Source of the DNA: Porphyromonas sp. COT-239 OH1446
GTDB taxonomy: Bacteria > Bacteroidota > Bacteroidia > Bacteroidales > Porphyromonadaceae
DNA length: 56,015 bases
Direction of reading: 5' to 3'
NCBI RefSeq assembly: GCF_000768875.1
Contig: NZ_JRAO01000007.1
Span: forward strand, 503-56,517
Positions 1 to 56,015 of this stretch are shown here, piece after piece. The translations under genes were made by a program, and so were the position numbers. The notes beneath the pieces are model-generated. The model was given only the letters and a program-made list of their open reading frames with translations. It was not told the DNA's origin and did no database searches. Numbering within the stretch: the stretch's first letter is position 1; every line of letters starts with the position of its first letter.

Positions 1-1
1 G

Positions 2-185
2 GCTCAGATAGGATCTCGAGGGAACTCCTATCTGAGTCTCGATCGAGGTATAAGTAGGAGCTCGGTCGAAGTATAAGTAGGAGCGCAACGGAACCACAAA
101 TAGGCACTCAGGCGAGAGCCTCCCGAGAGCGAGAATGCACTCCCCTCGAGAGCGCAGGCGAAACCATATCTAGGATCTCTATCTA
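2..185. repeat. 23-bp degenerate repeat array I
   Basis: About eight units lie end to end without spacers at 2, 25, 48, 71, 94, 117, 140 and 163, each exactly 23 bp. The two best-matched neighbours both begin GTATAAGTAGGAG. The shared unit pattern is roughly NTCCTAnnTAGGnnCTCGAn followed by CGA. The last three units are much decayed. Positions 3-13 and 26-36 are perfect 11-bp inverted arms around a 12-nt loop. The array is cut by the left edge of the window, so its true start is unknown. The same unit recurs near 14.8, 27.8, 41.5 and 55.8 kb. Confidence 0.85.
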
Positions 186-464
186 CAGTCAAGAGCCAAG
201 CCTATAGGGAAGGGGCAGAAGCGAGCCCTTGATCTGCCATCGCTCCGCAGAGAGGCCCAAAAGGACCTACAGCAAGAGATCAAGGCTCTCCCCCAAGGGG
301 CAGTGATCGCCCAGCCGGCACACAACCCCAGCACCCTACCGAGGGGCAACAAGGGGAGGTATAGCCAGGAGTGCGACACGAAGACGAGAAACACGAGCGA
401 AACAGTCCCAGGCATACGCCCCACAGTCTACGGAGGAACTGAAGACAAAGGAGCGGAGGGAGCC
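186..464. other. gene-free stretch after array I
   Basis: About 280 bp of GC-rich sequence between the repeat array and the promoter of the dCMP deaminase gene. Short open frames exist on both strands, but they overlap each other, are rich in Arg, Ser, Pro and Cys, and look like chance frames. I see no convincing RNA gene. It could be the non-repeat tail of a mobile element that carries the array, but nothing here proves that. Confidence 0.4.
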
Positions 465-496
465 CTTGGGAGTATGCCATCTTATAGCTAATTTTG
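465..496 (+). promoter_or_regulatory. Bacteroidetes-type promoter for the dCMP deaminase operon
   Basis: CTTG at 465-468, a 20-nt spacer, then TAATTTTG at 489-496. This fits the -33 TTG / -7 TAnnTTTG pattern of the Bacteroidetes primary sigma factor. It lies about 40 bp before the first start codon at 537. Confidence 0.6.
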
Positions 497-536
497 CACT
501 GATTTTACAGACACTTATAGCACCCAATAGAGTGAT

Positions 537-968
537 ATGGAGGATGAGAAACAACTGGCACTAGATCTTCGCTATCTGCGTATGGCCGAGATCTGGGCGG
601 AGAACTCGTACTGCATTCGTCGTCAGGTCGGGGCTCTTATTGTCAAGGACAAGAGCATCATATCTGACGGATACAATGGTACGCCCGCAGGCTTCGAGAA
701 TATCTGCGAAGACGAAAACGGGATGACCAAGCAATATGTCCTACACGCAGAGGCCAATGCCATCACCAAGGTTGCCAGCAGCACAAACGACTGCTCAGGG
801 GCAACCCTCTACGTTACCGATAGTCCCTGCCTCGAGTGCGCTAAGCTCATCATCCAGAGCCGCATCTCACGGGTCGTCTACAGCCGAGCCTATCGCCTCA
901 GCGATGGCATTGACCTGCTCAAAAGGGCAGGCATACGGGTAGACTTCGTCCAGCTAAACAAAGAATAA
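537..968 (+). CDS. deoxycytidylate (dCMP) deaminase
   Basis: This 143-aa cytosolic zinc enzyme should convert dCMP to dUMP, supplying substrate for thymidylate synthase. The zinc site is visible: HAEANA (His70, catalytic Glu72) and PCLEC (Cys98, Cys101). The segment YNGTPAGF near residue 46 is typical of the ComEB/dCMP deaminase branch rather than cytidine or tRNA deaminases. Length is normal for the family. It is the first gene of a run with the S41 protease, which starts 3 bp after its stop codon, and has its own promoter upstream. Cytidine-type deaminases share the zinc motif, but the overall pattern favours dCMP. Confidence 0.9.
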   Translation: MEDEKQLALDLRYLRMAEIWAENSYCIRRQVGALIVKDKSIISDGYNGTPAGFENICEDENGMTKQYVLHAEANAITKVASSTNDCSGATLYVTDSPCLECAKLIIQSRISRVVYSRAYRLSDGIDLLKRAGIRVDFVQLNKE

Positions 969-971
969 TAT

Positions 972-2597
972 ATGGAGATCGACAATCAGAAGCCTAGCAC
1001 CAAGAGAAGGGTTTGTAGCACGCTATCGATCATCATGATAGCGATCGTTACCTTCGCCTTGGGCGTGATCTTCTCCTCCCGCATCCTTCCTCGCCCGAGC
1101 AATGCCAGTGTACTGCAGCATGTCATGGGGCTTATCGACCGCTACTATGTAGATACAGTTAGCCTTCGAGAACTTGAGACCAAGGTACTGCCCCAGGTAC
1201 TCAAAGAGCTCGATCCGCACTCAGTATATCTGCCAGCAGAGCTGAACAAGAAAGAGACCGAGGGGCTTGATGGGGGCTTCCAGGGCATAGGGGTACAATT
1301 CATCACCTTCACCGACACTGTAGTCGTTACCCGCATCATAGAGGGAGGGCCTTCGGAGCGGGCTGGACTACAAGCAGGGGACAGACTCCTCAGAGCCGAC
1401 ACAGTCTTACTCTATGGCAAAGCGTTGGATCAGGAGCGCATCTTCAAGGCCCTAAGAGGCCCTGCAGGCTCGGTTGTCTCACTAAGCATCAAGCGTGGCA
1501 CAGACACCCTCGAGCTGCCTGTCGTGCGAGGCGAAGTACCCGTAAGCACCCTCGACGCAGACTACATGATCGACAACAAATGGCTGCTGGTGCGCATCAA
1601 CAAGTGGGGGGCCTATACCCACCAAGAGTTCCTCGCCGCATACGTCCGGCATAGGAATGAGGGGATTAAGGGGATCATCATAGACCTAAGAGACAATGGC
1701 GGGGGATACCTCATGGCCGCCCCTATGCTTGCAGGCGAATTTCTCAGCAAGGATAAGATGATCGTCTACACCGAGGGCCGAGCCTATCCCAGGGAGGAGT
1801 TCACCACAGAGCAGGATGGACTACTCAAGGATATGCCCCTAGTCGTACTGGTCAATGAGCGCAGTGCCAGTGCCAGCGAGATCTTCGCCGGAGCGATGCA
1901 AGACCACGACAGGGCTCTGATCGTAGGGCGTAGAACCTTCGGCAAGGGCTTAGTCCAAGCCCCCTTCCTACTGTCAGACAGCTCGGCAGTACGCCTGACC
2001 ATCGCCCGTTACTACACCCCCTCGGGGCGTAGCATCCAGCGCAGCTATGCCGAGGGTGCAGAGCGGTACGGGGAGGATCTCAGCGAACGTTTCCGCCATG
2101 GGGAGCTCTATAGTGCCGATAGCATCGTGCAGAGCGACTCTACCGTCTTCCTAACCCAGCTTGGGCGTGAGGTCTATGGTGGTGGGGGCATCCGCCCCGA
2201 TGTCTTTGTCCCCCTGGATAGCTCGGGGAGAAACTCCTACTATATGCGCCTCGTACAGTCGGGGACGATGCCCCGCTTCGCCTTCGAGTATGCAGACAGG
2301 AATCGCAAGATGCTCTCGGAGCTGGCTGCGACCAACGAATTGCGCCCCTATCTCAAACAGCTCGGCATGGGTCTACTCTTCGAGTATGCCTATTATGCTC
2401 AACGCGCAGGGGTAGCCATCCGCACCTCGATGCTGCACGAGTCGGCCAAGCTCCTACAAAGTGAGCTACATGCGATGATCGCAGACCATGTATCGCCCAG
2501 CCGCAATGCCTTCTTTGAGATCCTCATGGCCAAAGACCTCGAAATACTCAAAGCAACAGAAATCCTCAACAAAGATGAATGGCGGCCTAAACTCTGA
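972..2597 (+). CDS. C-terminal processing peptidase, S41 family
   Basis: A 541-aa serine protease of the CtpA/Prc type that trims or degrades periplasmic proteins from their C termini. An N-terminal membrane anchor spans about residues 18-36. A PDZ domain follows at about 100-185, with GGFQGIGVQF at its start. The S41 core contains DLRDNGGG (238-245) and the catalytic pair: Ser300 in SASASE and Lys325 in FGKG, the 25-residue separation seen in E. coli Prc. The C-terminal 200 residues hold no domain I recognise. It starts 3 bp after the dCMP deaminase stop, and its end overlaps the next gene by 23 nt, suggesting one transcript. The substrate cannot be told from sequence. Confidence 0.93.
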   Translation: MEIDNQKPSTKRRVCSTLSIIMIAIVTFALGVIFSSRILPRPSNASVLQHVMGLIDRYYVDTVSLRELETKVLPQVLKELDPHSVYLPAELNKKETEGLDGGFQGIGVQFITFTDTVVVTRIIEGGPSERAGLQAGDRLLRADTVLLYGKALDQERIFKALRGPAGSVVSLSIKRGTDTLELPVVRGEVPVSTLDADYMIDNKWLLVRINKWGAYTHQEFLAAYVRHRNEGIKGIIIDLRDNGGGYLMAAPMLAGEFLSKDKMIVYTEGRAYPREEFTTEQDGLLKDMPLVVLVNERSASASEIFAGAMQDHDRALIVGRRTFGKGLVQAPFLLSDSSAVRLTIARYYTPSGRSIQRSYAEGAERYGEDLSERFRHGELYSADSIVQSDSTVFLTQLGREVYGGGGIRPDVFVPLDSSGRNSYYMRLVQSGTMPRFAFEYADRNRKMLSELAATNELRPYLKQLGMGLLFEYAYYAQRAGVAIRTSMLHESAKLLQSELHAMIADHVSPSRNAFFEILMAKDLEILKATEILNKDEWRPKL

Positions 2598-3276
2598 ACC
2601 TACAACCAAAGCAGAGTGGCGCAAGCATACGAGGACTCTCTATGCCCAAAGATTGAGCCCCGAACTTAGGGAGACGGCTTCGCAGACGATCATCTCTGCC
2701 CTAAGGGAAGAGATCGAGCGGAGAGCACCCCAAAGCATAGGGATGTATGCGCCCCTCGGCGACGAACCAGAGATCAGCCCACTGCTCGAGGAGCTTAGGG
2801 AGAGATATCAGCTCTTCCTCCCCCGAGTAGAGAGCGAGACAGAAATAGCATTCTACCCCTACCTAGGGGTTGAGGAGCTCGAGCGCACAAGCAAGTACCA
2901 AATCCTTGAACCAACACAAGGCAAGGAGGAAGCCGTTGCTCCCGAGAGCCTCGAGCTCATTGTCGTACCAGCATTAGCCTTTGACAAGGGAGGCTACCGC
3001 CTCGGGAGAGGGAAGGGCTATTACGACCGATACCTTGCACATACACAGGCCTATCGCATCGGTGTGTCGCTCGACCTTGCCCCCATCGGGAGGCTGCCTC
3101 GAGGAGCATGGGATCTACCCATGGATCTCGTTATCACCCCCGAACGGAGCTATTTAGGGACGAGGTTTCACCCCTCTGCATTCGACATAGAAGATCAAGG
3201 AGATCGCCAAACAAGCATCTATTTGCAAATAAAGAACAAATATTCTCCACAAATCCCTAACTTAGACGAGGATTAA
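2575..3276 (+). CDS. 5-formyltetrahydrofolate cyclo-ligase
   Basis: This enzyme uses ATP to convert 5-formyl-THF to 5,10-methenyl-THF, returning stored folate to the one-carbon pool. The signature GRGKGYYDRYL is at residues 144-154, and the basic N-terminal helix (KAEWRKHTRTLYAQRL) fits. I chose the ATG at 2575, which overlaps the protease gene by 23 nt in another frame; an earlier ATG at 2488 would lie deep inside that gene. At 233 aa it is longer than the usual 180-200 because of a polar C-terminal tail of about 35 residues. Its place just before purH, whose product uses 10-formyl-THF, makes metabolic sense. Confidence 0.88.
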   Translation: MNGGLNSEPTTKAEWRKHTRTLYAQRLSPELRETASQTIISALREEIERRAPQSIGMYAPLGDEPEISPLLEELRERYQLFLPRVESETEIAFYPYLGVEELERTSKYQILEPTQGKEEAVAPESLELIVVPALAFDKGGYRLGRGKGYYDRYLAHTQAYRIGVSLDLAPIGRLPRGAWDLPMDLVITPERSYLGTRFHPSAFDIEDQGDRQTSIYLQIKNKYSPQIPNLDED

Positions 3277-3290
3277 ATAGGGAAAAGGAT

Positions 3291-3298
3291 TACCTTTG
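3291..3298 (+). promoter_or_regulatory. -7 box (TACCTTTG) before purH
   Basis: TACCTTTG matches TAnnTTTG. No clear TTTG lies at the expected -33 distance. The box lies inside an in-frame upstream extension of purH that opens at a TTG codon (3296), which supports the downstream ATG at 3365 as the real start. Confidence 0.45.
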
Positions 3299-3364
3299 TG
3301 GGAACTGTACTATACAAGCAATCAACTCCCCCTAGAAACGTGGGATCTATCAAACGCCCGAGAG

Positions 3365-4882
3365 ATGGAAAAAACTATACATAAAGCCCTCATATCTGTC
3401 TTCCACAAGGAGGGCCTCGCCGAAATACTTTACCTGCTGCACCGAGAAGGTGTAGGCTTCGTATCCACAGGTGGCACACGATCGTTCATCGAAAGCCTTG
3501 GCTACCCCTGCGAGGCTGTAGAGGATCTGACCCAGTACCCCTCGATGCTAGGCGGACGGGTGAAGACCCTCCACCCCGCTATCCTCGGGGGCATCCTCGC
3601 CCGTCGAGCTAATCCTCAAGACCAGGAGGAGGTCGCTCGCTACCACATCCCTCTGATCGACCTCATTATCGTAGATCTATACCCCTTCGAGGCGACCGTA
3701 GCCTCAGGAGCTAGCGACGAGGAGATCATCGAGAAGATCGATGTGGGTGGGATCTCACTCATCCGAGGGGCGGCCAAGAACTACGAGGATGTGGTCATCA
3801 TCGCCTCACAGGTGCAGTATGGTCAGCTACACGACATCCTAGCCTCTCGAGGGGCTCGCACGAGTCTTGAGGAGCGTCGCAGCTTCGCCCGTCAGGCCTT
3901 CGCAGTGAGCTCAGGCTACGATGCTGCGATCTTCAACTACTTCGACTCGGGCCAGCAGACAGCCTTCAGAGCTGTAGCAGAGTGGGCACAACCTCTGCGC
4001 TATGGGGAGAATCCTCATCAGAAGGGCGTATTCTTCGGCGATCTCTCTCGCTCCCTGGAGCAGCTGCACGGCAAGGAGATCTCCTACAACAACCTCCAGG
4101 ACATCGACGCTGCCATCCAGCTGATCCAAGACTTCGACGAGCCCACCTTCGCCATCCTCAAGCACAACAATGCCTGCGGATGCGCTAGCCGCCCAACGAT
4201 CCTCGAGGCCTGGATCGAAGCCCTTGCCTGCGACCCCGTCTCCGCCTTCGGAGGGGTGCTCGTAGCCAATAGAGAGATCGACCTAGGGACAGCAGAGGAG
4301 ATCAACAAGCTCTTCTGCGAAGTGCTCATCGCCCCTGGCTATGCCCCCGAGGCTCTCGAGATCCTCAAGAGCAAAAAGAACCGCATCATCCTCGTGCAGA
4401 AGCAACGCATCGAGGCGCAGTGGTCTTGGCGTTCGATGCTCGGCGGAGTGCTCCAGCAGGAGACCGACAGAGCTGTAGAGACAGAGGCCGACCTCAAACT
4501 TGTGAGCAAGGTAGCCCCTGAGAAGAGCCAAATCAGCGACCTCATCTTCGCCAACAAAATCGTCAAGCACAGCAAAAGCAATGCCATAGTCCTCGCCAAG
4601 GATGGCAAGCTCCTCTCCTCGGGCATAGGACAGACCTCTCGCATCGATGCCCTCAAGCAGGCCATCGACAAGGCTCGTGGCTTCGACTTCGACCTCGAGG
4701 GAGCTGTGATGGCCAGCGACGCCTTCTTCCCCTTCGCCGACTGTGTAACCCTAGCCAGCCACGCAGGTATCAAGGCCATCGTACAGCCAGGCGGCTCGGT
4801 ACGAGACCAGGAGAGCTTCGATGCTGCCGACGAACTAGGAGTAGCCATGGTCATCACTGGGGTAAGGCACTTCAAACACTAG
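3365..4882 (+). CDS. purH: bifunctional AICAR formyltransferase / IMP cyclohydrolase
   Basis: PurH carries out the last two steps of IMP synthesis: formylation of AICAR with 10-formyl-THF, then ring closure. The cyclohydrolase (MGS-like) half is at the N terminus, with KALISVFHKEG, STGGT and GGRVKTLHPAI. The transformylase half follows with RYGENPHQKG and LKHNNACG, and the protein ends with the usual GxRHFKH-type tail. From the ATG at 3365 the product is 505 aa, close to the normal length; 23 extra residues upstream would need a TTG start and cover a promoter-like box. PurH directly before mreB is a known Bacteroidetes arrangement. Confidence 0.96.
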   Translation: MEKTIHKALISVFHKEGLAEILYLLHREGVGFVSTGGTRSFIESLGYPCEAVEDLTQYPSMLGGRVKTLHPAILGGILARRANPQDQEEVARYHIPLIDLIIVDLYPFEATVASGASDEEIIEKIDVGGISLIRGAAKNYEDVVIIASQVQYGQLHDILASRGARTSLEERRSFARQAFAVSSGYDAAIFNYFDSGQQTAFRAVAEWAQPLRYGENPHQKGVFFGDLSRSLEQLHGKEISYNNLQDIDAAIQLIQDFDEPTFAILKHNNACGCASRPTILEAWIEALACDPVSAFGGVLVANREIDLGTAEEINKLFCEVLIAPGYAPEALEILKSKKNRIILVQKQRIEAQWSWRSMLGGVLQQETDRAVETEADLKLVSKVAPEKSQISDLIFANKIVKHSKSNAIVLAKDGKLLSSGIGQTSRIDALKQAIDKARGFDFDLEGAVMASDAFFPFADCVTLASHAGIKAIVQPGGSVRDQESFDAADELGVAMVITGVRHFKH

Positions 4883-4940
4883 CGTTTATTTTACTCAAGA
4901 CATATTATACATAATCGTATCACCAAACAACAAACAGAGC

Positions 4941-5960
4941 ATGGGACTATTCTCTTTCAGACAAGACCTTGCCATGGACCTTGGGACTGCAAATACGATC
5001 ATCATCAAGGACGGGAAGATCGTCCTCGATGAACCATCGGTGGTGGCCTTCGACGTTCGCAATGGAGAGATGATCGCCGCTGGCACAAAGGCCAGGGAAA
5101 TGTACGAGAAGGGCAACGCAAACATCAAGACCATTCGTCCTCTGCGAGATGGCGTGATCGCAGACTTCGACGCCGCAGAGCAAATGATCCGGGGGATGAT
5201 CCGCATGATTAGCCGCCGCCGTAGCTGGTTTTCTCCCTCCCTACGCATGGTCGTATGCATCCCCTCGGGAAGCACTGAGGTCGAGATCAGAGCCGTACGA
5301 GACTCCAGCGAGCATGCAGGTAGCCGAGACGTTTATATGATCTACGAGCCCATGGCTGCTGCTATTGGGGTCGGTATCGATGTCCTCGCCCCAGAGGGGC
5401 ACATGATCGTAGATATAGGCGGTGGAACGACTGAGATCGCTGTCATATCGCTCGGCGGCATCGTCAAGGATCAGTCCATCCGCACAGCTGGGGATGAGTT
5501 CACCCACAACATCATGGATCACATGCGAGACGTGCACAAGGTTCGCATCGGTGAGCGTACCGCAGAGCAGATCAAGATCAACGTAGGGGCTGTGTACAAA
5601 GATCTCGACAATCCACCCTCGGACTTCCTCGTCAGAGGTGCGGACATGATGGATACACGCCCTAGGGACATTATGGTCAATTATCATGAGGTCTGTGAGT
5701 GCCTCGAGAAGTCGATCATCAAGATCGAGAGTGCCATTCTCAAGACCCTCGAGGAGACCCCACCCGAGCTCTATTCCGATATTTGCAACAATGGGATTGT
5801 CCTAGCAGGGGGAGGAGCACTTCTCAGAGGGCTTGACAAACGTCTTACAAACCGCTTTGGTGTCGAGTTCAAGATCGCAGAAGATCCCCTCCACGCTGTG
5901 GCTATCGGGACTGGTATTGCCCTCAAGAATACCGATACATTTAATTTCTTGATCCGATAA
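4941..5960 (+). CDS. mreB: rod shape-determining protein MreB
   Basis: Actin-like cytoskeletal ATPase of 339 aa that forms membrane-bound filaments and guides peptidoglycan synthesis along the side wall. Visible actin-fold motifs are DLGTANT (phosphate 1), IDVLAPEGHMIVDIGGGTTEIAVISLGG (phosphate 2 region, split here only for length) and NNGIVLAGGGALLRG (adenosine site). Length is typical. It opens a five-gene operon whose later members overlap. The 58-bp gap from purH holds no clear terminator, so purH readthrough may contribute to its expression. Confidence 0.96.
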   Translation: MGLFSFRQDLAMDLGTANTIIIKDGKIVLDEPSVVAFDVRNGEMIAAGTKAREMYEKGNANIKTIRPLRDGVIADFDAAEQMIRGMIRMISRRRSWFSPSLRMVVCIPSGSTEVEIRAVRDSSEHAGSRDVYMIYEPMAAAIGVGIDVLAPEGHMIVDIGGGTTEIAVISLGGIVKDQSIRTAGDEFTHNIMDHMRDVHKVRIGERTAEQIKINVGAVYKDLDNPPSDFLVRGADMMDTRPRDIMVNYHEVCECLEKSIIKIESAILKTLEETPPELYSDICNNGIVLAGGGALLRGLDKRLTNRFGVEFKIAEDPLHAVAIGTGIALKNTDTFNFLIR

Positions 5961-6034
5961 CGAAACGTTCTCTCCTCAAGGTGTGCCTAGAGCCCTAAGC
6001 CCTGGGCACATCTTGGTTATTCGCAGACACTCTC

Positions 6035-6916
6035 GTGCGCAGGCTCATCGAATTCCTCCTCAGCAAGAAGCACTGGTTCGTCTTCCTGCTGCTGCAGTCC
6101 TTCGCTCTCTTTATGCTGCTGAGCGATGGAATATATCATAGACATCTCGGCTGGGTATTCACAGGTTGGGTTACAGGTCATGCGAATGAAATCATGACCG
6201 AAGGCTATAGCTACCTCAACCTCAGAGACAAGAACGAACTCCTCCTGGCCGAAAATGCACGTCTGAAGAACCGCTACATCGAGCTCGAACGCCGAGTAAG
6301 GGACGAGGCCGCCCAGGCCCACCTCCCCCAGCTGGCAGCCCTACTCGACTCGGTATCGACACATCTAGGGCAGAAGACCCAGTTCGTTACGGCACGCATC
6401 ATCAACCTAACCAACAAGACGGGCGAGATCTACTACATCATCAATCGAGGACGAAGCCATGGTCTCAGACGAGATATGCCAGTGATGAGCGACAGAGGGG
6501 TACTGGGGGCAGTCCTAGACCTCTCAGATAGCTACGCCGTCATCATCCCCATCATCAACTCCAAGTTGCGTCTGAGCTGCACCATCAAAGGCAAGGGATA
6601 CAAGGGGACACTCAGCTCTCAGGGCTTCGCCCGTAGCGTAAGGCTCGGCGATGTTCCCATCCACGCCCAGGTCTCTGCAGGGGATACGATACAGACGAGT
6701 GGCTTCTCCTTCCTCTTCCCCGAGGGACTCATGGTCGGCGTCGTACAAGAGGCCGACTCGACACGTATGACAGGAGCGGCAGGGGCTTTCGCCAACTACA
6801 AGGTCTCCCTAGCGACAGACTTCGAACAGCTGAGCTACGTCTATGTACTGCTCACCCCCGCACTGGAGGAGGCCGAGGAGCTACAGAAAAAAATACTCTC
6901 AAGCGACAATGTATAG
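6035..6916 (+). CDS. mreC: rod shape-determining protein MreC
   Basis: A 293-aa bitopic inner-membrane protein that links MreB to the periplasmic elongation machinery, including PBP2. There is one membrane span at about residues 14-34, then a coiled-coil-like stretch (about 60-105, ending KNRYIELERRVRD), then the two beta-barrel domain with NRGRSHGLRRDMPV and VLGAVLDLSDSYA. The start is a GTG at 6035; no better ATG keeps the membrane segment. The stop codon overlaps the mreD start by 8 nt, indicating translational coupling. Confidence 0.92.
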   Translation: MRRLIEFLLSKKHWFVFLLLQSFALFMLLSDGIYHRHLGWVFTGWVTGHANEIMTEGYSYLNLRDKNELLLAENARLKNRYIELERRVRDEAAQAHLPQLAALLDSVSTHLGQKTQFVTARIINLTNKTGEIYYIINRGRSHGLRRDMPVMSDRGVLGAVLDLSDSYAVIIPIINSKLRLSCTIKGKGYKGTLSSQGFARSVRLGDVPIHAQVSAGDTIQTSGFSFLFPEGLMVGVVQEADSTRMTGAAGAFANYKVSLATDFEQLSYVYVLLTPALEEAEELQKKILSSDNV

Positions 6917-7439
6917 GACTTGGATTAAGTTTGCTCTCATCAGCCTGACCCTCATCGCCGTTCAGGTGTGGGTGCTCAGCCCCTGGGCACTATTTCGCTT
7001 AGGGACGCCCTACATCTACCCCTTCCTCCTGCTACTGCTACCCATCGGGCTGAGGCAGATCCCTCTCGTAGTCTTTGGCTTCAGCATAGGCTTTGTCCTC
7101 GACCTACTCTACCCTACCCCAGGGCTACACGCCTCGGTAATGACATCCACGGCCTTTCTTAGGCACTACTTCGTTCGCTCGATGGTAGATCGAGAGGTAG
7201 ACCTCGAAGCCCCAGCCCTGTATCGAGAGCTTCGAGGCGGAGCGGTCGTCCTGCTGATCGAGATCTTAGTCTGCCATCACCTCCTGCTCTTCTTCCTGGA
7301 CGGAGGATGGGCCTCGGATCTGAGCTATACGCTGCTGCGCCTAGGCTCTAGCCTCATGCTTTCGCTGGCCCTGTGCTTGGTGATGCTCATGCTCTCGAAC
7401 ATCAGCCTAAGACCTCGCTCACAGTATGCCAAACGATAA
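6909..7439 (+). CDS. mreD: rod shape-determining protein MreD
   Basis: A small polytopic inner-membrane protein of 176 aa with about five hydrophobic segments and almost no soluble domain, as expected for MreD, a partner of MreC in the elongasome. The ATG at 6909 overlaps the end of mreC by 8 nt, and its own 3' end overlaps mrdA by 14 nt. MreD sequences diverge strongly, so the call rests on size, topology and position between mreC and mrdA. A further upstream in-frame ATG at 6843 lies within mreC and would add a basic non-membrane leader. Confidence 0.88.
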   Translation: MYRTWIKFALISLTLIAVQVWVLSPWALFRLGTPYIYPFLLLLLPIGLRQIPLVVFGFSIGFVLDLLYPTPGLHASVMTSTAFLRHYFVRSMVDREVDLEAPALYRELRGGAVVLLIEILVCHHLLLFFLDGGWASDLSYTLLRLGSSLMLSLALCLVMLMLSNISLRPRSQYAKR

Positions 7440-9282
7440 GTACTATCAGCGGCGTTGGCTCATGATCGTACTGGTCGTGGGCATTGTTACGATCTATATC
7501 TTGAGGCTCTTTCAGCTGCAAATCATCGAGACGGGCTACAAGCAGCGAGCAGACAACAATGCCTACTACATCAAGTCCACCTATCCCTCCCGAGGGGTGA
7601 TCTACGATCGGGGAGGGAGGCTGCTAGTCGAGAATCGCCTGACCTATGATCTCATGATCACGATGCACGAGGCTAAGCACACTCTAGACACCCTCGCCCT
7701 GAGCTCGGTACTGAGCCTACCCATCGAGCAGATCCGAGAGCGTCTCGAGGCGGTCAAGGATCGCCGACGCAACCGAGGCTACACCCCCTATACCCCTCAG
7801 GTACTGCTCTCACAGCTAGACGAGGAAGATGTGGGACGATTTCAGGAACTTCTGTACAAGTTCCCGGGCTTCTCGGTGCAGAAGCGAACGATCCGCCACT
7901 ACAACTATCAGAACGGAGCACACCTCTTGGGCTATCTAGCAGAGGCCAGCCCTAAGGATATTGAGCGAGACAGCCTCATCGCCCCTGGCGACTATGTGGG
8001 CAAGAGTGGTGTCGAACGCTTCTACGACGTCGTCCTAAGAGGCGAGAAGGGCGAGGAGATACTCCTGAGAGACTCTCGAGGCAGGATCAAAGGTCGCTTC
8101 AACGATGGGATGGACGACCGAGCCCCCATCAACGGACGAGACCTCACCCTCTCGATCGACGGAGAGCTCCAAGCCTTCGGCGAGGAGCTCATGCGAGGCA
8201 AACGAGGAGCAATCGTCGCCATCGAGCCTGAGACGGGCGAGATCCTAGCCCTAGTAACAGCCCCAAGCTACAACCCCGCCCGCCTAGCAGGCAAGGACAA
8301 GGGGGTGCAGCACAAGCTCCTGGAGGTAGAGGCGGGCAAGCCCCTCTTCAACCGGGCCATCATGGGGACTTACCCTCCTGGATCGACCTTCAAGACAGCC
8401 CAGGCTGCTATCTTCCTAGCCGAGGGGGTTGTAACGCCACAGACCCCAATGAGCTGCATCGGAGGCTATCCTCGCCTCAGAGGGAGACCCAAGTGCCATC
8501 CACATGCCCCTTCGCCAACGCTGGCCTACTCGCTCTCCACCTCCTGCAATAGCTACTACTGCTGGGGAATGCATTACCTGCTGGACAATCGCAGCTTCTA
8601 CCCCACGATCCAAGAGGCCTTCGAGGCTTGGAAGCATCGGATCGTCTCCCTCGGCTATGGCTATAGGTTGGGTGTAGATCTATCAGGCGAGAAGCCTGGC
8701 TACATCCCCAACAGTAAGGTCTACGATAAGGTCTACCGAGGCAATTGGAGCTCTAGCACCATCATCTCCATCTCCATCGGACAGGGCGAGATCCTCTCGA
8801 CCCCTCTACAGATTGCCAACCTGGCAGCCATCGTGGCCAATCGGGGGACATACCGCCGCCCACACGTGGTGCGCAGCATCGATGGGATGCCACTAGACAG
8901 TGCCTATACCAATATCCAACAGACCAGCATTGCTCGGGAGCATTGGGAGCAGGTCGTCCAGGGGATGGCTATGGCTGTCTCGAGTGGGACATGCCGAGGG
9001 GCGAACTTCGCCCCAGGCGAGATCGAGGTCTGTGGCAAGACCGGGACTGCAGAGAATAATGGCAAGGACCACTCGGCCTTCATGGGCTTTGCCCCACGCC
9101 ACAAGCCTCGCATCGCTGTGGCGGTATACGTAGAGCATGGCGGCTATGGGGCGGCCTATGGCGTACCTATTGGACGACTGATGATGGAGCATTACCTGCG
9201 CAAGGGCAGTCTCTCGAGCGAGAGCGAAGCCCTCTACCAATACATGCGCAACTCAAGTATCAGCTACTACAATGACATATAA
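7426..9282 (+). CDS. mrdA: penicillin-binding protein 2 (peptidoglycan transpeptidase)
   Basis: Monofunctional class B PBP of 618 aa that cross-links peptidoglycan during elongation, working with RodA. One N-terminal membrane anchor (about 12-30) is followed by a dimerisation/pedestal domain with SRGVIYDRGGRLL and SGVERFYD. The transpeptidase domain has all three active-site motifs: S320-TFK323, S373-C-N375 and K538-T-G540. A run of extra cysteines (about 344-379: CIGGYPRLRGRPKC and SCNSYYCW) lies near the active site. The gene overlaps mreD by 14 nt and rodA by 11 nt. Confidence 0.95.
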   Translation: MPNDKYYQRRWLMIVLVVGIVTIYILRLFQLQIIETGYKQRADNNAYYIKSTYPSRGVIYDRGGRLLVENRLTYDLMITMHEAKHTLDTLALSSVLSLPIEQIRERLEAVKDRRRNRGYTPYTPQVLLSQLDEEDVGRFQELLYKFPGFSVQKRTIRHYNYQNGAHLLGYLAEASPKDIERDSLIAPGDYVGKSGVERFYDVVLRGEKGEEILLRDSRGRIKGRFNDGMDDRAPINGRDLTLSIDGELQAFGEELMRGKRGAIVAIEPETGEILALVTAPSYNPARLAGKDKGVQHKLLEVEAGKPLFNRAIMGTYPPGSTFKTAQAAIFLAEGVVTPQTPMSCIGGYPRLRGRPKCHPHAPSPTLAYSLSTSCNSYYCWGMHYLLDNRSFYPTIQEAFEAWKHRIVSLGYGYRLGVDLSGEKPGYIPNSKVYDKVYRGNWSSSTIISISIGQGEILSTPLQIANLAAIVANRGTYRRPHVVRSIDGMPLDSAYTNIQQTSIAREHWEQVVQGMAMAVSSGTCRGANFAPGEIEVCGKTGTAENNGKDHSAFMGFAPRHKPRIAVAVYVEHGGYGAAYGVPIGRLMMEHYLRKGSLSSESEALYQYMRNSSISYYNDI

Positions 9283-10741
9283 GCAGCATACCTCGCAGCT
9301 CTGGAAGTCTATTGACTGGACGAGCATCATCATCTACCTCGTGCTCATTGTGGCTGGGTGGTTTACGATCTGTGGAGCTTCGTATAGCCTTGACATTGAC
9401 GAGCTACTGGCCTGGGGGAGTCGCCCTATGATGCAGCTGCTGTGGATGGGGATGGGGCTCTGGCTGGGCTTTGTGGTGCTGATGATCGACAGGAGCTTCT
9501 TCGAGATTGGAGCTCCGATCTTCTACATTGCAATGATGCTCCTGCTACTGGTTACGATCTTCGTAGCCCCTGATATTAAGGGCTCTCGCTCGTGGCTGGT
9601 TATGGGGCCTATCCGCCTACAGCCGGCAGAGTTTGCTAAGGTCGCCACAGCCCTCATGCTCGCCTGGCAATGCAGCAAGCATGGCTTTACCATCAAAGGG
9701 GTTAGGAACTATGCCACGATCTTCGCCCTTGTGCTACTGCCTATAGTCCTTATTCTAGGGCAGCAAGAGACAGGCTCGGCATTGGTATTCCTCGCCCTAC
9801 TCCTGGCTATGTATCGGGAGGGTTTCTCGGGGCTCTTCATGGGGCTAGGGGCCTCGGCTACGGTGTACTTCGTCCTAGCCCTCATCCTACAGGACAGTCG
9901 TTGCTTAGGCGAGAGCAGCTCGCTGGATAACCTAGCTGTAGGGGCATGTATCTTAGCCTTTACCCTAATCTTCTATACCCTCTACGGCGAGTATCGGCGC
10001 ACCATCGAGCACCCCTTGACGCTGGGGGGGATTGCTCTCGGGGTATATGCCTTGGCACGAGGAGTACACGCTTTCGTCCCCTATGATATGGGCTACGTCA
10101 GTCTCGGGCTCATCATCCTCTTCGTGGGCTATCTGCTCTATTTAGCCATTAGGCACTATGCCAGCCGCTACTTCTTCATCGCAGCCTTTGCTCTTGGGTC
10201 TCTAGGGTTCTACCACTCGGTCAACTATGTCTTCGACGAGATCATGGAGCCTCATCAGCAGGTGCGTATCCGAGTGGCTCTAGGGATCGAAGATGACATC
10301 AAAGGCAAGGGCTACAATGTAGACCAGTCCAAGATCGCTATCGGCTCTGGTGGACTATGGGGCAAGGGCTTCCTTGAGGGCACGCAGACCAAGCTCAACT
10401 ATGTACCTGAGCAAGATACAGACTTCATCCTCTGCACCGTAGGTGAGGAGCAAGGCTTCGTAGGCACCTCTGCCCTACTAATTCTCTACGGAGTATTTAT
10501 CCTACGCATTGTCGTGCTAGCCGAGAGGCAACGAACGACCTTCGCCCGAGTGTATGGTTATTGTGTGGCGAGTATCTTCTTCTTCCACCTCTTCATCAAT
10601 GCTGGTATGGTCATCGGCCTAGTGCCCGTGATCGGCATCCCATTACCCTTCTTCAGCTATGGGGGATCTTCGCTCTGGGGCTTTACCTTCTTACTCTTTA
10701 TTTTTCTAGGGATGGATGCCCGCAGGGGTACTATCGCCTAA
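9272..10741 (+). CDS. rodA: SEDS-family peptidoglycan glycosyltransferase RodA
   Basis: Polytopic inner-membrane enzyme that polymerises lipid II into glycan strands and pairs with PBP2. SEDS landmarks are KGSRSWLVMGPIRLQPAEFAK near residue 110, QSKIAIGSGGLWGKGFLEGT near 355, PEQDTDFILCTVGEEQGFVG, and the C-terminal GIPLPFFSYGGSS. At 489 aa it is about 100 residues longer than E. coli RodA. The excess forms several extra hydrophobic segments (about 205-325) before the conserved RIRVALG stretch. Long RodA forms are, as I recall, common in Bacteroidetes. It overlaps mrdA by 11 nt and ends the operon. Confidence 0.93.
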   Translation: MTYKQHTSQLWKSIDWTSIIIYLVLIVAGWFTICGASYSLDIDELLAWGSRPMMQLLWMGMGLWLGFVVLMIDRSFFEIGAPIFYIAMMLLLLVTIFVAPDIKGSRSWLVMGPIRLQPAEFAKVATALMLAWQCSKHGFTIKGVRNYATIFALVLLPIVLILGQQETGSALVFLALLLAMYREGFSGLFMGLGASATVYFVLALILQDSRCLGESSSLDNLAVGACILAFTLIFYTLYGEYRRTIEHPLTLGGIALGVYALARGVHAFVPYDMGYVSLGLIILFVGYLLYLAIRHYASRYFFIAAFALGSLGFYHSVNYVFDEIMEPHQQVRIRVALGIEDDIKGKGYNVDQSKIAIGSGGLWGKGFLEGTQTKLNYVPEQDTDFILCTVGEEQGFVGTSALLILYGVFILRIVVLAERQRTTFARVYGYCVASIFFFHLFINAGMVIGLVPVIGIPLPFFSYGGSSLWGFTFLLFIFLGMDARRGTIA

Positions 10742-10767
10742 TGAACACCAAATGATATACCTGATTT

Positions 10768-11397
10768 ATGATCAAAGCAATAGTATTTGACCTAGGCGGG
10801 GTGCTCATCCACCTCAATCGAGATGAAGCCCTTAAACGCTTCTCAGCCCTAGGAGTACCCGAAGTCGAGAAGATGCTCGACCCCTACCTACAGAGCGGCC
10901 TCTTCTTGGCTGTGGAGGATGGCTCGATCAGCAAGGAAGAGTTTCGCCAATCCCTCAGCGAGCTCTCTGGTCGGAAACTCACGCACAGCGAGCTCTCCCA
11001 CGCCTATATGGGCTTCTTGGCAGAGGTAGCAGCCTACAAATTTGACTTCATCGACGAGCTCCGTCAGCGGTACAAGATCTACATCCTCTCCAACACCAAC
11101 CCTTATGTGATGGAGTATGCGGAGAGCTCGGAATTCCTGCCCAATGGTCGCACACTGAGCAGCTATTGCGAGCAGAAGTTCGCCTCGTGTGAGATGGGGG
11201 TGGTCAAGCCCTATCGGGAGATCTTCGACCGAATGATCGAGGAGGCTAGGCTAGAGCCTAGTGAGACGCTCTTCGTAGACGATGGTCCTGCCAATGTGGC
11301 TATGGGCCAGGAATTGGGCTTCATCACCTACTGTCCTCAGAATGGGGAGGACTGGCGCACGGCACTCACCGAGATCCTAGAGGCGCACCACGCCTAG
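10768..11397 (+). CDS. HAD-superfamily hydrolase (phosphatase-like)
   Basis: A 209-aa soluble protein of the haloacid dehalogenase fold. Motif I is VFDLGGVL, with nucleophile Asp8; the second Asp of the usual DxD is a Gly, as in the YihX/epoxide-hydrolase-N group. Motif II is LSNTN near residue 110, and motifs III/IV are VVKPYREIF and FVDDGPANV. It probably acts on a small phosphorylated metabolite, but the substrate cannot be read from sequence. It follows rodA by 26 bp and may be read with that operon. Two long hairpins lie downstream. Confidence 0.8.
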   Translation: MIKAIVFDLGGVLIHLNRDEALKRFSALGVPEVEKMLDPYLQSGLFLAVEDGSISKEEFRQSLSELSGRKLTHSELSHAYMGFLAEVAAYKFDFIDELRQRYKIYILSNTNPYVMEYAESSEFLPNGRTLSSYCEQKFASCEMGVVKPYREIFDRMIEEARLEPSETLFVDDGPANVAMGQELGFITYCPQNGEDWRTALTEILEAHHA

Positions 11398-11450
11398 CTC
11401 TTAGGGAGCTGGGCCAAGAGCCCAAAGGGATCATCATCTCCAACACCCCA

Positions 11451-11486
11451 GGCGGTGTGTCGAAATGAATATTTCGACACACCGCC
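11451..11486. terminator. perfect 16-bp hairpin with GAAT loop
   Basis: Perfect inverted arms (11451-11466 and 11471-11486, beginning GGCGGTGTGTCG) around GAAT. It lies between the convergent HAD hydrolase and HPr-kinase-like genes. There is no long T-run on the + side, so it may be a stable 3' structure rather than a textbook terminator. Confidence 0.6.
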
Positions 11487-11540
11487 TCGCTCTATCAGGA
11501 GATCTACCTGGGTGTTTCCCAACCTCACTGTCCACAAAGA

Positions 11541-11572
11541 ATATGGCGCAGGGCTACCGTCCTGCGCCATAT
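11541..11572. terminator. 12-bp hairpin between convergent genes
   Basis: Arms ATATGGCGCAGG and CCTGCGCCATAT enclose an 8-nt loop. A T-rich tail follows on the + strand. It sits 38 bp beyond the stop codon of the minus-strand gene that ends at 11610, so it may serve transcription from either side. Confidence 0.65.
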
Positions 11573-11609
11573 CTTATCTATTTCTATCTCAGAAAATTTA
11601 TCCCGAAGA

Positions 11610-13340
11610 CTATTCGTTGATCATACTAAAGAGCTCTTCGGCGGCAGCACGAGGGCCCTCCTTGGCCATGCCCTCGATAGCTAGGGCGGTGTGCATCTGC
11701 CCGACCTTGACACCCTCGGCGAAGAGGCCTGCGAAGTACTTACGCACTAGTCCCTCGGCCAGCTTCCTCTCCTGCACAGGGCCGAATGGGTTAGCGAAAT
11801 AAGAGGTTACGAGACCCGTCTCGGTCGTAGTACCTTTGGCCCTACGTGCACCGGCCTCGAAGATCTCTATAGCCTCCTCTTGAGAGGCAAAGAGCTGGAT
11901 CTTCTGCTCAACCTCCTCATAGTTGTTGGCATATAGGAAGTAGTCGATGTTGTAGCCCTTGGAGATCACCTCGTAGGTCGATACGGGGATGGTTACTCGG
12001 GCGTTGACCTTGTCGGGGTTTGTGTAGATCCCTCGATTGAGCTGGGCAAAGGCATAGGTCGGGTCAAGGTCATCCGTACGGACGAAGGCTCCGATCTCTG
12101 TACCATAAGCCTTGATACGCCCATCTTCGTCGAAGGAGAGATAACCCATATCATCGAAAATAATACGCATGTGGCGGATATACCGCTCGTTGAGGGTACG
12201 GAAGGCCTCGAGGCTCTCACTCTTGCCCGCACCGCTATCGCCCATGATGACGATATTGGCCTCTCGGCCGTTTTTGAGGGCAATATTGACCATGGCTCCG
12301 TGAAGAGGGAGGTTACCTCGCTCCATCTGCTTGATATTGTGCAGGGTCAGGAGCATCTTCTTCATATAGCCGAAGTAGTCGATCTCATCGTTGTAGTTAG
12401 CGTAGCCGATGAGAATATCATTCTTCGTATCCTTGTGGTAGAAGGTTCTCTTCTCGCTATGCCCATCGTCGTAGCCGAAGACATAGATTAGGTCGGGCTT
12501 CTTGTCGGTGTACTCCTCAGTTTTGGCCAACTCAAAAAGGTTCGCAAGGCCCAGACCATGACACATGAAATCCTTGTGGAAGTAAACGAAAGCAAGCAGA
12601 TTGCCCACCTTAGCTGGATAGAGAAACCAATCGTCCTCGAGTAGGATCATATGCGCCAGCGGATTGCTCTTATGCTCGGCAAATATGCCATCTCGAGTAT
12701 TCTTCTTCGTATAGGATACATAGGGTGGATTGATCACAATGGTACTGATGAAGGGGATAGAGAGCAAGCCTCGATACTCGGGTGGACAGTCCCAATGGAT
12801 ATTGTTGAGGATGAGGCCAGCATTGGCCCCTGCGGTGGTTTGGAGGTAGACATTGCTCTGATAGCCATTGACCACGCTCTTGGTGCGTCGGTAGATCGAG
12901 AGGATCAGCTCGTTGAAAAGCTGATAGGCCTGGATAAAGCGAACGTTCTGCACGCCCTCTCCCACACGGTTGTTTTGGACGATGGCCACACGCTCTAGCT
13001 TACGCCAGTACTCGTAGAGTAGCTCGATGAGCTCGATGAAGAGATCTTTGTCGTAGAAGAGTGGGGCATACTTGTTATTGACCGCCACCAGCTCCTCGAG
13101 CTCGCAGACACTCAGCAGACGGATAGCCTCCATAAGCGAGCGAGTAAGCTCGTCATCCGTCTCGAAGTGCTGGATGAAAGCATCGTAGACAATCGGATTG
13201 TCGATCTTCAAGCGAAGGATAAAGGACTCGACCACCTTGCCATAAGCGTAGCTTGTCAAAATCTTGCGCCTATTGTCGCAGTACTTGGAGGTAAAGTTGA
13301 TGATCGCTCGACCTCGTTTTAGGGTGAACTCTTGTAACAT
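11610..13340 (-). CDS. HPr-kinase/PEPCK-like P-loop protein of unknown function
   Basis: A 576-aa protein without signal peptide or membrane segment. The C-terminal part resembles the kinase domain of HPr kinase/phosphorylase and the related PEP carboxykinase fold: LPLHGAM (345-351), a Walker A GDSGAGKSES (367-376), then IIFDDMG (394-400), the same order as HG, P-loop and DD in HprK. Residues 1-340 are unlike HprK and match nothing I recognise. Proteins of this kind may be labelled PEP carboxykinase by automatic annotation, but it is unlike the usual ATP-PEPCK in motif detail (GDSGAGKSE rather than GLSGTGKTT). It is monocistronic, convergent with the HAD gene, and no HPr or PTS gene is in the window. 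Confidence 0.6.
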   Translation of the reverse strand: MLQEFTLKRGRAIINFTSKYCDNRRKILTSYAYGKVVESFILRLKIDNPIVYDAFIQHFETDDELTRSLMEAIRLLSVCELEELVAVNNKYAPLFYDKDLFIELIELLYEYWRKLERVAIVQNNRVGEGVQNVRFIQAYQLFNELILSIYRRTKSVVNGYQSNVYLQTTAGANAGLILNNIHWDCPPEYRGLLSIPFISTIVINPPYVSYTKKNTRDGIFAEHKSNPLAHMILLEDDWFLYPAKVGNLLAFVYFHKDFMCHGLGLANLFELAKTEEYTDKKPDLIYVFGYDDGHSEKRTFYHKDTKNDILIGYANYNDEIDYFGYMKKMLLTLHNIKQMERGNLPLHGAMVNIALKNGREANIVIMGDSGAGKSESLEAFRTLNERYIRHMRIIFDDMGYLSFDEDGRIKAYGTEIGAFVRTDDLDPTYAFAQLNRGIYTNPDKVNARVTIPVSTYEVISKGYNIDYFLYANNYEEVEQKIQLFASQEEAIEIFEAGARRAKGTTTETGLVTSYFANPFGPVQERKLAEGLVRKYFAGLFAEGVKVGQMHTALAIEGMAKEGPRAAAEELFSMINE

Positions 13341-13632
13341 ACTTCTAACGTTTTAGCATTGTTTGGTTTCGGAGGCTGCACTAGAGCCTAAGGAGCAAGC
13401 CTACCTCCGTCGGAGGGCAGGGACACATCATGCCGAAGTATGCGATCAGGCTAGGACGTCGTAAGAGACAAGCAAAGCTCCATACTACAGCACAGCCTCT
13501 AGCAAAGATAACAAAAAGTGATGAAGAAACATAAATCTATGTATATCAACTCCTCGTATAAACACCAAGAGTGGGGCTATAGTTATATTTATGAGACAAA
13601 TCATCGATATACTTCACTTCAAACAACAATCT
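13341..13632. other. intergenic region between divergent genes
   Basis: About 290 bp between the minus-strand P-loop gene and the plus-strand epimerase-like gene. I see no strict TAnnTTTG box; TATATTTA near 13585 is the nearest match on the + strand. A 42-codon frame at 13521-13649 overlaps the next gene start and is not convincing. Confidence 0.4.
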
Positions 13633-14658
13633 ATGAACAGGCAAAGTAAACAAACCATCCTGCTCACTGGAGCAGCTGGCAACATCGGACGAGAAGTCCT
13701 CAGGATGCTCGTAGCGCAGGGTGATCGCTATCACATCCGAGTGCTCGAGCTCAAAAATGCCCGCAGTATGGCTCTCTTCGATAAATATCGTGGGCGCATC
13801 GAGATCTACTATGCAGATCTCTCTCAACTAGACCAGCTACAGCAGGCTACCCGAGGAGTAGACTGGTGCATCCACACCGCCTCGATCATCCCCCCCAGAG
13901 CCTATGAGGAGAGGGAGCTCACCTATAGGGTCAATGTCCTCGGTACAGCTAACCTGATCGCTTCACTGGAGAAACATTCGCCCAAGGCTTTCATCATCGT
14001 AACCTCCTCGGTCGCAGTCTATGGAGATCGACTACAACGACCCAATATCCGTGTAACCGACCAGTTGCAGACATCGGAGGGCGACAACTACGGCTCATCA
14101 AAGATACATATGGAGCAGATCGTCCGCTCTAGCAAGCTCGGATGGACGATTTTTCGCCTCTCGGCCATCATGGGCGTGGGCAACCACAAGATCTCCAAGC
14201 TCATCTTCCATATGCCTCTAGACACTCAGATGGAGATCACCACACTCGGAGATACAGCCCGAGCCCTCACACTGGCTATAGAGCATCGTTCGGAGCTAGA
14301 GAGGAGGATCTTCAACCTCGGCGGAGGGGCTGCCTGCCGAACGACCTATCGAGAGTTTCTCTCGAAGAACTTCGAGCTCTACGGCCTCGGGGCTCTAGAC
14401 TTCCCCGACAAGGCCTTTGCAGAACGTAATTACCACTGCGGCTTGTATGCCGATGGCGACAAACTTGAGGAAATCCTAGGCTTTAGGCAAGATAGCTTAG
14501 AAGACTACTACGCAACTGTCAAGGCCTCGATCCCAGCCTACAAACGCTGGGGGGCAAGCCTCCTCAAGGGTGAGATCAAGCGAAGGCTACTCAACCGCTC
14601 CGAGCCCTACCGAGCCTGGGTGGAGCAGGACGAGATGCGTATGGAGGACTTCTTCTAG
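13633..14658 (+). CDS. NAD-dependent epimerase/dehydratase family protein
   Basis: A 341-aa Rossmann-fold protein of the extended short-chain dehydrogenase type. The nucleotide loop GAAGNIG is at about residues 13-19. The catalytic-type elements TSSVAVYG and NYGSSKIHME (Tyr-x-x-x-Lys) follow in order, and RLSAIMGVG is the usual downstream substrate-side strand. I chose the ATG at 13633; an in-frame ATG at 13591 would add 14 residues before the conserved ILLTGAAG. Substrate is unknown: members act on nucleotide sugars, sterols or other alcohols. It stands alone, with a terminator-like hairpin 46 bp after the stop. Confidence 0.8.
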   Translation: MNRQSKQTILLTGAAGNIGREVLRMLVAQGDRYHIRVLELKNARSMALFDKYRGRIEIYYADLSQLDQLQQATRGVDWCIHTASIIPPRAYEERELTYRVNVLGTANLIASLEKHSPKAFIIVTSSVAVYGDRLQRPNIRVTDQLQTSEGDNYGSSKIHMEQIVRSSKLGWTIFRLSAIMGVGNHKISKLIFHMPLDTQMEITTLGDTARALTLAIEHRSELERRIFNLGGGAACRTTYREFLSKNFELYGLGALDFPDKAFAERNYHCGLYADGDKLEEILGFRQDSLEDYYATVKASIPAYKRWGASLLKGEIKRRLLNRSEPYRAWVEQDEMRMEDFF

Positions 14659-14703
14659 CCCCCAAGGGGAGCTCTCTCTCCATAGGACTTCCTCCTGGGA
14701 GAA

Positions 14704-14750
14704 GAAGGGTGCTGAGCTTCAAATATAGCTCGGCACCTTCCTCTTTTATA
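14704..14750 (+). terminator. rho-independent terminator after the epimerase-like gene
   Basis: Arms 14704-14717 (GAAGGGTGCTGAGC) and 14728-14740 (GCTCGGCACCTTC) pair with one bulge and one GU pair, followed by CTCTTTTATA. Confidence 0.7.
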
Positions 14751-14774
14751 CGCCTACACCAAGGCTCAGAGGCA

Positions 14775-14981
14775 CGTAGCAGAGGGGCTCTACAGAGACC
14801 TAAGTAGGAGCTCGAATGAGCTCCTACTTAGGTCTCTGCTGCGATCCTATTAGGATCTCAAGTGAGAGCCTATCTAGATCTCGAGAGATCCTCCCCCGGG
14901 CATTCGCTAGAGGAAGAACCGAGAGCGCAACCGAAGGGCTATCGAGACCTTGGCTTCAGCGAGAGATCTACCCTCCCTCTA
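14775..14981. repeat. 23-bp degenerate repeat array II
   Basis: Units start at 14775, 14798, 14821, 14844, 14867, 14890, 14913, 14936 and 14959, a strict 23-bp period. Best units begin ACCTAAGTAGGAGCTCGA, CTCCTACTTAGGTCTCTG and AGCCTATCTAGATCTCGA. Divergence rises to the right. It ends about 70 bp before the met operon promoter, so it could influence that promoter. Confidence 0.87.
14793..14838. repeat. perfect 21-bp inverted repeat with GAAT loop, in array II
   Basis: Arms 14793-14813 and 14818-14838 are fully complementary (arm begins CAGAGACCTAAGTAGG). It forms where a unit in one orientation meets a unit in the other. Such an arm length allows a cruciform in DNA or a strong RNA hairpin. 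Confidence 0.85.
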
Positions 14982-15050
14982 CCCCTCCTCCAGGAGCAGA
15001 CGGGCAAAAAGCACAAAGAAAAAGACAAAACAACTGAATAGAGGAATATA

Positions 15051-15082
15051 TTTGGATAATAAAACTATTAAATATACTTTTG
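15051..15082 (+). promoter_or_regulatory. Bacteroidetes-type promoter of the met operon
   Basis: TTTG at 15051-15054, a 20-nt spacer, TACTTTTG at 15075-15082. This is one of the two fullest matches in the window to -33 TTTG / -7 TAnnTTTG. Transcription would start near 15089, giving a 5' leader of about 140 nt before metY. Confidence 0.8.
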
Positions 15083-15126
15083 CATCGAAATAGAAACGGA
15101 CATAATAATAAAAACCAGTTTAATAG

Positions 15127-15181
15127 ACTTCTCATCAAAGGAGGCAGAGGACAAATAACTACCACCCTATGTCCTTGCTTT
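15127..15181 (+). promoter_or_regulatory. structured 5' leader of the met operon, partly S-box-like
   Basis: The leader holds CTCATCAAAGGAGGCAGAGG (15131-15150), close to the 5' half of a SAM-I (S-box) riboswitch, which reads roughly ATCAAGAGAGGCGGAGGGAC. A stem pairs 15144-15153 with 15170-15178 (AGGACA/TGTCCT plus GCA/TGC, one bulged G), enclosing a 16-nt loop. The S-box GGCAACC element and a matching 3' P1 strand are absent. The position before methionine genes makes a regulatory role likely, but the class is unresolved. Confidence 0.4.
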
Positions 15182-15229
15182 CGAGACACTACCCTAGAAC
15201 CAATCATCACCCAATAGATTACGATTCCA

Positions 15230-16504
15230 ATGGCAACATCCTACAAGACACAGCTGCTGCACCATGCCTACGACCGAGCAGCGCATAACGGCTCTACCGC
15301 AGTCCCCCTCTATCAGACGACTGCTTTCGACTTCGGCACGAGTGATCATGCAGCAGATCTCTTCAACTTGGCCGCTCCAGGCTACATTTACACACGCCTC
15401 AACAATCCTACCAGCGATATACTCGAGCAGCGACTGGCCGTCCTAGAAGGGGGGATCGGATCTGTGGTAACCTCCTGCGGCATGAGTGCCATCTCGACGA
15501 CACTGCTGACGCTACTGCGTAGCGGCGACCATATCGTCGCCTCGAGCAGCCTCTATGGGGGGACGTACAACCTACTCTCAGTTACTCTGCCCCGTCTAGG
15601 CATTACGACAAGCTTTGTAGATCCCGACGACTTTGAGGCTTTCGAAGCTGCCATACAGGACAATACACGAGTTGTCTACGCCGAAACATTGGGCAATCCC
15701 AAGCTCGATTTTGTCGACCTTGAGCGTCTCAGCCAGATCGCTCACAGGCATCACCTCCCCTTCGTCGTGGACAATACAACAACCCCTGGAGTCTGCCGCC
15801 CTATCGAGTATGGGGCAGACCTAGTCATCCACTCGCTCTCAAAATATGTCTGTGGCAATGGTTCAACGCTGGCAGGGGCAGTAGTCGATGCAGGGCACTT
15901 CGACTGGGCCTCGGGCAAGTTTCCCGAGTTCACCACCCCCAGCCCTGGTTATCATGGTCTGATCTATAGTGAAGCCTTTGGCCCTGCGGCCTTCATCGCC
16001 AAGCTGCGTGTGGAGGGGTTGCGAGATCTAGGTGGTGCACTGAGCCCATTCAATTCTCTCCAGCTCATTCAGGGTCTCGAGACCCTCGACATTCGCTACG
16101 AACGGGTCAGTCGATCAGCTCTCGAGATCGCCCGCTGGCTCGAGGGGCATCCACAAGTCGAGTGGGTCAATTACCCTGGTCTTGAGAGTAGTGCCTACCA
16201 TGATCGCTGCCAGCAATATATCCGTGGGGGCTTCGGGGGGCTGCTGACCTTCGGGACTAAGGGCGGCTACGAGACAGCCAAGAAATTCTCCGACAGCACC
16301 AAGATCTTCTCCATCGTGGCCAACCTAGGCGATAGCAAGAGCCTCTTGATACACCCTGCCAGTACGACCCATCGCCAACTATCGGCAGAGCAGCAACTCT
16401 CGGCAGGTGTTACTCCATCGCTCGTACGCCTCTCCATCGGGCTCGAAGAGGTGGAGGATCTCAAGGCAGATCTTGACCAAGCCCTCAGACAGAGTGCATC
16501 ATAA
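15230..16504 (+). CDS. metY: O-acetylhomoserine sulfhydrylase
   Basis: A 424-aa PLP enzyme of the Cys/Met metabolism family that forms homocysteine from O-acetylhomoserine and sulfide. The Schiff-base lysine is Lys205 in HSLSKYVCGNG. TSCGMSAIST (81-90) binds the cofactor phosphate, and YIYTRLNNPT is the usual N-terminal block. The insertion after the lysine (GYHGLIYSEAFG, near 242) and the length above 400 residues favour MetY over cystathionine gamma-synthase or beta-lyase, which are shorter. It leads an operon with metX (stop 17 bp before the metX ATG) and hom, consistent with direct sulfhydrylation. Confidence 0.9.
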   Translation: MATSYKTQLLHHAYDRAAHNGSTAVPLYQTTAFDFGTSDHAADLFNLAAPGYIYTRLNNPTSDILEQRLAVLEGGIGSVVTSCGMSAISTTLLTLLRSGDHIVASSSLYGGTYNLLSVTLPRLGITTSFVDPDDFEAFEAAIQDNTRVVYAETLGNPKLDFVDLERLSQIAHRHHLPFVVDNTTTPGVCRPIEYGADLVIHSLSKYVCGNGSTLAGAVVDAGHFDWASGKFPEFTTPSPGYHGLIYSEAFGPAAFIAKLRVEGLRDLGGALSPFNSLQLIQGLETLDIRYERVSRSALEIARWLEGHPQVEWVNYPGLESSAYHDRCQQYIRGGFGGLLTFGTKGGYETAKKFSDSTKIFSIVANLGDSKSLLIHPASTTHRQLSAEQQLSAGVTPSLVRLSIGLEEVEDLKADLDQALRQSAS

Positions 16505-16521
16505 CTAAGCCTTTGACATCC

Positions 16522-17469
16522 ATGCTCCAGTTCCTAAGCATTCCCAGTTACACGACAGAGGCAGGCGTAGAGCTCAAGGACTATCGCCTCAGCTACGAAG
16601 TGGCAGGTCCAACACTCGGTTCGGCACCCATTGTCCTCGTGCACCATGCCCTGACGGGCAACTCGTCCGTCGCAGGGCCCGAGGGCTGGTGGGCACAGCT
16701 CATCGGCCCAGGGCAAACCATCGATAGTAAGCACTATACGATCTTGGCCTTCAACATCCCAGGCAATGCTTATGATGGGAGGGATTGTCCTCTAGCTCTA
16801 GGCTTTAGTCTCAGGGATGTGGCCGAACTCTTCGGACTAGGTCTGAGGCAACTCGGCATCGAGACCATAGACACCATCATCGGTGCATCCCTAGGCGGCG
16901 CACTCAGTCTACAGCTCGGCTTCCTCTATCCCAGGCTTGCTCGACAGATCATCTGCATCGCCTCAGACTATCGAGCCAGCGATTGGCTACTCGCTCAGAC
17001 GATGGTACAGCGGCAGATCCTCGAGCACTCTAGCCATCCGATCGAGGATGCTAGAATCCATGCAATGCTCTGCTACCGCACCCCTGCCTCACTCAACCTG
17101 CGCTTCGGAGGCCAGGTTAGCCAACGAACTCCCGAACTCTCTGCCATAGAGGACTGGCTCGGCTATCACGGGCGTACCCTAGCCTCTCGCTTCAGCCTCA
17201 ATGCCTATCGGGTCATGACCTCGCTGACAGGTTCGATACGAGTCTGCCAAAAGGATAGCGAGCTCTCTCGCATCAAGAGTATCATCCGACTGGTGAGCAT
17301 AGAGAGCGATCTGCTCTTCACCCACGATCGAGCCGAGACCTTGCATCGCAGCCTCCTCGTCAACAAACCCGACAGCACACTAGACGTGATCTATTCGATC
17401 CACGGACATGATGCTTTCCTCATGGAGTATGAGCAGCTCAACGCCATCGTACAGTCCTATATTTCTTAA
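16522..17469 (+). CDS. metX: homoserine O-acetyltransferase (MetX family)
   Basis: A 315-aa alpha/beta-hydrolase-fold acyltransferase that activates homoserine with an acyl-CoA. The nucleophile elbow is GASLGG (Ser123), and the catalytic His is in HGHDAFLMEYE near residue 296. VHHALTGNS near residue 40 corresponds to the family's oxyanion/substrate block. I used the ATG at 16522; a TTG three codons earlier is possible. At 315 aa it is shorter than many MetX proteins (about 350-380), with a reduced lid region. It lies between metY, which uses its product, and hom, which makes its substrate. Confidence 0.85.
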   Translation: MLQFLSIPSYTTEAGVELKDYRLSYEVAGPTLGSAPIVLVHHALTGNSSVAGPEGWWAQLIGPGQTIDSKHYTILAFNIPGNAYDGRDCPLALGFSLRDVAELFGLGLRQLGIETIDTIIGASLGGALSLQLGFLYPRLARQIICIASDYRASDWLLAQTMVQRQILEHSSHPIEDARIHAMLCYRTPASLNLRFGGQVSQRTPELSAIEDWLGYHGRTLASRFSLNAYRVMTSLTGSIRVCQKDSELSRIKSIIRLVSIESDLLFTHDRAETLHRSLLVNKPDSTLDVIYSIHGHDAFLMEYEQLNAIVQSYIS

Positions 17470-17494
17470 TCTTTAGCAACAATACTCCTTCGAT

Positions 17495-18619
17495 ATGAGC
17501 CCCTACCACCCCATACACGAGAGCACTGAGATCATCCATCTTGCCGTGCTCGGACACGGCAAGATAGGCAGCGAATTCATTCGTCAAGTCATCGGACAAG
17601 CTGAACTCATTGCTCTACGCAAGCGCATAGAGCTCAGAATATTCGCCATTGCCAACTCGACCTCAGTCATCCTCAAATCAGAGGGTTGGTGCGACGACTG
17701 GCAACAGGCAATCCTCGAGGCTATGCCCCAAGACGGAGACCTCTTCGAGACCATCATCCAGTTCGCCCAAAAGCAGAGCCTACGCAACCTCATCCTCGTA
17801 GACAATACTGCCAGCGAAGACGTTGCTAGGGCCTATCCTCGCTTCGTCCAAGCAGGCTTCGACCTCGTCTCCTCTAACAAGAGGGCCAATACCCTACCCT
17901 GGGCTGACTACAAAGCTTTACATGACCTACTCTACACCTCGGGGCGAATTTACCGCTACGAGACTAACGTCGGGGCAGGGCTCCCCCTCATCGACAATAT
18001 CAAGCTGCTGCACCTCTCTGGCGAGCGTATTAGCCGTATCTACGGAGTCTTCTCGGGTAGCCTGAGCTATATCTTCAACACACTAGGACAGCATCCGGAG
18101 CTAGGGGCTGAGGCGATCATACAGAGAGCAATAGCCCTAGGCTACGCAGAGCCCGACCCTAGAGAAGATCTCTCAGGAGAGGACGTTGCTCGCAAGCTAC
18201 TCATCCTAGCTCGAGAGCTGGATATCGAATGTGAGTTTGAAGATATTGCCCTCGAAGGGCTCGTTCCCGATCCCCTACGCTCACTCAGTCAGGAAGAGTT
18301 TACCCTGCGGACTGAGGAGTTGGCTCAGAACCTCGATATTCTAAGAGCTTCTTGCCCTAGAGAGAAAGCTCTACGCTATACAGGAGAGGTCATCTGGGAC
18401 GACAAGACACAGACTGCTCGCCTCGCTGCCCGACTCGAGGCAGTACCTTTGACAAGCCCTCTCGGAGCTCTGAGTAGCGCAGACTGCTGCTTCGAGATCT
18501 ACACCGAGAGCTATGGAGACCGTCCTATTATCGTGCAAGGAGCTGGGGCTGGTGTCAAGGTTACGGCTCGCGGGGTCTTCGGGGATGTGCTGCGCATTGC
18601 TGAGAGGCGACAACGATAG
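17495..18619 (+). CDS. hom: homoserine dehydrogenase
   Basis: A 374-aa NAD(P)-dependent enzyme reducing aspartate semialdehyde to homoserine. The Rossmann loop LGHGKIG is at residues 19-25. The catalytic domain shows YETNVGAGLPLID (near 153), the family signature GVFSGSLSYIFN, and ALGYAEPDPREDLSGEDVARKL with the conserved acidic and Lys residues. It has no N-terminal aspartokinase and no clear C-terminal ACT domain, so it should be a stand-alone form not inhibited by threonine through ACT. It closes the methionine operon, 25 bp after metX, and is followed by a strong terminator. Confidence 0.92.
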   Translation: MSPYHPIHESTEIIHLAVLGHGKIGSEFIRQVIGQAELIALRKRIELRIFAIANSTSVILKSEGWCDDWQQAILEAMPQDGDLFETIIQFAQKQSLRNLILVDNTASEDVARAYPRFVQAGFDLVSSNKRANTLPWADYKALHDLLYTSGRIYRYETNVGAGLPLIDNIKLLHLSGERISRIYGVFSGSLSYIFNTLGQHPELGAEAIIQRAIALGYAEPDPREDLSGEDVARKLLILARELDIECEFEDIALEGLVPDPLRSLSQEEFTLRTEELAQNLDILRASCPREKALRYTGEVIWDDKTQTARLAARLEAVPLTSPLGALSSADCCFEIYTESYGDRPIIVQGAGAGVKVTARGVFGDVLRIAERRQR

Positions 18620-18655
18620 AGCGTTCTTCCTCAATAACAAATATATACAAACGAA

Positions 18656-18689
18656 TAGCCCACCCAGTCATAAGAGACTGAGTGGGCTA
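18656..18689. terminator. terminator between hom and korB
   Basis: Arms TAGCCCACCCAGTC (18656-18669) and GACTGAGTGGGCTA (18676-18689) pair with one C-A mismatch around a 6-nt loop. Placed between convergent genes, so probably used from both sides. Confidence 0.75.
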
Positions 18690-18743
18690 TTTGGGCCTGT
18701 AGGATCTAGTGCAGGTCTAGTGTATTGAGAGAAAAGGAAGCAT

Positions 18744-19769
18744 CTACTTCACCTCCCAGTAGGCATCTTGCATGAGCAGCTCTCGCAGGGTACGGATAGA
18801 TTTCTTCGCTTGAATATCTGCGATCTGCTGGTGCAGAGCAGCATCGTACGAGATCGTAGGTGCATCACGGATCACCCCGAGGGCAATAGGCAGATCCTTA
18901 CCATCCATCATTGAGAGCATAATATGCAACGTATTATCCTCTGTATGGGCATCATGCACGAGGATGTCATCGAGCGTATAGCCATCTTCTCCAATGGTTA
19001 CAGCCTTGAGTTTGAGCCCCTCGAGCACAAGGCCACGATTACGTTCTTTACCAAAGAGCATCTTCTCGCCATGGCGCAGCGTAATCGTACGATCATCACG
19101 CACTTCCTTCTGAGCATAGCCCTTGTGGATGCCATCGTTAAAGATTACACAATTGACCAGTACCTCAAGCACAGCAGCTCCCTTGTGCTTGGCCTGCTCT
19201 ACCATGCAGTACTGTAGGTTCTTCATATCCACATCAATGGCTCGAGCGAAGAAGCGTCCTCGAGCACCCATCGTCAGCTCTGCTGGGATGAAGGGATCTT
19301 CGACCGTCCCATAGGGAGAGCTCTTCGAGACAAAGCCTCTATCTGAGGTGGGGGAGTATTGCCCCTTGGTCAGTCCATAAATGCGGTTATTGAAGAGGAT
19401 CAGATTAATATCTATATTGCGACGGATGGCATGGATGAAGTGATTTCCTCCAATAGCCAAGCTATCTCCATCGCCCGAGACGACCCAAACGCTGAGCTCA
19501 GGATTGGCACTCTTGACCCCGGTAGCAATAGCTGCAGCACGACCATGGATCGTATGCATCCCGTATGTATTCATATAATAAGGCAGACGGGACGAACAGC
19601 CAATCCCTGAGATCACAGCCGTTTGGTGCGTGGGAATGCCGATCTCGGCTAAAGCCTTGTGTAGCGTTGCCAGCACAGCATGGTCTCCACAACCAGGACA
19701 CCAACGCACATATTGATCACTCTTGAAATCTTTTGCTTCGAGCTTCTGATTGCACACTTTCGTTTCCAT
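18744..19769 (-). CDS. korB: 2-oxoglutarate:ferredoxin oxidoreductase, beta subunit
   Basis: A 341-aa thiamine-diphosphate subunit of the KorAB complex, which decarboxylates 2-oxoglutarate to succinyl-CoA and reduces ferredoxin (or runs in reverse in anaerobes). WCPGCGDHAV (23-32) is the N-terminal Cys motif; the TPP motif starts at SGDGDSLAIGGNH and ends with LFNNRIYGLTKGQYSPTS. The segment GRAAAIATGVK is also typical. It follows korA by 3 bp in one operon. 2-Oxoacid oxidoreductases for other acids share these motifs, but the fused alpha partner and YGLTKGQ favour the 2-oxoglutarate type. Confidence 0.9.
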   Translation of the reverse strand: METKVCNQKLEAKDFKSDQYVRWCPGCGDHAVLATLHKALAEIGIPTHQTAVISGIGCSSRLPYYMNTYGMHTIHGRAAAIATGVKSANPELSVWVVSGDGDSLAIGGNHFIHAIRRNIDINLILFNNRIYGLTKGQYSPTSDRGFVSKSSPYGTVEDPFIPAELTMGARGRFFARAIDVDMKNLQYCMVEQAKHKGAAVLEVLVNCVIFNDGIHKGYAQKEVRDDRTITLRHGEKMLFGKERNRGLVLEGLKLKAVTIGEDGYTLDDILVHDAHTEDNTLHIMLSMMDGKDLPIALGVIRDAPTISYDAALHQQIADIQAKKSIRTLRELLMQDAYWEVK

Positions 19770-19772
19770 ACC

Positions 19773-21629
19773 TTATCGTTCTAGTATTTGAGTGAATGCT
19801 TCTGCGAGCTCTGCCACAGAGAAAGGTTGCCCCGTTACGCGATTATACTGCAGAGGAGAGAAACCTGGCAGAATGCCTCTGAGATAGCGAGCAAATTGGC
19901 CGCTGTTCTGCTCTGCTACAACCACCTTGGGATAGCGACGAAGCACCTCCTCGGCATTGGCGGGCAGAGGGTTGATGAAAGAGAAGTGGGCCAGGGCGAC
20001 CTTCTTACCAGCCTCACGCATCGACTGCATGGCCTCATAGAGATGGCCATAAGTACCCCCCCAGCCGACGATCAGGAGGTCGCTGTCTACATCCCCCTCG
20101 ACCTCTAGATTAGGGATCGAATGGGCAATAGCTGCTACCTTGGCAGCACGAGTCTGAACCATAAGCTCATGGTTAGCCGCATCGGTGCTGATGGCACTGG
20201 TATTATAGTCCTTCTCTAGCCCCCCGAGACGATGCTCGAAGCCTGGAGTATTGGGGATGGCCCAATAGCGCACGAAGGTCTCGGGGTTGCGCTCATAGGG
20301 CTTCCATACCCGATCGCTCTCTGGACGCTGATCTACATAAGGAGGCTTGATCTCAGGAAGATCCTCTAGATTAGGTATGCGCCAAGCTGCAGAGCCGTTA
20401 GCGATGAAGGAGTCTGTCAATAGGATCACAGGAGTCATGTGCTCGAGAGCAATCTTACAAGCCCAATAGGCAGCATAGAAACATCCATCAGGTGTCGTAC
20501 CTGCAATCACAGGCATGGGAGACTCACCATTACGCCCATAGAGGGCCTGCATAAGGTCGGTCTGCTCGCTCTTGGTAGGCAGACCTGTCGAAGGCCCCCC
20601 ACGCTGCACATCGACAATCACGAGAGGGATCTCGGCCATCATAGCCAAACCAATAGCCTCACCCTTGAGAGCCAGCCCTGGGCCCGAGGTGGTAGTTACG
20701 GCGAGGTTACCAGCAAACGAGGCCCCGATCGCAGTACAGATACCAGCGATCTCGTCCTCCGCCTGTACAGTCTTCACGCCTAGGGCCTTGTGCTTGGCCA
20801 GCTCGTGCAGGATATCTGTGGCAGGGGTGATAGGGTAGCTCCCGAGGAAGAGGTGTAGACCTGACCGCTCGGCAGCAGCTATGAGGCCATAAGAGGTTGC
20901 CTTATTGCCGTTGATGTCGAGGTAGTATCCTGGGGATTGTGTTTGCTTTTCAATGCGATAGACTGTCGTCGAGGCGTGCGTATTAGCTCCATAGTTAAAT
21001 CCATCGTGCAGGGCCTTGATGTTGGCGTTGCGGATGTCGGGCTTCTTTCCAAACTTACGATCTAGGAACTCTTCTGCATGTTCGAGAGGTAGGTCGAAGA
21101 GCCAGCAGATCAGCCCGAGGGCAAACATGTTCTTACATCTGACTGCGGCCTTATTGTCTAGGCCAAACTCCTTGAGCCCCTCCTTGACCATCGTCGTAAC
21201 GGGAGCTGCGATGACCTGCTGGGTTACCAGGCCGATCTCTGCGAAGGGGTCGTCGGTCTCGAACTCAGCCTTGCGCAGGTCGCCTGGGGCAAAGGAGTCC
21301 TGGTCGATGATGATGAGAGACTCCCGCTTGAGGTGCTTTTTGTTGACCTTGAGTGCGGCTGGATTCATCGCTACGAGGACATCTGCCTTATCTCCGGGAG
21401 TACGCACACTGCTTGAGCCGATGTGCACCTGATAGCCCGAGACACCACTAAGCGTGCCCTGCGGAGCGCGGATCTCTGCGGGGAAGTCGGGGAAGGTAGA
21501 AATAGTGTTCCCGAGCATGGCAGAGAGATCTGAGAAAATGGTCCCGGTAAGCTGCATCCCATCTCCAGAGTCTCCAGAGAAGCGGATAACGACATCTTTC
21601 AATGTCTTGACCGTTGTCTTTTCTTCCAT
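19773..21629 (-). CDS. korA: 2-oxoglutarate:ferredoxin oxidoreductase, fused gamma-alpha subunit
   Basis: A 618-aa subunit in which the gamma domain (about 1-190, opening VIRFSGDSGDGMQLTG) is fused to the alpha domain (about 215-600). In the alpha part, LGSYPITPATDILHELAKH and QAEDEIAGICTAIGASFAG are the pyrimidine-binding signatures, followed by TTTSGPGLALKGEAIGLAMM and QRGGPSTGLPTKSEQTDLMQA. This fused form is usual in Bacteroidetes. No ferredoxin-like delta subunit is adjacent, so electrons go to a ferredoxin coded elsewhere. A promoter-like element lies about 100 bp upstream. Confidence 0.92.
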   Translation of the reverse strand: MEEKTTVKTLKDVVIRFSGDSGDGMQLTGTIFSDLSAMLGNTISTFPDFPAEIRAPQGTLSGVSGYQVHIGSSSVRTPGDKADVLVAMNPAALKVNKKHLKRESLIIIDQDSFAPGDLRKAEFETDDPFAEIGLVTQQVIAAPVTTMVKEGLKEFGLDNKAAVRCKNMFALGLICWLFDLPLEHAEEFLDRKFGKKPDIRNANIKALHDGFNYGANTHASTTVYRIEKQTQSPGYYLDINGNKATSYGLIAAAERSGLHLFLGSYPITPATDILHELAKHKALGVKTVQAEDEIAGICTAIGASFAGNLAVTTTSGPGLALKGEAIGLAMMAEIPLVIVDVQRGGPSTGLPTKSEQTDLMQALYGRNGESPMPVIAGTTPDGCFYAAYWACKIALEHMTPVILLTDSFIANGSAAWRIPNLEDLPEIKPPYVDQRPESDRVWKPYERNPETFVRYWAIPNTPGFEHRLGGLEKDYNTSAISTDAANHELMVQTRAAKVAAIAHSIPNLEVEGDVDSDLLIVGWGGTYGHLYEAMQSMREAGKKVALAHFSFINPLPANAEEVLRRYPKVVVAEQNSGQFARYLRGILPGFSPLQYNRVTGQPFSVAELAEAFTQILER

Positions 21630-21729
21630 AAATCTTGTTGTTTGTAGAATGACCGTTTATCCCTTATGAAACCTTGAACATTTCTAAATAAGCCAAGATC
21701 CCCAAGGGGCTTCTTAATCTAATTCTCCG

Positions 21730-21761
21730 CAAAGCTAGGCAATAAAGAAGAGACCTCCAAG
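21730..21761 (-). promoter_or_regulatory. promoter of korA-korB
   Basis: Read on the minus strand: CTTG (21761-21758), a 20-nt spacer, TAGCTTTG (21737-21730). The 5' leader would be about 95 nt. Confidence 0.55.
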
Positions 21762-21875
21762 GCTTTTCGCACGAAACTCTAAGTAACTCTAACAAAAGGG
21801 GGCGAGAGGCCCAAGACCCTAGGAGTAATCGCTCTAGACGAGAGGTGCTCTCTCGATCTCTAGAGGCTATACAGA

Positions 21876-21913
21876 GCGAGGGTGGTAGCGATCTCTCTCG
21901 CTACCACCCTCGC
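21876..21913 (-). terminator. hairpin after the DUF2795 gene
   Basis: Perfect 16-bp arms (GCGAGGGTGGTAGCGA and its complement) around TCTCTC, 20 bp beyond the stop codon of the small minus-strand gene. No strong T-run follows on that strand. Confidence 0.65.
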
Positions 21914-21932
21914 ACCTCTGTGGGCTCTGGCC

Positions 21933-22154
21933 TTAGTACTCCTCTTCATCAAAGAAGAAGTCTTCCTTGCTAGGATAGTCTGGCCAAATGTCTTCGATAG
22001 ATTCGTACAACTCACCTTCATCCTCCATCTCTTGGAGGTTCTCGATGACCTCTAGGGGTGCACCCGAGCGTTGTGCGTAATCGATCAACTCATCCTTGCT
22101 GGCAGGCCAAGGAGCATCCTCTAGTTTAGAGGCCAGTTCTAGGGTCCAATACAT
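21933..22154 (-). CDS. DUF2795 family small protein
   Basis: A 73-aa very acidic protein that starts MYWTLELASKLEDAPWPASK and ends with a Phe/Glu-rich tail (KEDFFFDEEEY). The composition and the order YWTLELA, APWPA, KDELIDYA, SGAPLEVIENL and IWPDYPSKEDFFF match a highly conserved Bacteroidetes small protein family (DUF2795) whose role is not known to me. It has its own promoter-like box at 22210-22217 and a hairpin downstream, so it is probably transcribed alone. The stand-alone expression and strong conservation suggest a housekeeping role. Confidence 0.85.
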   Translation of the reverse strand: MYWTLELASKLEDAPWPASKDELIDYAQRSGAPLEVIENLQEMEDEGELYESIEDIWPDYPSKEDFFFDEEEY

Positions 22155-22209
22155 CTCGTCTCTAGTCGTTTTGGGGTTAGAATAAATACCTTACTCTCAA
22201 TCGAGAGCG

Positions 22210-22217
22210 CAAATATA
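22210..22217 (-). promoter_or_regulatory. -7 box (TATATTTG) of the DUF2795 gene
   Basis: TATATTTG on the minus strand, about 55 bp before the start codon and just past the stop codon of the adenosyltransferase gene. No clear -33 element. Confidence 0.4.
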
Positions 22218-22225
22218 AGACATTT

Positions 22226-22831
22226 CTAGTCATGGTCATATTTCCATGTAATTTCTTCTCCATTGAGGCGGAAGGTCTCCTTACGTGCTAGGGCAAAGAA
22301 GTAGTCGCTCAGGCGGTTGATATAGCGAGTAACCTGCTCGTCAAGAGGCTGCTCGTCGCCCAGGCGATAGACACACCGCTCAGCCCGACGGCAAACTGTG
22401 CGGCAGATATGAGCAGCGGCAGGGATCGCCCCTCCTGCAGGCAGGATGAAGGCTTTGATCGGGGGGACAGCATCGTCGAGGCGGTCGATCTCTCGCTCGA
22501 TGCGGGCTACAGCCTCGGGCGTTACGTTGCTCTCTAGGTGGAGGTCGTCTACTCGAGTGTCTGTAGCCAAATAAGAGCCTACCGAGAAGAGCTTGTGCTG
22601 CACCCAGGTCAAGAAGCTGCGGTCAGCCTCCTCGAGTTCGAAGGAGAGTAGATGCCCGACGAAAGAATTGAGTTCGTCGATAGTGCCATAGCTCTCCAAG
22701 CGAATGTCATGCTTGGGTACTCGCTGACCTCCGACTAGAGAAGTCATACCCTTGTCTCCGCCCTTGGTATAGAGCTTATATTTCTCAGTGTTCATCGTTG
22801 TTGAGGTGTTGGGTGGAATGGATAACATCAT
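22226..22831 (-). CDS. cob(I)alamin adenosyltransferase, PduO type
   Basis: Up to 201 aa; transfers adenosyl from ATP to Co(I) corrinoid, making adenosylcobalamin. The N-terminal YTKGGDKGMTSL is the ATP-binding signature of the PduO family, and ESYGTIDELNSFVG, FILPAGG, CRRAERCV and YINRLSDYFFALAR follow in the usual order. The first ATG (22831) shares one base with the preceding gene's stop codon (TGATG), suggesting coupling; an internal ATG at 22795 gives a 189-aa product closer to the typical N terminus. In this group adenosylcobalamin probably serves methylmalonyl-CoA mutase. Confidence 0.92.
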   Translation of the reverse strand: MMLSIPPNTSTTMNTEKYKLYTKGGDKGMTSLVGGQRVPKHDIRLESYGTIDELNSFVGHLLSFELEEADRSFLTWVQHKLFSVGSYLATDTRVDDLHLESNVTPEAVARIEREIDRLDDAVPPIKAFILPAGGAIPAAAHICRTVCRRAERCVYRLGDEQPLDEQVTRYINRLSDYFFALARKETFRLNGEEITWKYDHD

Positions 22832-23445
22832 CAGTAATAGGCCTTGTAACGTCCTCGAGTAAGCGTTGGGCAGAGAACGAGGAGCGAGAGATCGACTAGA
22901 TCGATCACAGCCTCAGGATCTAGCTCTCGGAGCAGGGTCTGTAGCAGCCTGCGCCCCGAGGGGCTGTGGGTATGTACGAGGATGAGGGAGCGGTGGTGCT
23001 CGAGCCTCATCGCTCGAGCCGTGCGGATCAAGGCCTTGAGCTCTAGAGACTCGGCATCTTCTACAAGAATCAGCTCGGGCTGAGGCTTCGAAGCCGAGGG
23101 GAGGTTATAGCTCAGCCGCAGCGAACGGCTCGTAGCCTCGAGATAGGCAGCCACCGGGCTCTCACCTCGAGAGAGGAGGCATACCGACGCAAGGCCCTCG
23201 CCAATCACGAGGCGAAAGGCAAGCTCTGCCTGCCGACGTCCCAACTGCCAGGGCTTGGGGGCATAGCGAGCAAGCTCGGAGAAGCAGTAGTAGGGGTGAG
23301 GGTTGCGGATGATCCGACTAATCAGGTGAAAGGCATAGGGCGAATGTACCCCGTCGCCCCGTCGATTGACCAGGTAACGCTTCATGCGAACGGCCCTGCG
23401 CCCAAGCCCTGTGTGGTAGACCCACCGCTGCAACTGCCCTGACAC
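22831..23445 (-). CDS. degenerate methyltransferase-like protein
   Basis: A 204-aa basic protein. Its N-terminal part (MKRYLVNRRGDGVHSPYAFHLISRII, then NPHPYYCF) resembles a Bacteroidetes family of SAM-dependent methyltransferases that begin with a similar GVHSPF segment. The glycine-rich SAM loop (ELGTSLGIST-like) expected next is not visible; in its place is GLASVCLLSRGESPVAAYLE. About 60 residues also seem to be missing. It may be a non-catalytic relative or a decaying gene, though the frame is intact. It lies between yggS and the adenosyltransferase, 3 bp after yggS. Confidence 0.5.
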   Translation of the reverse strand: MSGQLQRWVYHTGLGRRAVRMKRYLVNRRGDGVHSPYAFHLISRIIRNPHPYYCFSELARYAPKPWQLGRRQAELAFRLVIGEGLASVCLLSRGESPVAAYLEATSRSLRLSYNLPSASKPQPELILVEDAESLELKALIRTARAMRLEHHRSLILVHTHSPSGRRLLQTLLRELDPEAVIDLVDLSLLVLCPTLTRGRYKAYY

Positions 23446-23448
23446 GCC

Positions 23449-24156
23449 CTATCTCTCCCCAAATATAGCTGAGCCGATACGCACCAGCGTAGCCCCCGCA
23501 CGTACAGCGATCGGATAATCGCCACTCATCCCCATAGAGAGCTCTGTAAAGGCCTCGGGATGGCGCAAGAGGCCGGAGTACTTAATGCGATCGAAGAGGC
23601 TACGCAGGCGGAGAAATTCGCCCTCTATCTGCACTTCGTCTTCAGTAAATGAAGCCATGGTCATCAAGCCACAAAGCTCTATACCCGAATAGTCCTCCTC
23701 GTGCTCGTAGACATACTCGATGAGCTCCATCAGCTCATCATCCTCGAGCCCCCCCTTGCTCTCCTCCTGGGCAATATGCACCTCAAGCAGAATGGGGATG
23801 CGGCGGCCATGCTTCTGAGCACAGCGATTGACCTCATCAAGCAAGCGCATCGAGTCCACACTCTGGATCATGTGGACGAAAGGGGCTAGGTACTTGACCT
23901 TGTTCGTCTGCAACGGGCCAATGAAGTGCCATTCGATGTCGGGGGCAATCCCTCGGAGGGCCTCATACTTGGCCACGAGCTCCTGCACACGACTCTCTCC
24001 GAAGATCCTTTGGCCAGCTTCGTAGGCCACTCGGATGGCCTCCACAGGGTGATACTTAGAGACTGCCACCAGGCGCACATCCTCGGGGAGGTTAGCCCCG
24101 AGGTTGCGCAGGTTGGTCTCTATCTCATGACTGGGGAGCTCCATAAGCAAAGACAT
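23449..24156 (-). CDS. YggS-family PLP homeostasis protein
   Basis: A 235-aa single-domain TIM-barrel protein that binds pyridoxal phosphate and helps balance PLP and amino-acid/keto-acid pools; no catalytic activity is known for the family. The PLP lysine is Lys34 in VAVSKYHP. FGESRVQE, WHFIGPLQTNKVKYL and the C-terminal LSMGMSGDYPIAVRAGATLVRIGSAIFG are characteristic. It overlaps the DUF4494 gene by 32 nt in another frame; an ATG at 24144 (MELPSH) would shorten the overlap. The DUF4494-yggS-methyltransferase-like-adenosyltransferase genes look like one operon. Confidence 0.92.
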   Translation of the reverse strand: MSLLMELPSHEIETNLRNLGANLPEDVRLVAVSKYHPVEAIRVAYEAGQRIFGESRVQELVAKYEALRGIAPDIEWHFIGPLQTNKVKYLAPFVHMIQSVDSMRLLDEVNRCAQKHGRRIPILLEVHIAQEESKGGLEDDELMELIEYVYEHEEDYSGIELCGLMTMASFTEDEVQIEGEFLRLRSLFDRIKYSGLLRHPEAFTELSMGMSGDYPIAVRAGATLVRIGSAIFGER

Positions 24157-24571
24157 CTAGGATCTGAGTATCGCTCACCGAAGCGATCTCGTAGGTGCCG
24201 AGCTGCTTCTCGAGCTCGTCAATGAGGACAGAGACTGCCCCAGGCAGGGAGGCACTCTTAACGATCATCGTTACCGTGGTACGCTTCTCCGAGCCACTCT
24301 TTTCGTCGATCGTAATGAAATTGACCCTTGCACGGAAGTACCTATCCTCGACCTCATTGGCATTGAGCAGGAGCTCGGCGATCTTAACTCGCTTGATATT
24401 GACGACCTCCAACTCGCCGATCGAGACGAAGGGTTGTATTTCCTTGATAATGCGCTCCTCGGCCTCGGTGAAGCTGAGGGCATCGACGAGATATGTTTCT
24501 GTTACCTTCTTCATCCCCACGTCGTCTGCCTGACGCTCGTAAGAGACTTTGCATTCAAACCAATAATTCAT
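24125..24571 (-). CDS. DUF4494 family protein
   Basis: A 148-aa soluble protein that opens MNYWFECKVSYERQADDVGM and continues TETYLVDALSFTEAEERI, a pattern I know from the Bacteroidetes DUF4494 family, usually found next to yggS as here. No catalytic motif is visible, and the predicted alpha/beta content gives no clear function. It is first in a four-gene run, with a TACATTTG box at 24602-24609 about 30 bp before its ATG. Confidence 0.82.
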   Translation of the reverse strand: MNYWFECKVSYERQADDVGMKKVTETYLVDALSFTEAEERIIKEIQPFVSIGELEVVNIKRVKIAELLLNANEVEDRYFRARVNFITIDEKSGSEKRTTVTMIVKSASLPGAVSVLIDELEKQLGTYEIASVSDTQILDVFAYGAPQS

Positions 24572-24601
24572 CGCTATAGCTTAGTTGTATATATTGCTGG
24601 G

Positions 24602-24609
24602 CAAATGTA
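24602..24609 (-). promoter_or_regulatory. -7 box (TACATTTG) of the DUF4494 operon
   Basis: TACATTTG on the minus strand, 30 bp before the DUF4494 start codon. No clear -33 TTTG at the usual spacing. Confidence 0.45.
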
Positions 24610-24661
24610 CAAAATTAGGTCAATCGTCCCCTGTCTCAGCTCGGCGGGTCTCGGTCCTCAT

Positions 24662-25108
24662 CTAGACGAGGGCCTTGACGATGAGCTTGCGGATCTCGCC
24701 CTCCCCGATCAGAGGGGCATGAGCATCCTCGGGGTAGACGATGGCGAACTGGCCTGGCTGGAGATCGACGTAGGCCGTAGCCCTCTGGTCGATGAGCATA
24801 TAGTCGTCCGCCTCGTTGAAGGGCTCACGAGGCTCAGCGCAGTCCTCTAGGGCTCGCCAGCCGATACGCTCCTCGCCCTCGAGTAGGACGTGGATGTCGA
24901 GGTAGCGGCGATGTGCCTCGAGGGGTTGCTCCTGCTCGGTCTTGGCCTTGGCCAGGACATTGTTGATGAAGAGACGCTCGCCGTCGAGCTCGATCCGCTC
25001 GAGGGGTGCATGGAGCAGGTCGTGGCTCTTGATGTAGTCGAAGACCTGCTTGAAGAGGGGATGCAGGGGCTCGATACGTGCCGAGTCTGCAAGTGTTCCA
25101 ATGATCAT
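24662..25108 (-). CDS. YhcH/YjgK/YiaL (DUF386) family protein
   Basis: A 148-aa cupin-like protein of the YhcH family, linked in other bacteria to sialic-acid and other sugar catabolism, possibly as an anomerase. Visible family features are the metal-ligand-like EAHRRYLDIHVLLEGEERIGW block (His and Glu near 65-80), the DDYMLID segment and YPEDAHAP near residue 125. Length is normal. It lies 53 bp after the kelch mutarotase gene and probably shares its transcript. Which sugar it serves is inferred from neighbours only. Confidence 0.85.
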   Translation of the reverse strand: MIIGTLADSARIEPLHPLFKQVFDYIKSHDLLHAPLERIELDGERLFINNVLAKAKTEQEQPLEAHRRYLDIHVLLEGEERIGWRALEDCAEPREPFNEADDYMLIDQRATAYVDLQPGQFAIVYPEDAHAPLIGEGEIRKLIVKALV

Positions 25109-25161
25109 AATAATGGATAATAATAGTCTTTGTATCTAGAGGAGATATTGTAGGCCTTGGG

Positions 25162-26364
25162 TTAGGGGCGGCTGATCCTATTGGTTCGGATGCCAGGCTT
25201 AACCTCCCCGCCGATGATATAGTCCTCAACGTAGGCGGCATCCGCCCGAGCATGCTCGGGGCTCGTCTCGGCCTCGCACCGCTGCCATCGGGCTTGGGAA
25301 AGATCATACTCGAGGACAAAAGGAGTAAAACGATACCAAGTGGGTTCATGAAGGAGGTACTGCCGAGACTCCTGTTCGAGCTGAGCAACGAGCTTCCTCT
25401 GACCGAGTCTCTTGGCTCTACGAAGCTGCTGAATACGCTCTAGGGCAGGGAGGAATTTATACTCATTGACCCCTCCCCCAACAGCGAAGGCCTCTTGACC
25501 TCGAGGGCGAATCCATCCTCCACCAAAAGTTGCCCCCTCTCGGAGGCTATCCGGTGGGGCTGGGAGGCTTTTCCATCCACCTCCCTCTTGAGTGTCGAGG
25601 AGGAAGCACGAGAGCGAGGTCGAGACTCCAGCCTCTCCCTCGCTGTGGGCGAATGAGCCAATCATGACGATGCGCCCAGCTGTGGCGGAGGGGAGGGCTG
25701 TGGCTGCGACCTTGAGCAGGGCAGCCCCTGGATAATGGGGTTCGCCGCGCCATCCCTCCTCGGGGTGCTCGAGGTCTAGGGAGATCGCCGAGGTGGTCAG
25801 CTGCCCTCGGACACTGCCACCAATGAGATAGAGGCGAGAGCCTACGAGGGCACTAGCCATCCCGCTACGAGGCTCGGGCAGACGTGGCAGGTCAGTGCGC
25901 TGCACACGTCCCCGAGGGTCTAGGTCGAGGCGGTAAACGAGGTCTAGCTCTCGCCCTCCGAGGGTCTGTCCCCCAGCAATAATGACCCCACCACCGAAAG
26001 CTTGTCCAGCAGCGTAAGCCGTAGGCTCGGGTAATCGTCCCACCAGTCGCCAGGCGGACGATCCCTCGGCTGCGCCATGCAGATAGACCTCGGCGTAGAA
26101 ACGCTTCGCCCCACCATTTGCTGCCGAGACCTCGGGGAAGTTGCACCCTCCAGCCATGAGGAGGGCTGCCTGCCCTCCAGCCTTAGGCCCGAGCATGAGG
26201 GCTGCGATATGCCCCGAGACCCCGAGGGCATAGCCTGAATCGAGCTGCGGAGAGCGCAGCAAAGCGAGAGGGGGCGGCTCAGGGCACAGCCCCTCAGCAC
26301 CCAACCCCACGAGGGGAGAGAGGAGGAGGCCAGCAGATAGGAAGAGTGTAGAGAGGTGTCTCAT
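25162..26364 (-). CDS. kelch-repeat protein, N-acetylneuraminate mutarotase-like (NanM)
   Basis: A 400-aa exported protein with a signal peptide (MRHLSTLFLSAGLLLSPLVG). The body has several kelch-type blades with repeated hydrophobic-GG turns: LLMAGGCNFPE, VIIAGGQTLGG, LYLIGGSVRG, EAFAVGGGVNEYK and DYIIGGEV. A kelch propeller next to an N-acylglucosamine 2-epimerase and a YhcH protein points to the NanM family, which interconverts sialic-acid anomers in the periplasm. I chose the ATG at 26364 because it begins the signal peptide; an ATG at 26415 would add 17 residues and overlap the preceding gene. It is longer than E. coli NanM. Confidence 0.75.
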   Translation of the reverse strand: MRHLSTLFLSAGLLLSPLVGLGAEGLCPEPPPLALLRSPQLDSGYALGVSGHIAALMLGPKAGGQAALLMAGGCNFPEVSAANGGAKRFYAEVYLHGAAEGSSAWRLVGRLPEPTAYAAGQAFGGGVIIAGGQTLGGRELDLVYRLDLDPRGRVQRTDLPRLPEPRSGMASALVGSRLYLIGGSVRGQLTTSAISLDLEHPEEGWRGEPHYPGAALLKVAATALPSATAGRIVMIGSFAHSEGEAGVSTSLSCFLLDTQEGGGWKSLPAPPDSLREGATFGGGWIRPRGQEAFAVGGGVNEYKFLPALERIQQLRRAKRLGQRKLVAQLEQESRQYLLHEPTWYRFTPFVLEYDLSQARWQRCEAETSPEHARADAAYVEDYIIGGEVKPGIRTNRISRP

Positions 26365-26371
26365 ATAGTCA

Positions 26372-27565
26372 TTAGTCCTCAGCACAGGCCTCAAGCATCT
26401 CGAGGCACAGCTCACGGCCCTTGAGCATCATGCGGGGGATGTGAAAAGGGCCTTTGAATATATTCCCCTTGGCAGGCTGAGCTACCGAGCCATCACGATG
26501 TAGATAGCCATACCACTCGCCGCACTCGGCGTCGGGGAAGTGGGCATAAGTCCAATCGCTGATACGCTGGTGCATATCGAGATACTTCGTATCGCCACTG
26601 AGCTGGTAGGCATAGAGGGTAGCGATGATCGCCTCGGTTTGAGGCCACCAAAACTTCATATCCTGTGAGTAGTCCTGTGCGGGGAAGCCCTTGCAATCAC
26701 GGAAGTTGATGATGCCACCGAACTCATCATCCCAACCCCACTGCCAAGACCAGTCGAGGATCGTCAGAGCCATCTCGAGCAGTTCCTCATCACCGCCACG
26801 ATGCTTGACCTCGTCCATGAGGAACCAAGCCGTCTCGATGCAGTGCCCAGGGTTGATCAGGCGGCCATTGATCGTATCGACGAATTCGCCATGCTCACCC
26901 ACGCTCTCGAGCAGGGCGCAGAACTCTGGCTTCATGAAGTAGGTCTTGAGCTCATGGATGCTGTCGCTGATCTGCTTATCCAGCTCGGGAGCTTGGATAG
27001 CACGTCTGAGGCGAGCAGCCACGTTGAGTAGGATCATCACGATAGAGTGCGAGCGTCCCTTGACATGTGGCTCGTACTTGGCTGGTAATGCGCCAGGCGT
27101 GGCAAGCCAGTCCTGCACCTTGAGGAAGAGATCAAGGGCCTTCTCGGCATAGCTCTTGTCGCCCGAGGCGATGCTATACTCCGCCATGGCAATGATGGCG
27201 AAGGTCTCGCTGAAGACGTAGCGACGCAGGCGCAGTGGCGTACCATCGGCCATAACCTCAAAGTACATGCGCCCATCGGGGTTGAAGCAGTGCTGCTCGA
27301 TAAAGTCAATACAGAGCTTGCTGGCCTCAAGCCATTCGGCACGGGGGGCTACAGTGTTGTAAGCGTTGGCGAAGATATAGCCTGCACGCCCCTGAAACCA
27401 TACGCTCTTGGTCGAGTCCATCAGTTCGCCATTGCGATCGAGGCAGGTGTAGATGCCGCCATGCCTGTGGTCTAGTCCATAGGTGAGCCAAAAGGGGAGG
27501 ATGTCCTGTACTAGATCCTCTTCGTAGCGATCCGCCCAATAGCGAAGGTAATTCTGAACGTTCAT
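26372..27565 (-). CDS. N-acylglucosamine 2-epimerase family protein
   Basis: A 397-aa (alpha/alpha)6-barrel protein of the AGE/RenBP family, which interconverts N-acetylglucosamine and N-acetylmannosamine. Recognisable blocks are WLTYGLDHRHGGIYTCLDRNG (residues about 27-47), SVWFQGRAGYIFA, GRMYFEVMADG, the NPGHCIETAWFLMDE region (about 238) and KFWWPQTEAIIATLYAY, with His and Arg residues of the active site. In Bacteroides, an AGE enzyme serves as the NanE step of sialic-acid breakdown. It heads a run with the kelch protein (7-bp gap) and YhcH. Cellobiose 2-epimerase shares the fold and is an alternative. Confidence 0.82.
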   Translation of the reverse strand: MNVQNYLRYWADRYEEDLVQDILPFWLTYGLDHRHGGIYTCLDRNGELMDSTKSVWFQGRAGYIFANAYNTVAPRAEWLEASKLCIDFIEQHCFNPDGRMYFEVMADGTPLRLRRYVFSETFAIIAMAEYSIASGDKSYAEKALDLFLKVQDWLATPGALPAKYEPHVKGRSHSIVMILLNVAARLRRAIQAPELDKQISDSIHELKTYFMKPEFCALLESVGEHGEFVDTINGRLINPGHCIETAWFLMDEVKHRGGDEELLEMALTILDWSWQWGWDDEFGGIINFRDCKGFPAQDYSQDMKFWWPQTEAIIATLYAYQLSGDTKYLDMHQRISDWTYAHFPDAECGEWYGYLHRDGSVAQPAKGNIFKGPFHIPRMMLKGRELCLEMLEACAED

Positions 27566-27664
27566 GATGTGAATATAATGCTGCTTGATGATGTGATGAG
27601 TAATACCGTAGTTAATCCAGGTTGATCAGGGTCTAGAGAGCTCCCCTAGACCTCAACCTACACG

Positions 27665-27672
27665 CAAATGTA
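27665..27672 (-). promoter_or_regulatory. -7 box (TACATTTG) of the epimerase-kelch-YhcH operon
   Basis: TACATTTG on the minus strand, leaving a leader of about 95 nt before the epimerase ATG. No clear -33 element. Confidence 0.4.
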
Positions 27673-27756
27673 CTTAATTTAATTACGAAGCCGAACTTGT
27701 TCCTCCTCGAAGCTCAACTGGACGACAATGCCCCTGGGCAAGTGATCCCCCCTCCC

Positions 27757-27964
27757 ATCCTACTTCCTACCCCGAAACGATCCTATTAGGATCGCAGATG
27801 AGGCTCAGATAGGAGCTCGATCGAGCTCCTATCTGAGCCTCGAGCGAAGTCCTACTTGAGCCTCTGCCGAGAGCTAGCCGAGAGCTCGGACGAGGGTATA
27901 GATGATCCTTGAGGCGAGGGCCTACTGAGAGCTCGATAGAGCCACTTGGCCCACTATCAGCACA
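27757..27964. repeat. 23-bp degenerate repeat array III
   Basis: Units start at 27757, 27780, 27803, 27826, 27849, 27872, 27895 (24 bp), 27919 and 27942. Best-conserved units begin ATCCTATTAGGATCGCAG, GCTCAGATAGGAGCTCGA and CTCCTATCTGAGCCTCGA. It lies between the amino-sugar operon and the decarboxylase-like gene. Together with the terminator and promoter regions it fills the 520-bp gap 27566-28087. Confidence 0.87.
27800..27841. repeat. perfect 42-bp palindrome in array III
   Basis: Two 21-bp halves (27800-27820 and 27821-27841; left half begins GAGGCTCAGATAGGAGC) are exact reverse complements with no spacer. As in array II, it arises where two repeat units of opposite orientation meet. Confidence 0.88.
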
Positions 27965-28010
27965 TGCAGCCCCAGCCTCTAGAGGAGCACTCGCCCAGAG
28001 GGACAAAGCA

Positions 28011-28063
28011 AAGCCCTCGCCCCTCAGCCTCTCTAGACGAGTAGGGCTGCTGGGCGAGGGCTT
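28011..28063 (-). terminator. terminator of the rsmE-decarboxylase operon
   Basis: Arms AAGCCCTCGCCC (28011-28022) and GGGCGAGGGCTT (28052-28063); on the minus strand the stem is followed by TGCTTTGTCCC. It lies 25 bp after the stop codon at 28088. Confidence 0.65.
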
Positions 28064-28087
28064 GTCTCTCGATAGGGTCTCGAGGGC

Positions 28088-29953
28088 CTAGTGGCGGTGG
28101 CGACGCTGCGTTACGGCATGGCGTACCTCCTCGAGCTTCTCAACCCTCTTGAGGCGTTCGGGTTCGCTCTCGCTCCACTGCTCCTCCACCTCGGCTGGGC
28201 GCACATAGGCCAGAGGCTCACCCTTGCGCACAGTAGCACCCTGAGCGAGCACCTCGGTCAGACGACCCGTGAAGTTGGAGATCACTGGCTCGATATAGCC
28301 AGCCACGGTTTGGATGTAGCACAGAGGCTCACCCGTCTTGATGGCTGTGCCGATCGCAGGGGCGGTAGAGTAGTCGGTCGGATCAACCTCCCAGATGAGG
28401 CTACCCGTCGCTGCGGCCACGATAGGCTCCGTGCCCTGACGCTTGATCTTGAGTGCATCGGCCTCGTTATAGCCCTGCTTGACGAGCGACTCGGTACGGG
28501 CCTTGTCGAGATCCTCCTGGAAGCGTTGCTTGGCTACGCCGCTCTTGTAGTCTCGATACTGGCGGTCGTGCATGGCCAGCTCGAAGAGCTCTTCGTCGTC
28601 CTCACCGTACTCCCAGCCGTTCTCGTCCATCTCCTTGCGGTATTCGTCGAGGGCATCGGGATAGTTGCCCTGTGGGTCTTCGTCGGTGAACTCAAGTCCC
28701 TTCTCTTTGGCCAGTGCAATGATCTCAGGATCGAGAGCTCCAGGCAGGCGGCCCGACTTGCCCAGGATCATACCCCAGGTATTGTTGTCGATAGCCTGCC
28801 AGCGTCCCTTGCCCGTTACCATGTTGTAGACGTTCATGAGGGCTACGTTCTTGACGTACTGGCTGAAGGGCGTTACCAAAGGAGGATAGCCCAGGCGTGG
28901 CCATACATATTCTACTTCGTTGAAGAGCTTGACCAGCAGATCATCCACGCTCAGTTCGGCCTCGCCCTTGCTGCGCAGATACATATTGATCCCTGCGTGT
29001 ACCCCCTTCAGGTCGGCCATCATCGAGCCCATCATACCACCAGGCAGACCGCAGCCTACGAGCAGCGAGGTCATCAGCTTGTTGCTCTCGGTCATGAAGT
29101 AGCCGAGGAAGTCATCGATGAACTCCTGGGTCAGCGAGCGGGCACGCATGTAAGCATCCATGTTGATCTCAGGCACCTTGAAGCCTGCATCGTGGAGCAT
29201 CTCACGGATGGTAATCACGTCTGGATGGATCTTACCCCAAGAGATAGGCTCCATGGCCACGTCGATGATGTCTGCACCATTCTTACATACCTCGAGCATC
29301 GAAGCCACAGAGAAGCCTGGGCCTGAGTGGCCATGATACTCAATGATCACCTCGGGGTGCTTGTCCTTGATAGCCTTGACGAGGCGACCGAGGAAGACAG
29401 GGCGACCCACACCAGCCATATCCTTGAGGCAGATCTCAGGAGCACCGGCGGCGATGAACTGATCGGCTAGAGTAGCGTAGTACTCTACCGTATGTACAGG
29501 AGAGTGGGTGATACACAGCGTTGCCTGGGGGATCATGCCTGCCTCGAGGGCATACTTGATCGAGGGGATCACGTTGCGAGCATCATTGAGCCCGTCGAAA
29601 ATGCGGGTGATGTCTACCCCCTGAGCCTTCTTCACCTTGTACATCAAACGGCGAACGTCTGCAGGCACTGGGTACATGCGCAGACCATTGAGTCCACGGT
29701 CTAGCATGTGGGTCTGAATGCCCGCTTCGTTGAGTGGCTTGGTGAAGGCACGTACAGCCTTATTGGGGTTCTCCCCATAGAGAAGGTTTACCTGCTCGAA
29801 GGCACCACCATTAGTCTCTACGCGTGCGAAGCAGCCCATCTCTACGATCACGGGAGCGATGCGCTCGAGTTGATCTTTGCGTGGTTGATACTTACCGGAG
29901 GACTGCCACATGTCTCGGTAAATCAAGCTAAACTTAATCTCTTTTTGTTGCAT
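28088..29953 (-). CDS. oxaloacetate decarboxylase alpha / pyruvate carboxylase B-like protein without biotin lysine
   Basis: A 621-aa protein with a DRE-TIM/HMGL-type carboxyltransferase domain (about 1-290; RDMWQSSGKY, ETNGGAFEQ, CLKDMAGVGRP, EYHGHSGPGF with metal-ligand His residues) and a conserved PYC_OADA domain (about 300-480). The C-terminal 90 residues look like a biotinyl domain (GEPLCYIQTVAGYIEP, GRLTEVLAQGATVRKGEPLAYV), but where EAMKM should stand the sequence is QTVAGY, with no lysine. So it keeps the carboxyltransferase but cannot be biotinylated at the usual place. It might work with a separate biotin carrier. It follows rsmE by 19 bp. Confidence 0.8.
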   Translation of the reverse strand: MQQKEIKFSLIYRDMWQSSGKYQPRKDQLERIAPVIVEMGCFARVETNGGAFEQVNLLYGENPNKAVRAFTKPLNEAGIQTHMLDRGLNGLRMYPVPADVRRLMYKVKKAQGVDITRIFDGLNDARNVIPSIKYALEAGMIPQATLCITHSPVHTVEYYATLADQFIAAGAPEICLKDMAGVGRPVFLGRLVKAIKDKHPEVIIEYHGHSGPGFSVASMLEVCKNGADIIDVAMEPISWGKIHPDVITIREMLHDAGFKVPEINMDAYMRARSLTQEFIDDFLGYFMTESNKLMTSLLVGCGLPGGMMGSMMADLKGVHAGINMYLRSKGEAELSVDDLLVKLFNEVEYVWPRLGYPPLVTPFSQYVKNVALMNVYNMVTGKGRWQAIDNNTWGMILGKSGRLPGALDPEIIALAKEKGLEFTDEDPQGNYPDALDEYRKEMDENGWEYGEDDEELFELAMHDRQYRDYKSGVAKQRFQEDLDKARTESLVKQGYNEADALKIKRQGTEPIVAAATGSLIWEVDPTDYSTAPAIGTAIKTGEPLCYIQTVAGYIEPVISNFTGRLTEVLAQGATVRKGEPLAYVRPAEVEEQWSESEPERLKRVEKLEEVRHAVTQRRHRH

Positions 29954-29972
29954 AATCTAAGATTGAACAGTA

Positions 29973-30725
29973 TTATATTATTATTCCAATTTGCTTCGTT
30001 CGTTCGATTTCCTGTAGCACATGAACCCAGCCAACAGCCATGAGGGCTGCCGTCTCGGTACGCAGGCGAGCCTCCCCGAGACTTAGGCCATGAGCCCCCG
30101 CCTCCTCTGCCCGGGCGACCTCCTCGACGGTGAAGTCCCCCTCGGGCCCAATGAAGAGAGCCACGCCTCCTTGCCCCGTATAGTACTCGTGCATCATCCG
30201 CCGCTCCCCTAGGGTCGCCTCCCCTCTACAGTGCGCCACCAAGCGCAGAGAGTCTTGGGTCAGCCGCAGGGCTTCTTCGAGGCTCTGCTCGACGATGAGC
30301 TCGGGAAGCAGGGCCTTTTGGCTCTGCTTCATAGCACTCTCGAGGATGCGCTCCAGGCGGTCTGCACGCACCTGCTTACGCTCCGAGTGCTTCACCCGTA
30401 GCAGGATGATGCGGTCGATGCCGATCTCAGTTACCTTCTCCAGCATCCATTCGATCCGATCTAGAGACTTCGTAGGGGCAATGGCAAGCGTAATCTGCCC
30501 CTGCCACCCCTTAGTCCAAGCCTCTTGTCTGAGGAGCTCTACCGCACAATGCCGCTTGTCTATATAGCTCAGACGAGCCTCATAGAGCTGCCCACGACCA
30601 TCTGTGATGAGGACTTCATCACCCACACTACAGCGTAGCACACGCACACAATGCTGCGCCTCAGCCTCAGGTAGGTAAGCCTCCTGGGCGATGTTCGGAG
30701 CGAGGAAGAGAGGAAGATCTTTCAT
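29973..30725 (-). CDS. rsmE: 16S rRNA m3U1498 methyltransferase
   Basis: A 250-aa SPOUT methyltransferase that methylates N3 of U1498 in 16S rRNA. The N-terminal PUA-like part has QHCVRVLRCSVGDEVLITDG. The knot region contains LFIGPEGDFTVEE (about 188-200) and LSLGEARLRTETAALMAVG, both diagnostic. Length is normal. It heads the operon with the decarboxylase-like gene and is transcribed divergently from trmD. Confidence 0.94.
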   Translation of the reverse strand: MKDLPLFLAPNIAQEAYLPEAEAQHCVRVLRCSVGDEVLITDGRGQLYEARLSYIDKRHCAVELLRQEAWTKGWQGQITLAIAPTKSLDRIEWMLEKVTEIGIDRIILLRVKHSERKQVRADRLERILESAMKQSQKALLPELIVEQSLEEALRLTQDSLRLVAHCRGEATLGERRMMHEYYTGQGGVALFIGPEGDFTVEEVARAEEAGAHGLSLGEARLRTETAALMAVGWVHVLQEIERTKQIGIII

Positions 30726-30757
30726 CCAACTAAGTGCATACTCTTTAATCCAACACC

Positions 30758-30796
30758 CAAAGGTAAACGAATAATACGAGATAGTGGTTACCTTTG
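30758..30796. promoter_or_regulatory. divergent -7 boxes of rsmE and trmD
   Basis: TACCTTTG occurs on the minus strand at 30765-30758 and on the plus strand at 30789-30796, with only 23 bp between them. Polymerase footprints would overlap, so the two promoters may compete. Neither has a good -33 TTTG. Confidence 0.5.
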
Positions 30797-30834
30797 TGCT
30801 ACATTATCGCATTTTATCACCAATCAAGCTACTC

Positions 30835-31512
30835 GTGAGAATAGATATTATCACCGTACTGCCCGAGATGGTATGCCCTACACTAGAGGGATCGATTATC
30901 GGCAGGGCTCGCCAGCGAGGACTGCTCGAGCTTCATGTGCACAACCTCAGAGACTACTCTACAGACAAATGGCGCAGGGTCGATGACTACCCCTTCGGCG
31001 GCGAGGCAGGTATGGTGCTCAAGATCGAGCCCATCGAGCGAGCGATCAACGCCCTCAAGGCTCAGCGAGACTACGACGAGGTGATCTATACCTCCCCCGA
31101 CGGGGAGACATTCAACCAGGGCATGGCCAACGAGATGAGCCTACACGAGAATCTTATCATCCTCTGCGGCCACTACAAGGGCATCGACTATCGGGTACGT
31201 GAGCACCTCATTACCCGAGAGATCTCTATCGGCGACTACGTCCTCACTGGGGGTGAGCTAGCCGCTGCCGTTATGACGGACGCCATTGTCCGCCTCATCC
31301 CTGGGGTGATCGGCGATGCAGAGAGTGCCCTCAGCGATACCTTCCAGGACAACCTACTTGCCCCACCCGTCTACACTCGCCCTGCGGACTACAACGGCTG
31401 GCGCGTCCCTGAGGTTTTACTCAGTGGGCACGAGGCCAATATCCACAAGTGGCGCATGGAGCAGGCCCTCGAGCGTACCAAGAGGCTACGACCCGACCTC
31501 CTCGAGCATTAG
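30835..31512 (+). CDS. trmD: tRNA (guanine-N1)-methyltransferase
   Basis: A 225-aa SPOUT enzyme that makes m1G37 in tRNAs for Leu, Pro and Arg codons, preventing frameshifting. The N terminus [11 protein letters not shown] and the knot motifs [17 protein letters not shown] and [16 protein letters not shown] are diagnostic. I use the GTG at 30835; an ATG at 30784 is in frame but lies upstream of the -7 box at 30789. The usual DDxPYGGGPGM is here [11 protein letters not shown], a mild change in the SAM-side loop. Confidence 0.93.
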
Positions 31513-31542
31513 GTTCTATCCCCCTAGCCTCACCGCTTGACG

Positions 31543-31701
31543 ATGACTCTTATATTCGCCTTCATCCTACTGATCTCCATACCGATAGCCCGCTACCTTG
31601 TGCAGCGCAATAGGCGGCTACGTCCATGGCTGATCGCTGCCTACCTCCTCCTGATTGGCTGGATGGTCTATTACCTCGGCGAACTGCTGAGCCACAGTTA
31701 A
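31543..31701 (+). CDS. small two-span membrane protein (52 aa), unknown
   Basis: A 52-codon frame 30 bp after trmD and 18 bp before a strong terminator. The protein starts MTLIFAFILLISIPIARYLV, then a basic loop (QRNRRLRPW), then a second hydrophobic stretch (LIAAYLLLIGWMVYYLG). Two membrane spans joined by a positive loop is a sensible small-protein topology (hairpin with both termini outside the cytosol by the positive-inside rule). I recognise no family. Position at the end of the trmD transcript and hydrophobic pattern argue that it is real; lack of a homologue check keeps confidence moderate. Confidence 0.55.
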   Translation: MTLIFAFILLISIPIARYLVQRNRRLRPWLIAAYLLLIGWMVYYLGELLSHS

Positions 31702-31719
31702 TCGTCCCTAAAAAAGGGC

Positions 31720-31765
31720 AAAGCATGAGAGGGGGCAAACGATCGTTTGCCCCCTCTCATGCTTT
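31720..31765. terminator. perfect 46-bp palindromic bidirectional terminator
   Basis: Halves 31720-31742 and 31743-31765 are exact reverse complements (left half begins AAAGCATGAGAGGGGG), followed by TTTTAA on + and preceded by AAAAAAGGG, which gives a T-run on the minus strand. It separates the convergent trmD/52-aa gene pair and the oxidoreductase gene. Confidence 0.85.
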
Positions 31766-31789
31766 TTTAAACCCTATTTCCCTTCGGGC

Positions 31790-32314
31790 CTAACCCTTGA
31801 GCCCTCTGATATGCTCCATGAGGCGATGGGCATGAGCCTTTGCCTCAGCCTCACAGTTGGGGTTCGTCAGGGGAAGCAGGCCTAGCGTATGCACATAGCC
31901 TGAATAGGTGAGCCCGCAGAAGCCACAGGCAGCCTCAATAGCCCCAGTACTAGCCCCGAGCATGGCTTCGCTGAAGTCTTGGGGGCTGGCCGCTGCGGTG
32001 AACGAATGCACGAGACGCTTGCCCTGCAGCTTATCCCCGCCGTCGCCATAGGCAAAGCCGAAAGTGAAGACTTCGTCCATCCAGTGCTTCATCAGGCTGG
32101 GCACATTGTACCAGAAGAGTGGATGCTGCAGCACAATCACATCGGCCTCGAGCAGAGCAGCCTGCTCAGCCTGGACATCAATCTTGCCCGAGGGATAGAG
32201 CTCCTCGAGGTTGCGGACGCTATAGCCTTCCTGCCGAGAGAGGACGTCGATGATCGTTCGGTTAGAGACACTTTGGCTCTGATAACTGTGCGAATAGATG
32301 ACTAAGATCTTCAT
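31790..32314 (-). CDS. flavodoxin-fold NAD(P)H oxidoreductase
   Basis: A 174-aa FMN-binding quinone reductase-like protein (NQO1/KefF/MdaB group). MKILVIYSHSY starts the first strand and phosphate loop, VIVLQHPLFWYNVPSLMKHWMDEVFTFGFAY (in parts) is the strong family signature (about 59-89), and FTAAASP marks the second flavin loop. The electron acceptor is unknown. It is last in the run after comEC (18-bp gap) and ends just before the palindromic terminator. Confidence 0.87.
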   Translation of the reverse strand: MKILVIYSHSYQSQSVSNRTIIDVLSRQEGYSVRNLEELYPSGKIDVQAEQAALLEADVIVLQHPLFWYNVPSLMKHWMDEVFTFGFAYGDGGDKLQGKRLVHSFTAAASPQDFSEAMLGASTGAIEAACGFCGLTYSGYVHTLGLLPLTNPNCEAEAKAHAHRLMEHIRGLKG

Positions 32315-32332
32315 AAGAGATGCGGTTATGAT

Positions 32333-33904
32333 TTAGTATGAGTAATAAGCTAGGTTGCGCCCCCAAAGGCTGTAGTATCGCCGAAGTACCCAGGCCGAGA
32401 AGAGGAGGAGGAGCCAGAGAGCACTCGTCTGCACCCCCGTAAGGCCCACTTGTAGATGGGTATAGGGCAGATCGCCCAAGAAGCGACTGACCTCAAGCAT
32501 GACCTCGGAGAGTCCATCCACGAGCCCTGTGAGCGGTTGCAGGGGCAAAGGTAATGCACTTAGCCCGAGTAACAGCCATACTAAGGGAATCAATACCCCA
32601 ACGAAGAGGCTCATCGGAAGGCTTGCCCACACGAACGAGAGAGCACTGGAGCCCCAATAATAGAGGCATAGGGGGAGCACTAGAGCCTGCGCCGAGAGAG
32701 CCAGGCAAAGCCCTCTCCACAAGAAGCGCACGAGAGGATTGTACAGCTCCCCCACACAGCCTACAAGCGGTCTGTAAAGCAAATAGATCGACAGCAGAGC
32801 AGCATACGAGAGGGTGAAGCTGGGCTGATTGACAAGGAACGGATTGTCCACCAGCTGTACGAGGGCCGAGAGAGCCAGCACGTTGGGCAGACGGGCAGGT
32901 CTACCGAGCAATGCGCCAGCGAGATAGAGGCTCAGCATCAGAGCAGCCCGCACCGTAGGCACAGCCCAGCCCGAGATGAGGGTAAAGCCCCACACCCCCA
33001 CGAGCAGCACCAAAGCCCTCAGACGAGGACGAGCGTCCATCCAGCGGACAAGGCCCAAGAGGCTCAGGAGAAGGGCCGCTACCACCCCCAGGTGAAAGCC
33101 ACTGACAGCCAAGATATGCGCCACCCCACTGGAGACGAAGCTCTCCCGCAGCTCTCGGCTCTCCCGTCCTCGGGGCATATACCCTAGAGCAACGGCTCTA
33201 GAGAGGTGAGTCGCCTGTCCCTCGGGCAGCAATCGGCCGAGACGCTCCGAGAGACGCTGCTGCAAGAGACGACCAACTAAACGAGGCCTAGTGAGTAGCC
33301 TCCCCCACCCCTTCAGCGGCCTAGAGCCCTCGACGAGGCCAAAGACAGAGCCCGAGATCCCCCGAGAGAGGCGCGAGGTCCTCCACCGCTCCTCTCCCTC
33401 AAAGTGTATAGGCCTCAGCCTCGAGAGCTCCAGTGTATCCCCCAGCCCTACGCTGGGCAAGCCCCTCGTATAGAACACCAGATGATGCCCCCGAACCTCA
33501 GAGGTGAGGAGCTCAACCTCGAGGCTATAGCCCGAAGGGATGCGCTCTGCCGAGGTCAAGACCAAAGCCCTAGCTTCGGTCGGCAGATCACCCTCAGCTA
33601 TCCGATGCCTTCGCTCATAAGCCCTCACGAGAAGTACCGCCAGCGAGAGCACGAGAACAAGGCCTCCCAGACGAGCAAGCCAACTCGGCAGATAAACGCC
33701 TCCTCTCTGTATGAAGTGGGCAAGCTGAGAGAGCGACAAAAGCACAAACCCCACACCTACACCCCTCATGGGGTCTAGGTATGGGGCATAGTATATCCCA
33801 AGGATAAAGGCTAGAGCGGGCAAGAGGAGGGGATGACGCCGTAGCGTCTGCCTCAGCTCCGAGAGCAGCCAACCTAGCTCTGAGCGGATGCCTCTGTATC
33901 GCAC
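32333..33904 (-). CDS. comEC: ComEC/Rec2-type DNA-uptake membrane protein (short form)
   Basis: A 523-aa polytopic protein with an N-terminal hydrophobic pair, a soluble domain (about 95-210), and a competence domain of many spans. The family signature is AHILAVSGFHLGVVAALL near residue 265, followed by LISGWAVPTVRAALM, which matches the GxxxPxxRA motif. It ends after the membrane domain: the metallo-beta-lactamase domain found in full-length ComEC is absent. Such short forms may still form the inner-membrane channel for transforming DNA. It follows rpe by 20 bp. Confidence 0.87.
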   Translation of the reverse strand: MRYRGIRSELGWLLSELRQTLRRHPLLLPALAFILGIYYAPYLDPMRGVGVGFVLLSLSQLAHFIQRGGVYLPSWLARLGGLVLVLSLAVLLVRAYERRHRIAEGDLPTEARALVLTSAERIPSGYSLEVELLTSEVRGHHLVFYTRGLPSVGLGDTLELSRLRPIHFEGEERWRTSRLSRGISGSVFGLVEGSRPLKGWGRLLTRPRLVGRLLQQRLSERLGRLLPEGQATHLSRAVALGYMPRGRESRELRESFVSSGVAHILAVSGFHLGVVAALLLSLLGLVRWMDARPRLRALVLLVGVWGFTLISGWAVPTVRAALMLSLYLAGALLGRPARLPNVLALSALVQLVDNPFLVNQPSFTLSYAALLSIYLLYRPLVGCVGELYNPLVRFLWRGLCLALSAQALVLPLCLYYWGSSALSFVWASLPMSLFVGVLIPLVWLLLGLSALPLPLQPLTGLVDGLSEVMLEVSRFLGDLPYTHLQVGLTGVQTSALWLLLLFSAWVLRRYYSLWGRNLAYYSY

Positions 33905-33924
33905 GGCATACCCCTAGGGTTCGG

Positions 33925-34587
33925 CTAAGAGTTCCGCTTTAGGGCCTTAAGCCCCGCAATAGCCTCTAGGGGGGCAGCATGGCCAAAGACATAGCTGCCA
34001 GCCACCAAAGCATCCGCCCCCGCCTCGACGAGGCGTGCACCAGTCTGGGCATTCACTCCCCCATCGATCTCAATGAGACAACTATGCCCACCCTCGTCAA
34101 TCATCCGACGTAGGCGACGAGTCTTGTCTATGGTTTGCTCGATGAAGCGTTGCCCGCCATAGCCAGGATTGACGCTCATCAAGAGCACCATATCCAGCTC
34201 GGGCAGGATGTCTCGAAGGAGCTCTACGGGCGTATGAGGATTGAGCGTTACAGCTGCTTTCATCCCGGCGTCCTTGATCGCCCCTAGGGCTCGATGCAGG
34301 TGGGTACAGGCCTCGTAGTGCACATTCATCGTATCGACCTTGAGGGCAGAGAGCTCTCGAACGAACTTGATCGGCTCGACGATCATCAGATGCACATCGA
34401 GGGGCTTCTCAATGATCGGGCGAATGGCCTCAAGGATGGGGAAACCAAAGGAGAGGTTGGGCACAAAGACACCGTCCATGATGTCGATGTGCAACCAATC
34501 GGCTTGGCTCTGATTGATCATGCGAATATCCCGCTCTAGATGCAGGAAGTCTGCCGAGAGCAGAGAGGGGGAGATAATGGTACTCAT
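33925..34587 (-). CDS. rpe: ribulose-phosphate 3-epimerase
   Basis: A 220-aa TIM-barrel metalloenzyme of the pentose-phosphate pathway interconverting ribulose-5-P and xylulose-5-P. ISPSLLSADF, WLHIDIMDGVFVPNLSFG, VHLMIVEP, LMSVNPGYGGQRF and EIDGGVNAQT hold the metal ligands and catalytic Asp residues. I use the ATG at 34587 (MSTIISPSLL); an ATG at 34623 would add a hydrophobic 12-residue leader that is not typical. Upstream lies a 42-aa frame, downstream comEC. Confidence 0.95.
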   Translation of the reverse strand: MSTIISPSLLSADFLHLERDIRMINQSQADWLHIDIMDGVFVPNLSFGFPILEAIRPIIEKPLDVHLMIVEPIKFVRELSALKVDTMNVHYEACTHLHRALGAIKDAGMKAAVTLNPHTPVELLRDILPELDMVLLMSVNPGYGGQRFIEQTIDKTRRLRRMIDEGGHSCLIEIDGGVNAQTGARLVEAGADALVAGSYVFGHAAPLEAIAGLKALKRNS

Positions 34588-34634
34588 AGCTAGAAATAGG
34601 GGAAGGGCTAGTAACAGGGCCAACCAGGGCCCGG

Positions 34635-34763
34635 CTAGATGATAGAGGCCAGCATACGCAGGCGGAGGAGGGTTTGCTGATGTCGCTCTCCCTGACGCTC
34701 ACGCTCGGCCGAGAGGGCGATGTTGATCTTTTCGCTTTCGCTAAGTCTGTAGATTTGCTTCAT
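34635..34763 (-). CDS. small 42-aa protein between sigma factor and rpe, unknown
   Basis: A 42-codon frame on the same strand as its neighbours, beginning MKQIYRLSESEKINIALSAE and ending LRMLASII. The sequence is strongly charged and predicted helical with heptad-like leucines (TLLRLRMLASII). It fills most of the gap between the ECF sigma gene (120 bp upstream) and rpe (47 bp downstream). I recognise no family. It could be a small regulator, or a chance frame; the absence of rare-looking composition and the sensible spacing favour a gene. Confidence 0.4.
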   Translation of the reverse strand: MKQIYRLSESEKINIALSAERERQGERHQQTLLRLRMLASII

Positions 34764-34883
34764 AAGCACTGCGCTTTAGAGTTGTCCAATGCTGCCCCCC
34801 TCTCCAGCGAGACGAGCAGCCTATAGCGAACTAACGCACCACAGAGCCTCCGTAGTATATCCCCACCCCGAGATGCTCGAGCC

Positions 34884-35468
34884 TTAGCTCCCGAGCTGCA
34901 TCTGCTTGCGCAGATTGATCAGGGCATAGCGCATCCGCCCCAGGGCAGTATTGATGCTGACACCCGTGTGCTCGGAGATCTCTTTGAAACTCATCTCCTG
35001 CCAATAGCGCAGCACAACGACCTCTCTCTGCTCGGCAGACAGAGCCTCAAGGCCTCGGTAGAGCTCCCCGACCATATCGCCAGCGATGAGCTCCTGCTCA
35101 GCATTGAGACCCTCATCGGCGATCGAGGTCGCAATGAAGTCTCGTCCACTCTCATCCTCAATAGGGTCGAAACGAGCCTCACTGCGCAACCGCCTATAAT
35201 GATCCATAATGCGGTTGTGGGTGATGCGGCTAAGCCACTGCTTGAACTTCCCCTCGGCACTGTATCCCCCCTGGCGAATGGTTGTCATCACCTTGATGAA
35301 GACATCCTGGAAAAGATCCTCTACCACCTCCTCATCTGAACATGAGAAGCGAATATAGGTGTGTACAAAGGCGTCGTAACGCATGAGCAGCGTATCAAAG
35401 GCCTCATTACATCCCTGTGCATATAGGGCGACGAGCTGGTCGTCTGCCATTGTCTCCAATCTACGCAT
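34884..35468 (-). CDS. RNA polymerase sigma factor, ECF (sigma-70 family)
   Basis: A 194-aa sigma factor. Region 2 includes FDTLLMRYDAFVHTYIR and DLFQDVFIKVMTTIRQGGYSAEGKFKQWL (given in parts), with ITHNRIMDHYRR at the end. Region 4 is LSAEQREVVVLRYWQEMSFKEI followed by TGVSINTALGRMRYALINLRK, the helix-turn-helix that reads -35 DNA. No anti-sigma gene follows, which is a little unusual for ECF factors; the next frame on the strand codes a 42-aa protein. Start could be the ATG at 35468 or the one six codons later. Confidence 0.92.
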   Translation of the reverse strand: MRRLETMADDQLVALYAQGCNEAFDTLLMRYDAFVHTYIRFSCSDEEVVEDLFQDVFIKVMTTIRQGGYSAEGKFKQWLSRITHNRIMDHYRRLRSEARFDPIEDESGRDFIATSIADEGLNAEQELIAGDMVGELYRGLEALSAEQREVVVLRYWQEMSFKEISEHTGVSINTALGRMRYALINLRKQMQLGS

Positions 35469-35642
35469 GGTTGTTGTGTAGTATTTGTTTGACGATCAAT
35501 ATTTATAGAGATGTAGAGATGCTCCGATAGGCAAATACGTTGAGGTGGATGTGGGTGAGTTATTTAGTTAGCTGTGAGCATTAAGCTCGTCCAAAGTAAG
35601 CAAATCTTCGGCAAATAGCCAAAAGCCCTGGATACCCATCGC

Positions 35643-36146
35643 CTAGGGTCTACGAGGCGAGAGCCCCTGGCGAAGGCCCTCCAAGAGAGAGGGGCAAGCC
35701 ATCTCGAGGATGTCCAGTACCCTCTCGAAGCCCTCAGCCCCACCATAGTAAGGGTCGGGGACGTGATCGGGACGAGGACGGGGCATCCAGTCCGTCAGGA
35801 GGCTCACCTTCGCCTCTGCCTCTGGCGTTGGGGCCATATCGATGAGGCTCTGCCGATTGCGCTCATCCATCCCGATGATGTAGTCGAAGCGAAAGAAGTC
35901 CTCATAGACGACAGGCCGACTCAGAGAAGAGAGGGTATAGCCTCGGCGAGCAGCATGGGCTCGCATACGACTATCGGCTGGCTCTCCCTCATGGTGGGCA
36001 CTCGTACCAGCTGAGTCGATCTCGAAGAGCTCGCTGAGGCCTTCCTGAGCGACATAGGCTGAGAAAACGCCTTCGGCACTAGGAGAGCGGCAGATATTGC
36101 CTAGACAAACGAATAGGATCTTGGTTTTTGTCTTTGTTTGCTGCAT
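35643..36146 (-). CDS. low-molecular-weight protein tyrosine phosphatase
   Basis: A 167-aa cytosolic phosphatase. The P-loop CLGNICRS is at residues 14-21 (Cys14 nucleophile, Arg20), and the general acid lies in VPDPYYGG near residue 133. Residues between include DSAGTSAHHEGEPADSRM, as in the family. I use the ATG at 36146; a longer frame upstream runs back through a tRNA gene and cannot be real. In other bacteria such enzymes act on BY-kinases controlling polysaccharide export; no such kinase is in this window. tRNA-Pro lies upstream, with a hairpin between. Confidence 0.93.
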   Translation of the reverse strand: MQQTKTKTKILFVCLGNICRSPSAEGVFSAYVAQEGLSELFEIDSAGTSAHHEGEPADSRMRAHAARRGYTLSSLSRPVVYEDFFRFDYIIGMDERNRQSLIDMAPTPEAEAKVSLLTDWMPRPRPDHVPDPYYGGAEGFERVLDILEMACPSLLEGLRQGLSPRRP

Positions 36147-36221
36147 AGGTTTGTAAGGGTTAAGATAAAGAGGACTAAGAGCCCCAAGGGCTATGAGGCC
36201 CTCAAGGGTCGTCCAAAGCAA

Positions 36222-36261
36222 GCAGCACCACAAGACTTCGTTAACTGTCTTGCGGTGCTGC
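36222..36261 (-). terminator. hairpin after tRNA-Pro(TGG)
   Basis: Arms GCAGCACCACAAGAC (36222-36236) and GTCTTGCGGTGCTGC (36247-36261), one mismatch, 10-nt loop, 13 bp beyond the tRNA 3' end. The T-run on the minus strand is weak. Confidence 0.6.
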
Positions 36262-36273
36262 CTCTTGTTTCGA

Positions 36274-36351
36274 TGGTCGGGATACCAGGATTCGAACCTG
36301 GGACCCCCTGCTCCCAAAGCAGGTGCGCTAACCGGACTGCGCTACATCCCG
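36274..36351 (-). tRNA. tRNA-Pro (TGG anticodon)
   Basis: Read on the minus strand: acceptor CGGGATG pairs with TATCCCG, D arm GCGC..GCGC, anticodon stem CCTGC/GCAGG with loop TTTGGGA, T arm CCAGG-TTCGAAT-CCTGG, discriminator A, and CCA encoded at 36276-36274. The anticodon TGG reads CCA/CCG codons. Its own promoter lies just upstream. Confidence 0.97.
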
Positions 36352-36367
36352 TTCCTTATTTCGACTG

Positions 36368-36399
36368 CAAAGGTATGAAGCATTCTGGATATATGCAAG
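36368..36399 (-). promoter_or_regulatory. promoter of tRNA-Pro(TGG)
   Basis: On the minus strand: CTTG (36399-36396), 20-nt spacer, TACCTTTG (36375-36368), 16 bp before the tRNA 5' end. Confidence 0.65.
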
Positions 36400-36464
36400 C
36401 AGTTGCCCCTATTTTTTCTCAAACAAGGGAGATAGGCATCAGCAGGAGAAAGCAAATAAAGTGA

Positions 36465-36497
36465 GCAGCGCAGCGGTCTCGAAGACCACTGCGCTGC
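36465..36497. terminator. hairpin between the two tRNA-Pro genes
   Basis: Arms beginning GCAGCGCAGCGGTCT and ending AGACCACTGCGCTGC, one mismatch, 3-nt loop, 10 bp beyond the GGG tRNA. CTTTTT follows on the + strand; on the minus strand the tail is only moderately T-rich. Confidence 0.6.
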
Positions 36498-36506
36498 CTT
36501 TTTGTG

Positions 36507-36581
36507 TCGGGATGACTGGATTCGAACCAGCGACCACACGCCCCCCAGACGTGTACTCTAACCGGGCTGAGCTACATCCCG
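36507..36581 (-). tRNA. tRNA-Pro (GGG anticodon)
   Basis: Acceptor CGGGATG/CATCCCG, D arm GCTC..GAGT, anticodon stem CACGT/GCGTG with loop CTGGGGG, T arm GCTGG-TTCGAAT-CCAGT, discriminator A. The next bases are CAC, so CCA is not encoded and must be added after transcription, unlike the neighbouring tRNA-Pro. Anticodon GGG reads CCC/CCU. Confidence 0.95.
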
Positions 36582-36595
36582 CCTTATTTGCGCTG

Positions 36596-36627
36596 CAAAG
36601 GTATCACTAATTTCCCTATCCGCCAAA
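36596..36627 (-). promoter_or_regulatory. promoter of tRNA-Pro(GGG)
   Basis: On the minus strand: TTTG (36627-36624), 20-nt spacer, TACCTTTG (36603-36596). A full consensus match. Its -33 half lies within the last codons of aroB. Confidence 0.75.
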
Positions 36628-37680
36628 TGTCTCCCGATAAAAATCAAGTCCTTCCTTGATTTCGTCCTCTGTACTGAGGCGTAGCTCCTGGATGTTGCCT
36701 GGCTCTAGGGCTACCATCATGACGATGTCGCCTCGGCTAGACTTCTTGTCCTGCCGCATGAGGGCAAGTAGGGCGGGATAGTCCCGGCACACATAGTGCC
36801 ACTGCGGATAGAGCTCCCTAGAGAGCTGAACGAGCTGACGCAGCAGTGCCGAAGAGCCCCCGAGCTGCTGCACCCCAATATAGGTCTCGACGATCAGGCC
36901 GATGATGACAGCCTCGCCATGGCTTAGGCTGCGATGCTTGGGCGAGGAGAGGCTATAGGCCTCGAGGGCATGACCCACCGTATGGCCGAGGTTGAGGATG
37001 CGTCGAAGGCCCGAGATCTCCTCGGGGTCTTGGGCGACGATATCCTCCTTACACCGAGCGCACTGAGCGATGAGACCCAGCCACTCGTCCTCGGAGAGCG
37101 TCTCGGGGTCTCCGAAGCGCAGGATCTGCCGCCATAGGGCCTCGCCCGAGATCATGCCGTACTTAATGACCTCGGCATAGCCTGAGTAGAGGGCCTCGAG
37201 CGGGAGGCTATCGAGGAAAGCGAGATCGGTAAAGACCTCGAGCGGGGGATGGAAAGCTCCGACAAGGTTCTTCACCCCTGCCAGGTCAATGGCAGCCTTC
37301 CCCCCGATGGCGGCATCGACCATCCCCAGGAGCGTCGTGGGCAGGAGGATATGCCGCAACCCTCGCATATAAGTGGCTGCTGCCAAAGCCCCTAGATCCG
37401 TTAGGCTTCCCCCTCCGACAACAAGGAGGAGGCTGGAGCGAGAAGCTCCCCCTCGCTGAAGCCAAAGCCAAAGCTCCTCGAGGGCTGAGAGACTCTTGAC
37501 CTCCTCCCCACCCCGATGGCTCAGCACCCGCTCCTCGGAGGTTAGACCTCGAAGTAGCCCGAGGGCTTCCCCATGATGTGATTCGAGGGCCTCGTCGATG
37601 AGGACGAACAAAGCATCACAAGCTAGCCCCCTAAGGTAGGGGACTAGCTTGCTCGCAATGATTTGCCTTCCGGTCTCCAT
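36616..37680 (-). CDS. aroB: 3-dehydroquinate synthase
   Basis: A 354-aa NAD- and zinc-dependent enzyme of the shikimate pathway converting DAHP to 3-dehydroquinate. VVGGGSLTDLGALAAATYMRG is the NAD-binding part; LPTTLLGMVDAAIGGKAAIDL, GYAEVIKYG (metal Glu), LNLGHTVGHALE and SHGEAVIIG (metal His residues) follow in the normal order. The ATG at 37680 is 10 bp after the alaS stop codon; longer in-frame extensions would overlap alaS and are Ser/Arg-rich noise. It probably shares the alaS transcript. Confidence 0.95.
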   Translation of the reverse strand: METGRQIIASKLVPYLRGLACDALFVLIDEALESHHGEALGLLRGLTSEERVLSHRGGEEVKSLSALEELWLWLQRGGASRSSLLLVVGGGSLTDLGALAAATYMRGLRHILLPTTLLGMVDAAIGGKAAIDLAGVKNLVGAFHPPLEVFTDLAFLDSLPLEALYSGYAEVIKYGMISGEALWRQILRFGDPETLSEDEWLGLIAQCARCKEDIVAQDPEEISGLRRILNLGHTVGHALEAYSLSSPKHRSLSHGEAVIIGLIVETYIGVQQLGGSSALLRQLVQLSRELYPQWHYVCRDYPALLALMRQDKKSSRGDIVMMVALEPGNIQELRLSTEDEIKEGLDFYRETFGG

Positions 37681-37690
37681 AGCCGAAGGG

Positions 37691-40321
37691 CTAGGCCTTG
37701 AGCCCAGTGTCGAGGAGGATCTGCTCGATGGCCTGGCTGAGGCCCGAGGGGTTCTTGCCCCCAGCCGTAGCGAAGTGGGGCTGTCCGCCACCACCGCCCT
37801 GGATATGCTTGGCTGCTGAGCGGATGAGCGTAGAGGCACTCCAGCCTCGGGTCTCGACAAGATCCTTCGAGAGCATGAGGGTTAGGTGTGCCTTACCCGT
37901 AGCATCGAGGGCTGTAGCGATGAAGATGAAGCTCTCCTGCAGCTCGCCAGCGAGCTGGAAGGCCAGATCCTTGAGGGCCTCTGGCAGGAAGTTCTTCTTC
38001 ACAACGAATAAGCGAACGCCCCCGAGGTACTCTTGGTTTGAGAGCAGCTCGGCCTTGAACTCAGCCACCCGCTCACGGGAGAAGTCCTGCACCTGACGCT
38101 GTAGCTCAGCATTCTCCTCGATCGTCTTCTTGATGGCCACGAGCAGCTGAGGGTGGTTGTGGAAGATCTCTCGGATGCTCTTGAGCGTGTCCTCGATCTC
38201 GTAGAGCACCTTCTCTGCGCCAGCACCCGTAACAGCCTCGATGCGACGCACTCCAGCGGCTACAGAGGCTTCGCTGATGATGCGGAAGAAGCCGATCACC
38301 CCTGTCGAGGGTACGTGCGTCCCCCCGCAAAGCTCGATAGAAGTACCATACTGTAGGACACGCACCTCGTCGCCGTACTTCTCGCCGAAGAGGGCCATAG
38401 CCCCCATGGCCTGAGCCTCGGCAATGGGCATAGAGCGATACTCCTGGCGGACGAGGTTCTGTCGGATGCGGCTATTGACGAGCTGCTCCACCTGTCGCAG
38501 TTGCTCGGGCTCGAGCTTGGCGAAGTGAGAGAAGTCGAAGCGCAGCACCTCGGGCGACACATACGAGCCCTTCTGCTCGACGTGCTCGCCCAGCACCTCC
38601 CTCAAGGCCTCATGCAGGAGGTGGGTGGCCGTGTGGTTGGCCTCTGCAGCCTGCCTGCGCTCGAGATTAATCTCGGCTGTGAAGCTCGCACCGAGATCCT
38701 TGGGCAGCTGCTTCATCAAGTGAACGGCAAGGTTATTCTCCCGCTTAGTATCGAAGATCGGATACCGCTCTGCTCCATCGACGAGCCAGCCACTATCACC
38801 GACTTGCCCTCCCATCTCGGCATAGAAGGGGGTAGAGCTGAGCACAACCTGGTAATACTCGCCCCCCTTCTGCTTGACCTTGCGGTAGCGCAGGATCTCA
38901 CTGTCGCAGCTAGTTAGGTCATAGCCCACGAAGCGGGTCTCGCCTTCGTGGATGCTCTGCCAGTCATCAGCCTCGATGCTGGCAGCATTTCTAGCACGCT
39001 CCTTCTGCTGCTGCATACACTCCTCGAAGCCTGCCTCATCGACACTCATCTGATGCTCCGAGAGGATAAGGGCCGTTAGGTCAATAGGGAAGCCGTAGGT
39101 ATCGTAGAGGAGGAAGGCCACCTGGCCCGAGAGCACACTCTGACCCTGGCTCTGTAGCTCGCCAATCTCCTTATCCAAGAGGCGGATGCCTGTCTCTAGG
39201 GTACGGAGGAAGCTCTCCTCCTCCTCCTTGATCACTCGCTGGATCAGGTCTTGCCCTGCTGCAAGCTCGGGGTAAGCGTCGCCCATCGTCTCGATGAGGA
39301 CGGGTAGGAGGCGATACATGAAGGCCTCACGTCTACCGAGGAAGGTATAGCCATAGCGCACAGCACGGCGCAGGATGCGGCGGATCACATAGCCCGCCTT
39401 GGCATTGGAGGGGAGCTGACCATCGGTGATCGCAAAGGCAATCGTGCGGATATGGTCTGCAATGACACGCATAGCCACATCGCTCTGCTCTGCCTGCCCA
39501 TACTCGTAGCCCGAGAGGGTAGCGATGGTGCGGATGATGGGGGTGAAGAGGTCGGTATCGTAGTTCGACGTCTTGCCCTGAATAGCCATACAGAGACGCT
39601 CGAAGCCCATCCCCGTATCAATCACCTTGTTGGGCAGAGGCTCTAGTGAGCCATCGGACTTGCGGTTGTACTGCATGAAGACGAGATTCCAAATCTCAAT
39701 AACCTGTGGGTGGCTCTGATTGACCAGTGTAAGGGCATCGACGGCGGCACGCTCCTCTTCGCTGCGCAGGTCAACATGGATCTCCGAGCAAGGGCCACAA
39801 GGGCCTTGATCGCCCATCTCCCAGAAGTTATCCTTGCGATTGCCATCAATGATGCGATCCGAGGGTAAGAGGCGTCCCCAAATCTCAGCGGCCTCTTGGT
39901 CTCGCTCTAGCCCCTCGGGCTCGTAGCCCTCGAAGACGGTTACATAGAGTCGGTCTCGATCGACCCCGAGCACCTCGGTCAGGTACTCCCAGGCCCATTC
40001 GATAGCCTCTCGCTTGAAGTAATCGCCGAAGGACCAGTTGCCGAGCATCTCAAACATCGTGTGGTGGTAGGTATCGTGCCCTACCTCCTCGAGGTCATTG
40101 TGCTTACCGCTGACACGCAGACACTTCTGCGAGTCTGCTACACGGGGGTACTTGATCTCGGCGTGCCCGAGGATGATGTCCTTGAACTGGTTCATCCCAG
40201 CGTTGGTAAACATCAGTGTGGGGTCGCCCTTGATCACCATAGGAGCAGAGGGAACAATGTGGTGTCCCTTGCTTTGGAAGAACGACTTATACGACTCTCT
40301 TATCTCTTTGGATGTCATCAT
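37691..40321 (-). CDS. alaS: alanyl-tRNA synthetase
   Basis: An 876-aa class II synthetase. The catalytic core has [29 protein letters not shown] and [14 protein letters not shown]. The editing domain carries the zinc motif [12 protein letters not shown] (about 564) and [15 protein letters not shown] (about 665). The C-terminal C-Ala domain ends with [14 protein letters not shown]. Length is normal. A TACTTTTG box lies about 50 bp upstream of the ATG. Confidence 0.97.
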
Positions 40322-40367
40322 ATATGAAGCTGTATATTTTGTTGTTGGTCGAAATGCTTTGAGAGGA

Positions 40368-40375
40368 CAAAAGTA
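40368..40375 (-). promoter_or_regulatory. -7 box (TACTTTTG) of alaS
   Basis: TACTTTTG on the minus strand, 47 bp before the alaS start. No clear -33 TTTG. Confidence 0.45.
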
Positions 40376-40500
40376 CTCTATTTCGGCGAATAAACCCCTC
40401 CCCTAGATCCATCTTCCGAGGGCATCGAAGCCCCTCCCTTAGGGGGATGGAGAGGGGGCAGTAGCCTCCCTCGGCCGCAGGCTAGTCCCCGACAAAACAG

Positions 40501-40536
40501 AGGTCGCCGAGCAACTGGATAGCTACTCGGCGACCT
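40501..40536 (-). terminator. terminator of the SIMPLE-family gene
   Basis: Arms AGGTCGCCGAG (40501-40511) and CTCGGCGACCT (40526-40536) with a 14-nt loop; CTGTTTTGTC follows on the minus strand. The rest of 40376-40560 is GC-rich and shows no gene. Confidence 0.7.
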
Positions 40537-40561
40537 AGGGTCTATAGGGCTGGACAAGGGA

Positions 40562-41299
40562 CTAATCCACCTCAAAGCTCGAGCGTACGGTTACGCTTGC
40601 AGTCTTGAGCTTGGAGGAGGTATTGAACGTCCCACCCCAGCTGTATTCGTCCTCGCTGTTGAGCCCAACGATCTGGAAGACACCCATCGACGAGGAGGTC
40701 ATGCGACCGATGCTCCCCTTACTCCCTCGGGCGATGATAGAGGCTCGATTGTAGGCATCCTCGGAGGCCTCCTGCAACATCTCCATCTTGAGGGTATTGA
40801 GCTGGGTATAGTAGTAGCGAGGAGCACGGGCCACAAGACCGATCCCCTCATGAAGCAATTCGGAGATACTCTGATAGATCTGCTCGACCTCGTCCACACG
40901 GCTCGAGGTGATGATAATATCGCTCATGAGCTCGAAGCCCTTATACTCTCGGATATACTTCTGCATCTGATTGCTGTAGTACTGATCGTACTTCTCCTCT
41001 ACGGAGGTTGAGGAGAAGCTGATCTGCTCCTGCTCGATACCACGCTCCTTGAGATAGGCTAGGATGCGCTCCTTGTAACGCTTGTGCTCGGCATAGGCCT
41101 GCCGCTGGTCTTTGTTCACGGCTACGGCCTTGATCGTCCAAACGATCTGATCGCTCTTGATCTGACGAGAGGCCATCCCAGTAACAGTAATCTTGGGGTC
41201 TCCTCCACTAAAGTGCTTAATGCCCCCAGCCAGCAGCCAAGCACTGACGATAACGGCCACGGCGATGATGGTGGCGATGATTAGCTTACCCTTTTGCAT
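40562..41299 (-). CDS. SIMPLE (DUF541) family membrane-anchored protein
   Basis: A 245-aa protein with an N-terminal hydrophobic anchor or signal (residues about 7-26) and a periplasmic body. ITVTGMASRQIKSDQIVWTI near residue 38 is the SIMPLE/DUF541 opening; the middle (SFSSTSVEEKYDQ, FELMSDIIITSSRVDEVEQIYQSI) and the C-terminal VTVRSSFEV fit. Family members are periplasmic or outer-membrane associated with no agreed function. I use the ATG at 41299; the longer frame to 41389 crosses the promoter-like box. It stands alone. Confidence 0.82.
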   Translation of the reverse strand: MQKGKLIIATIIAVAVIVSAWLLAGGIKHFSGGDPKITVTGMASRQIKSDQIVWTIKAVAVNKDQRQAYAEHKRYKERILAYLKERGIEQEQISFSSTSVEEKYDQYYSNQMQKYIREYKGFELMSDIIITSSRVDEVEQIYQSISELLHEGIGLVARAPRYYYTQLNTLKMEMLQEASEDAYNRASIIARGSKGSIGRMTSSSMGVFQIVGLNSEDEYSWGGTFNTSSKLKTASVTVRSSFEVD

Positions 41300-41376
41300 A
41301 AGTATTTGATTGTTAGATAATGATACATGTATGATCCTCCCGAGGGCCTCATGCAGGGCGATGGGAGCGACAGGCA

Positions 41377-41384
41377 CAAATGTA
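41377..41384 (-). promoter_or_regulatory. -7 box (TACATTTG) of the SIMPLE-family gene
   Basis: TACATTTG on the minus strand, about 78 bp before the start. No clear -33 TTTG. Confidence 0.4.
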
Positions 41385-41466
41385 GACATTTCTTTACACT
41401 CACCATCATTGTAGAAGAAAAAAACTCTACCGCCACGCTGGGGGCTGAGCGGGGAGGGGAGGCGAA

Positions 41467-41651
41467 GGCCTATCGAGAGCCTTGCCCTAGCTCTATTACC
41501 CTCTCTATAGAGACATAAGTAGGAGCTCGAATGAGCTCCTATCTGAGTCTCAGGAGAGATCCTATCTAGACCTCCAGTGCGGCTCTATCGAGTCCTCGCC
41601 TCATCCCCTAGACGAGAGCTCAGCTGAGCTCCTACCTGAGCCTCTATCAAG
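41467..41651. repeat. 23-bp degenerate repeat array IV
   Basis: Units start at 41467, 41490, 41513, 41536, 41559, 41582, 41605 (24 bp) and 41629. Good units begin ACATAAGTAGGAGCTCGA, CTCCTATCTGAGTCTCAG and CTCCTACCTGAGCCTCTA. The junction of the third and fourth units holds 9-bp inverted arms around GAAT (41520-41541), the same loop as in array II. The rest of the 41300-41814 gap shows no gene. Confidence 0.87.
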
Positions 41652-41814
41652 CAGTTCCTCTACCCATACAGGGCACACCAGGACAACAGGGTATTAGCGG
41701 CATTACAGGTATAATACTTATATTCGCTGCCGCATCTCATCTAAGGATGGATGGCAATGAGAGAGGGTTCACCCACAGCATTAAGTACGTGTTATAAACA
41801 AATTTTCTTCGACA

Positions 41815-42066
41815 ATGAACAGCGATCCAACGATAAAGGACAGATCAAAAACGAAGCGTTCTCGGTCATTCTTTGAGGGTTTGACGGGTAAAGATTTATT
41901 GTTTTCGTGCATATATGCCACTGTAACTTCCGTGATTGGGATGTTGCTCATGAGCGTGCTGTATGAGGTGAAAGTGAATTTCACCTATGGCGTTATCCTC
42001 GCAGGGTGCTTCTTTTTGATGAGTATTTTCGCCTTGTACATTCGCTCTAACAAGAGTCCGAAATAA
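41815..42066 (+). CDS. orphan small membrane protein (83 aa), unknown
   Basis: An 83-aa protein with a basic cytoplasmic N terminus (about 30 residues, KDRSKTKRSRSFF) and two membrane spans (about 29-50 and 56-77), ending RSNKSPK. It is the only plus-strand gene in the last 24 kb. Its sequence is visibly richer in A+T than its neighbours and uses TTT, TTG and AGT codons that they avoid, which suggests a different origin or weak codon selection. A one-mismatch -7 box (TATATTCG) lies at 41719. I recognise no family. Confidence 0.6.
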   Translation: MNSDPTIKDRSKTKRSRSFFEGLTGKDLLFSCIYATVTSVIGMLLMSVLYEVKVNFTYGVILAGCFFLMSIFALYIRSNKSPK

Positions 42067-42184
42067 GGGTGCTCGTTCGACCATCACCCCGCCCTATCCC
42101 TTGGACTGGGAGCGTCTAGCGATCTAGCTGCCTCAAGCAGGGGGCGATACACAAGAGTTCAGCCACTTCGGCATAGCGATAAGC

Positions 42185-42224
42185 ATTAGGCCCAGCCTCT
42201 CTCGACTGAGAGGCTGGGCCTAAT
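42185..42224. terminator. bidirectional terminator at the end of the uptake locus
   Basis: Perfect 17-bp arms (ATTAGGCCCAGCCTCTC and its complement) with a 6-nt loop, between the convergent 83-aa gene and the nine-gene minus-strand locus. Confidence 0.8.
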
Positions 42225-42279
42225 CTTATTACTTGGGTCGGGGCTCAGGGAGTGAGCCCTCGAAAGGGAGATGACGGAC

Positions 42280-43176
42280 TTAGTTGCCGTAGGGGACTAC
42301 GAGTTTCATACCCTTACCTCTCAGCGTTACGAGCTTCTTGTCGGTGAGAACTTCCTCAACAAGAAGTGAATAGTTTCCCGTCGTATAATCACTAACATTG
42401 ACGAAAGTAATTTTGGTCTCGATACGCTTGCCTTTCTCTGGGTTCAGTATCGCTGGGATAAACACACGCTGCTGATCCAGCTGTAGGCTAGGAGAGCTGG
42501 AGATCCAAGCCATCTTGCCCGCACGATAGGCATACAAAAGGGCTGGGAAGTGCTCTCTGAGCTCCTTATGGCTAGTGTTATAGAAGCCCACTTTGTGCGA
42601 CACATTGTTATCTGCCTTGACTCTGATCAAGAGCTCCTTAGCAGGACGATTGTCTTGCGTCTTAAATATCAGCTTGGCCTCCCCCTCGTGTGTGGCTCGG
42701 AGTTTGAGCGAACCAGTCTTAGCCTCCCACTCGAAGATAATAGCCTCCTCGGGGTCTTCCTCTTCGACGACAACATCATCACCTCCACCAATCACACGAA
42801 TATCCTGACGCTCCTGACCTGGATAGAGTGTCAAGCTCGCCTCAGGCAGGTTTAGTTCCGACCGTTGTACCTTAACTGTAAGGGTCTTCTGCTTATTATG
42901 CGATCGAATCAGCACAATGGTCTCGCCATACTCGAGCCCTTTAAGTTTAAGGTAAGAGCCCTCGATACGAGCCTCTAGAATGCGAGAGTCTCGGACAGAA
43001 ACTGAAAACTTACCATTCCCTCCCGATAGGGCTACGTCTTGATTCGTCTCCTTATCAAGAATGATCTCTGTAAGCTTGCCCCCGATCTCGATCTCAGGGA
43101 TCTTAGGTTCGTCCGCCTTCTTACAAGATGAGACTATCAGCACAATGAGTGCAATGTATAGGGATATACGCTTCAT
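42280..43176 (-). CDS. lipoprotein with Ig-like (BIG2-type) repeats
   Basis: A 298-aa lipoprotein: signal MKRISLYIALIVLIVSSC with lipid Cys at residue 18, followed by KKADEP. Residues about 30-100 and 105-190 look like two bacterial Ig-like domains (VALSGGNGKFSVSVRDS, LKGLEYGETIVLIRS, then LTLYPGQERQDIRVIGGGDD). The C-terminal third is not recognised. It is the last gene of the uptake locus, 60 bp after the FN3 protein, with a strong terminator behind. Probably a surface or outer-membrane accessory protein; ligand unknown. Confidence 0.6.
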   Translation of the reverse strand: MKRISLYIALIVLIVSSCKKADEPKIPEIEIGGKLTEIILDKETNQDVALSGGNGKFSVSVRDSRILEARIEGSYLKLKGLEYGETIVLIRSHNKQKTLTVKVQRSELNLPEASLTLYPGQERQDIRVIGGGDDVVVEEEDPEEAIIFEWEAKTGSLKLRATHEGEAKLIFKTQDNRPAKELLIRVKADNNVSHKVGFYNTSHKELREHFPALLYAYRAGKMAWISSSPSLQLDQQRVFIPAILNPEKGKRIETKITFVNVSDYTTGNYSLLVEEVLTDKKLVTLRGKGMKLVVPYGN

Positions 43177-43236
43177 TTCGTTCTTATTCTTTTAATTAAT
43201 AATTGGCAACTGCTCTGAGATAGCACATAGTCTATA

Positions 43237-44388
43237 CTATTCAACAACCTCCAAGTCATAGGTCAGCACCCAAACTCTATCAGCAGACTCTCGGATCTCG
43301 ATCTTAAGCTCCTGGTGCTCCCCTATACGAGGGAAGGTCAATGTATGGCCCTGAGGCTCGACCTTTTGGCCATTGATCCAATAGGAAAACTTAGTCTGAG
43401 ACTCCTTATAGAGATCTTGATAGAAGAGATGGATCACCTTCTTAGCTACCCCCTGCTTGCTTAGGGTACGCAAATGAGGCAGACGAGTCACATCATCCAC
43501 CGTCTTGGATATAGCAGCAGTACGCACCTTAATGGCCTGATCACTGGACTTATGCGTCCCCTTGCGAGCACGCACCTTAACCGTATATTCTGTCGCTGGT
43601 TCGAGATCTGGCACAGTGAATCGATTCTCCTTAGTTTGATAAGTCTTGCCAGCAGCCTCTACCTCCCAGCTGACTTCGGCATCTAGAACTTGATCCCACG
43701 CCAGTTCTATCTCTCTCTCGTAGGCAGTATGATCAAGCGAACGAGGGGCTTCAAGCTCTACCTTGGGCATACGTTCGCCACGGATAAGAGAGAAGTCGTC
43801 CACATAAATCACCTTTGGAGAATTGAAAACGAAAGGAACCTCAAGCAGAATCTCTATCCAAGAGATCTTCTCTCCTCTCTTCTCCTTGGGGAGATCCTCC
43901 TGGTTAATAACGATAGGGATTACCTTCTCTGCCCACTCGGCTTGAGTACGCACACCAGAGCCAATGATCTTCTTCGTCAAAATAGGTTCATCCTTGGGAT
44001 CATTGTACACCCTGACAGTCAGCTCGAGGGCGAGCTTGTCTAGCGTTCCTCTGTGCCAGTAGCTGAAAGTCATCTTCTCGCCTGCTTTTATGGGGAATTT
44101 CTCCAGGTTGAGATCATCCTCATCTTCTCCAAAAATCGAAAGGAACACGCGTTCGTTAGGGAAGAGCCTCAAACAGTAGTTGCCCGAATGAGGATTGCTC
44201 TGCTCGAAATTGAATTTGCCAATATAATTTCCACGCAGAGACCAGCGGTCAAAGATAGGGTCATCGTGGTGAGAGCCCAGCTTTTCGAAGCCAGGATTAT
44301 ACCACAAGTTCTCCTGCTCAGTCTGCCCGAAGAGCACATGGGGCACAAAAAGGCAAACTAAAGCGAAGATGGATAATAGTTTCTTCAT
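43237..44388 (-). CDS. secreted protein with jelly-roll-like and FN3-like domains
   Basis: A 383-aa exported protein with a cleavable signal (MKKLLSIFALVCLFVPHVLFGQ). After it, ENLWYNPGFEKLG...WSL and an NPHSGNYCLRLF stretch resemble the start of carbohydrate-binding jelly-roll modules (residues about 25-205, ending VIYVDDFSLIRGE). A fibronectin type III-like domain follows (about 215-295; EIELAWDQV, FTVPDLEPATEYTVKVRA). The rest is unassigned and does not look like a type IX sorting domain. Could bind a glycan or glycoprotein; this is inference from fold resemblance only. Confidence 0.55.
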   Translation of the reverse strand: MKKLLSIFALVCLFVPHVLFGQTEQENLWYNPGFEKLGSHHDDPIFDRWSLRGNYIGKFNFEQSNPHSGNYCLRLFPNERVFLSIFGEDEDDLNLEKFPIKAGEKMTFSYWHRGTLDKLALELTVRVYNDPKDEPILTKKIIGSGVRTQAEWAEKVIPIVINQEDLPKEKRGEKISWIEILLEVPFVFNSPKVIYVDDFSLIRGERMPKVELEAPRSLDHTAYEREIELAWDQVLDAEVSWEVEAAGKTYQTKENRFTVPDLEPATEYTVKVRARKGTHKSSDQAIKVRTAAISKTVDDVTRLPHLRTLSKQGVAKKVIHLFYQDLYKESQTKFSYWINGQKVEPQGHTLTFPRIGEHQELKIEIRESADRVWVLTYDLEVVE

Positions 44389-44426
44389 TACTTCAACGAT
44401 TTTAGTTTTATTGATTAAAGAATTTG

Positions 44427-45587
44427 TTATTGCATACGTTGCTCAATCTCCCCGACAAGTTTAGAGAGCTCCTGATCGAGTAATTCATGATCCCAAAAAC
44501 CACGTCCACGAAGCAGTCTATGTAGCATTGCCTGAACCTCTTGGTATGAGAAGTAGGGCTTTCCATGCCTAGGATCTCTTAGGAACTGTAAGCAATAGAT
44601 CAGCCCATAGGCATCCGAAAGCATCGGGAAAGCGAAAGGGGCATGCTCCCTCAGATTAGCCATAGTATTGCCACCAATGAGCAGGTGTTTGATCCTTGTC
44701 CTGATAACAACAGCGATCTCTCGACGGATCGTCTCGACATGCTGGGGCAGCATATCATAAAGATGGTAACCAATATCTATGCGCCCAAGGGTAAAGGCTA
44801 GATCGAGACGTCGAGAGGTCTCTCTGAGGGCTCTAATGCCGTTGCCCATCGCCCAAGCTCTCAATCCCTGTAGATAATAGCCATAGGCTAGATCCCAATG
44901 GTGCTCTAGAGCAGTATAGTTACGCCCTTTGATCAATACTTGATGCTCATGGTCGTCGATGAGCTGGCGATTAGAGACTACAGCCTCATCAAGATGGACA
45001 TTGAGGATTTGGTCGATATTCATCGCCCCAAGGATCATTGCTTTAAGCGATTGAGAGACAACCAAACCTTGTTCATCGGAAAAGACGAAGCGACCTGTCC
45101 GTTCTCCATCGATGTAACCCGTCTGTCCGGGCTGAGCCTCTCGACGACGATGCCTACCGGGATTATCCGAGCCCAAACCCGAAATACGGGCCACAGAGGC
45201 TATCTGAGTATCTAGATCTGAGAGGATCTGCCCCCTTTGACCACCATGTTTGCTCGAGCGAGCAATATAGTCTCTAGGAGCGTAGCCATAGAGCCCCCGA
45301 TCCCAAAGCGTTCGGACAGCACTCATCTGCTCCGAGGTTAATATGTAGGCTTGGTCAAAGAAGCGATCATTGAGCTCCTTGAACGTTGCTAAGAGAAGCT
45401 CAGCCTCTTGGATATCGACACTACTCTCTTGGTTGCGAGAGAATTTATACTTAGGGTCTTGCTCTTGTAAGAGTTGATCCCCGGTCTCGACCGTCTGGAG
45501 TATAGGGCTCTGACAAGACACGAGCGCAAGGCTCAGCACCATACAAAGGGCCAAAGTTCTATGCATAATAGACTGCTGTATGGACAT
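44427..45587 (-). CDS. DUF4856-like lipoprotein (imelysin-related)
   Basis: A 386-aa mostly helical lipoprotein with lipobox LALVSC. The block GYIDGERTGRFVFSDEQGL, then SLKAMILGAMNIDQIL and LEHHWDLAYGYY, matches what I recall of DUF4856 proteins, which share the imelysin-type helical fold and often lie near TonB-dependent receptors. That suggests metal or metal-complex handling at the outer membrane. An internal ATG at 45566 begins a more typical signal (MHRTLALCMVLSLALVSC). It starts 3 bp after the preceding stop codon. Confidence 0.6.
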   Translation of the reverse strand: MSIQQSIMHRTLALCMVLSLALVSCQSPILQTVETGDQLLQEQDPKYKFSRNQESSVDIQEAELLLATFKELNDRFFDQAYILTSEQMSAVRTLWDRGLYGYAPRDYIARSSKHGGQRGQILSDLDTQIASVARISGLGSDNPGRHRRREAQPGQTGYIDGERTGRFVFSDEQGLVVSQSLKAMILGAMNIDQILNVHLDEAVVSNRQLIDDHEHQVLIKGRNYTALEHHWDLAYGYYLQGLRAWAMGNGIRALRETSRRLDLAFTLGRIDIGYHLYDMLPQHVETIRREIAVVIRTRIKHLLIGGNTMANLREHAPFAFPMLSDAYGLIYCLQFLRDPRHGKPYFSYQEVQAMLHRLLRGRGFWDHELLDQELSKLVGEIEQRMQ

Positions 45588-45590
45588 GAC

Positions 45591-46190
45591 TTAAGGAAGG
45601 ATGATGTATTCGCAGTAAGGCGAGGCAATGGGGTTGGGGCCCTCCTTATTCTGAGACTGCTTGCTCTCGAGCGTAGGTACGACCACTAGGCCATCGACCG
45701 ATCGAGCGGAGATGCTCGCCGAGATCATCGAGCCGCGAGGAGCTACCCCCGAAACACTCAAGTATAGTGGATAGCCCGAACGTACTGTGAAAGTCTTGAC
45801 CAACTCTTGACCAGCGATGAGTAAGTCCGTAGCCACATCACTAGCAGGATTGGAGCTAGCGATGCAAATCTTCTTGTCTGCACTGATATAACGGACTGAG
45901 TAATTGGCCTTAGCCTCACCCTCAGGCTGGGTGAAGAGGCAACGCAGCGTTACGACATAGTCCCGTGCATCTTCATCGATCGCGACACCTGGATACTTGT
46001 AGGCACTGAGTGCCATCTCAGGGTCACAAGGCATACGGGTCATATCCTCGAAGGAGATCTCGGGTTTACTGATTCCACCAAAGGGAAAGAGGGCATTATA
46101 ATCCTCATCCTTCTCATCTAAAGGTTTATCGGAGCACGAGCCGATCAACAGGACGAGAGCAAAGAGATAAATAACTTTTCTAAAAGACAT
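45591..46190 (-). CDS. lipoprotein of unknown function
   Basis: A 199-aa lipoprotein with signal MSFRKVIYLFALVLLIGSC. The mature part has beta-rich character (YVVTLRCLFTQPEGEAKANYSVRYIS, given as two runs in the protein) and ends YCEYIILP. Three internal Cys residues are present. No family recognised. I use the ATG at 46190, which begins the signal peptide; a frame from 46253 would add 21 residues including a second hydrophobic stretch. It lies between DUF4302 and DUF4856 genes, so it is likely another outer-surface subunit of the uptake locus. Confidence 0.55.
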   Translation of the reverse strand: MSFRKVIYLFALVLLIGSCSDKPLDEKDEDYNALFPFGGISKPEISFEDMTRMPCDPEMALSAYKYPGVAIDEDARDYVVTLRCLFTQPEGEAKANYSVRYISADKKICIASSNPASDVATDLLIAGQELVKTFTVRSGYPLYLSVSGVAPRGSMISASISARSVDGLVVVPTLESKQSQNKEGPNPIASPYCEYIILP

Positions 46191-46269
46191 AGCACCTAGA
46201 GATAATGCAGTAACAGCTCCACAGAGGGAGCGTAAAGGATTTTGTTTCATCATACAATGAAGGCTCTAT

Positions 46270-47283
46270 TTATGGTTGATGAGTATCGAAGATCTCCGCA
46301 ACATAACTCGTAGGCTCACCATCAGGATACAGATGCTTGCTCTCAAAGAGAAATCTCTGCCGCTCAGGATTATAAACAGATACTAGCTCAGCGACAAATC
46401 GACCATCTCGATATTCAAAGTCAGTGAAAGTAATCTTGCCATCATACTGGAAACCAGGTCTAAATGACAACCCCTCACCAGTACCAACATAACCCGAACC
46501 AATGCCATTATACCCTCTGAAGATAGGAGAGTACTTCTCTATGAGTGAAAGGAAGATGTGATATCGCTTTCGGTTGCGCTCCTGCTCGAGTCTCAAGTCT
46601 CCTCGAGGATCTTTGAAGGGCGCATCGCTTTGAAAAAACACTCGGCTGCCTCGACGGATCGTAATCTGTGGGTGTACCATCTTCTCGAAGAGGCGACGAT
46701 GCTCGAGGGCCTTCTCGGCCGTATGTTGCCACTCCTGCTCGCTCTTTAGGGGTGTGAGGACGATGTAGGGTCTATTGCCCTCGGCCGAGACCCCAGTGGT
46801 GAAGATCAACCGCCCCTGATAGTCTCTATAGCGATAGACGAAGTCCGAAACCCCGGACAGCTCGCTGGTAACCAGCTTATGCAGGGGTGTATAGGTCGTC
46901 AGGCTCAGCTGCAGGCTACTACCCAGCCGAACATCATACTCCCCCTGAACAGCAGACTGAGCCTCAGAGGCTGAGAAGTCCGCCTTGATCTCTAGACGAC
47001 GATCAGGGGAAAACTTCATTAGAGCGAGGTAGCCTCCATAGCCGTACTTCTCCTTCGTAACATCAGTCCAGTCGAGGCGCAGGCTAGGGTTGCGGAAGAG
47101 GAGCGAGTCTACCCGAGGGAAGTAGCTCATCTGCCAGCCATGTGATGCAGAGGTTAGCACCTCTCTAAAGGCCTCGATATGTCTCTGGGTACGCTCGGCT
47201 GGGGAGTCTTCGAAGGCTATAGGCTGCTGACAGCCTGCGGCCAGGAGGCACACAAGGGCCGAGAGTAGATAGGGTCTTATCAT
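46270..47283 (-). CDS. DUF4302-like surface lipoprotein
   Basis: A 337-aa lipoprotein (MIRPYLLSALVCLLAAGC). After the lipid Cys, FEDSPAERTQRHIEAFREVL and SASHGWQMSYFPR, GGYLALMKFSPD and RPYIVLTPLKS follow the DUF4302 pattern. DUF4302 proteins are typically coded beside SusC/SusD pairs and the metallohydrolase-type lipoprotein found here. Function is unknown; the protein probably sits at the outer membrane with the SusCD complex. It begins 13 bp after the stop codon of the metallohydrolase-like gene. Confidence 0.7.
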   Translation of the reverse strand: MIRPYLLSALVCLLAAGCQQPIAFEDSPAERTQRHIEAFREVLTSASHGWQMSYFPRVDSLLFRNPSLRLDWTDVTKEKYGYGGYLALMKFSPDRRLEIKADFSASEAQSAVQGEYDVRLGSSLQLSLTTYTPLHKLVTSELSGVSDFVYRYRDYQGRLIFTTGVSAEGNRPYIVLTPLKSEQEWQHTAEKALEHRRLFEKMVHPQITIRRGSRVFFQSDAPFKDPRGDLRLEQERNRKRYHIFLSLIEKYSPIFRGYNGIGSGYVGTGEGLSFRPGFQYDGKITFTDFEYRDGRFVAELVSVYNPERQRFLFESKHLYPDGEPTSYVAEIFDTHQP

Positions 47284-47296
47284 AGGGCAATTTCGT

Positions 47297-48259
47297 TTAC
47301 TTGATCTGATGCTGCTTGTAGTAGGTATCGAGCTGCTTGAGGCTCAAGAGCTGTAAGCGGCTCAGGCTGATGCCCACTTGATGCTTGAAGTAGCGCTCCA
47401 CAAAGGTTCGCTTGGCCCTTAGAGCTCGATAGGCCTCTGCAGCCTCTGCCACAGACTGAGGATCTTCGGGGTCGATGGGTCGGGCTGCGACATCCTCCAC
47501 TGCCTTGAGTTCGACAGCGGTATGTAGGAGCATCACGCTGATGATCTCGGCAAACTCCTGCTCAGGGCCGGCCATGGAGTAGAGCGTATAGAAGCCTCTG
47601 CGATGGGCATAGGGACTCAGCCCCACGCGCCGATACACCTCCGAGGGCGAGGGAGGAAGAGCTAGAGATCCATAAGCCTTTGGGGCAATTGCAAGGAAAG
47701 CATCTCGGTCATAGGGGATCTGCTCGATCAGCCTACGGGCGAACTGATGGTGGATGCTTCGCATGAGCCGATAGATACTCTGCTTGTCCCTATGGTCGTA
47801 GGCATTTACATCGAAAGCGAAGAGCTCGTTGCTCGCAGTCCTCGGATACCAAAGCCTCATGAGCACGCCATTATCCTCGAGCTCATAGCCTCCGAGTAGG
47901 GAGAGGCGCACAAATCCCTTGTCCTTGAAGAAGTCTTTCCCCCCAGCCTTGCTTTGGGTATAGAGGTTGAGCAGAAGCATCTTGACGGCCTCTAGCACGG
48001 GCTTCACCTGCTCAGTCTTAGGTGGGATAGCTACGCTGCCCGAAGGGAAGTGCTCCTTCTGCCATCGATAGAGAACCTGCAGGTTGTATGGGGTAAATTC
48101 GGAGGAGATCCATCGATCTAGCTCCGTTCGCTTCTCGAGGGGGAGATACTTGTCGATCACACTGTTTGCATCCAAAGCCTCCTTCTGACATGCAGACAGA
48201 GCTAAGCATCCCACTAGGAAGCTCACTAGGTGTATCTTACGCACTGTAATTCGTTTCAT
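47297..48259 (-). CDS. zinc-metallohydrolase-like lipoprotein with altered HExxH
   Basis: A 320-aa lipoprotein (lipobox LALSAC). Its arrangement and neighbours fit the family named substrate import-associated zinc metallohydrolase lipoprotein, which lies beside SusC/SusD genes. The expected motif HHEFAHxL is here HHQFARRL (residues 170-177): the catalytic Glu is Gln172 and the second zinc His is Arg175. Both are one base from the canonical codons (GAG to CAG, CAT to CGT). The frame is otherwise intact, so it may be a non-catalytic binding subunit. It starts 12 bp after the susD-like gene. Confidence 0.65.
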   Translation of the reverse strand: MKRITVRKIHLVSFLVGCLALSACQKEALDANSVIDKYLPLEKRTELDRWISSEFTPYNLQVLYRWQKEHFPSGSVAIPPKTEQVKPVLEAVKMLLLNLYTQSKAGGKDFFKDKGFVRLSLLGGYELEDNGVLMRLWYPRTASNELFAFDVNAYDHRDKQSIYRLMRSIHHQFARRLIEQIPYDRDAFLAIAPKAYGSLALPPSPSEVYRRVGLSPYAHRRGFYTLYSMAGPEQEFAEIISVMLLHTAVELKAVEDVAARPIDPEDPQSVAEAAEAYRALRAKRTFVERYFKHQVGISLSRLQLLSLKQLDTYYKQHQIK

Positions 48260-48271
48260 CTTAGCTTATCT

Positions 48272-49804
48272 TCAATGGGCAATCTTGTTGCGAGGGTTAG
48301 GCTCGAGGCCTCGGCGGATCGCCTCGACAGGGATCTGAAGTACCTTGCGATAGTCATCCTTGTCGAGAGGACGATAGAGCGGATGGTGACTATTTCTCTT
48401 AAGAGATATATAGAAACGTCGAATATCGAACCAGCGAAGCCCTTCATGCAGGAATTCCTTCTGACGGAAATCTAAGATGATCTTGAGCAGACCTAGCTGC
48501 TTACGAGACAATCCATAGAAAGGAGTTAAATCTTGCCCCACTTGCCTATCAGAATTGGTGTAGACACTTCGTGCACAAGGAGGAATCACATGATACTTGG
48601 CCTGCATAAGTGTCAGTAGGTCATCAATGGCCTGATCATATTTCAGAAGCATGGTGTAGGCCTCCATGCGATTGAGTAGCACCTCATCGGCCGAGAGCAA
48701 AACATTGGTTACATAGAGATCTCTAGGACGTACGCCTGTACTTCCAAAGAGGGATAGCTCTCCAAACTTCGCCGTATAGACCCCCTCTTTGATCGGGGAA
48801 TTTGAGGAGTTAAACACATAGGGCAGAGACAGATTAACCTTCTCATAGTCTGTGCAGCCACTGAAACCCCTGTTGTTATAGATATCCTTCATCTCTGCGA
48901 GGGTCGTACCATAGGTTTGGTTCGGCAGGTCTCTAGCCCATCGAGACTCGGTGGTCGTAAGCAAGAGGTTCGAGGGTTCAGCCGTAGAGCAATAACGTCG
49001 ATGCAAACTAAGGCGATTGAAGCGGAATTCTTTCTCATACGAGGCCCAATCTCGGAGCATCATCTTGGGCGTTGCCCCTAGGACATAGTTCGAGTACTCG
49101 ACGACCTCCTGCCACTGCCCTTTCATAAGGTAGAATCTCGAGGCGAAAGCATAGGCTGCCTTCTTGTTGAAGTGGAACTTGGGCTTGAGATAATAGGCAT
49201 CACTGACCAAGGTAATACCGAGCTTGAGATCCTGCTCAATCTGCTCATACACCTCAGCCACTGTGCCCCGGCTGTAGTGTACGAGGGCATGCTTCTCAGG
49301 ATGCTTTAGATAAGGGATTCCTGGGGATAGCTTCGACTCCTCCCCTCGGTAGGGCTCTGCCCAAACGTTCACCAGCATGAAGTGTAGATAGGCACGCAGC
49401 AGGAAGGCCTCTGCATAGAGAGCCTTCACTCGGTCGGTCTTGGGGTATTTCTTGAGAAGCTCTAGGGCCTTATTCGCCTGGGCAATGCCTCTGTAGCAGG
49501 CATTCCAGTAGGCTAGCGGCGTGTCTAGATCCTCCTGATCATAATCCTCCCAAAAGTACATGGCCTCGTTAAGCTGATAATGCTCTCCGTAGGTTCTCTG
49601 CCCCACATTGTCCGTACGGGTCTCAAGAAAGGGGAAGTAGCTGGCATCGGGATAAGCCCCCGTGAGCAGCTCGGCGATCTTCTCCTCGCTATCGATCACA
49701 ACGTCGAACGAGGAGTCGGGCGTTACGTCAAGGTACTTGCCACACCCCCCGAAGAGGGTAACGGCCAAGAGGAGGAGGATATAGCGTTTGTAGTGAATCA
49801 TCAT
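48272..49804 (-). CDS. SusD/RagB-family outer-membrane lipoprotein
   Basis: A 510-aa lipoprotein (MMIHYKRYILLLLAVTLFGGC, Cys at 21) forming the lid of a SusCD transporter. KYLDVTPDSSFDVVIDSEEKIAELLTGAY is the classic SusD N terminus (in two parts), then YWNACYRGIAQANKALELL (TPR-like helices), AEAFLLRAYLHFMLVNVWAEPY and the C-terminal KEFLHEGLRWFDIRRF. Length is typical. It lies 17 bp after the susC-like gene. The substrate is unknown, and no glycan-degrading enzyme is coded in the locus. Confidence 0.93.
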   Translation of the reverse strand: MMIHYKRYILLLLAVTLFGGCGKYLDVTPDSSFDVVIDSEEKIAELLTGAYPDASYFPFLETRTDNVGQRTYGEHYQLNEAMYFWEDYDQEDLDTPLAYWNACYRGIAQANKALELLKKYPKTDRVKALYAEAFLLRAYLHFMLVNVWAEPYRGEESKLSPGIPYLKHPEKHALVHYSRGTVAEVYEQIEQDLKLGITLVSDAYYLKPKFHFNKKAAYAFASRFYLMKGQWQEVVEYSNYVLGATPKMMLRDWASYEKEFRFNRLSLHRRYCSTAEPSNLLLTTTESRWARDLPNQTYGTTLAEMKDIYNNRGFSGCTDYEKVNLSLPYVFNSSNSPIKEGVYTAKFGELSLFGSTGVRPRDLYVTNVLLSADEVLLNRMEAYTMLLKYDQAIDDLLTLMQAKYHVIPPCARSVYTNSDRQVGQDLTPFYGLSRKQLGLLKIILDFRQKEFLHEGLRWFDIRRFYISLKRNSHHPLYRPLDKDDYRKVLQIPVEAIRRGLEPNPRNKIAH

Positions 49805-49821
49805 CTTTGTCTCGAATAGGT

Positions 49822-52800
49822 TTAGAGGCCGAGGTTTAAAGTCAGCGTATACTGCTTAGGTGTAGGCAGAGCTACCCCACCCGACTTGTAGAACTCGGGG
49901 TCTTGGCCTCTGAGTGCAGGGTCTGAATAGATCAAGAACGGATTGGTAATGTTGAGCCGAATATTGGCCGAGTGCAGATGCAGAGCCTTCAGAGCTCTGT
50001 CAGGCAGGGCATAGGCCAGCGAGATGCTCTTCATCCTGACGAAGCTACCATCGGCTACCCGAACCTGAGAGAAGTTGTAGGTATTGTAAGCTCTCTCGAG
50101 GCTCTCTCGACCGACCTCTCGGATAAGGTCCACCGAGGGTAGCGTAGGCACATCGGTCTTGTATTCGTCTCCCTGTACGAGCCAGCGGTCGTAGTAGTCC
50201 TTGGAGAAGACATTCAGATCTCCGAAGGCGGGGTCGAAAGTAGGGTTGAGGCGGATTTTATTCCCAGCCTGAGCCGTGATGAAGAAGGAGAGCTCCCAGC
50301 CCTTGTATCTGAAGGTATTTGACAGTCCTCCAATCAGATTCGGTTCGATAGGGCCGTGATAAAGAAGGTAACTCTTAGAATACTGAGTATCGAGGAAATC
50401 AGCCCCAGTGCTGGGGGCGAAGCGATGACTGCTCAGCGGATAGCGGCCGAAGTCAAATGTCGGTAGCCCCTGGTCACTTAGCCCCTGGAAGTTGAAGGAG
50501 AAGAGCGATCCCTTGGGGAAGCCCTCGATATTGCCTCGACCACGCCCAGAGACCATGTCGAAGGTGTTGGGCGTATTGAGCAAGCGGGTAATCCGCTGGT
50601 TCATGTAGCTCAAGGTCAAGGAAGAAGACCAGTTAAAGAGACTAGAGACAACGTTTTTCGTATGCAGGGCGATCTCGAGACCTCGGGTCTGCATATCCCC
50701 GAAGTTCGCATACTTGTAGTACTCGCCCCCTATCCCAGAGGTACGCACGAGGTCAATGAGATCGAAGGCATTGCGCTGGTAGAGGTCTATCGTGGTTGTG
50801 ATGCGATTGTTAAGCCAGGCGGCATCGAGGCCGAGGTTGAGCTCGTACATCTTCTCCCAGCTGAGGTCTCTATTCTCCAAATGGCGGATGCGCAGGGCAT
50901 TCTCTCGATCCTCTAGAGAGAGGCGGTTAATAATCGTATTCTCAAAGACTGCACTCGAGTTGAGGGCCTGCTCGTTCATCTTGGCCGTCAGACCATAGCT
51001 TGCCCTCAGGGAGAGCCTAGAGAGGTTCTCGCTCTTTTGGAAGAAATCCTCTCGATCTACATTCCACTTCCCCCCAATATTCCAGGTAGGTAACCAGCGA
51101 GAGCGAGAGCTACGACCAGCGGTGTTCGAGCCCTCGTAGTTGAGTACAGCGTTGACGATATACTTACCAGCATAGCCATAAGTTCCGCTCCAAGAGGTTG
51201 TAACACCTCTCTCATAGCGATTATTGAGAGAGAAGTAATGGCTACCCTCACTGATGAGCTTGCGGAAGATAAGAGGATTGCTAAAGATCTGATTGCCTCG
51301 GTCATACTGGATGCCATAGCCCTGGAAGGGGTTGATGCTACGATCGGCATAGCGCACTTCGAAGAAGGCAAACCCCTTGAGGTCATGCTCTCCGAAGCTC
51401 CTATTATAGTCTAGAGCAATACGGCCGAGGTAACTGCGCAACTTGGTCTCGGTCTTGTTGTAGATTCCCCCGTGGGTTAGGGCGACCTGGGGCTGTAGGA
51501 GGGGGTTCTCCCGATTGTGCAGCAGGTAGATATTCTCCCGAGCGACGTCGGGGGTCTCGTTAGCTCGGAAGGCTTGCACGACATTAGAGCCCTCGTGGAT
51601 CTGATGCTCAATGCTTGTAAAAGCACTGCGCACCGAGAGCAGGGCCTTGGCTTCGAGGTGCTTATTGACCTTGTAGGAGAGCTCCCCTTGTAGCTTGAAG
51701 TCAAGCAAATCAATCCCCATCTTATTGTTCTCGTATTCGTTGAGGATGTTGAAGGGAGCCCAGTTGTTTCGATAATATTCCAGCTGCCCTCGCTCATCTC
51801 TAGGACGCAGCGTCCGACTCGTGCCTAAAGCATAGGCGAAGGGATTGATATCGAAGTCTCGCTCGAAGCTCCCCAGGGCTGCATTCTTCCTCTGAGGAAC
51901 TGTACCAGGGGCTTTCTGCTGGCGCAAGTTGCCCTGTGCCGAGAGCGAGGCGGTAAAGGCCTCTGCGAGGAAAAAATCTGTCTTCAGGTTTGCCGTGATA
52001 CGCTTCACTTGATCCGAGAGTGTCCAGCCACCATCGTGGAAGTAGCTCACCGAGGCTCGTGTAGCGACCTGATCTGAGCCTCCAGAGAAGCTCAGATTGT
52101 GGCTAGCCGTAGGCGTAAGGGTAAAGAGCTCGGAGAACCAATCGGTATTGGCATACTCATGACGCTTGAGAAAGGCCCTTGTTGCCTCAGGCGTATTGGG
52201 CAGGAGGAAGCTCCCAGTGCTGGGATCTATCTTCGTGTAAGCTTTATAGAGCTGATGGAAGACCCCTGAGCGACGGCCATAGAGCGACTCCCGAAGGCCA
52301 AAGTGTCCCTTGCTCTGCATCTCGAGGTAGATGGACATCGTCTCCTGCGAGTTGAGCAGGCCAAAGTCGTCGTAGCTAGGCTTGAGGCGGAAGCTATACT
52401 CCGAGGAGTAATACACCCGATTGGGAGTATTGCGCTTACCACTCTTCGTCGACACCACGATCACACCATTGAGGGCTCGAGCCCCGTAGACGGATGTTGC
52501 CGAAGCATCTTTGAGCACCTGAATATCATCTATATCTGAGGGGTTAAGCCCTGCTACTGCCGAGCTAATAAGGGTAACGGCATCTCCCGAGGTGAGCTGG
52601 TCAAGACTCAGAGAGACAAGATCTTCGTAGACTGCGCCGTCGATAACCCAAAGGGGCTGGACGTTGCCGATGATCGAAGCCCCCCCACGAATGTTGATAC
52701 GAGGGGCAGAACCGAAGCTCCCAGAGATATTCTGTATGGATAGCCCTGGCACACGTCCCTCGAGCATACGAGAGACATCGGCCATACCATCGAGCTTGAT

Positions 52801-53190
52801 CTCCTGCATCTTGACCGAGGTCGCAGCACCCGTGTAGACGCGGCTCTTGACCTTCTGATAGCCATTGACTACGAGCTGCTCGGTCAAGGCTACATCCTCC
52901 CGCATTGTGATCTTGAGGTGCTGCTTGGTGATCTTGACGATCTGGGTAGCGAAGCCAATAGAGCTCAGCTTGAGGCTTTGGCCTATCTCCGCCACAAGGG
53001 TAAAGCGCCCATTGGCATCAGTACTCGTCCCGAGCTTAGTCCCCGAAACAAATACTGAAACACCGACAACAGGCTCCCCGAACTCGTCCTTGACCTCCCC
53101 AGTGATCCTCTGCCGCTCCTGTGCCAGGAGGGTCAGAGAGCTAGAGATGAGAGCGAGGGAAAGGATCAATCTATATAATAGCGTTTTCAT
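49822..53190 (-). CDS. SusC/RagA-family TonB-linked outer-membrane transporter
   Basis: A 1122-aa outer-membrane barrel. After the signal (to about residue 26), a carboxypeptidase-regulatory-like domain spans about 30-100 (ITGEVKDEFGEPVVGVSVFV). The TonB box region is EQLVVNGYQ. The plug follows with GRVPGLSIQNISGSFG, INIRGG and WVIDGAVYED, then VLKDASATSVYGARALNGVI, which is the SusC signature. The barrel fills the remainder and ends with an aromatic/hydrophobic strand (YTLTLNLGL). I use the ATG at 53190 (MKTLLYRL). It follows the receptor gene by 17 bp. Confidence 0.94.
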   Translation of the reverse strand: MKTLLYRLILSLALISSSLTLLAQERQRITGEVKDEFGEPVVGVSVFVSGTKLGTSTDANGRFTLVAEIGQSLKLSSIGFATQIVKITKQHLKITMREDVALTEQLVVNGYQKVKSRVYTGAATSVKMQEIKLDGMADVSRMLEGRVPGLSIQNISGSFGSAPRINIRGGASIIGNVQPLWVIDGAVYEDLVSLSLDQLTSGDAVTLISSAVAGLNPSDIDDIQVLKDASATSVYGARALNGVIVVSTKSGKRNTPNRVYYSSEYSFRLKPSYDDFGLLNSQETMSIYLEMQSKGHFGLRESLYGRRSGVFHQLYKAYTKIDPSTGSFLLPNTPEATRAFLKRHEYANTDWFSELFTLTPTASHNLSFSGGSDQVATRASVSYFHDGGWTLSDQVKRITANLKTDFFLAEAFTASLSAQGNLRQQKAPGTVPQRKNAALGSFERDFDINPFAYALGTSRTLRPRDERGQLEYYRNNWAPFNILNEYENNKMGIDLLDFKLQGELSYKVNKHLEAKALLSVRSAFTSIEHQIHEGSNVVQAFRANETPDVARENIYLLHNRENPLLQPQVALTHGGIYNKTETKLRSYLGRIALDYNRSFGEHDLKGFAFFEVRYADRSINPFQGYGIQYDRGNQIFSNPLIFRKLISEGSHYFSLNNRYERGVTTSWSGTYGYAGKYIVNAVLNYEGSNTAGRSSRSRWLPTWNIGGKWNVDREDFFQKSENLSRLSLRASYGLTAKMNEQALNSSAVFENTIINRLSLEDRENALRIRHLENRDLSWEKMYELNLGLDAAWLNNRITTTIDLYQRNAFDLIDLVRTSGIGGEYYKYANFGDMQTRGLEIALHTKNVVSSLFNWSSSLTLSYMNQRITRLLNTPNTFDMVSGRGRGNIEGFPKGSLFSFNFQGLSDQGLPTFDFGRYPLSSHRFAPSTGADFLDTQYSKSYLLYHGPIEPNLIGGLSNTFRYKGWELSFFITAQAGNKIRLNPTFDPAFGDLNVFSKDYYDRWLVQGDEYKTDVPTLPSVDLIREVGRESLERAYNTYNFSQVRVADGSFVRMKSISLAYALPDRALKALHLHSANIRLNITNPFLIYSDPALRGQDPEFYKSGGVALPTPKQYTLTLNLGL

Positions 53191-53207
53191 ATCGAGCAAT
53201 GGGTCTT

Positions 53208-55499
53208 CTATAGCTTAGCACTCATACCTAGATAGAAGCCTCTAGGATGCCCAGGCCTGAGGCCCGATGGATGGCGAGAGGTGAGGTAGGTCTTGTTGGT
53301 AATATTAATCGCATTGACCGACAGGCTAATCTTGCGGCTTAGGTGTATGCGTGCCGAGGCGTCCCAAACAGTGTGGTTGGGGATGAGCTCACGCTCGGCA
53401 ATGCTCCCCTGCCCTGGCTTGGTACGCATATCGCTGTTGTAGCGCATACTTAGGTGGAGATCTGCCCATCGATGCTCGAGGCCGATCTGCGCATTGAGGG
53501 TATGCTGAGCGATATAGGGGATCTCGTCCCCAATATCCACCTTACCCCATGAATTGCTTACGAAGGCATTGCGCATCTCCGTATCAGTATAGGTATAGGA
53601 GAGCTGTAGAGGAAGGCCAATGCGCCAACTCTCGGGCAGTGGCTGGTAGCGAGCTAAGAACTCTGCTCCGTGCACAATGGCCCGACCGATGTTGAACTGC
53701 TCAAGCGTCCCCAACCCACCTGCAGCAGCCAGGTCGCTACCGAGCATATTACTGTAGTTGTTGTAGAAGCCAATGAGCTCGACATGTAGATTGCCTCTAG
53801 TGAAGCGGCCTCCGAGCTCCATGTTGATACTCTCCTCGGGCTTCTGCTGCTGGAAGCCCCCCTCGGGGATGAGGCTACGATGGGGAACTATCCGAGGGAT
53901 GTCCGTGATGCCTGGAGGGGCAAAGCCCTTGTGCGCACCGAAGAAGACCGAAGCTCCACGAAAGAGCTTGACACTGATCCCAGCACTAGGGATCAGCACT
54001 CGAGCGGCATTGGTCAGCTCATGGCGACGCATCCCCGTACGGCGCGGATCTTCACGCCCCATATCGTTGCGAAGGAGGCGAATATCCTCGTAGCGCAGCC
54101 CAGTAGTAAGCGTAATATTACCCCAGGCGAGCTTGGCCAGTAGGTGGCTCGCCAGGGCATTGGCCGAGGTAATACGATTGGCCTGAGCTCCGTGGATACC
54201 GGCGAGGTAGAGAGTCATCACACCACCCTTCATCGAGTAGGCATCATCCCACTGGTAGCGATCCTCTAGGTCTTGGTGATAGCGCAGCCCCGCCTCTAGA
54301 TTCATATAGACGCCCCCTAGACGTAGCTTGTGCTCAGCCTTAGCCTGTAGTCCAGAAGAATAGTAAGATCGGTTGTTCGCCCGCATGATGAGCCCATCCT
54401 CCAGGTAATCTCTCTGCCCTGTGAGGATCTCATAGTAGACAGAGTTGATCTCTGGCTCGGAGAGTACCTGCTCGAGCGATCTCTTCTCGCCCTTGGTATG
54501 GCCAGCACGCACGTCGTTAAGTTTGTACCAATTACGATGGAAGTAGTTATGATAGGCATTGGCCGTGATCTTGGTATTGAAGCCCAAAGAGAGGAGGTAG
54601 GTCGCCACGAGCTGTACATGCTTCGTTTTGATATTATCTTTCTGAGAACCGAGATAGCGGACGAAGGGTTTGAGGGCAAAATCCGCCTCTGTCAAGCCCA
54701 CATAAGTCTCGTCTGAATCTTCGTTCGCATAGCCAAACTTAAGTTCGAGGGCGTGGTTTGTATCCTCGCTCTGATCGGTATTCACCCTCAGCTTGGCAAT
54801 GAGGTCATTGCGCTCCAGGCCAGCCTTCTGCCCATCGGAGAGGCGTTTGAAACCATCACTCTGCATCCTAAGATACTCAACCATATAGCCCCAGTGGCGA
54901 AAGCTATCCCCGAGCTGTGCATGCGCCTTGAATGTACCATAGCTCCCGTAGCTCGTGTTGAGCTTGCCCGCAAAGCGATGAGGAATAGCAGCCGAGACCA
55001 TATTAATCGCTCCCCCAGTGGTGAAGGGGCCATACTGTACCTGGCTACTCCCCTTGAGCACCTCAACGGCCTGCATACGGGCTGCGTTGGGGAAGTAGTA
55101 TGCCGCAGGAGAAGAGTAGGGGGCTGGAGCTGCGAGGATGCCATCCTCCATGATCGTGATACGCTCACTACGCTCGGCCTTAGTACCACGCAGGGAGATA
55201 TTGGGGCGCAAGCCGAAGCCATCCTCTTCGTAGAGGTTCACCCCAGGGACGGCCTTGAGCATGCGGTTGATGTCTGTGTACCCTAACTTTTGGATCTCTA
55301 GAGGGGATATATAGTAGGCCGAGCCCGTACGGTTCTGTGCCTGAAACTTGCTCCCGAGGATCTGTCGAGATTGTACGACGAGCTCCTGCAGGACGCGTGT
55401 CGAATCTGCGATCTCCTGCTCCTTGGGGTATTTGTTAGTCTGAGCGGAAAGAGAGCAGATGCCTGCAGAGCAGAGTAAAATGATTAATATTCGTTGCAT
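53208..55499 (-). CDS. TonB-dependent receptor (FecA-like)
   Basis: A 763-aa outer-membrane receptor with signal MQRILIILLCSAGICSLSAQ. The TonB box is LQELVVQSRQ (about 37-46). The plug has DINRMLKAVPGVNLYEEDGFGLRPNISLRG and VEVLKGSSQVQYGPFTTGGAINMVS (each in parts), similar to FecA-type ferric-citrate receptors. The barrel ends GFYLGMSAKL. There is no SusC-type regulatory domain, so it is a classical receptor. It heads the nine-gene locus behind a TAACTTTG box. Likely cargo is an iron or other metal complex, by family resemblance only. Confidence 0.9.
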   Translation of the reverse strand: MQRILIILLCSAGICSLSAQTNKYPKEQEIADSTRVLQELVVQSRQILGSKFQAQNRTGSAYYISPLEIQKLGYTDINRMLKAVPGVNLYEEDGFGLRPNISLRGTKAERSERITIMEDGILAAPAPYSSPAAYYFPNAARMQAVEVLKGSSQVQYGPFTTGGAINMVSAAIPHRFAGKLNTSYGSYGTFKAHAQLGDSFRHWGYMVEYLRMQSDGFKRLSDGQKAGLERNDLIAKLRVNTDQSEDTNHALELKFGYANEDSDETYVGLTEADFALKPFVRYLGSQKDNIKTKHVQLVATYLLSLGFNTKITANAYHNYFHRNWYKLNDVRAGHTKGEKRSLEQVLSEPEINSVYYEILTGQRDYLEDGLIMRANNRSYYSSGLQAKAEHKLRLGGVYMNLEAGLRYHQDLEDRYQWDDAYSMKGGVMTLYLAGIHGAQANRITSANALASHLLAKLAWGNITLTTGLRYEDIRLLRNDMGREDPRRTGMRRHELTNAARVLIPSAGISVKLFRGASVFFGAHKGFAPPGITDIPRIVPHRSLIPEGGFQQQKPEESINMELGGRFTRGNLHVELIGFYNNYSNMLGSDLAAAGGLGTLEQFNIGRAIVHGAEFLARYQPLPESWRIGLPLQLSYTYTDTEMRNAFVSNSWGKVDIGDEIPYIAQHTLNAQIGLEHRWADLHLSMRYNSDMRTKPGQGSIAERELIPNHTVWDASARIHLSRKISLSVNAINITNKTYLTSRHPSGLRPGHPRGFYLGMSAKL

Positions 55500-55552
55500 A
55501 TAGATGATTTGGCTACGAGGGCTATCCCCTCGAGGGAAGCATAAATCGGGTG

Positions 55553-55560
55553 CAAAGTTA
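55553..55560 (-). promoter_or_regulatory. -7 box (TAACTTTG) of the nine-gene uptake locus
   Basis: TAACTTTG on the minus strand, about 54 bp before the receptor ATG. No good TTTG at the -33 position, which could mean that an activator is needed. Confidence 0.5.
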
Positions 55561-55799
55561 CCCCAAGCCCGAGGCTCCGGGTATCCCCATTATTAGGTAT
55601 TTGGAATAACCCCCATCAACAATCATACCGCAATGTAGGTAGCACCAGGAGGGTCGATGGGAGGAATGGGGAGAAACTTCCATGATAAAATTTCTCAAGC
55701 GATGGATTGGCCTGGCTTGCTGGACCTCCTGCCCTAGGCTCTGCGGTAGGCATTCGCCTTGGAAAGGCTTCTCCCACACTCGATCAGGGGGCGATCAAG
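55561..55799. other. gene-free stretch before array V
   Basis: About 240 bp upstream of the uptake-locus promoter. Short frames on the minus strand look accidental. I see no clear hairpin, Fur-like palindrome or RNA gene. It may hold binding sites for regulation of the locus. Confidence 0.35.
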
Positions 55800-55937
55800 G
55801 CCACGATAGCCCCTCTAAAGAATGCTCGGCAGGACCTCGAGTGAGGCCCTAGATAGGCCTTTGATGGAGGTCTCAGGAGGCATGCAGCACAGGCCTCAGT
55901 AGGATCGCAACAGAGATCTAAGTAGACGTGAGTTCGG
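55800..55937. repeat. 23-bp degenerate repeat array V
   Basis: Units start at 55800 (weak), 55823, 55846, 55869, 55892 and 55915, again in 23-bp phase; best units begin TGCTCGGCAGGACCTCGA, GGCCTCAGTAGGATCGCA and GATCTAAGTAGACGTGAG. It is the most decayed of the five arrays. The last 78 bp of the window show no gene. Confidence 0.78.
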
Positions 55938-56015
55938 TATAAGGACTGCCGTCTTTTCGGTTTCAAAATAGGAGGTGTTTTTATTGCAAGAGTGGGAGAT
56001 ATTTAGTATCTTTAT

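What the first reader, a model, noticed from the sequence alone, without database searches (positions are those of the whole stretch)
2..55937. Five intergenic arrays of a degenerate 23-bp repeat kept in strict phase
Arrays at 2-185, 14775-14981, 27757-27964, 41467-41651 and 55800-55937 share a unit close to NTCCTAnnTAGGnnCTCGAn plus CGA. Units differ a lot in sequence, yet the 23-bp step is kept almost without slips (only two 24-bp units seen). All lie between genes. I recall a P. gingivalis MITE called BrickBuilt that carries a tandem 23-nt minisatellite; these arrays have the same unit length and intergenic placement, but I cannot tell whether the unit sequence matches or whether leader, tail and terminal repeats are present here. 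If not the same, this is a new repeat family; if related, it shows the element outside the described species in strongly diverged form.
Basis: partly seen in the sequence, partly recalled or inferred. Interest (0 to 1): 0.8.

Follow-up and report, generated by a model that had tools for sequence, protein, structure and literature searches.

The report
Evenly spaced palindromic repeat arrays
This bacterium and many of its relatives carry a short stack of roughly 22-letter mirror-image DNA repeats about every 10,000 letters along the chromosome; the letters of the repeat change from species to species while its length and even placing stay, which points to an unknown protein that organises the chromosome.

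Summary
The window has five intergenic arrays of a degenerate 23-bp unit; the 330,914-bp contig C2 has 30 more. The unit is a 19-bp imperfect inverted repeat plus a 4-nt spacer (about 21 bits). Units within an array are no more alike than units of different arrays (0.58, 0.57). C2 arrays are spaced more evenly than chance: mean 11.1 kb, CV 0.47, P<0.001.

The unit was found in none of 37 relatives, yet an unbiased period scan shows a family-wide class. Of 148 significant intergenic hits in 21 genomes, 141 have period 21-24 bp (two are 7-nt simple repeats, one a longer repeat). Units, mostly palindromic, differ between species or sister groups. In one relative, spacing is 9.6 ± 1.4 kb. In 80 other named loci, 4 hits had such a period.

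It is not BrickBuilt: that unit occurs in 2 of 38 genomes, not this one. BrickBuilt may be one species' version of the class.

Most likely the arrays are chromosome-wide binding platforms for a dimeric DNA-binding protein, one dimer every two helical turns, with an architectural role. The protein is unidentified; ParB, HU-HIG and HTH_17 counts do not track array density. Rivals: a self-spreading element with target immunity; mere minisatellites.

The parts
1..179 (.). array 1, units in both orientations (reaches the window start, may continue beyond)
   Evidence: cyclic HMM; lag-23 0.43; decoded + 2-23, - 24-44, + 45-117
14784..14948 (.). array 2; holds a perfect 21-bp inverted unit pair with a 4-nt loop; between genes 13591-14658 (+) and 15230-16504 (+)
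27779..27944 (.). array 3; holds a perfect 19-bp inverted unit pair with a 4-nt loop; between genes 26372-27565 (-) and 28088-29953 (-)
41503..41650 (.). array 4; between genes 40562-41389 (-) and 42280-43176 (-)
55813..55926 (.). array 5; beside gene 53208-55499 (-), other neighbour outside the window

Best explanation
The arrays are chromosome-wide binding platforms for a sequence-specific, dimeric DNA-binding protein. Each 21-23-bp unit carries one dyad (16-19 bp) and a short spacer of fixed length and freer sequence. Several dimers therefore sit about two helical turns apart, on one face of the DNA. Platforms stand about every 10 kb in non-coding DNA, in this genome preferentially between divergent genes. 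The even spacing argues for an architectural job such as anchoring or insulating supercoiling domains, or loading a chromosome-organising machine, rather than regulation of particular genes. Recognition sequence and protein change together between species, and individual sites come and go. Shown here: arrays, dyads, constant period, even spacing in most stretches tested, species- or sister-group-specific units, site turnover, no strong tie to particular genes. Inferred: the protein, binding, cooperativity, co-change of protein and site, domain role.
For: Period conserved while sequence is not: 141 of 148 hits at 21-24 bp in 21 genomes; resampled segments give 3 hits, none at 21-24; dropping two 7-nt simple repeats leaves 139, one of them really a longer repeat. 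Units differ by species or sister group. Dyad symmetry at P<=0.05 in 112 of 141 hits, 112 of 139 after the drop. Conservation is uneven along the unit (0.03 to 1.84 bits), with a low-information spacer of fixed length, clearest in G026, as for a protein site. Within-array identity 0.582, between arrays 0.575. Even spacing: C2 CV 0.47, P 0 to 0.00085 by null; C7 CV 0.50, P 0.00055 against uniform placing; G026 CV 0.14, not reached in 50,000 draws per segment set; 6 of 8 stretches at P<0.05. Divergent gaps hold 14 of 27 arrays against 7 of 34 array-free gaps, P 0.015. Orthologues of array neighbours are neighbours in 32 of 169 comparisons, base rate 303 of 2032.
Against: No binding protein was identified. 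ParB_N gives one match in 35 of 38 genomes whatever the array density; none in G019 and G034; four in array-rich G025, two of them below cut-off. HU-HIG and HTH_17 counts do not correlate with density, rho -0.09 and -0.05 over 20 genomes. The closest relatives by PurH, G014 and G018, nearly lack arrays (1 in 235 kb), so the system is dispensable. Several genomes hold more than one unit family, and this genome has a second one at least once (C2:101365). Some array pairs look like copies: 92% over 140 bp here, 85-90% over about 300 bp in G025, there with leader and tail. Evenness fails in G011 (P 0.74) and is marginal in G012 (0.09). The scan, which adds the second-family array, gives a smallest C2 gap of 3.0 kb instead of 5.1. 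The divergent preference is weaker in relatives: 33 of 107, no null run.
Confidence: 0.5

Rival explanations
1. The arrays are a self-spreading (MITE-like) element made of transposase-binding units of about 22 bp. Even spacing results from target immunity, as described for Tn7, Mu and Tn3 (recalled), not from a host function.
For: 22-bp binding repeats and target immunity occur together in Tn7-like elements (recalled). Copy-like array pairs and a leader-array-tail element in G025. A 351-bp segment holding an array in G025 is cleanly absent in G001. Fast turnover between G026 and G031: 1 of 4 comparable sites shared at median 95.5% protein identity.
Against: No 9-mer is common to the flanks of the 35 arrays here (best 6 of 70 flanks). 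No clear target-site duplication at the one empty site. No array-private consensus, and conservation is confined to certain positions of the unit. None of the 10 window proteins scanned, most of them array neighbours, is a transposase; not tested elsewhere.
Confidence: 0.22
2. Ordinary minisatellites: tandem repeats grown by slippage or quasi-palindrome correction, with no function.
For: Tandem arrays; some identical units in tandem at 46-bp steps; a few perfect inverted unit pairs. BrickBuilt has been described as a minisatellite (PMC4596501, passages and part 1 of section 7 read).
Against: Slippage makes neighbours alike, but here neighbours are as unlike as strangers (0.580 against 0.575). 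It explains neither one dominant genome-wide consensus, nor the same 21-24-bp period with differing sequences in 18 of 20 relatives, nor even spacing.
Confidence: 0.12
3. Operator arrays of ordinary transcription regulators (or several of them), controlling the flanking genes.
For: Palindromes, intergenic position, preference for divergent gaps; more array-adjacent genes face the array with their 5' side than their 3' side, 177 against 126.
Against: Neighbour genes are hardly conserved between species (32 of 169 against base 0.149; sister pair G001/G025 included). One array per 10 kb or so, evenly placed, would be an odd regulon. Codirectional and convergent gaps also hold arrays (13 of 27).
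Confidence: 0.09
4. Transcribed hairpin arrays (terminators or mRNA 3'-end stabilisers).
For: Folding z-scores of -2.3 to -8.0 in four folds of three arrays.
Against: Strong hairpins (inverted-repeat score 15 or more) in 5 of 35 arrays and in 4 of 43 array-free gaps. 14 of 27 arrays sit between divergent genes and only 3 between convergent ones. No Rfam family reached its threshold there.
Confidence: 0.04

Closest known systems
BrickBuilt (Porphyromonas gingivalis MITE with 23-nt minisatellite; PMC4596501, passages and part 1 of section 7 read)
   Same: Unit length 23, intergenic placing, imperfect units; weak similarity of unit consensus
   Different: Unit absent here (0 hits). [quoted passage not shown] here about one array per 11 kb, and no leader, tail or terminal repeats found
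REP/BIME elements of enterobacteria (recalled)
   Same: Palindromic, intergenic, hundreds of copies, possible link to supercoiling
   Different: REP units are longer, not in strict 22-bp phase, not renewed in sequence at constant period between species, and not known to me to be evenly spaced
Iteron and plasmid-centromere arrays (recalled)
   Same: Short arrays of repeats near 22 bp or palindromic sites in helical phase, bound cooperatively
   Different: One locus per replicon; here one every 10 kb or so along the chromosome
Chromosomal site systems parS/ParB, NBS/Noc, matS/MatP (recalled)
   Same: Palindromic sites spread over the chromosome and bound by a dimeric organiser
   Different: Single sites, conserved sequence. 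A parS core is present separately (30 of 38 genomes) and ParB_N copy number does not track arrays
BldC-type cooperative binding to direct repeats (PMC5859096, passages read)
   Same: Shows how repeats in register can be bound as a filament that distorts DNA
   Different: Shorter, non-palindromic repeats at promoters. HTH_17 (Pfam), taken here by recall as the nearest family, has no match in array-bearing G001, G011 and G026

Membership tests
BrickBuilt MITE | 23-nt unit AGAYCATARTATCCTCTCRTRTG | tested here: not met
   0 hits at up to 3 mismatches in this genome; 218 in G006 and 29 in G008
BrickBuilt MITE | terminal inverted repeats GAGACCTTTGCA-like | tested here: not met
   three variants, within 400 bp of 35 arrays: 0 hits at up to 1 mismatch, 2-4 at 2 mismatches against 3.2-6.1 expected
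BrickBuilt MITE | shared leader and tail around the array | tested here: not met
   no 9-mer in more than 6 of 70 flanks; the two best array-to-array matches stop within about 22 bp of the array ends
BrickBuilt MITE | target-site duplications | tested here: inconclusive
   no second strain of this species was found or fetched; one empty site in relatives G001/G025 shows no clear duplication; the paper itself finds inconsistent ones
simple minisatellite | neighbouring units more alike than distant ones | tested here: not met
   adjacent 0.580, within 0.582, between 0.575
ParB/parS or Noc/NBS | parS-like palindrome as array unit, or an extra ParB paralogue in array-rich genomes | tested here: not met
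   unit is not parS; parS core separately present in 30 of 38; one ParB_N match in 35 of 38, four in G025 only
architectural binding array | binding by a dimeric protein and effect on chromosome structure | not testable with these tools
   sequence evidence only

The most novel reading that the evidence does not exclude
A new class of bacterial chromosome-organising system in Porphyromonadaceae: a 'molecular ruler' of short arrays of helically phased dyads about every 10 kb, read by a fast-evolving dimeric protein, with the recognition sequence replaced across the whole chromosome from species to species while period and spacing stay, a bacterial parallel to rapidly evolving satellite/centromere systems. 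BrickBuilt would be one species' form of it.
Probability: 0.4. Interest if true: 0.95.

Novelty: categorically new. Interest (0 to 1): 0.85.

Why it matters
If true, it gives sequence-defined markers for chromosome domains of about 10 kb in bacteria, a size proposed for supercoiling domains (recalled) whose boundaries are usually thought to be sequence-independent. It also offers a case of a genome-wide binding code renewed in step with its reader. It makes the question 'are bacterial micro-domains fixed by sequence?' directly testable, by contact maps and supercoiling maps at predicted sites. Even if the arrays prove to be a selfish element with target immunity, a ruler-like distribution with a spacing CV of 0.14 (G026) would be remarkable.

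Tried and rejected
BrickBuilt membership: rejected. ParB paralogue as reader: not supported by copy number, and a parS core exists separately. HU-HIG and HTH_17 as reader: counts uncorrelated with array density; other DNA-binding families were not tried. RNA hairpin function: strong hairpins only in a minority. Array neighbours as a regulon: neighbour genes hardly conserved (40 orthologue groups in at least 3 genomes). Known RNA family: no match at the arrays (only two tRNAs in the window). Exact two-unit pattern over genome contigs: 0 hits; the tool warns that the own or near genomes may be left out. Synteny around purH-ftsW in 10 relatives: arrays lie near the ends of the conserved gene block in G001, G002 and G016 but not at fixed places; G014 and G018 have none there, nor has G012. 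Other periods: the five 14-bp hits in the 80 named loci look like 7-nt simple repeats.

Limits: gene calls are a greedy longest-ORF set, not curated. Evenness was tested on contig C2, on C7 from printed hit listings only (one pattern's 2-mismatch hits were truncated there; uniform null), and on stretches of 7 relatives. C2 contexts use 27 of 30 arrays (those in ORF-free segments). The scan finds 28 of the 30 HMM arrays on C2 plus one of another family. Density of relatives rests on 20-160 kb each. On re-check, of 141 hits two (G001 49737, G025 101586) are 7-nt simple repeats and one (G016 second stretch, 37213) has no signal at lag 22 itself, so is a longer repeat; densities used were not recomputed. 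Similarity clusters used the first 12 of this genome's 34 scanned arrays. In the G026 evenness figure one of 11 arrays was added by motif search after the scan missed it. Of the four G026/G031 sites, two have matching genes on one side only. Paper searches were made; none listed a title or abstract describing such family-wide arrays, but only open-licence papers are searched.
Full report
WHAT WAS CHECKED. The five arrays are real. In each stretch, identity at lag 23 is 0.39-0.46 against a mean of 0.25-0.26, and the 40 highest lag-23 values of sliding windows fall only there. A cyclic hidden Markov model, trained from a loose seed on the window plus contig C2, returns five arrays in the window and 30 in C2. 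A strand-aware version ends, from all eight starts (four seeds, two switch rates), on essentially the same unit of about 21 bits: TCTAARTAGGANCTCnATnGAGR. Read from its GAG, this is an imperfect inverted repeat GAGRTCYARRTAGGANCTC (19 bp) followed by a 4-nt spacer. Arrays are 114-233 bp long, median 173 bp or 7.5 units. Orientation of units may switch inside an array.

HOW MANY, AND HOW PLACED. A two-mismatch pattern of the first consensus has 218 hits in the 1.96-Mb genome and 6 for the reversed control. A longer pattern has 323 hits and 0 control hits. On C2, spacing is 11.1 kb on average, CV 0.47, never under 5.1 kb. Random choices among intergenic segments give mean CV 0.72-0.91 in five versions of the null. 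P is 0 to 0.00085, and the minimum gap was not reached in 20,000 draws of any version. The independent scan finds 28 of these 30 plus one array of another family near 101.4 kb; with it the smallest gap is 3.0 kb, CV 0.51, P 0.0008. On contig C7, 20 array positions taken from hit listings give mean 11.9 kb, CV 0.50, P 0.00055 against uniform placing. Of 30 C2 arrays, 27 lie in ORF-free segments: 14 between divergent genes, 10 codirectional, 3 convergent. Against array-free segments of 150 bp or more the divergent excess has P 0.015. In the window itself the three arrays with both neighbours known lie between codirectional genes.

UNITS BEHAVE LIKE BINDING SITES. Among 191 full units, identity is 0.582 within arrays, 0.580 between neighbours and 0.575 between arrays, so there is no array-private sequence as slippage or recent copying would leave. 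Conservation varies along the unit from 0.03 to 1.84 bits. There is some copying: the best pair of arrays is 92% identical over 140 bp, another is 82% over 217 bp.

FAMILY-WIDE CLASS. None of 37 other genomes of the family has this unit at up to 2 mismatches. Yet a scan that allows any period from 13 to 40 finds, in 2.59 Mb of 21 genomes (729 intergenic segments), 148 hits with z>5, of which 141 have period 21-24. Resampled segments give 3 hits, none at 21-24. A later check shows that two of the 141 are 7-nt simple repeats and one has no signal at its own lag and so is a longer repeat; the conclusion stands. 18 of 20 relatives have at least one such array after this check; G017 and G018 have none in 58 and 95 kb. 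Units differ by species or sister group: CTAATACCGGTATTAG plus 6 nt in G026, ACGAGTTACCATAACTCGT plus 4 nt in G002, GATATC-centred in G016, GACCWATATAGGTC-like in G011, CCACGTGG-centred in G025 and G001. The G026 unit has 369 hits in G026, 270 in its sister G031 and 0-2 in nine other genomes of its genus. Several genomes hold more than one family, and a few families are shared more widely, for example between G011 and G013 or G005 and G006. Folded profiles are reverse-complement symmetric at P<=0.05 in 112 of 141 hits (112 of 139). In 80 named loci, nearly all titled Bacteroidota (1.48 Mb), the same scan gives 12 hits, 4 of them at 21-22 bp: one in Candidatus Bacteroides intestinavium, one in Parabacteroides, two in a Dysgonomonadaceae MAG, one of which is really a 42-bp repeat. 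One of these loci, titled Porphyromonadaceae (L129), had none.

EVENNESS IN RELATIVES. Six of the eight stretches with at least seven arrays, counting C2, are more even than chance at P<0.05, and still six of eight after the two simple repeats are dropped. G012 is marginal (0.09) and G011 is not even (0.74). G026 stands out: 11 arrays in 120 kb at 9.64 ± 1.38 kb, CV 0.14, not reached in 50,000 draws for any of three segment sets. One of the 11 was found by motif, not by the scan.

TURNOVER. Array density ranges from 0 to 1.45 per 10 kb. The closest relatives by PurH, G018 and G014 (78% identity), have 0 and 1 arrays in 95 and 140 kb. Between G026 and G031 (median protein identity 95.5%) one of four comparable sites keeps an array, with altered units; two of the four have matching genes on one side only. 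Between G001 and G025 three array sites are shared (a fourth pair proved to be a simple repeat), and one G025 array lies in a 351-bp segment cleanly absent from G001 without a clear duplication. In G025 the five best array pairs are 85-91% alike over 292-364 bp, and six of seven aligned copies share a leader and tail, so in that lineage the array travels, or has travelled, in a MITE-like element. Genes beside arrays are hardly conserved as neighbours: 32 of 169 orthologue comparisons against a base rate of 303 in 2032.

BRICKBUILT. The published consensus (PMC4596501; passages and part 1 of section 7 read) occurs in G006 (218 hits) and G008 (29 hits) and in none of the other 36 genomes, this one included. 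G006 is a single contig of 2,354,886 bp, which I recall as the size of P. gingivalis ATCC 33277. Terminal repeats are not enriched near the arrays here. The consensus scores better on this unit's profile than 97.6% of its own shuffles, a hint of kinship only.

MECHANISM. A constant period near two helical turns with differing palindromic sequences is best explained by dimers of a DNA-binding protein lined up on one face of the DNA. Even placing, with no strong tie to particular genes, points to chromosome architecture. The reader protein is not known: ParB_N gives one match in 35 of 38 genomes (none in two, four in G025), a parS core is present separately in 30 of 38, and HU-HIG and HTH_17 counts do not follow array density. 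The main rival is a self-spreading element whose target immunity spaces the copies. A mixture is possible: arrays seeded by copying and then kept by selection for binding.

NOVELTY. None of the paper searches listed a description of such a family-wide, evenly spaced class. The library holds open-licence papers only. P. gingivalis W83 was reported to have 41-, 23- and 22-nt tandem repeats (stated in PMC4596501), so single members have been seen before. What is new is the class: constant period, changing sequence, ruler-like placing.

Noticed in passing
window 14784-14948 and 27779-27944; L038 (contig C2 140404-140576): Perfect 19-21-bp inverted unit pairs with 4-nt loops inside some arrays, although units are on average only about 58% alike; perhaps quasi-palindrome correction.
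   Followed up: partly
L036 (contig C2 101365-101524): This genome has at least one array of a second family: 22-bp units close to AAGAAAATTTATTTTCTTGCGG, resembling by eye minor units of G011 such as GTGCGCACGAAAATT.
   Followed up: partly
G025 loci L065, L107-L111: Arrays sit in a dispersed element of about 300-430 bp with conserved leader and tail, comparable in layout to BrickBuilt but with other units.
   Followed up: partly
contig C2 263349-294112 (L044, L045): The largest array-free gap on C2 (31 kb) ends 2.5 kb before an exact parS core at C2:296645 and holds an HU-HIG gene at 277934.
   Followed up: no
L136 8315 and 7072: A Dysgonomonadaceae MAG has a 21-bp array of about nine TTGCGCGCC units, and nearby a 42-bp repeat.
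   Followed up: no
L053, L077-L081, L223-L224 (G006): The genome carrying most BrickBuilt units also has other 22-bp arrays, for example TTTCCACnnGTGGAAA-like units resembling one of G005.
   Followed up: no
window 36277-36351 and 36507-36581, minus strand: Two tRNA genes.
   Followed up: no
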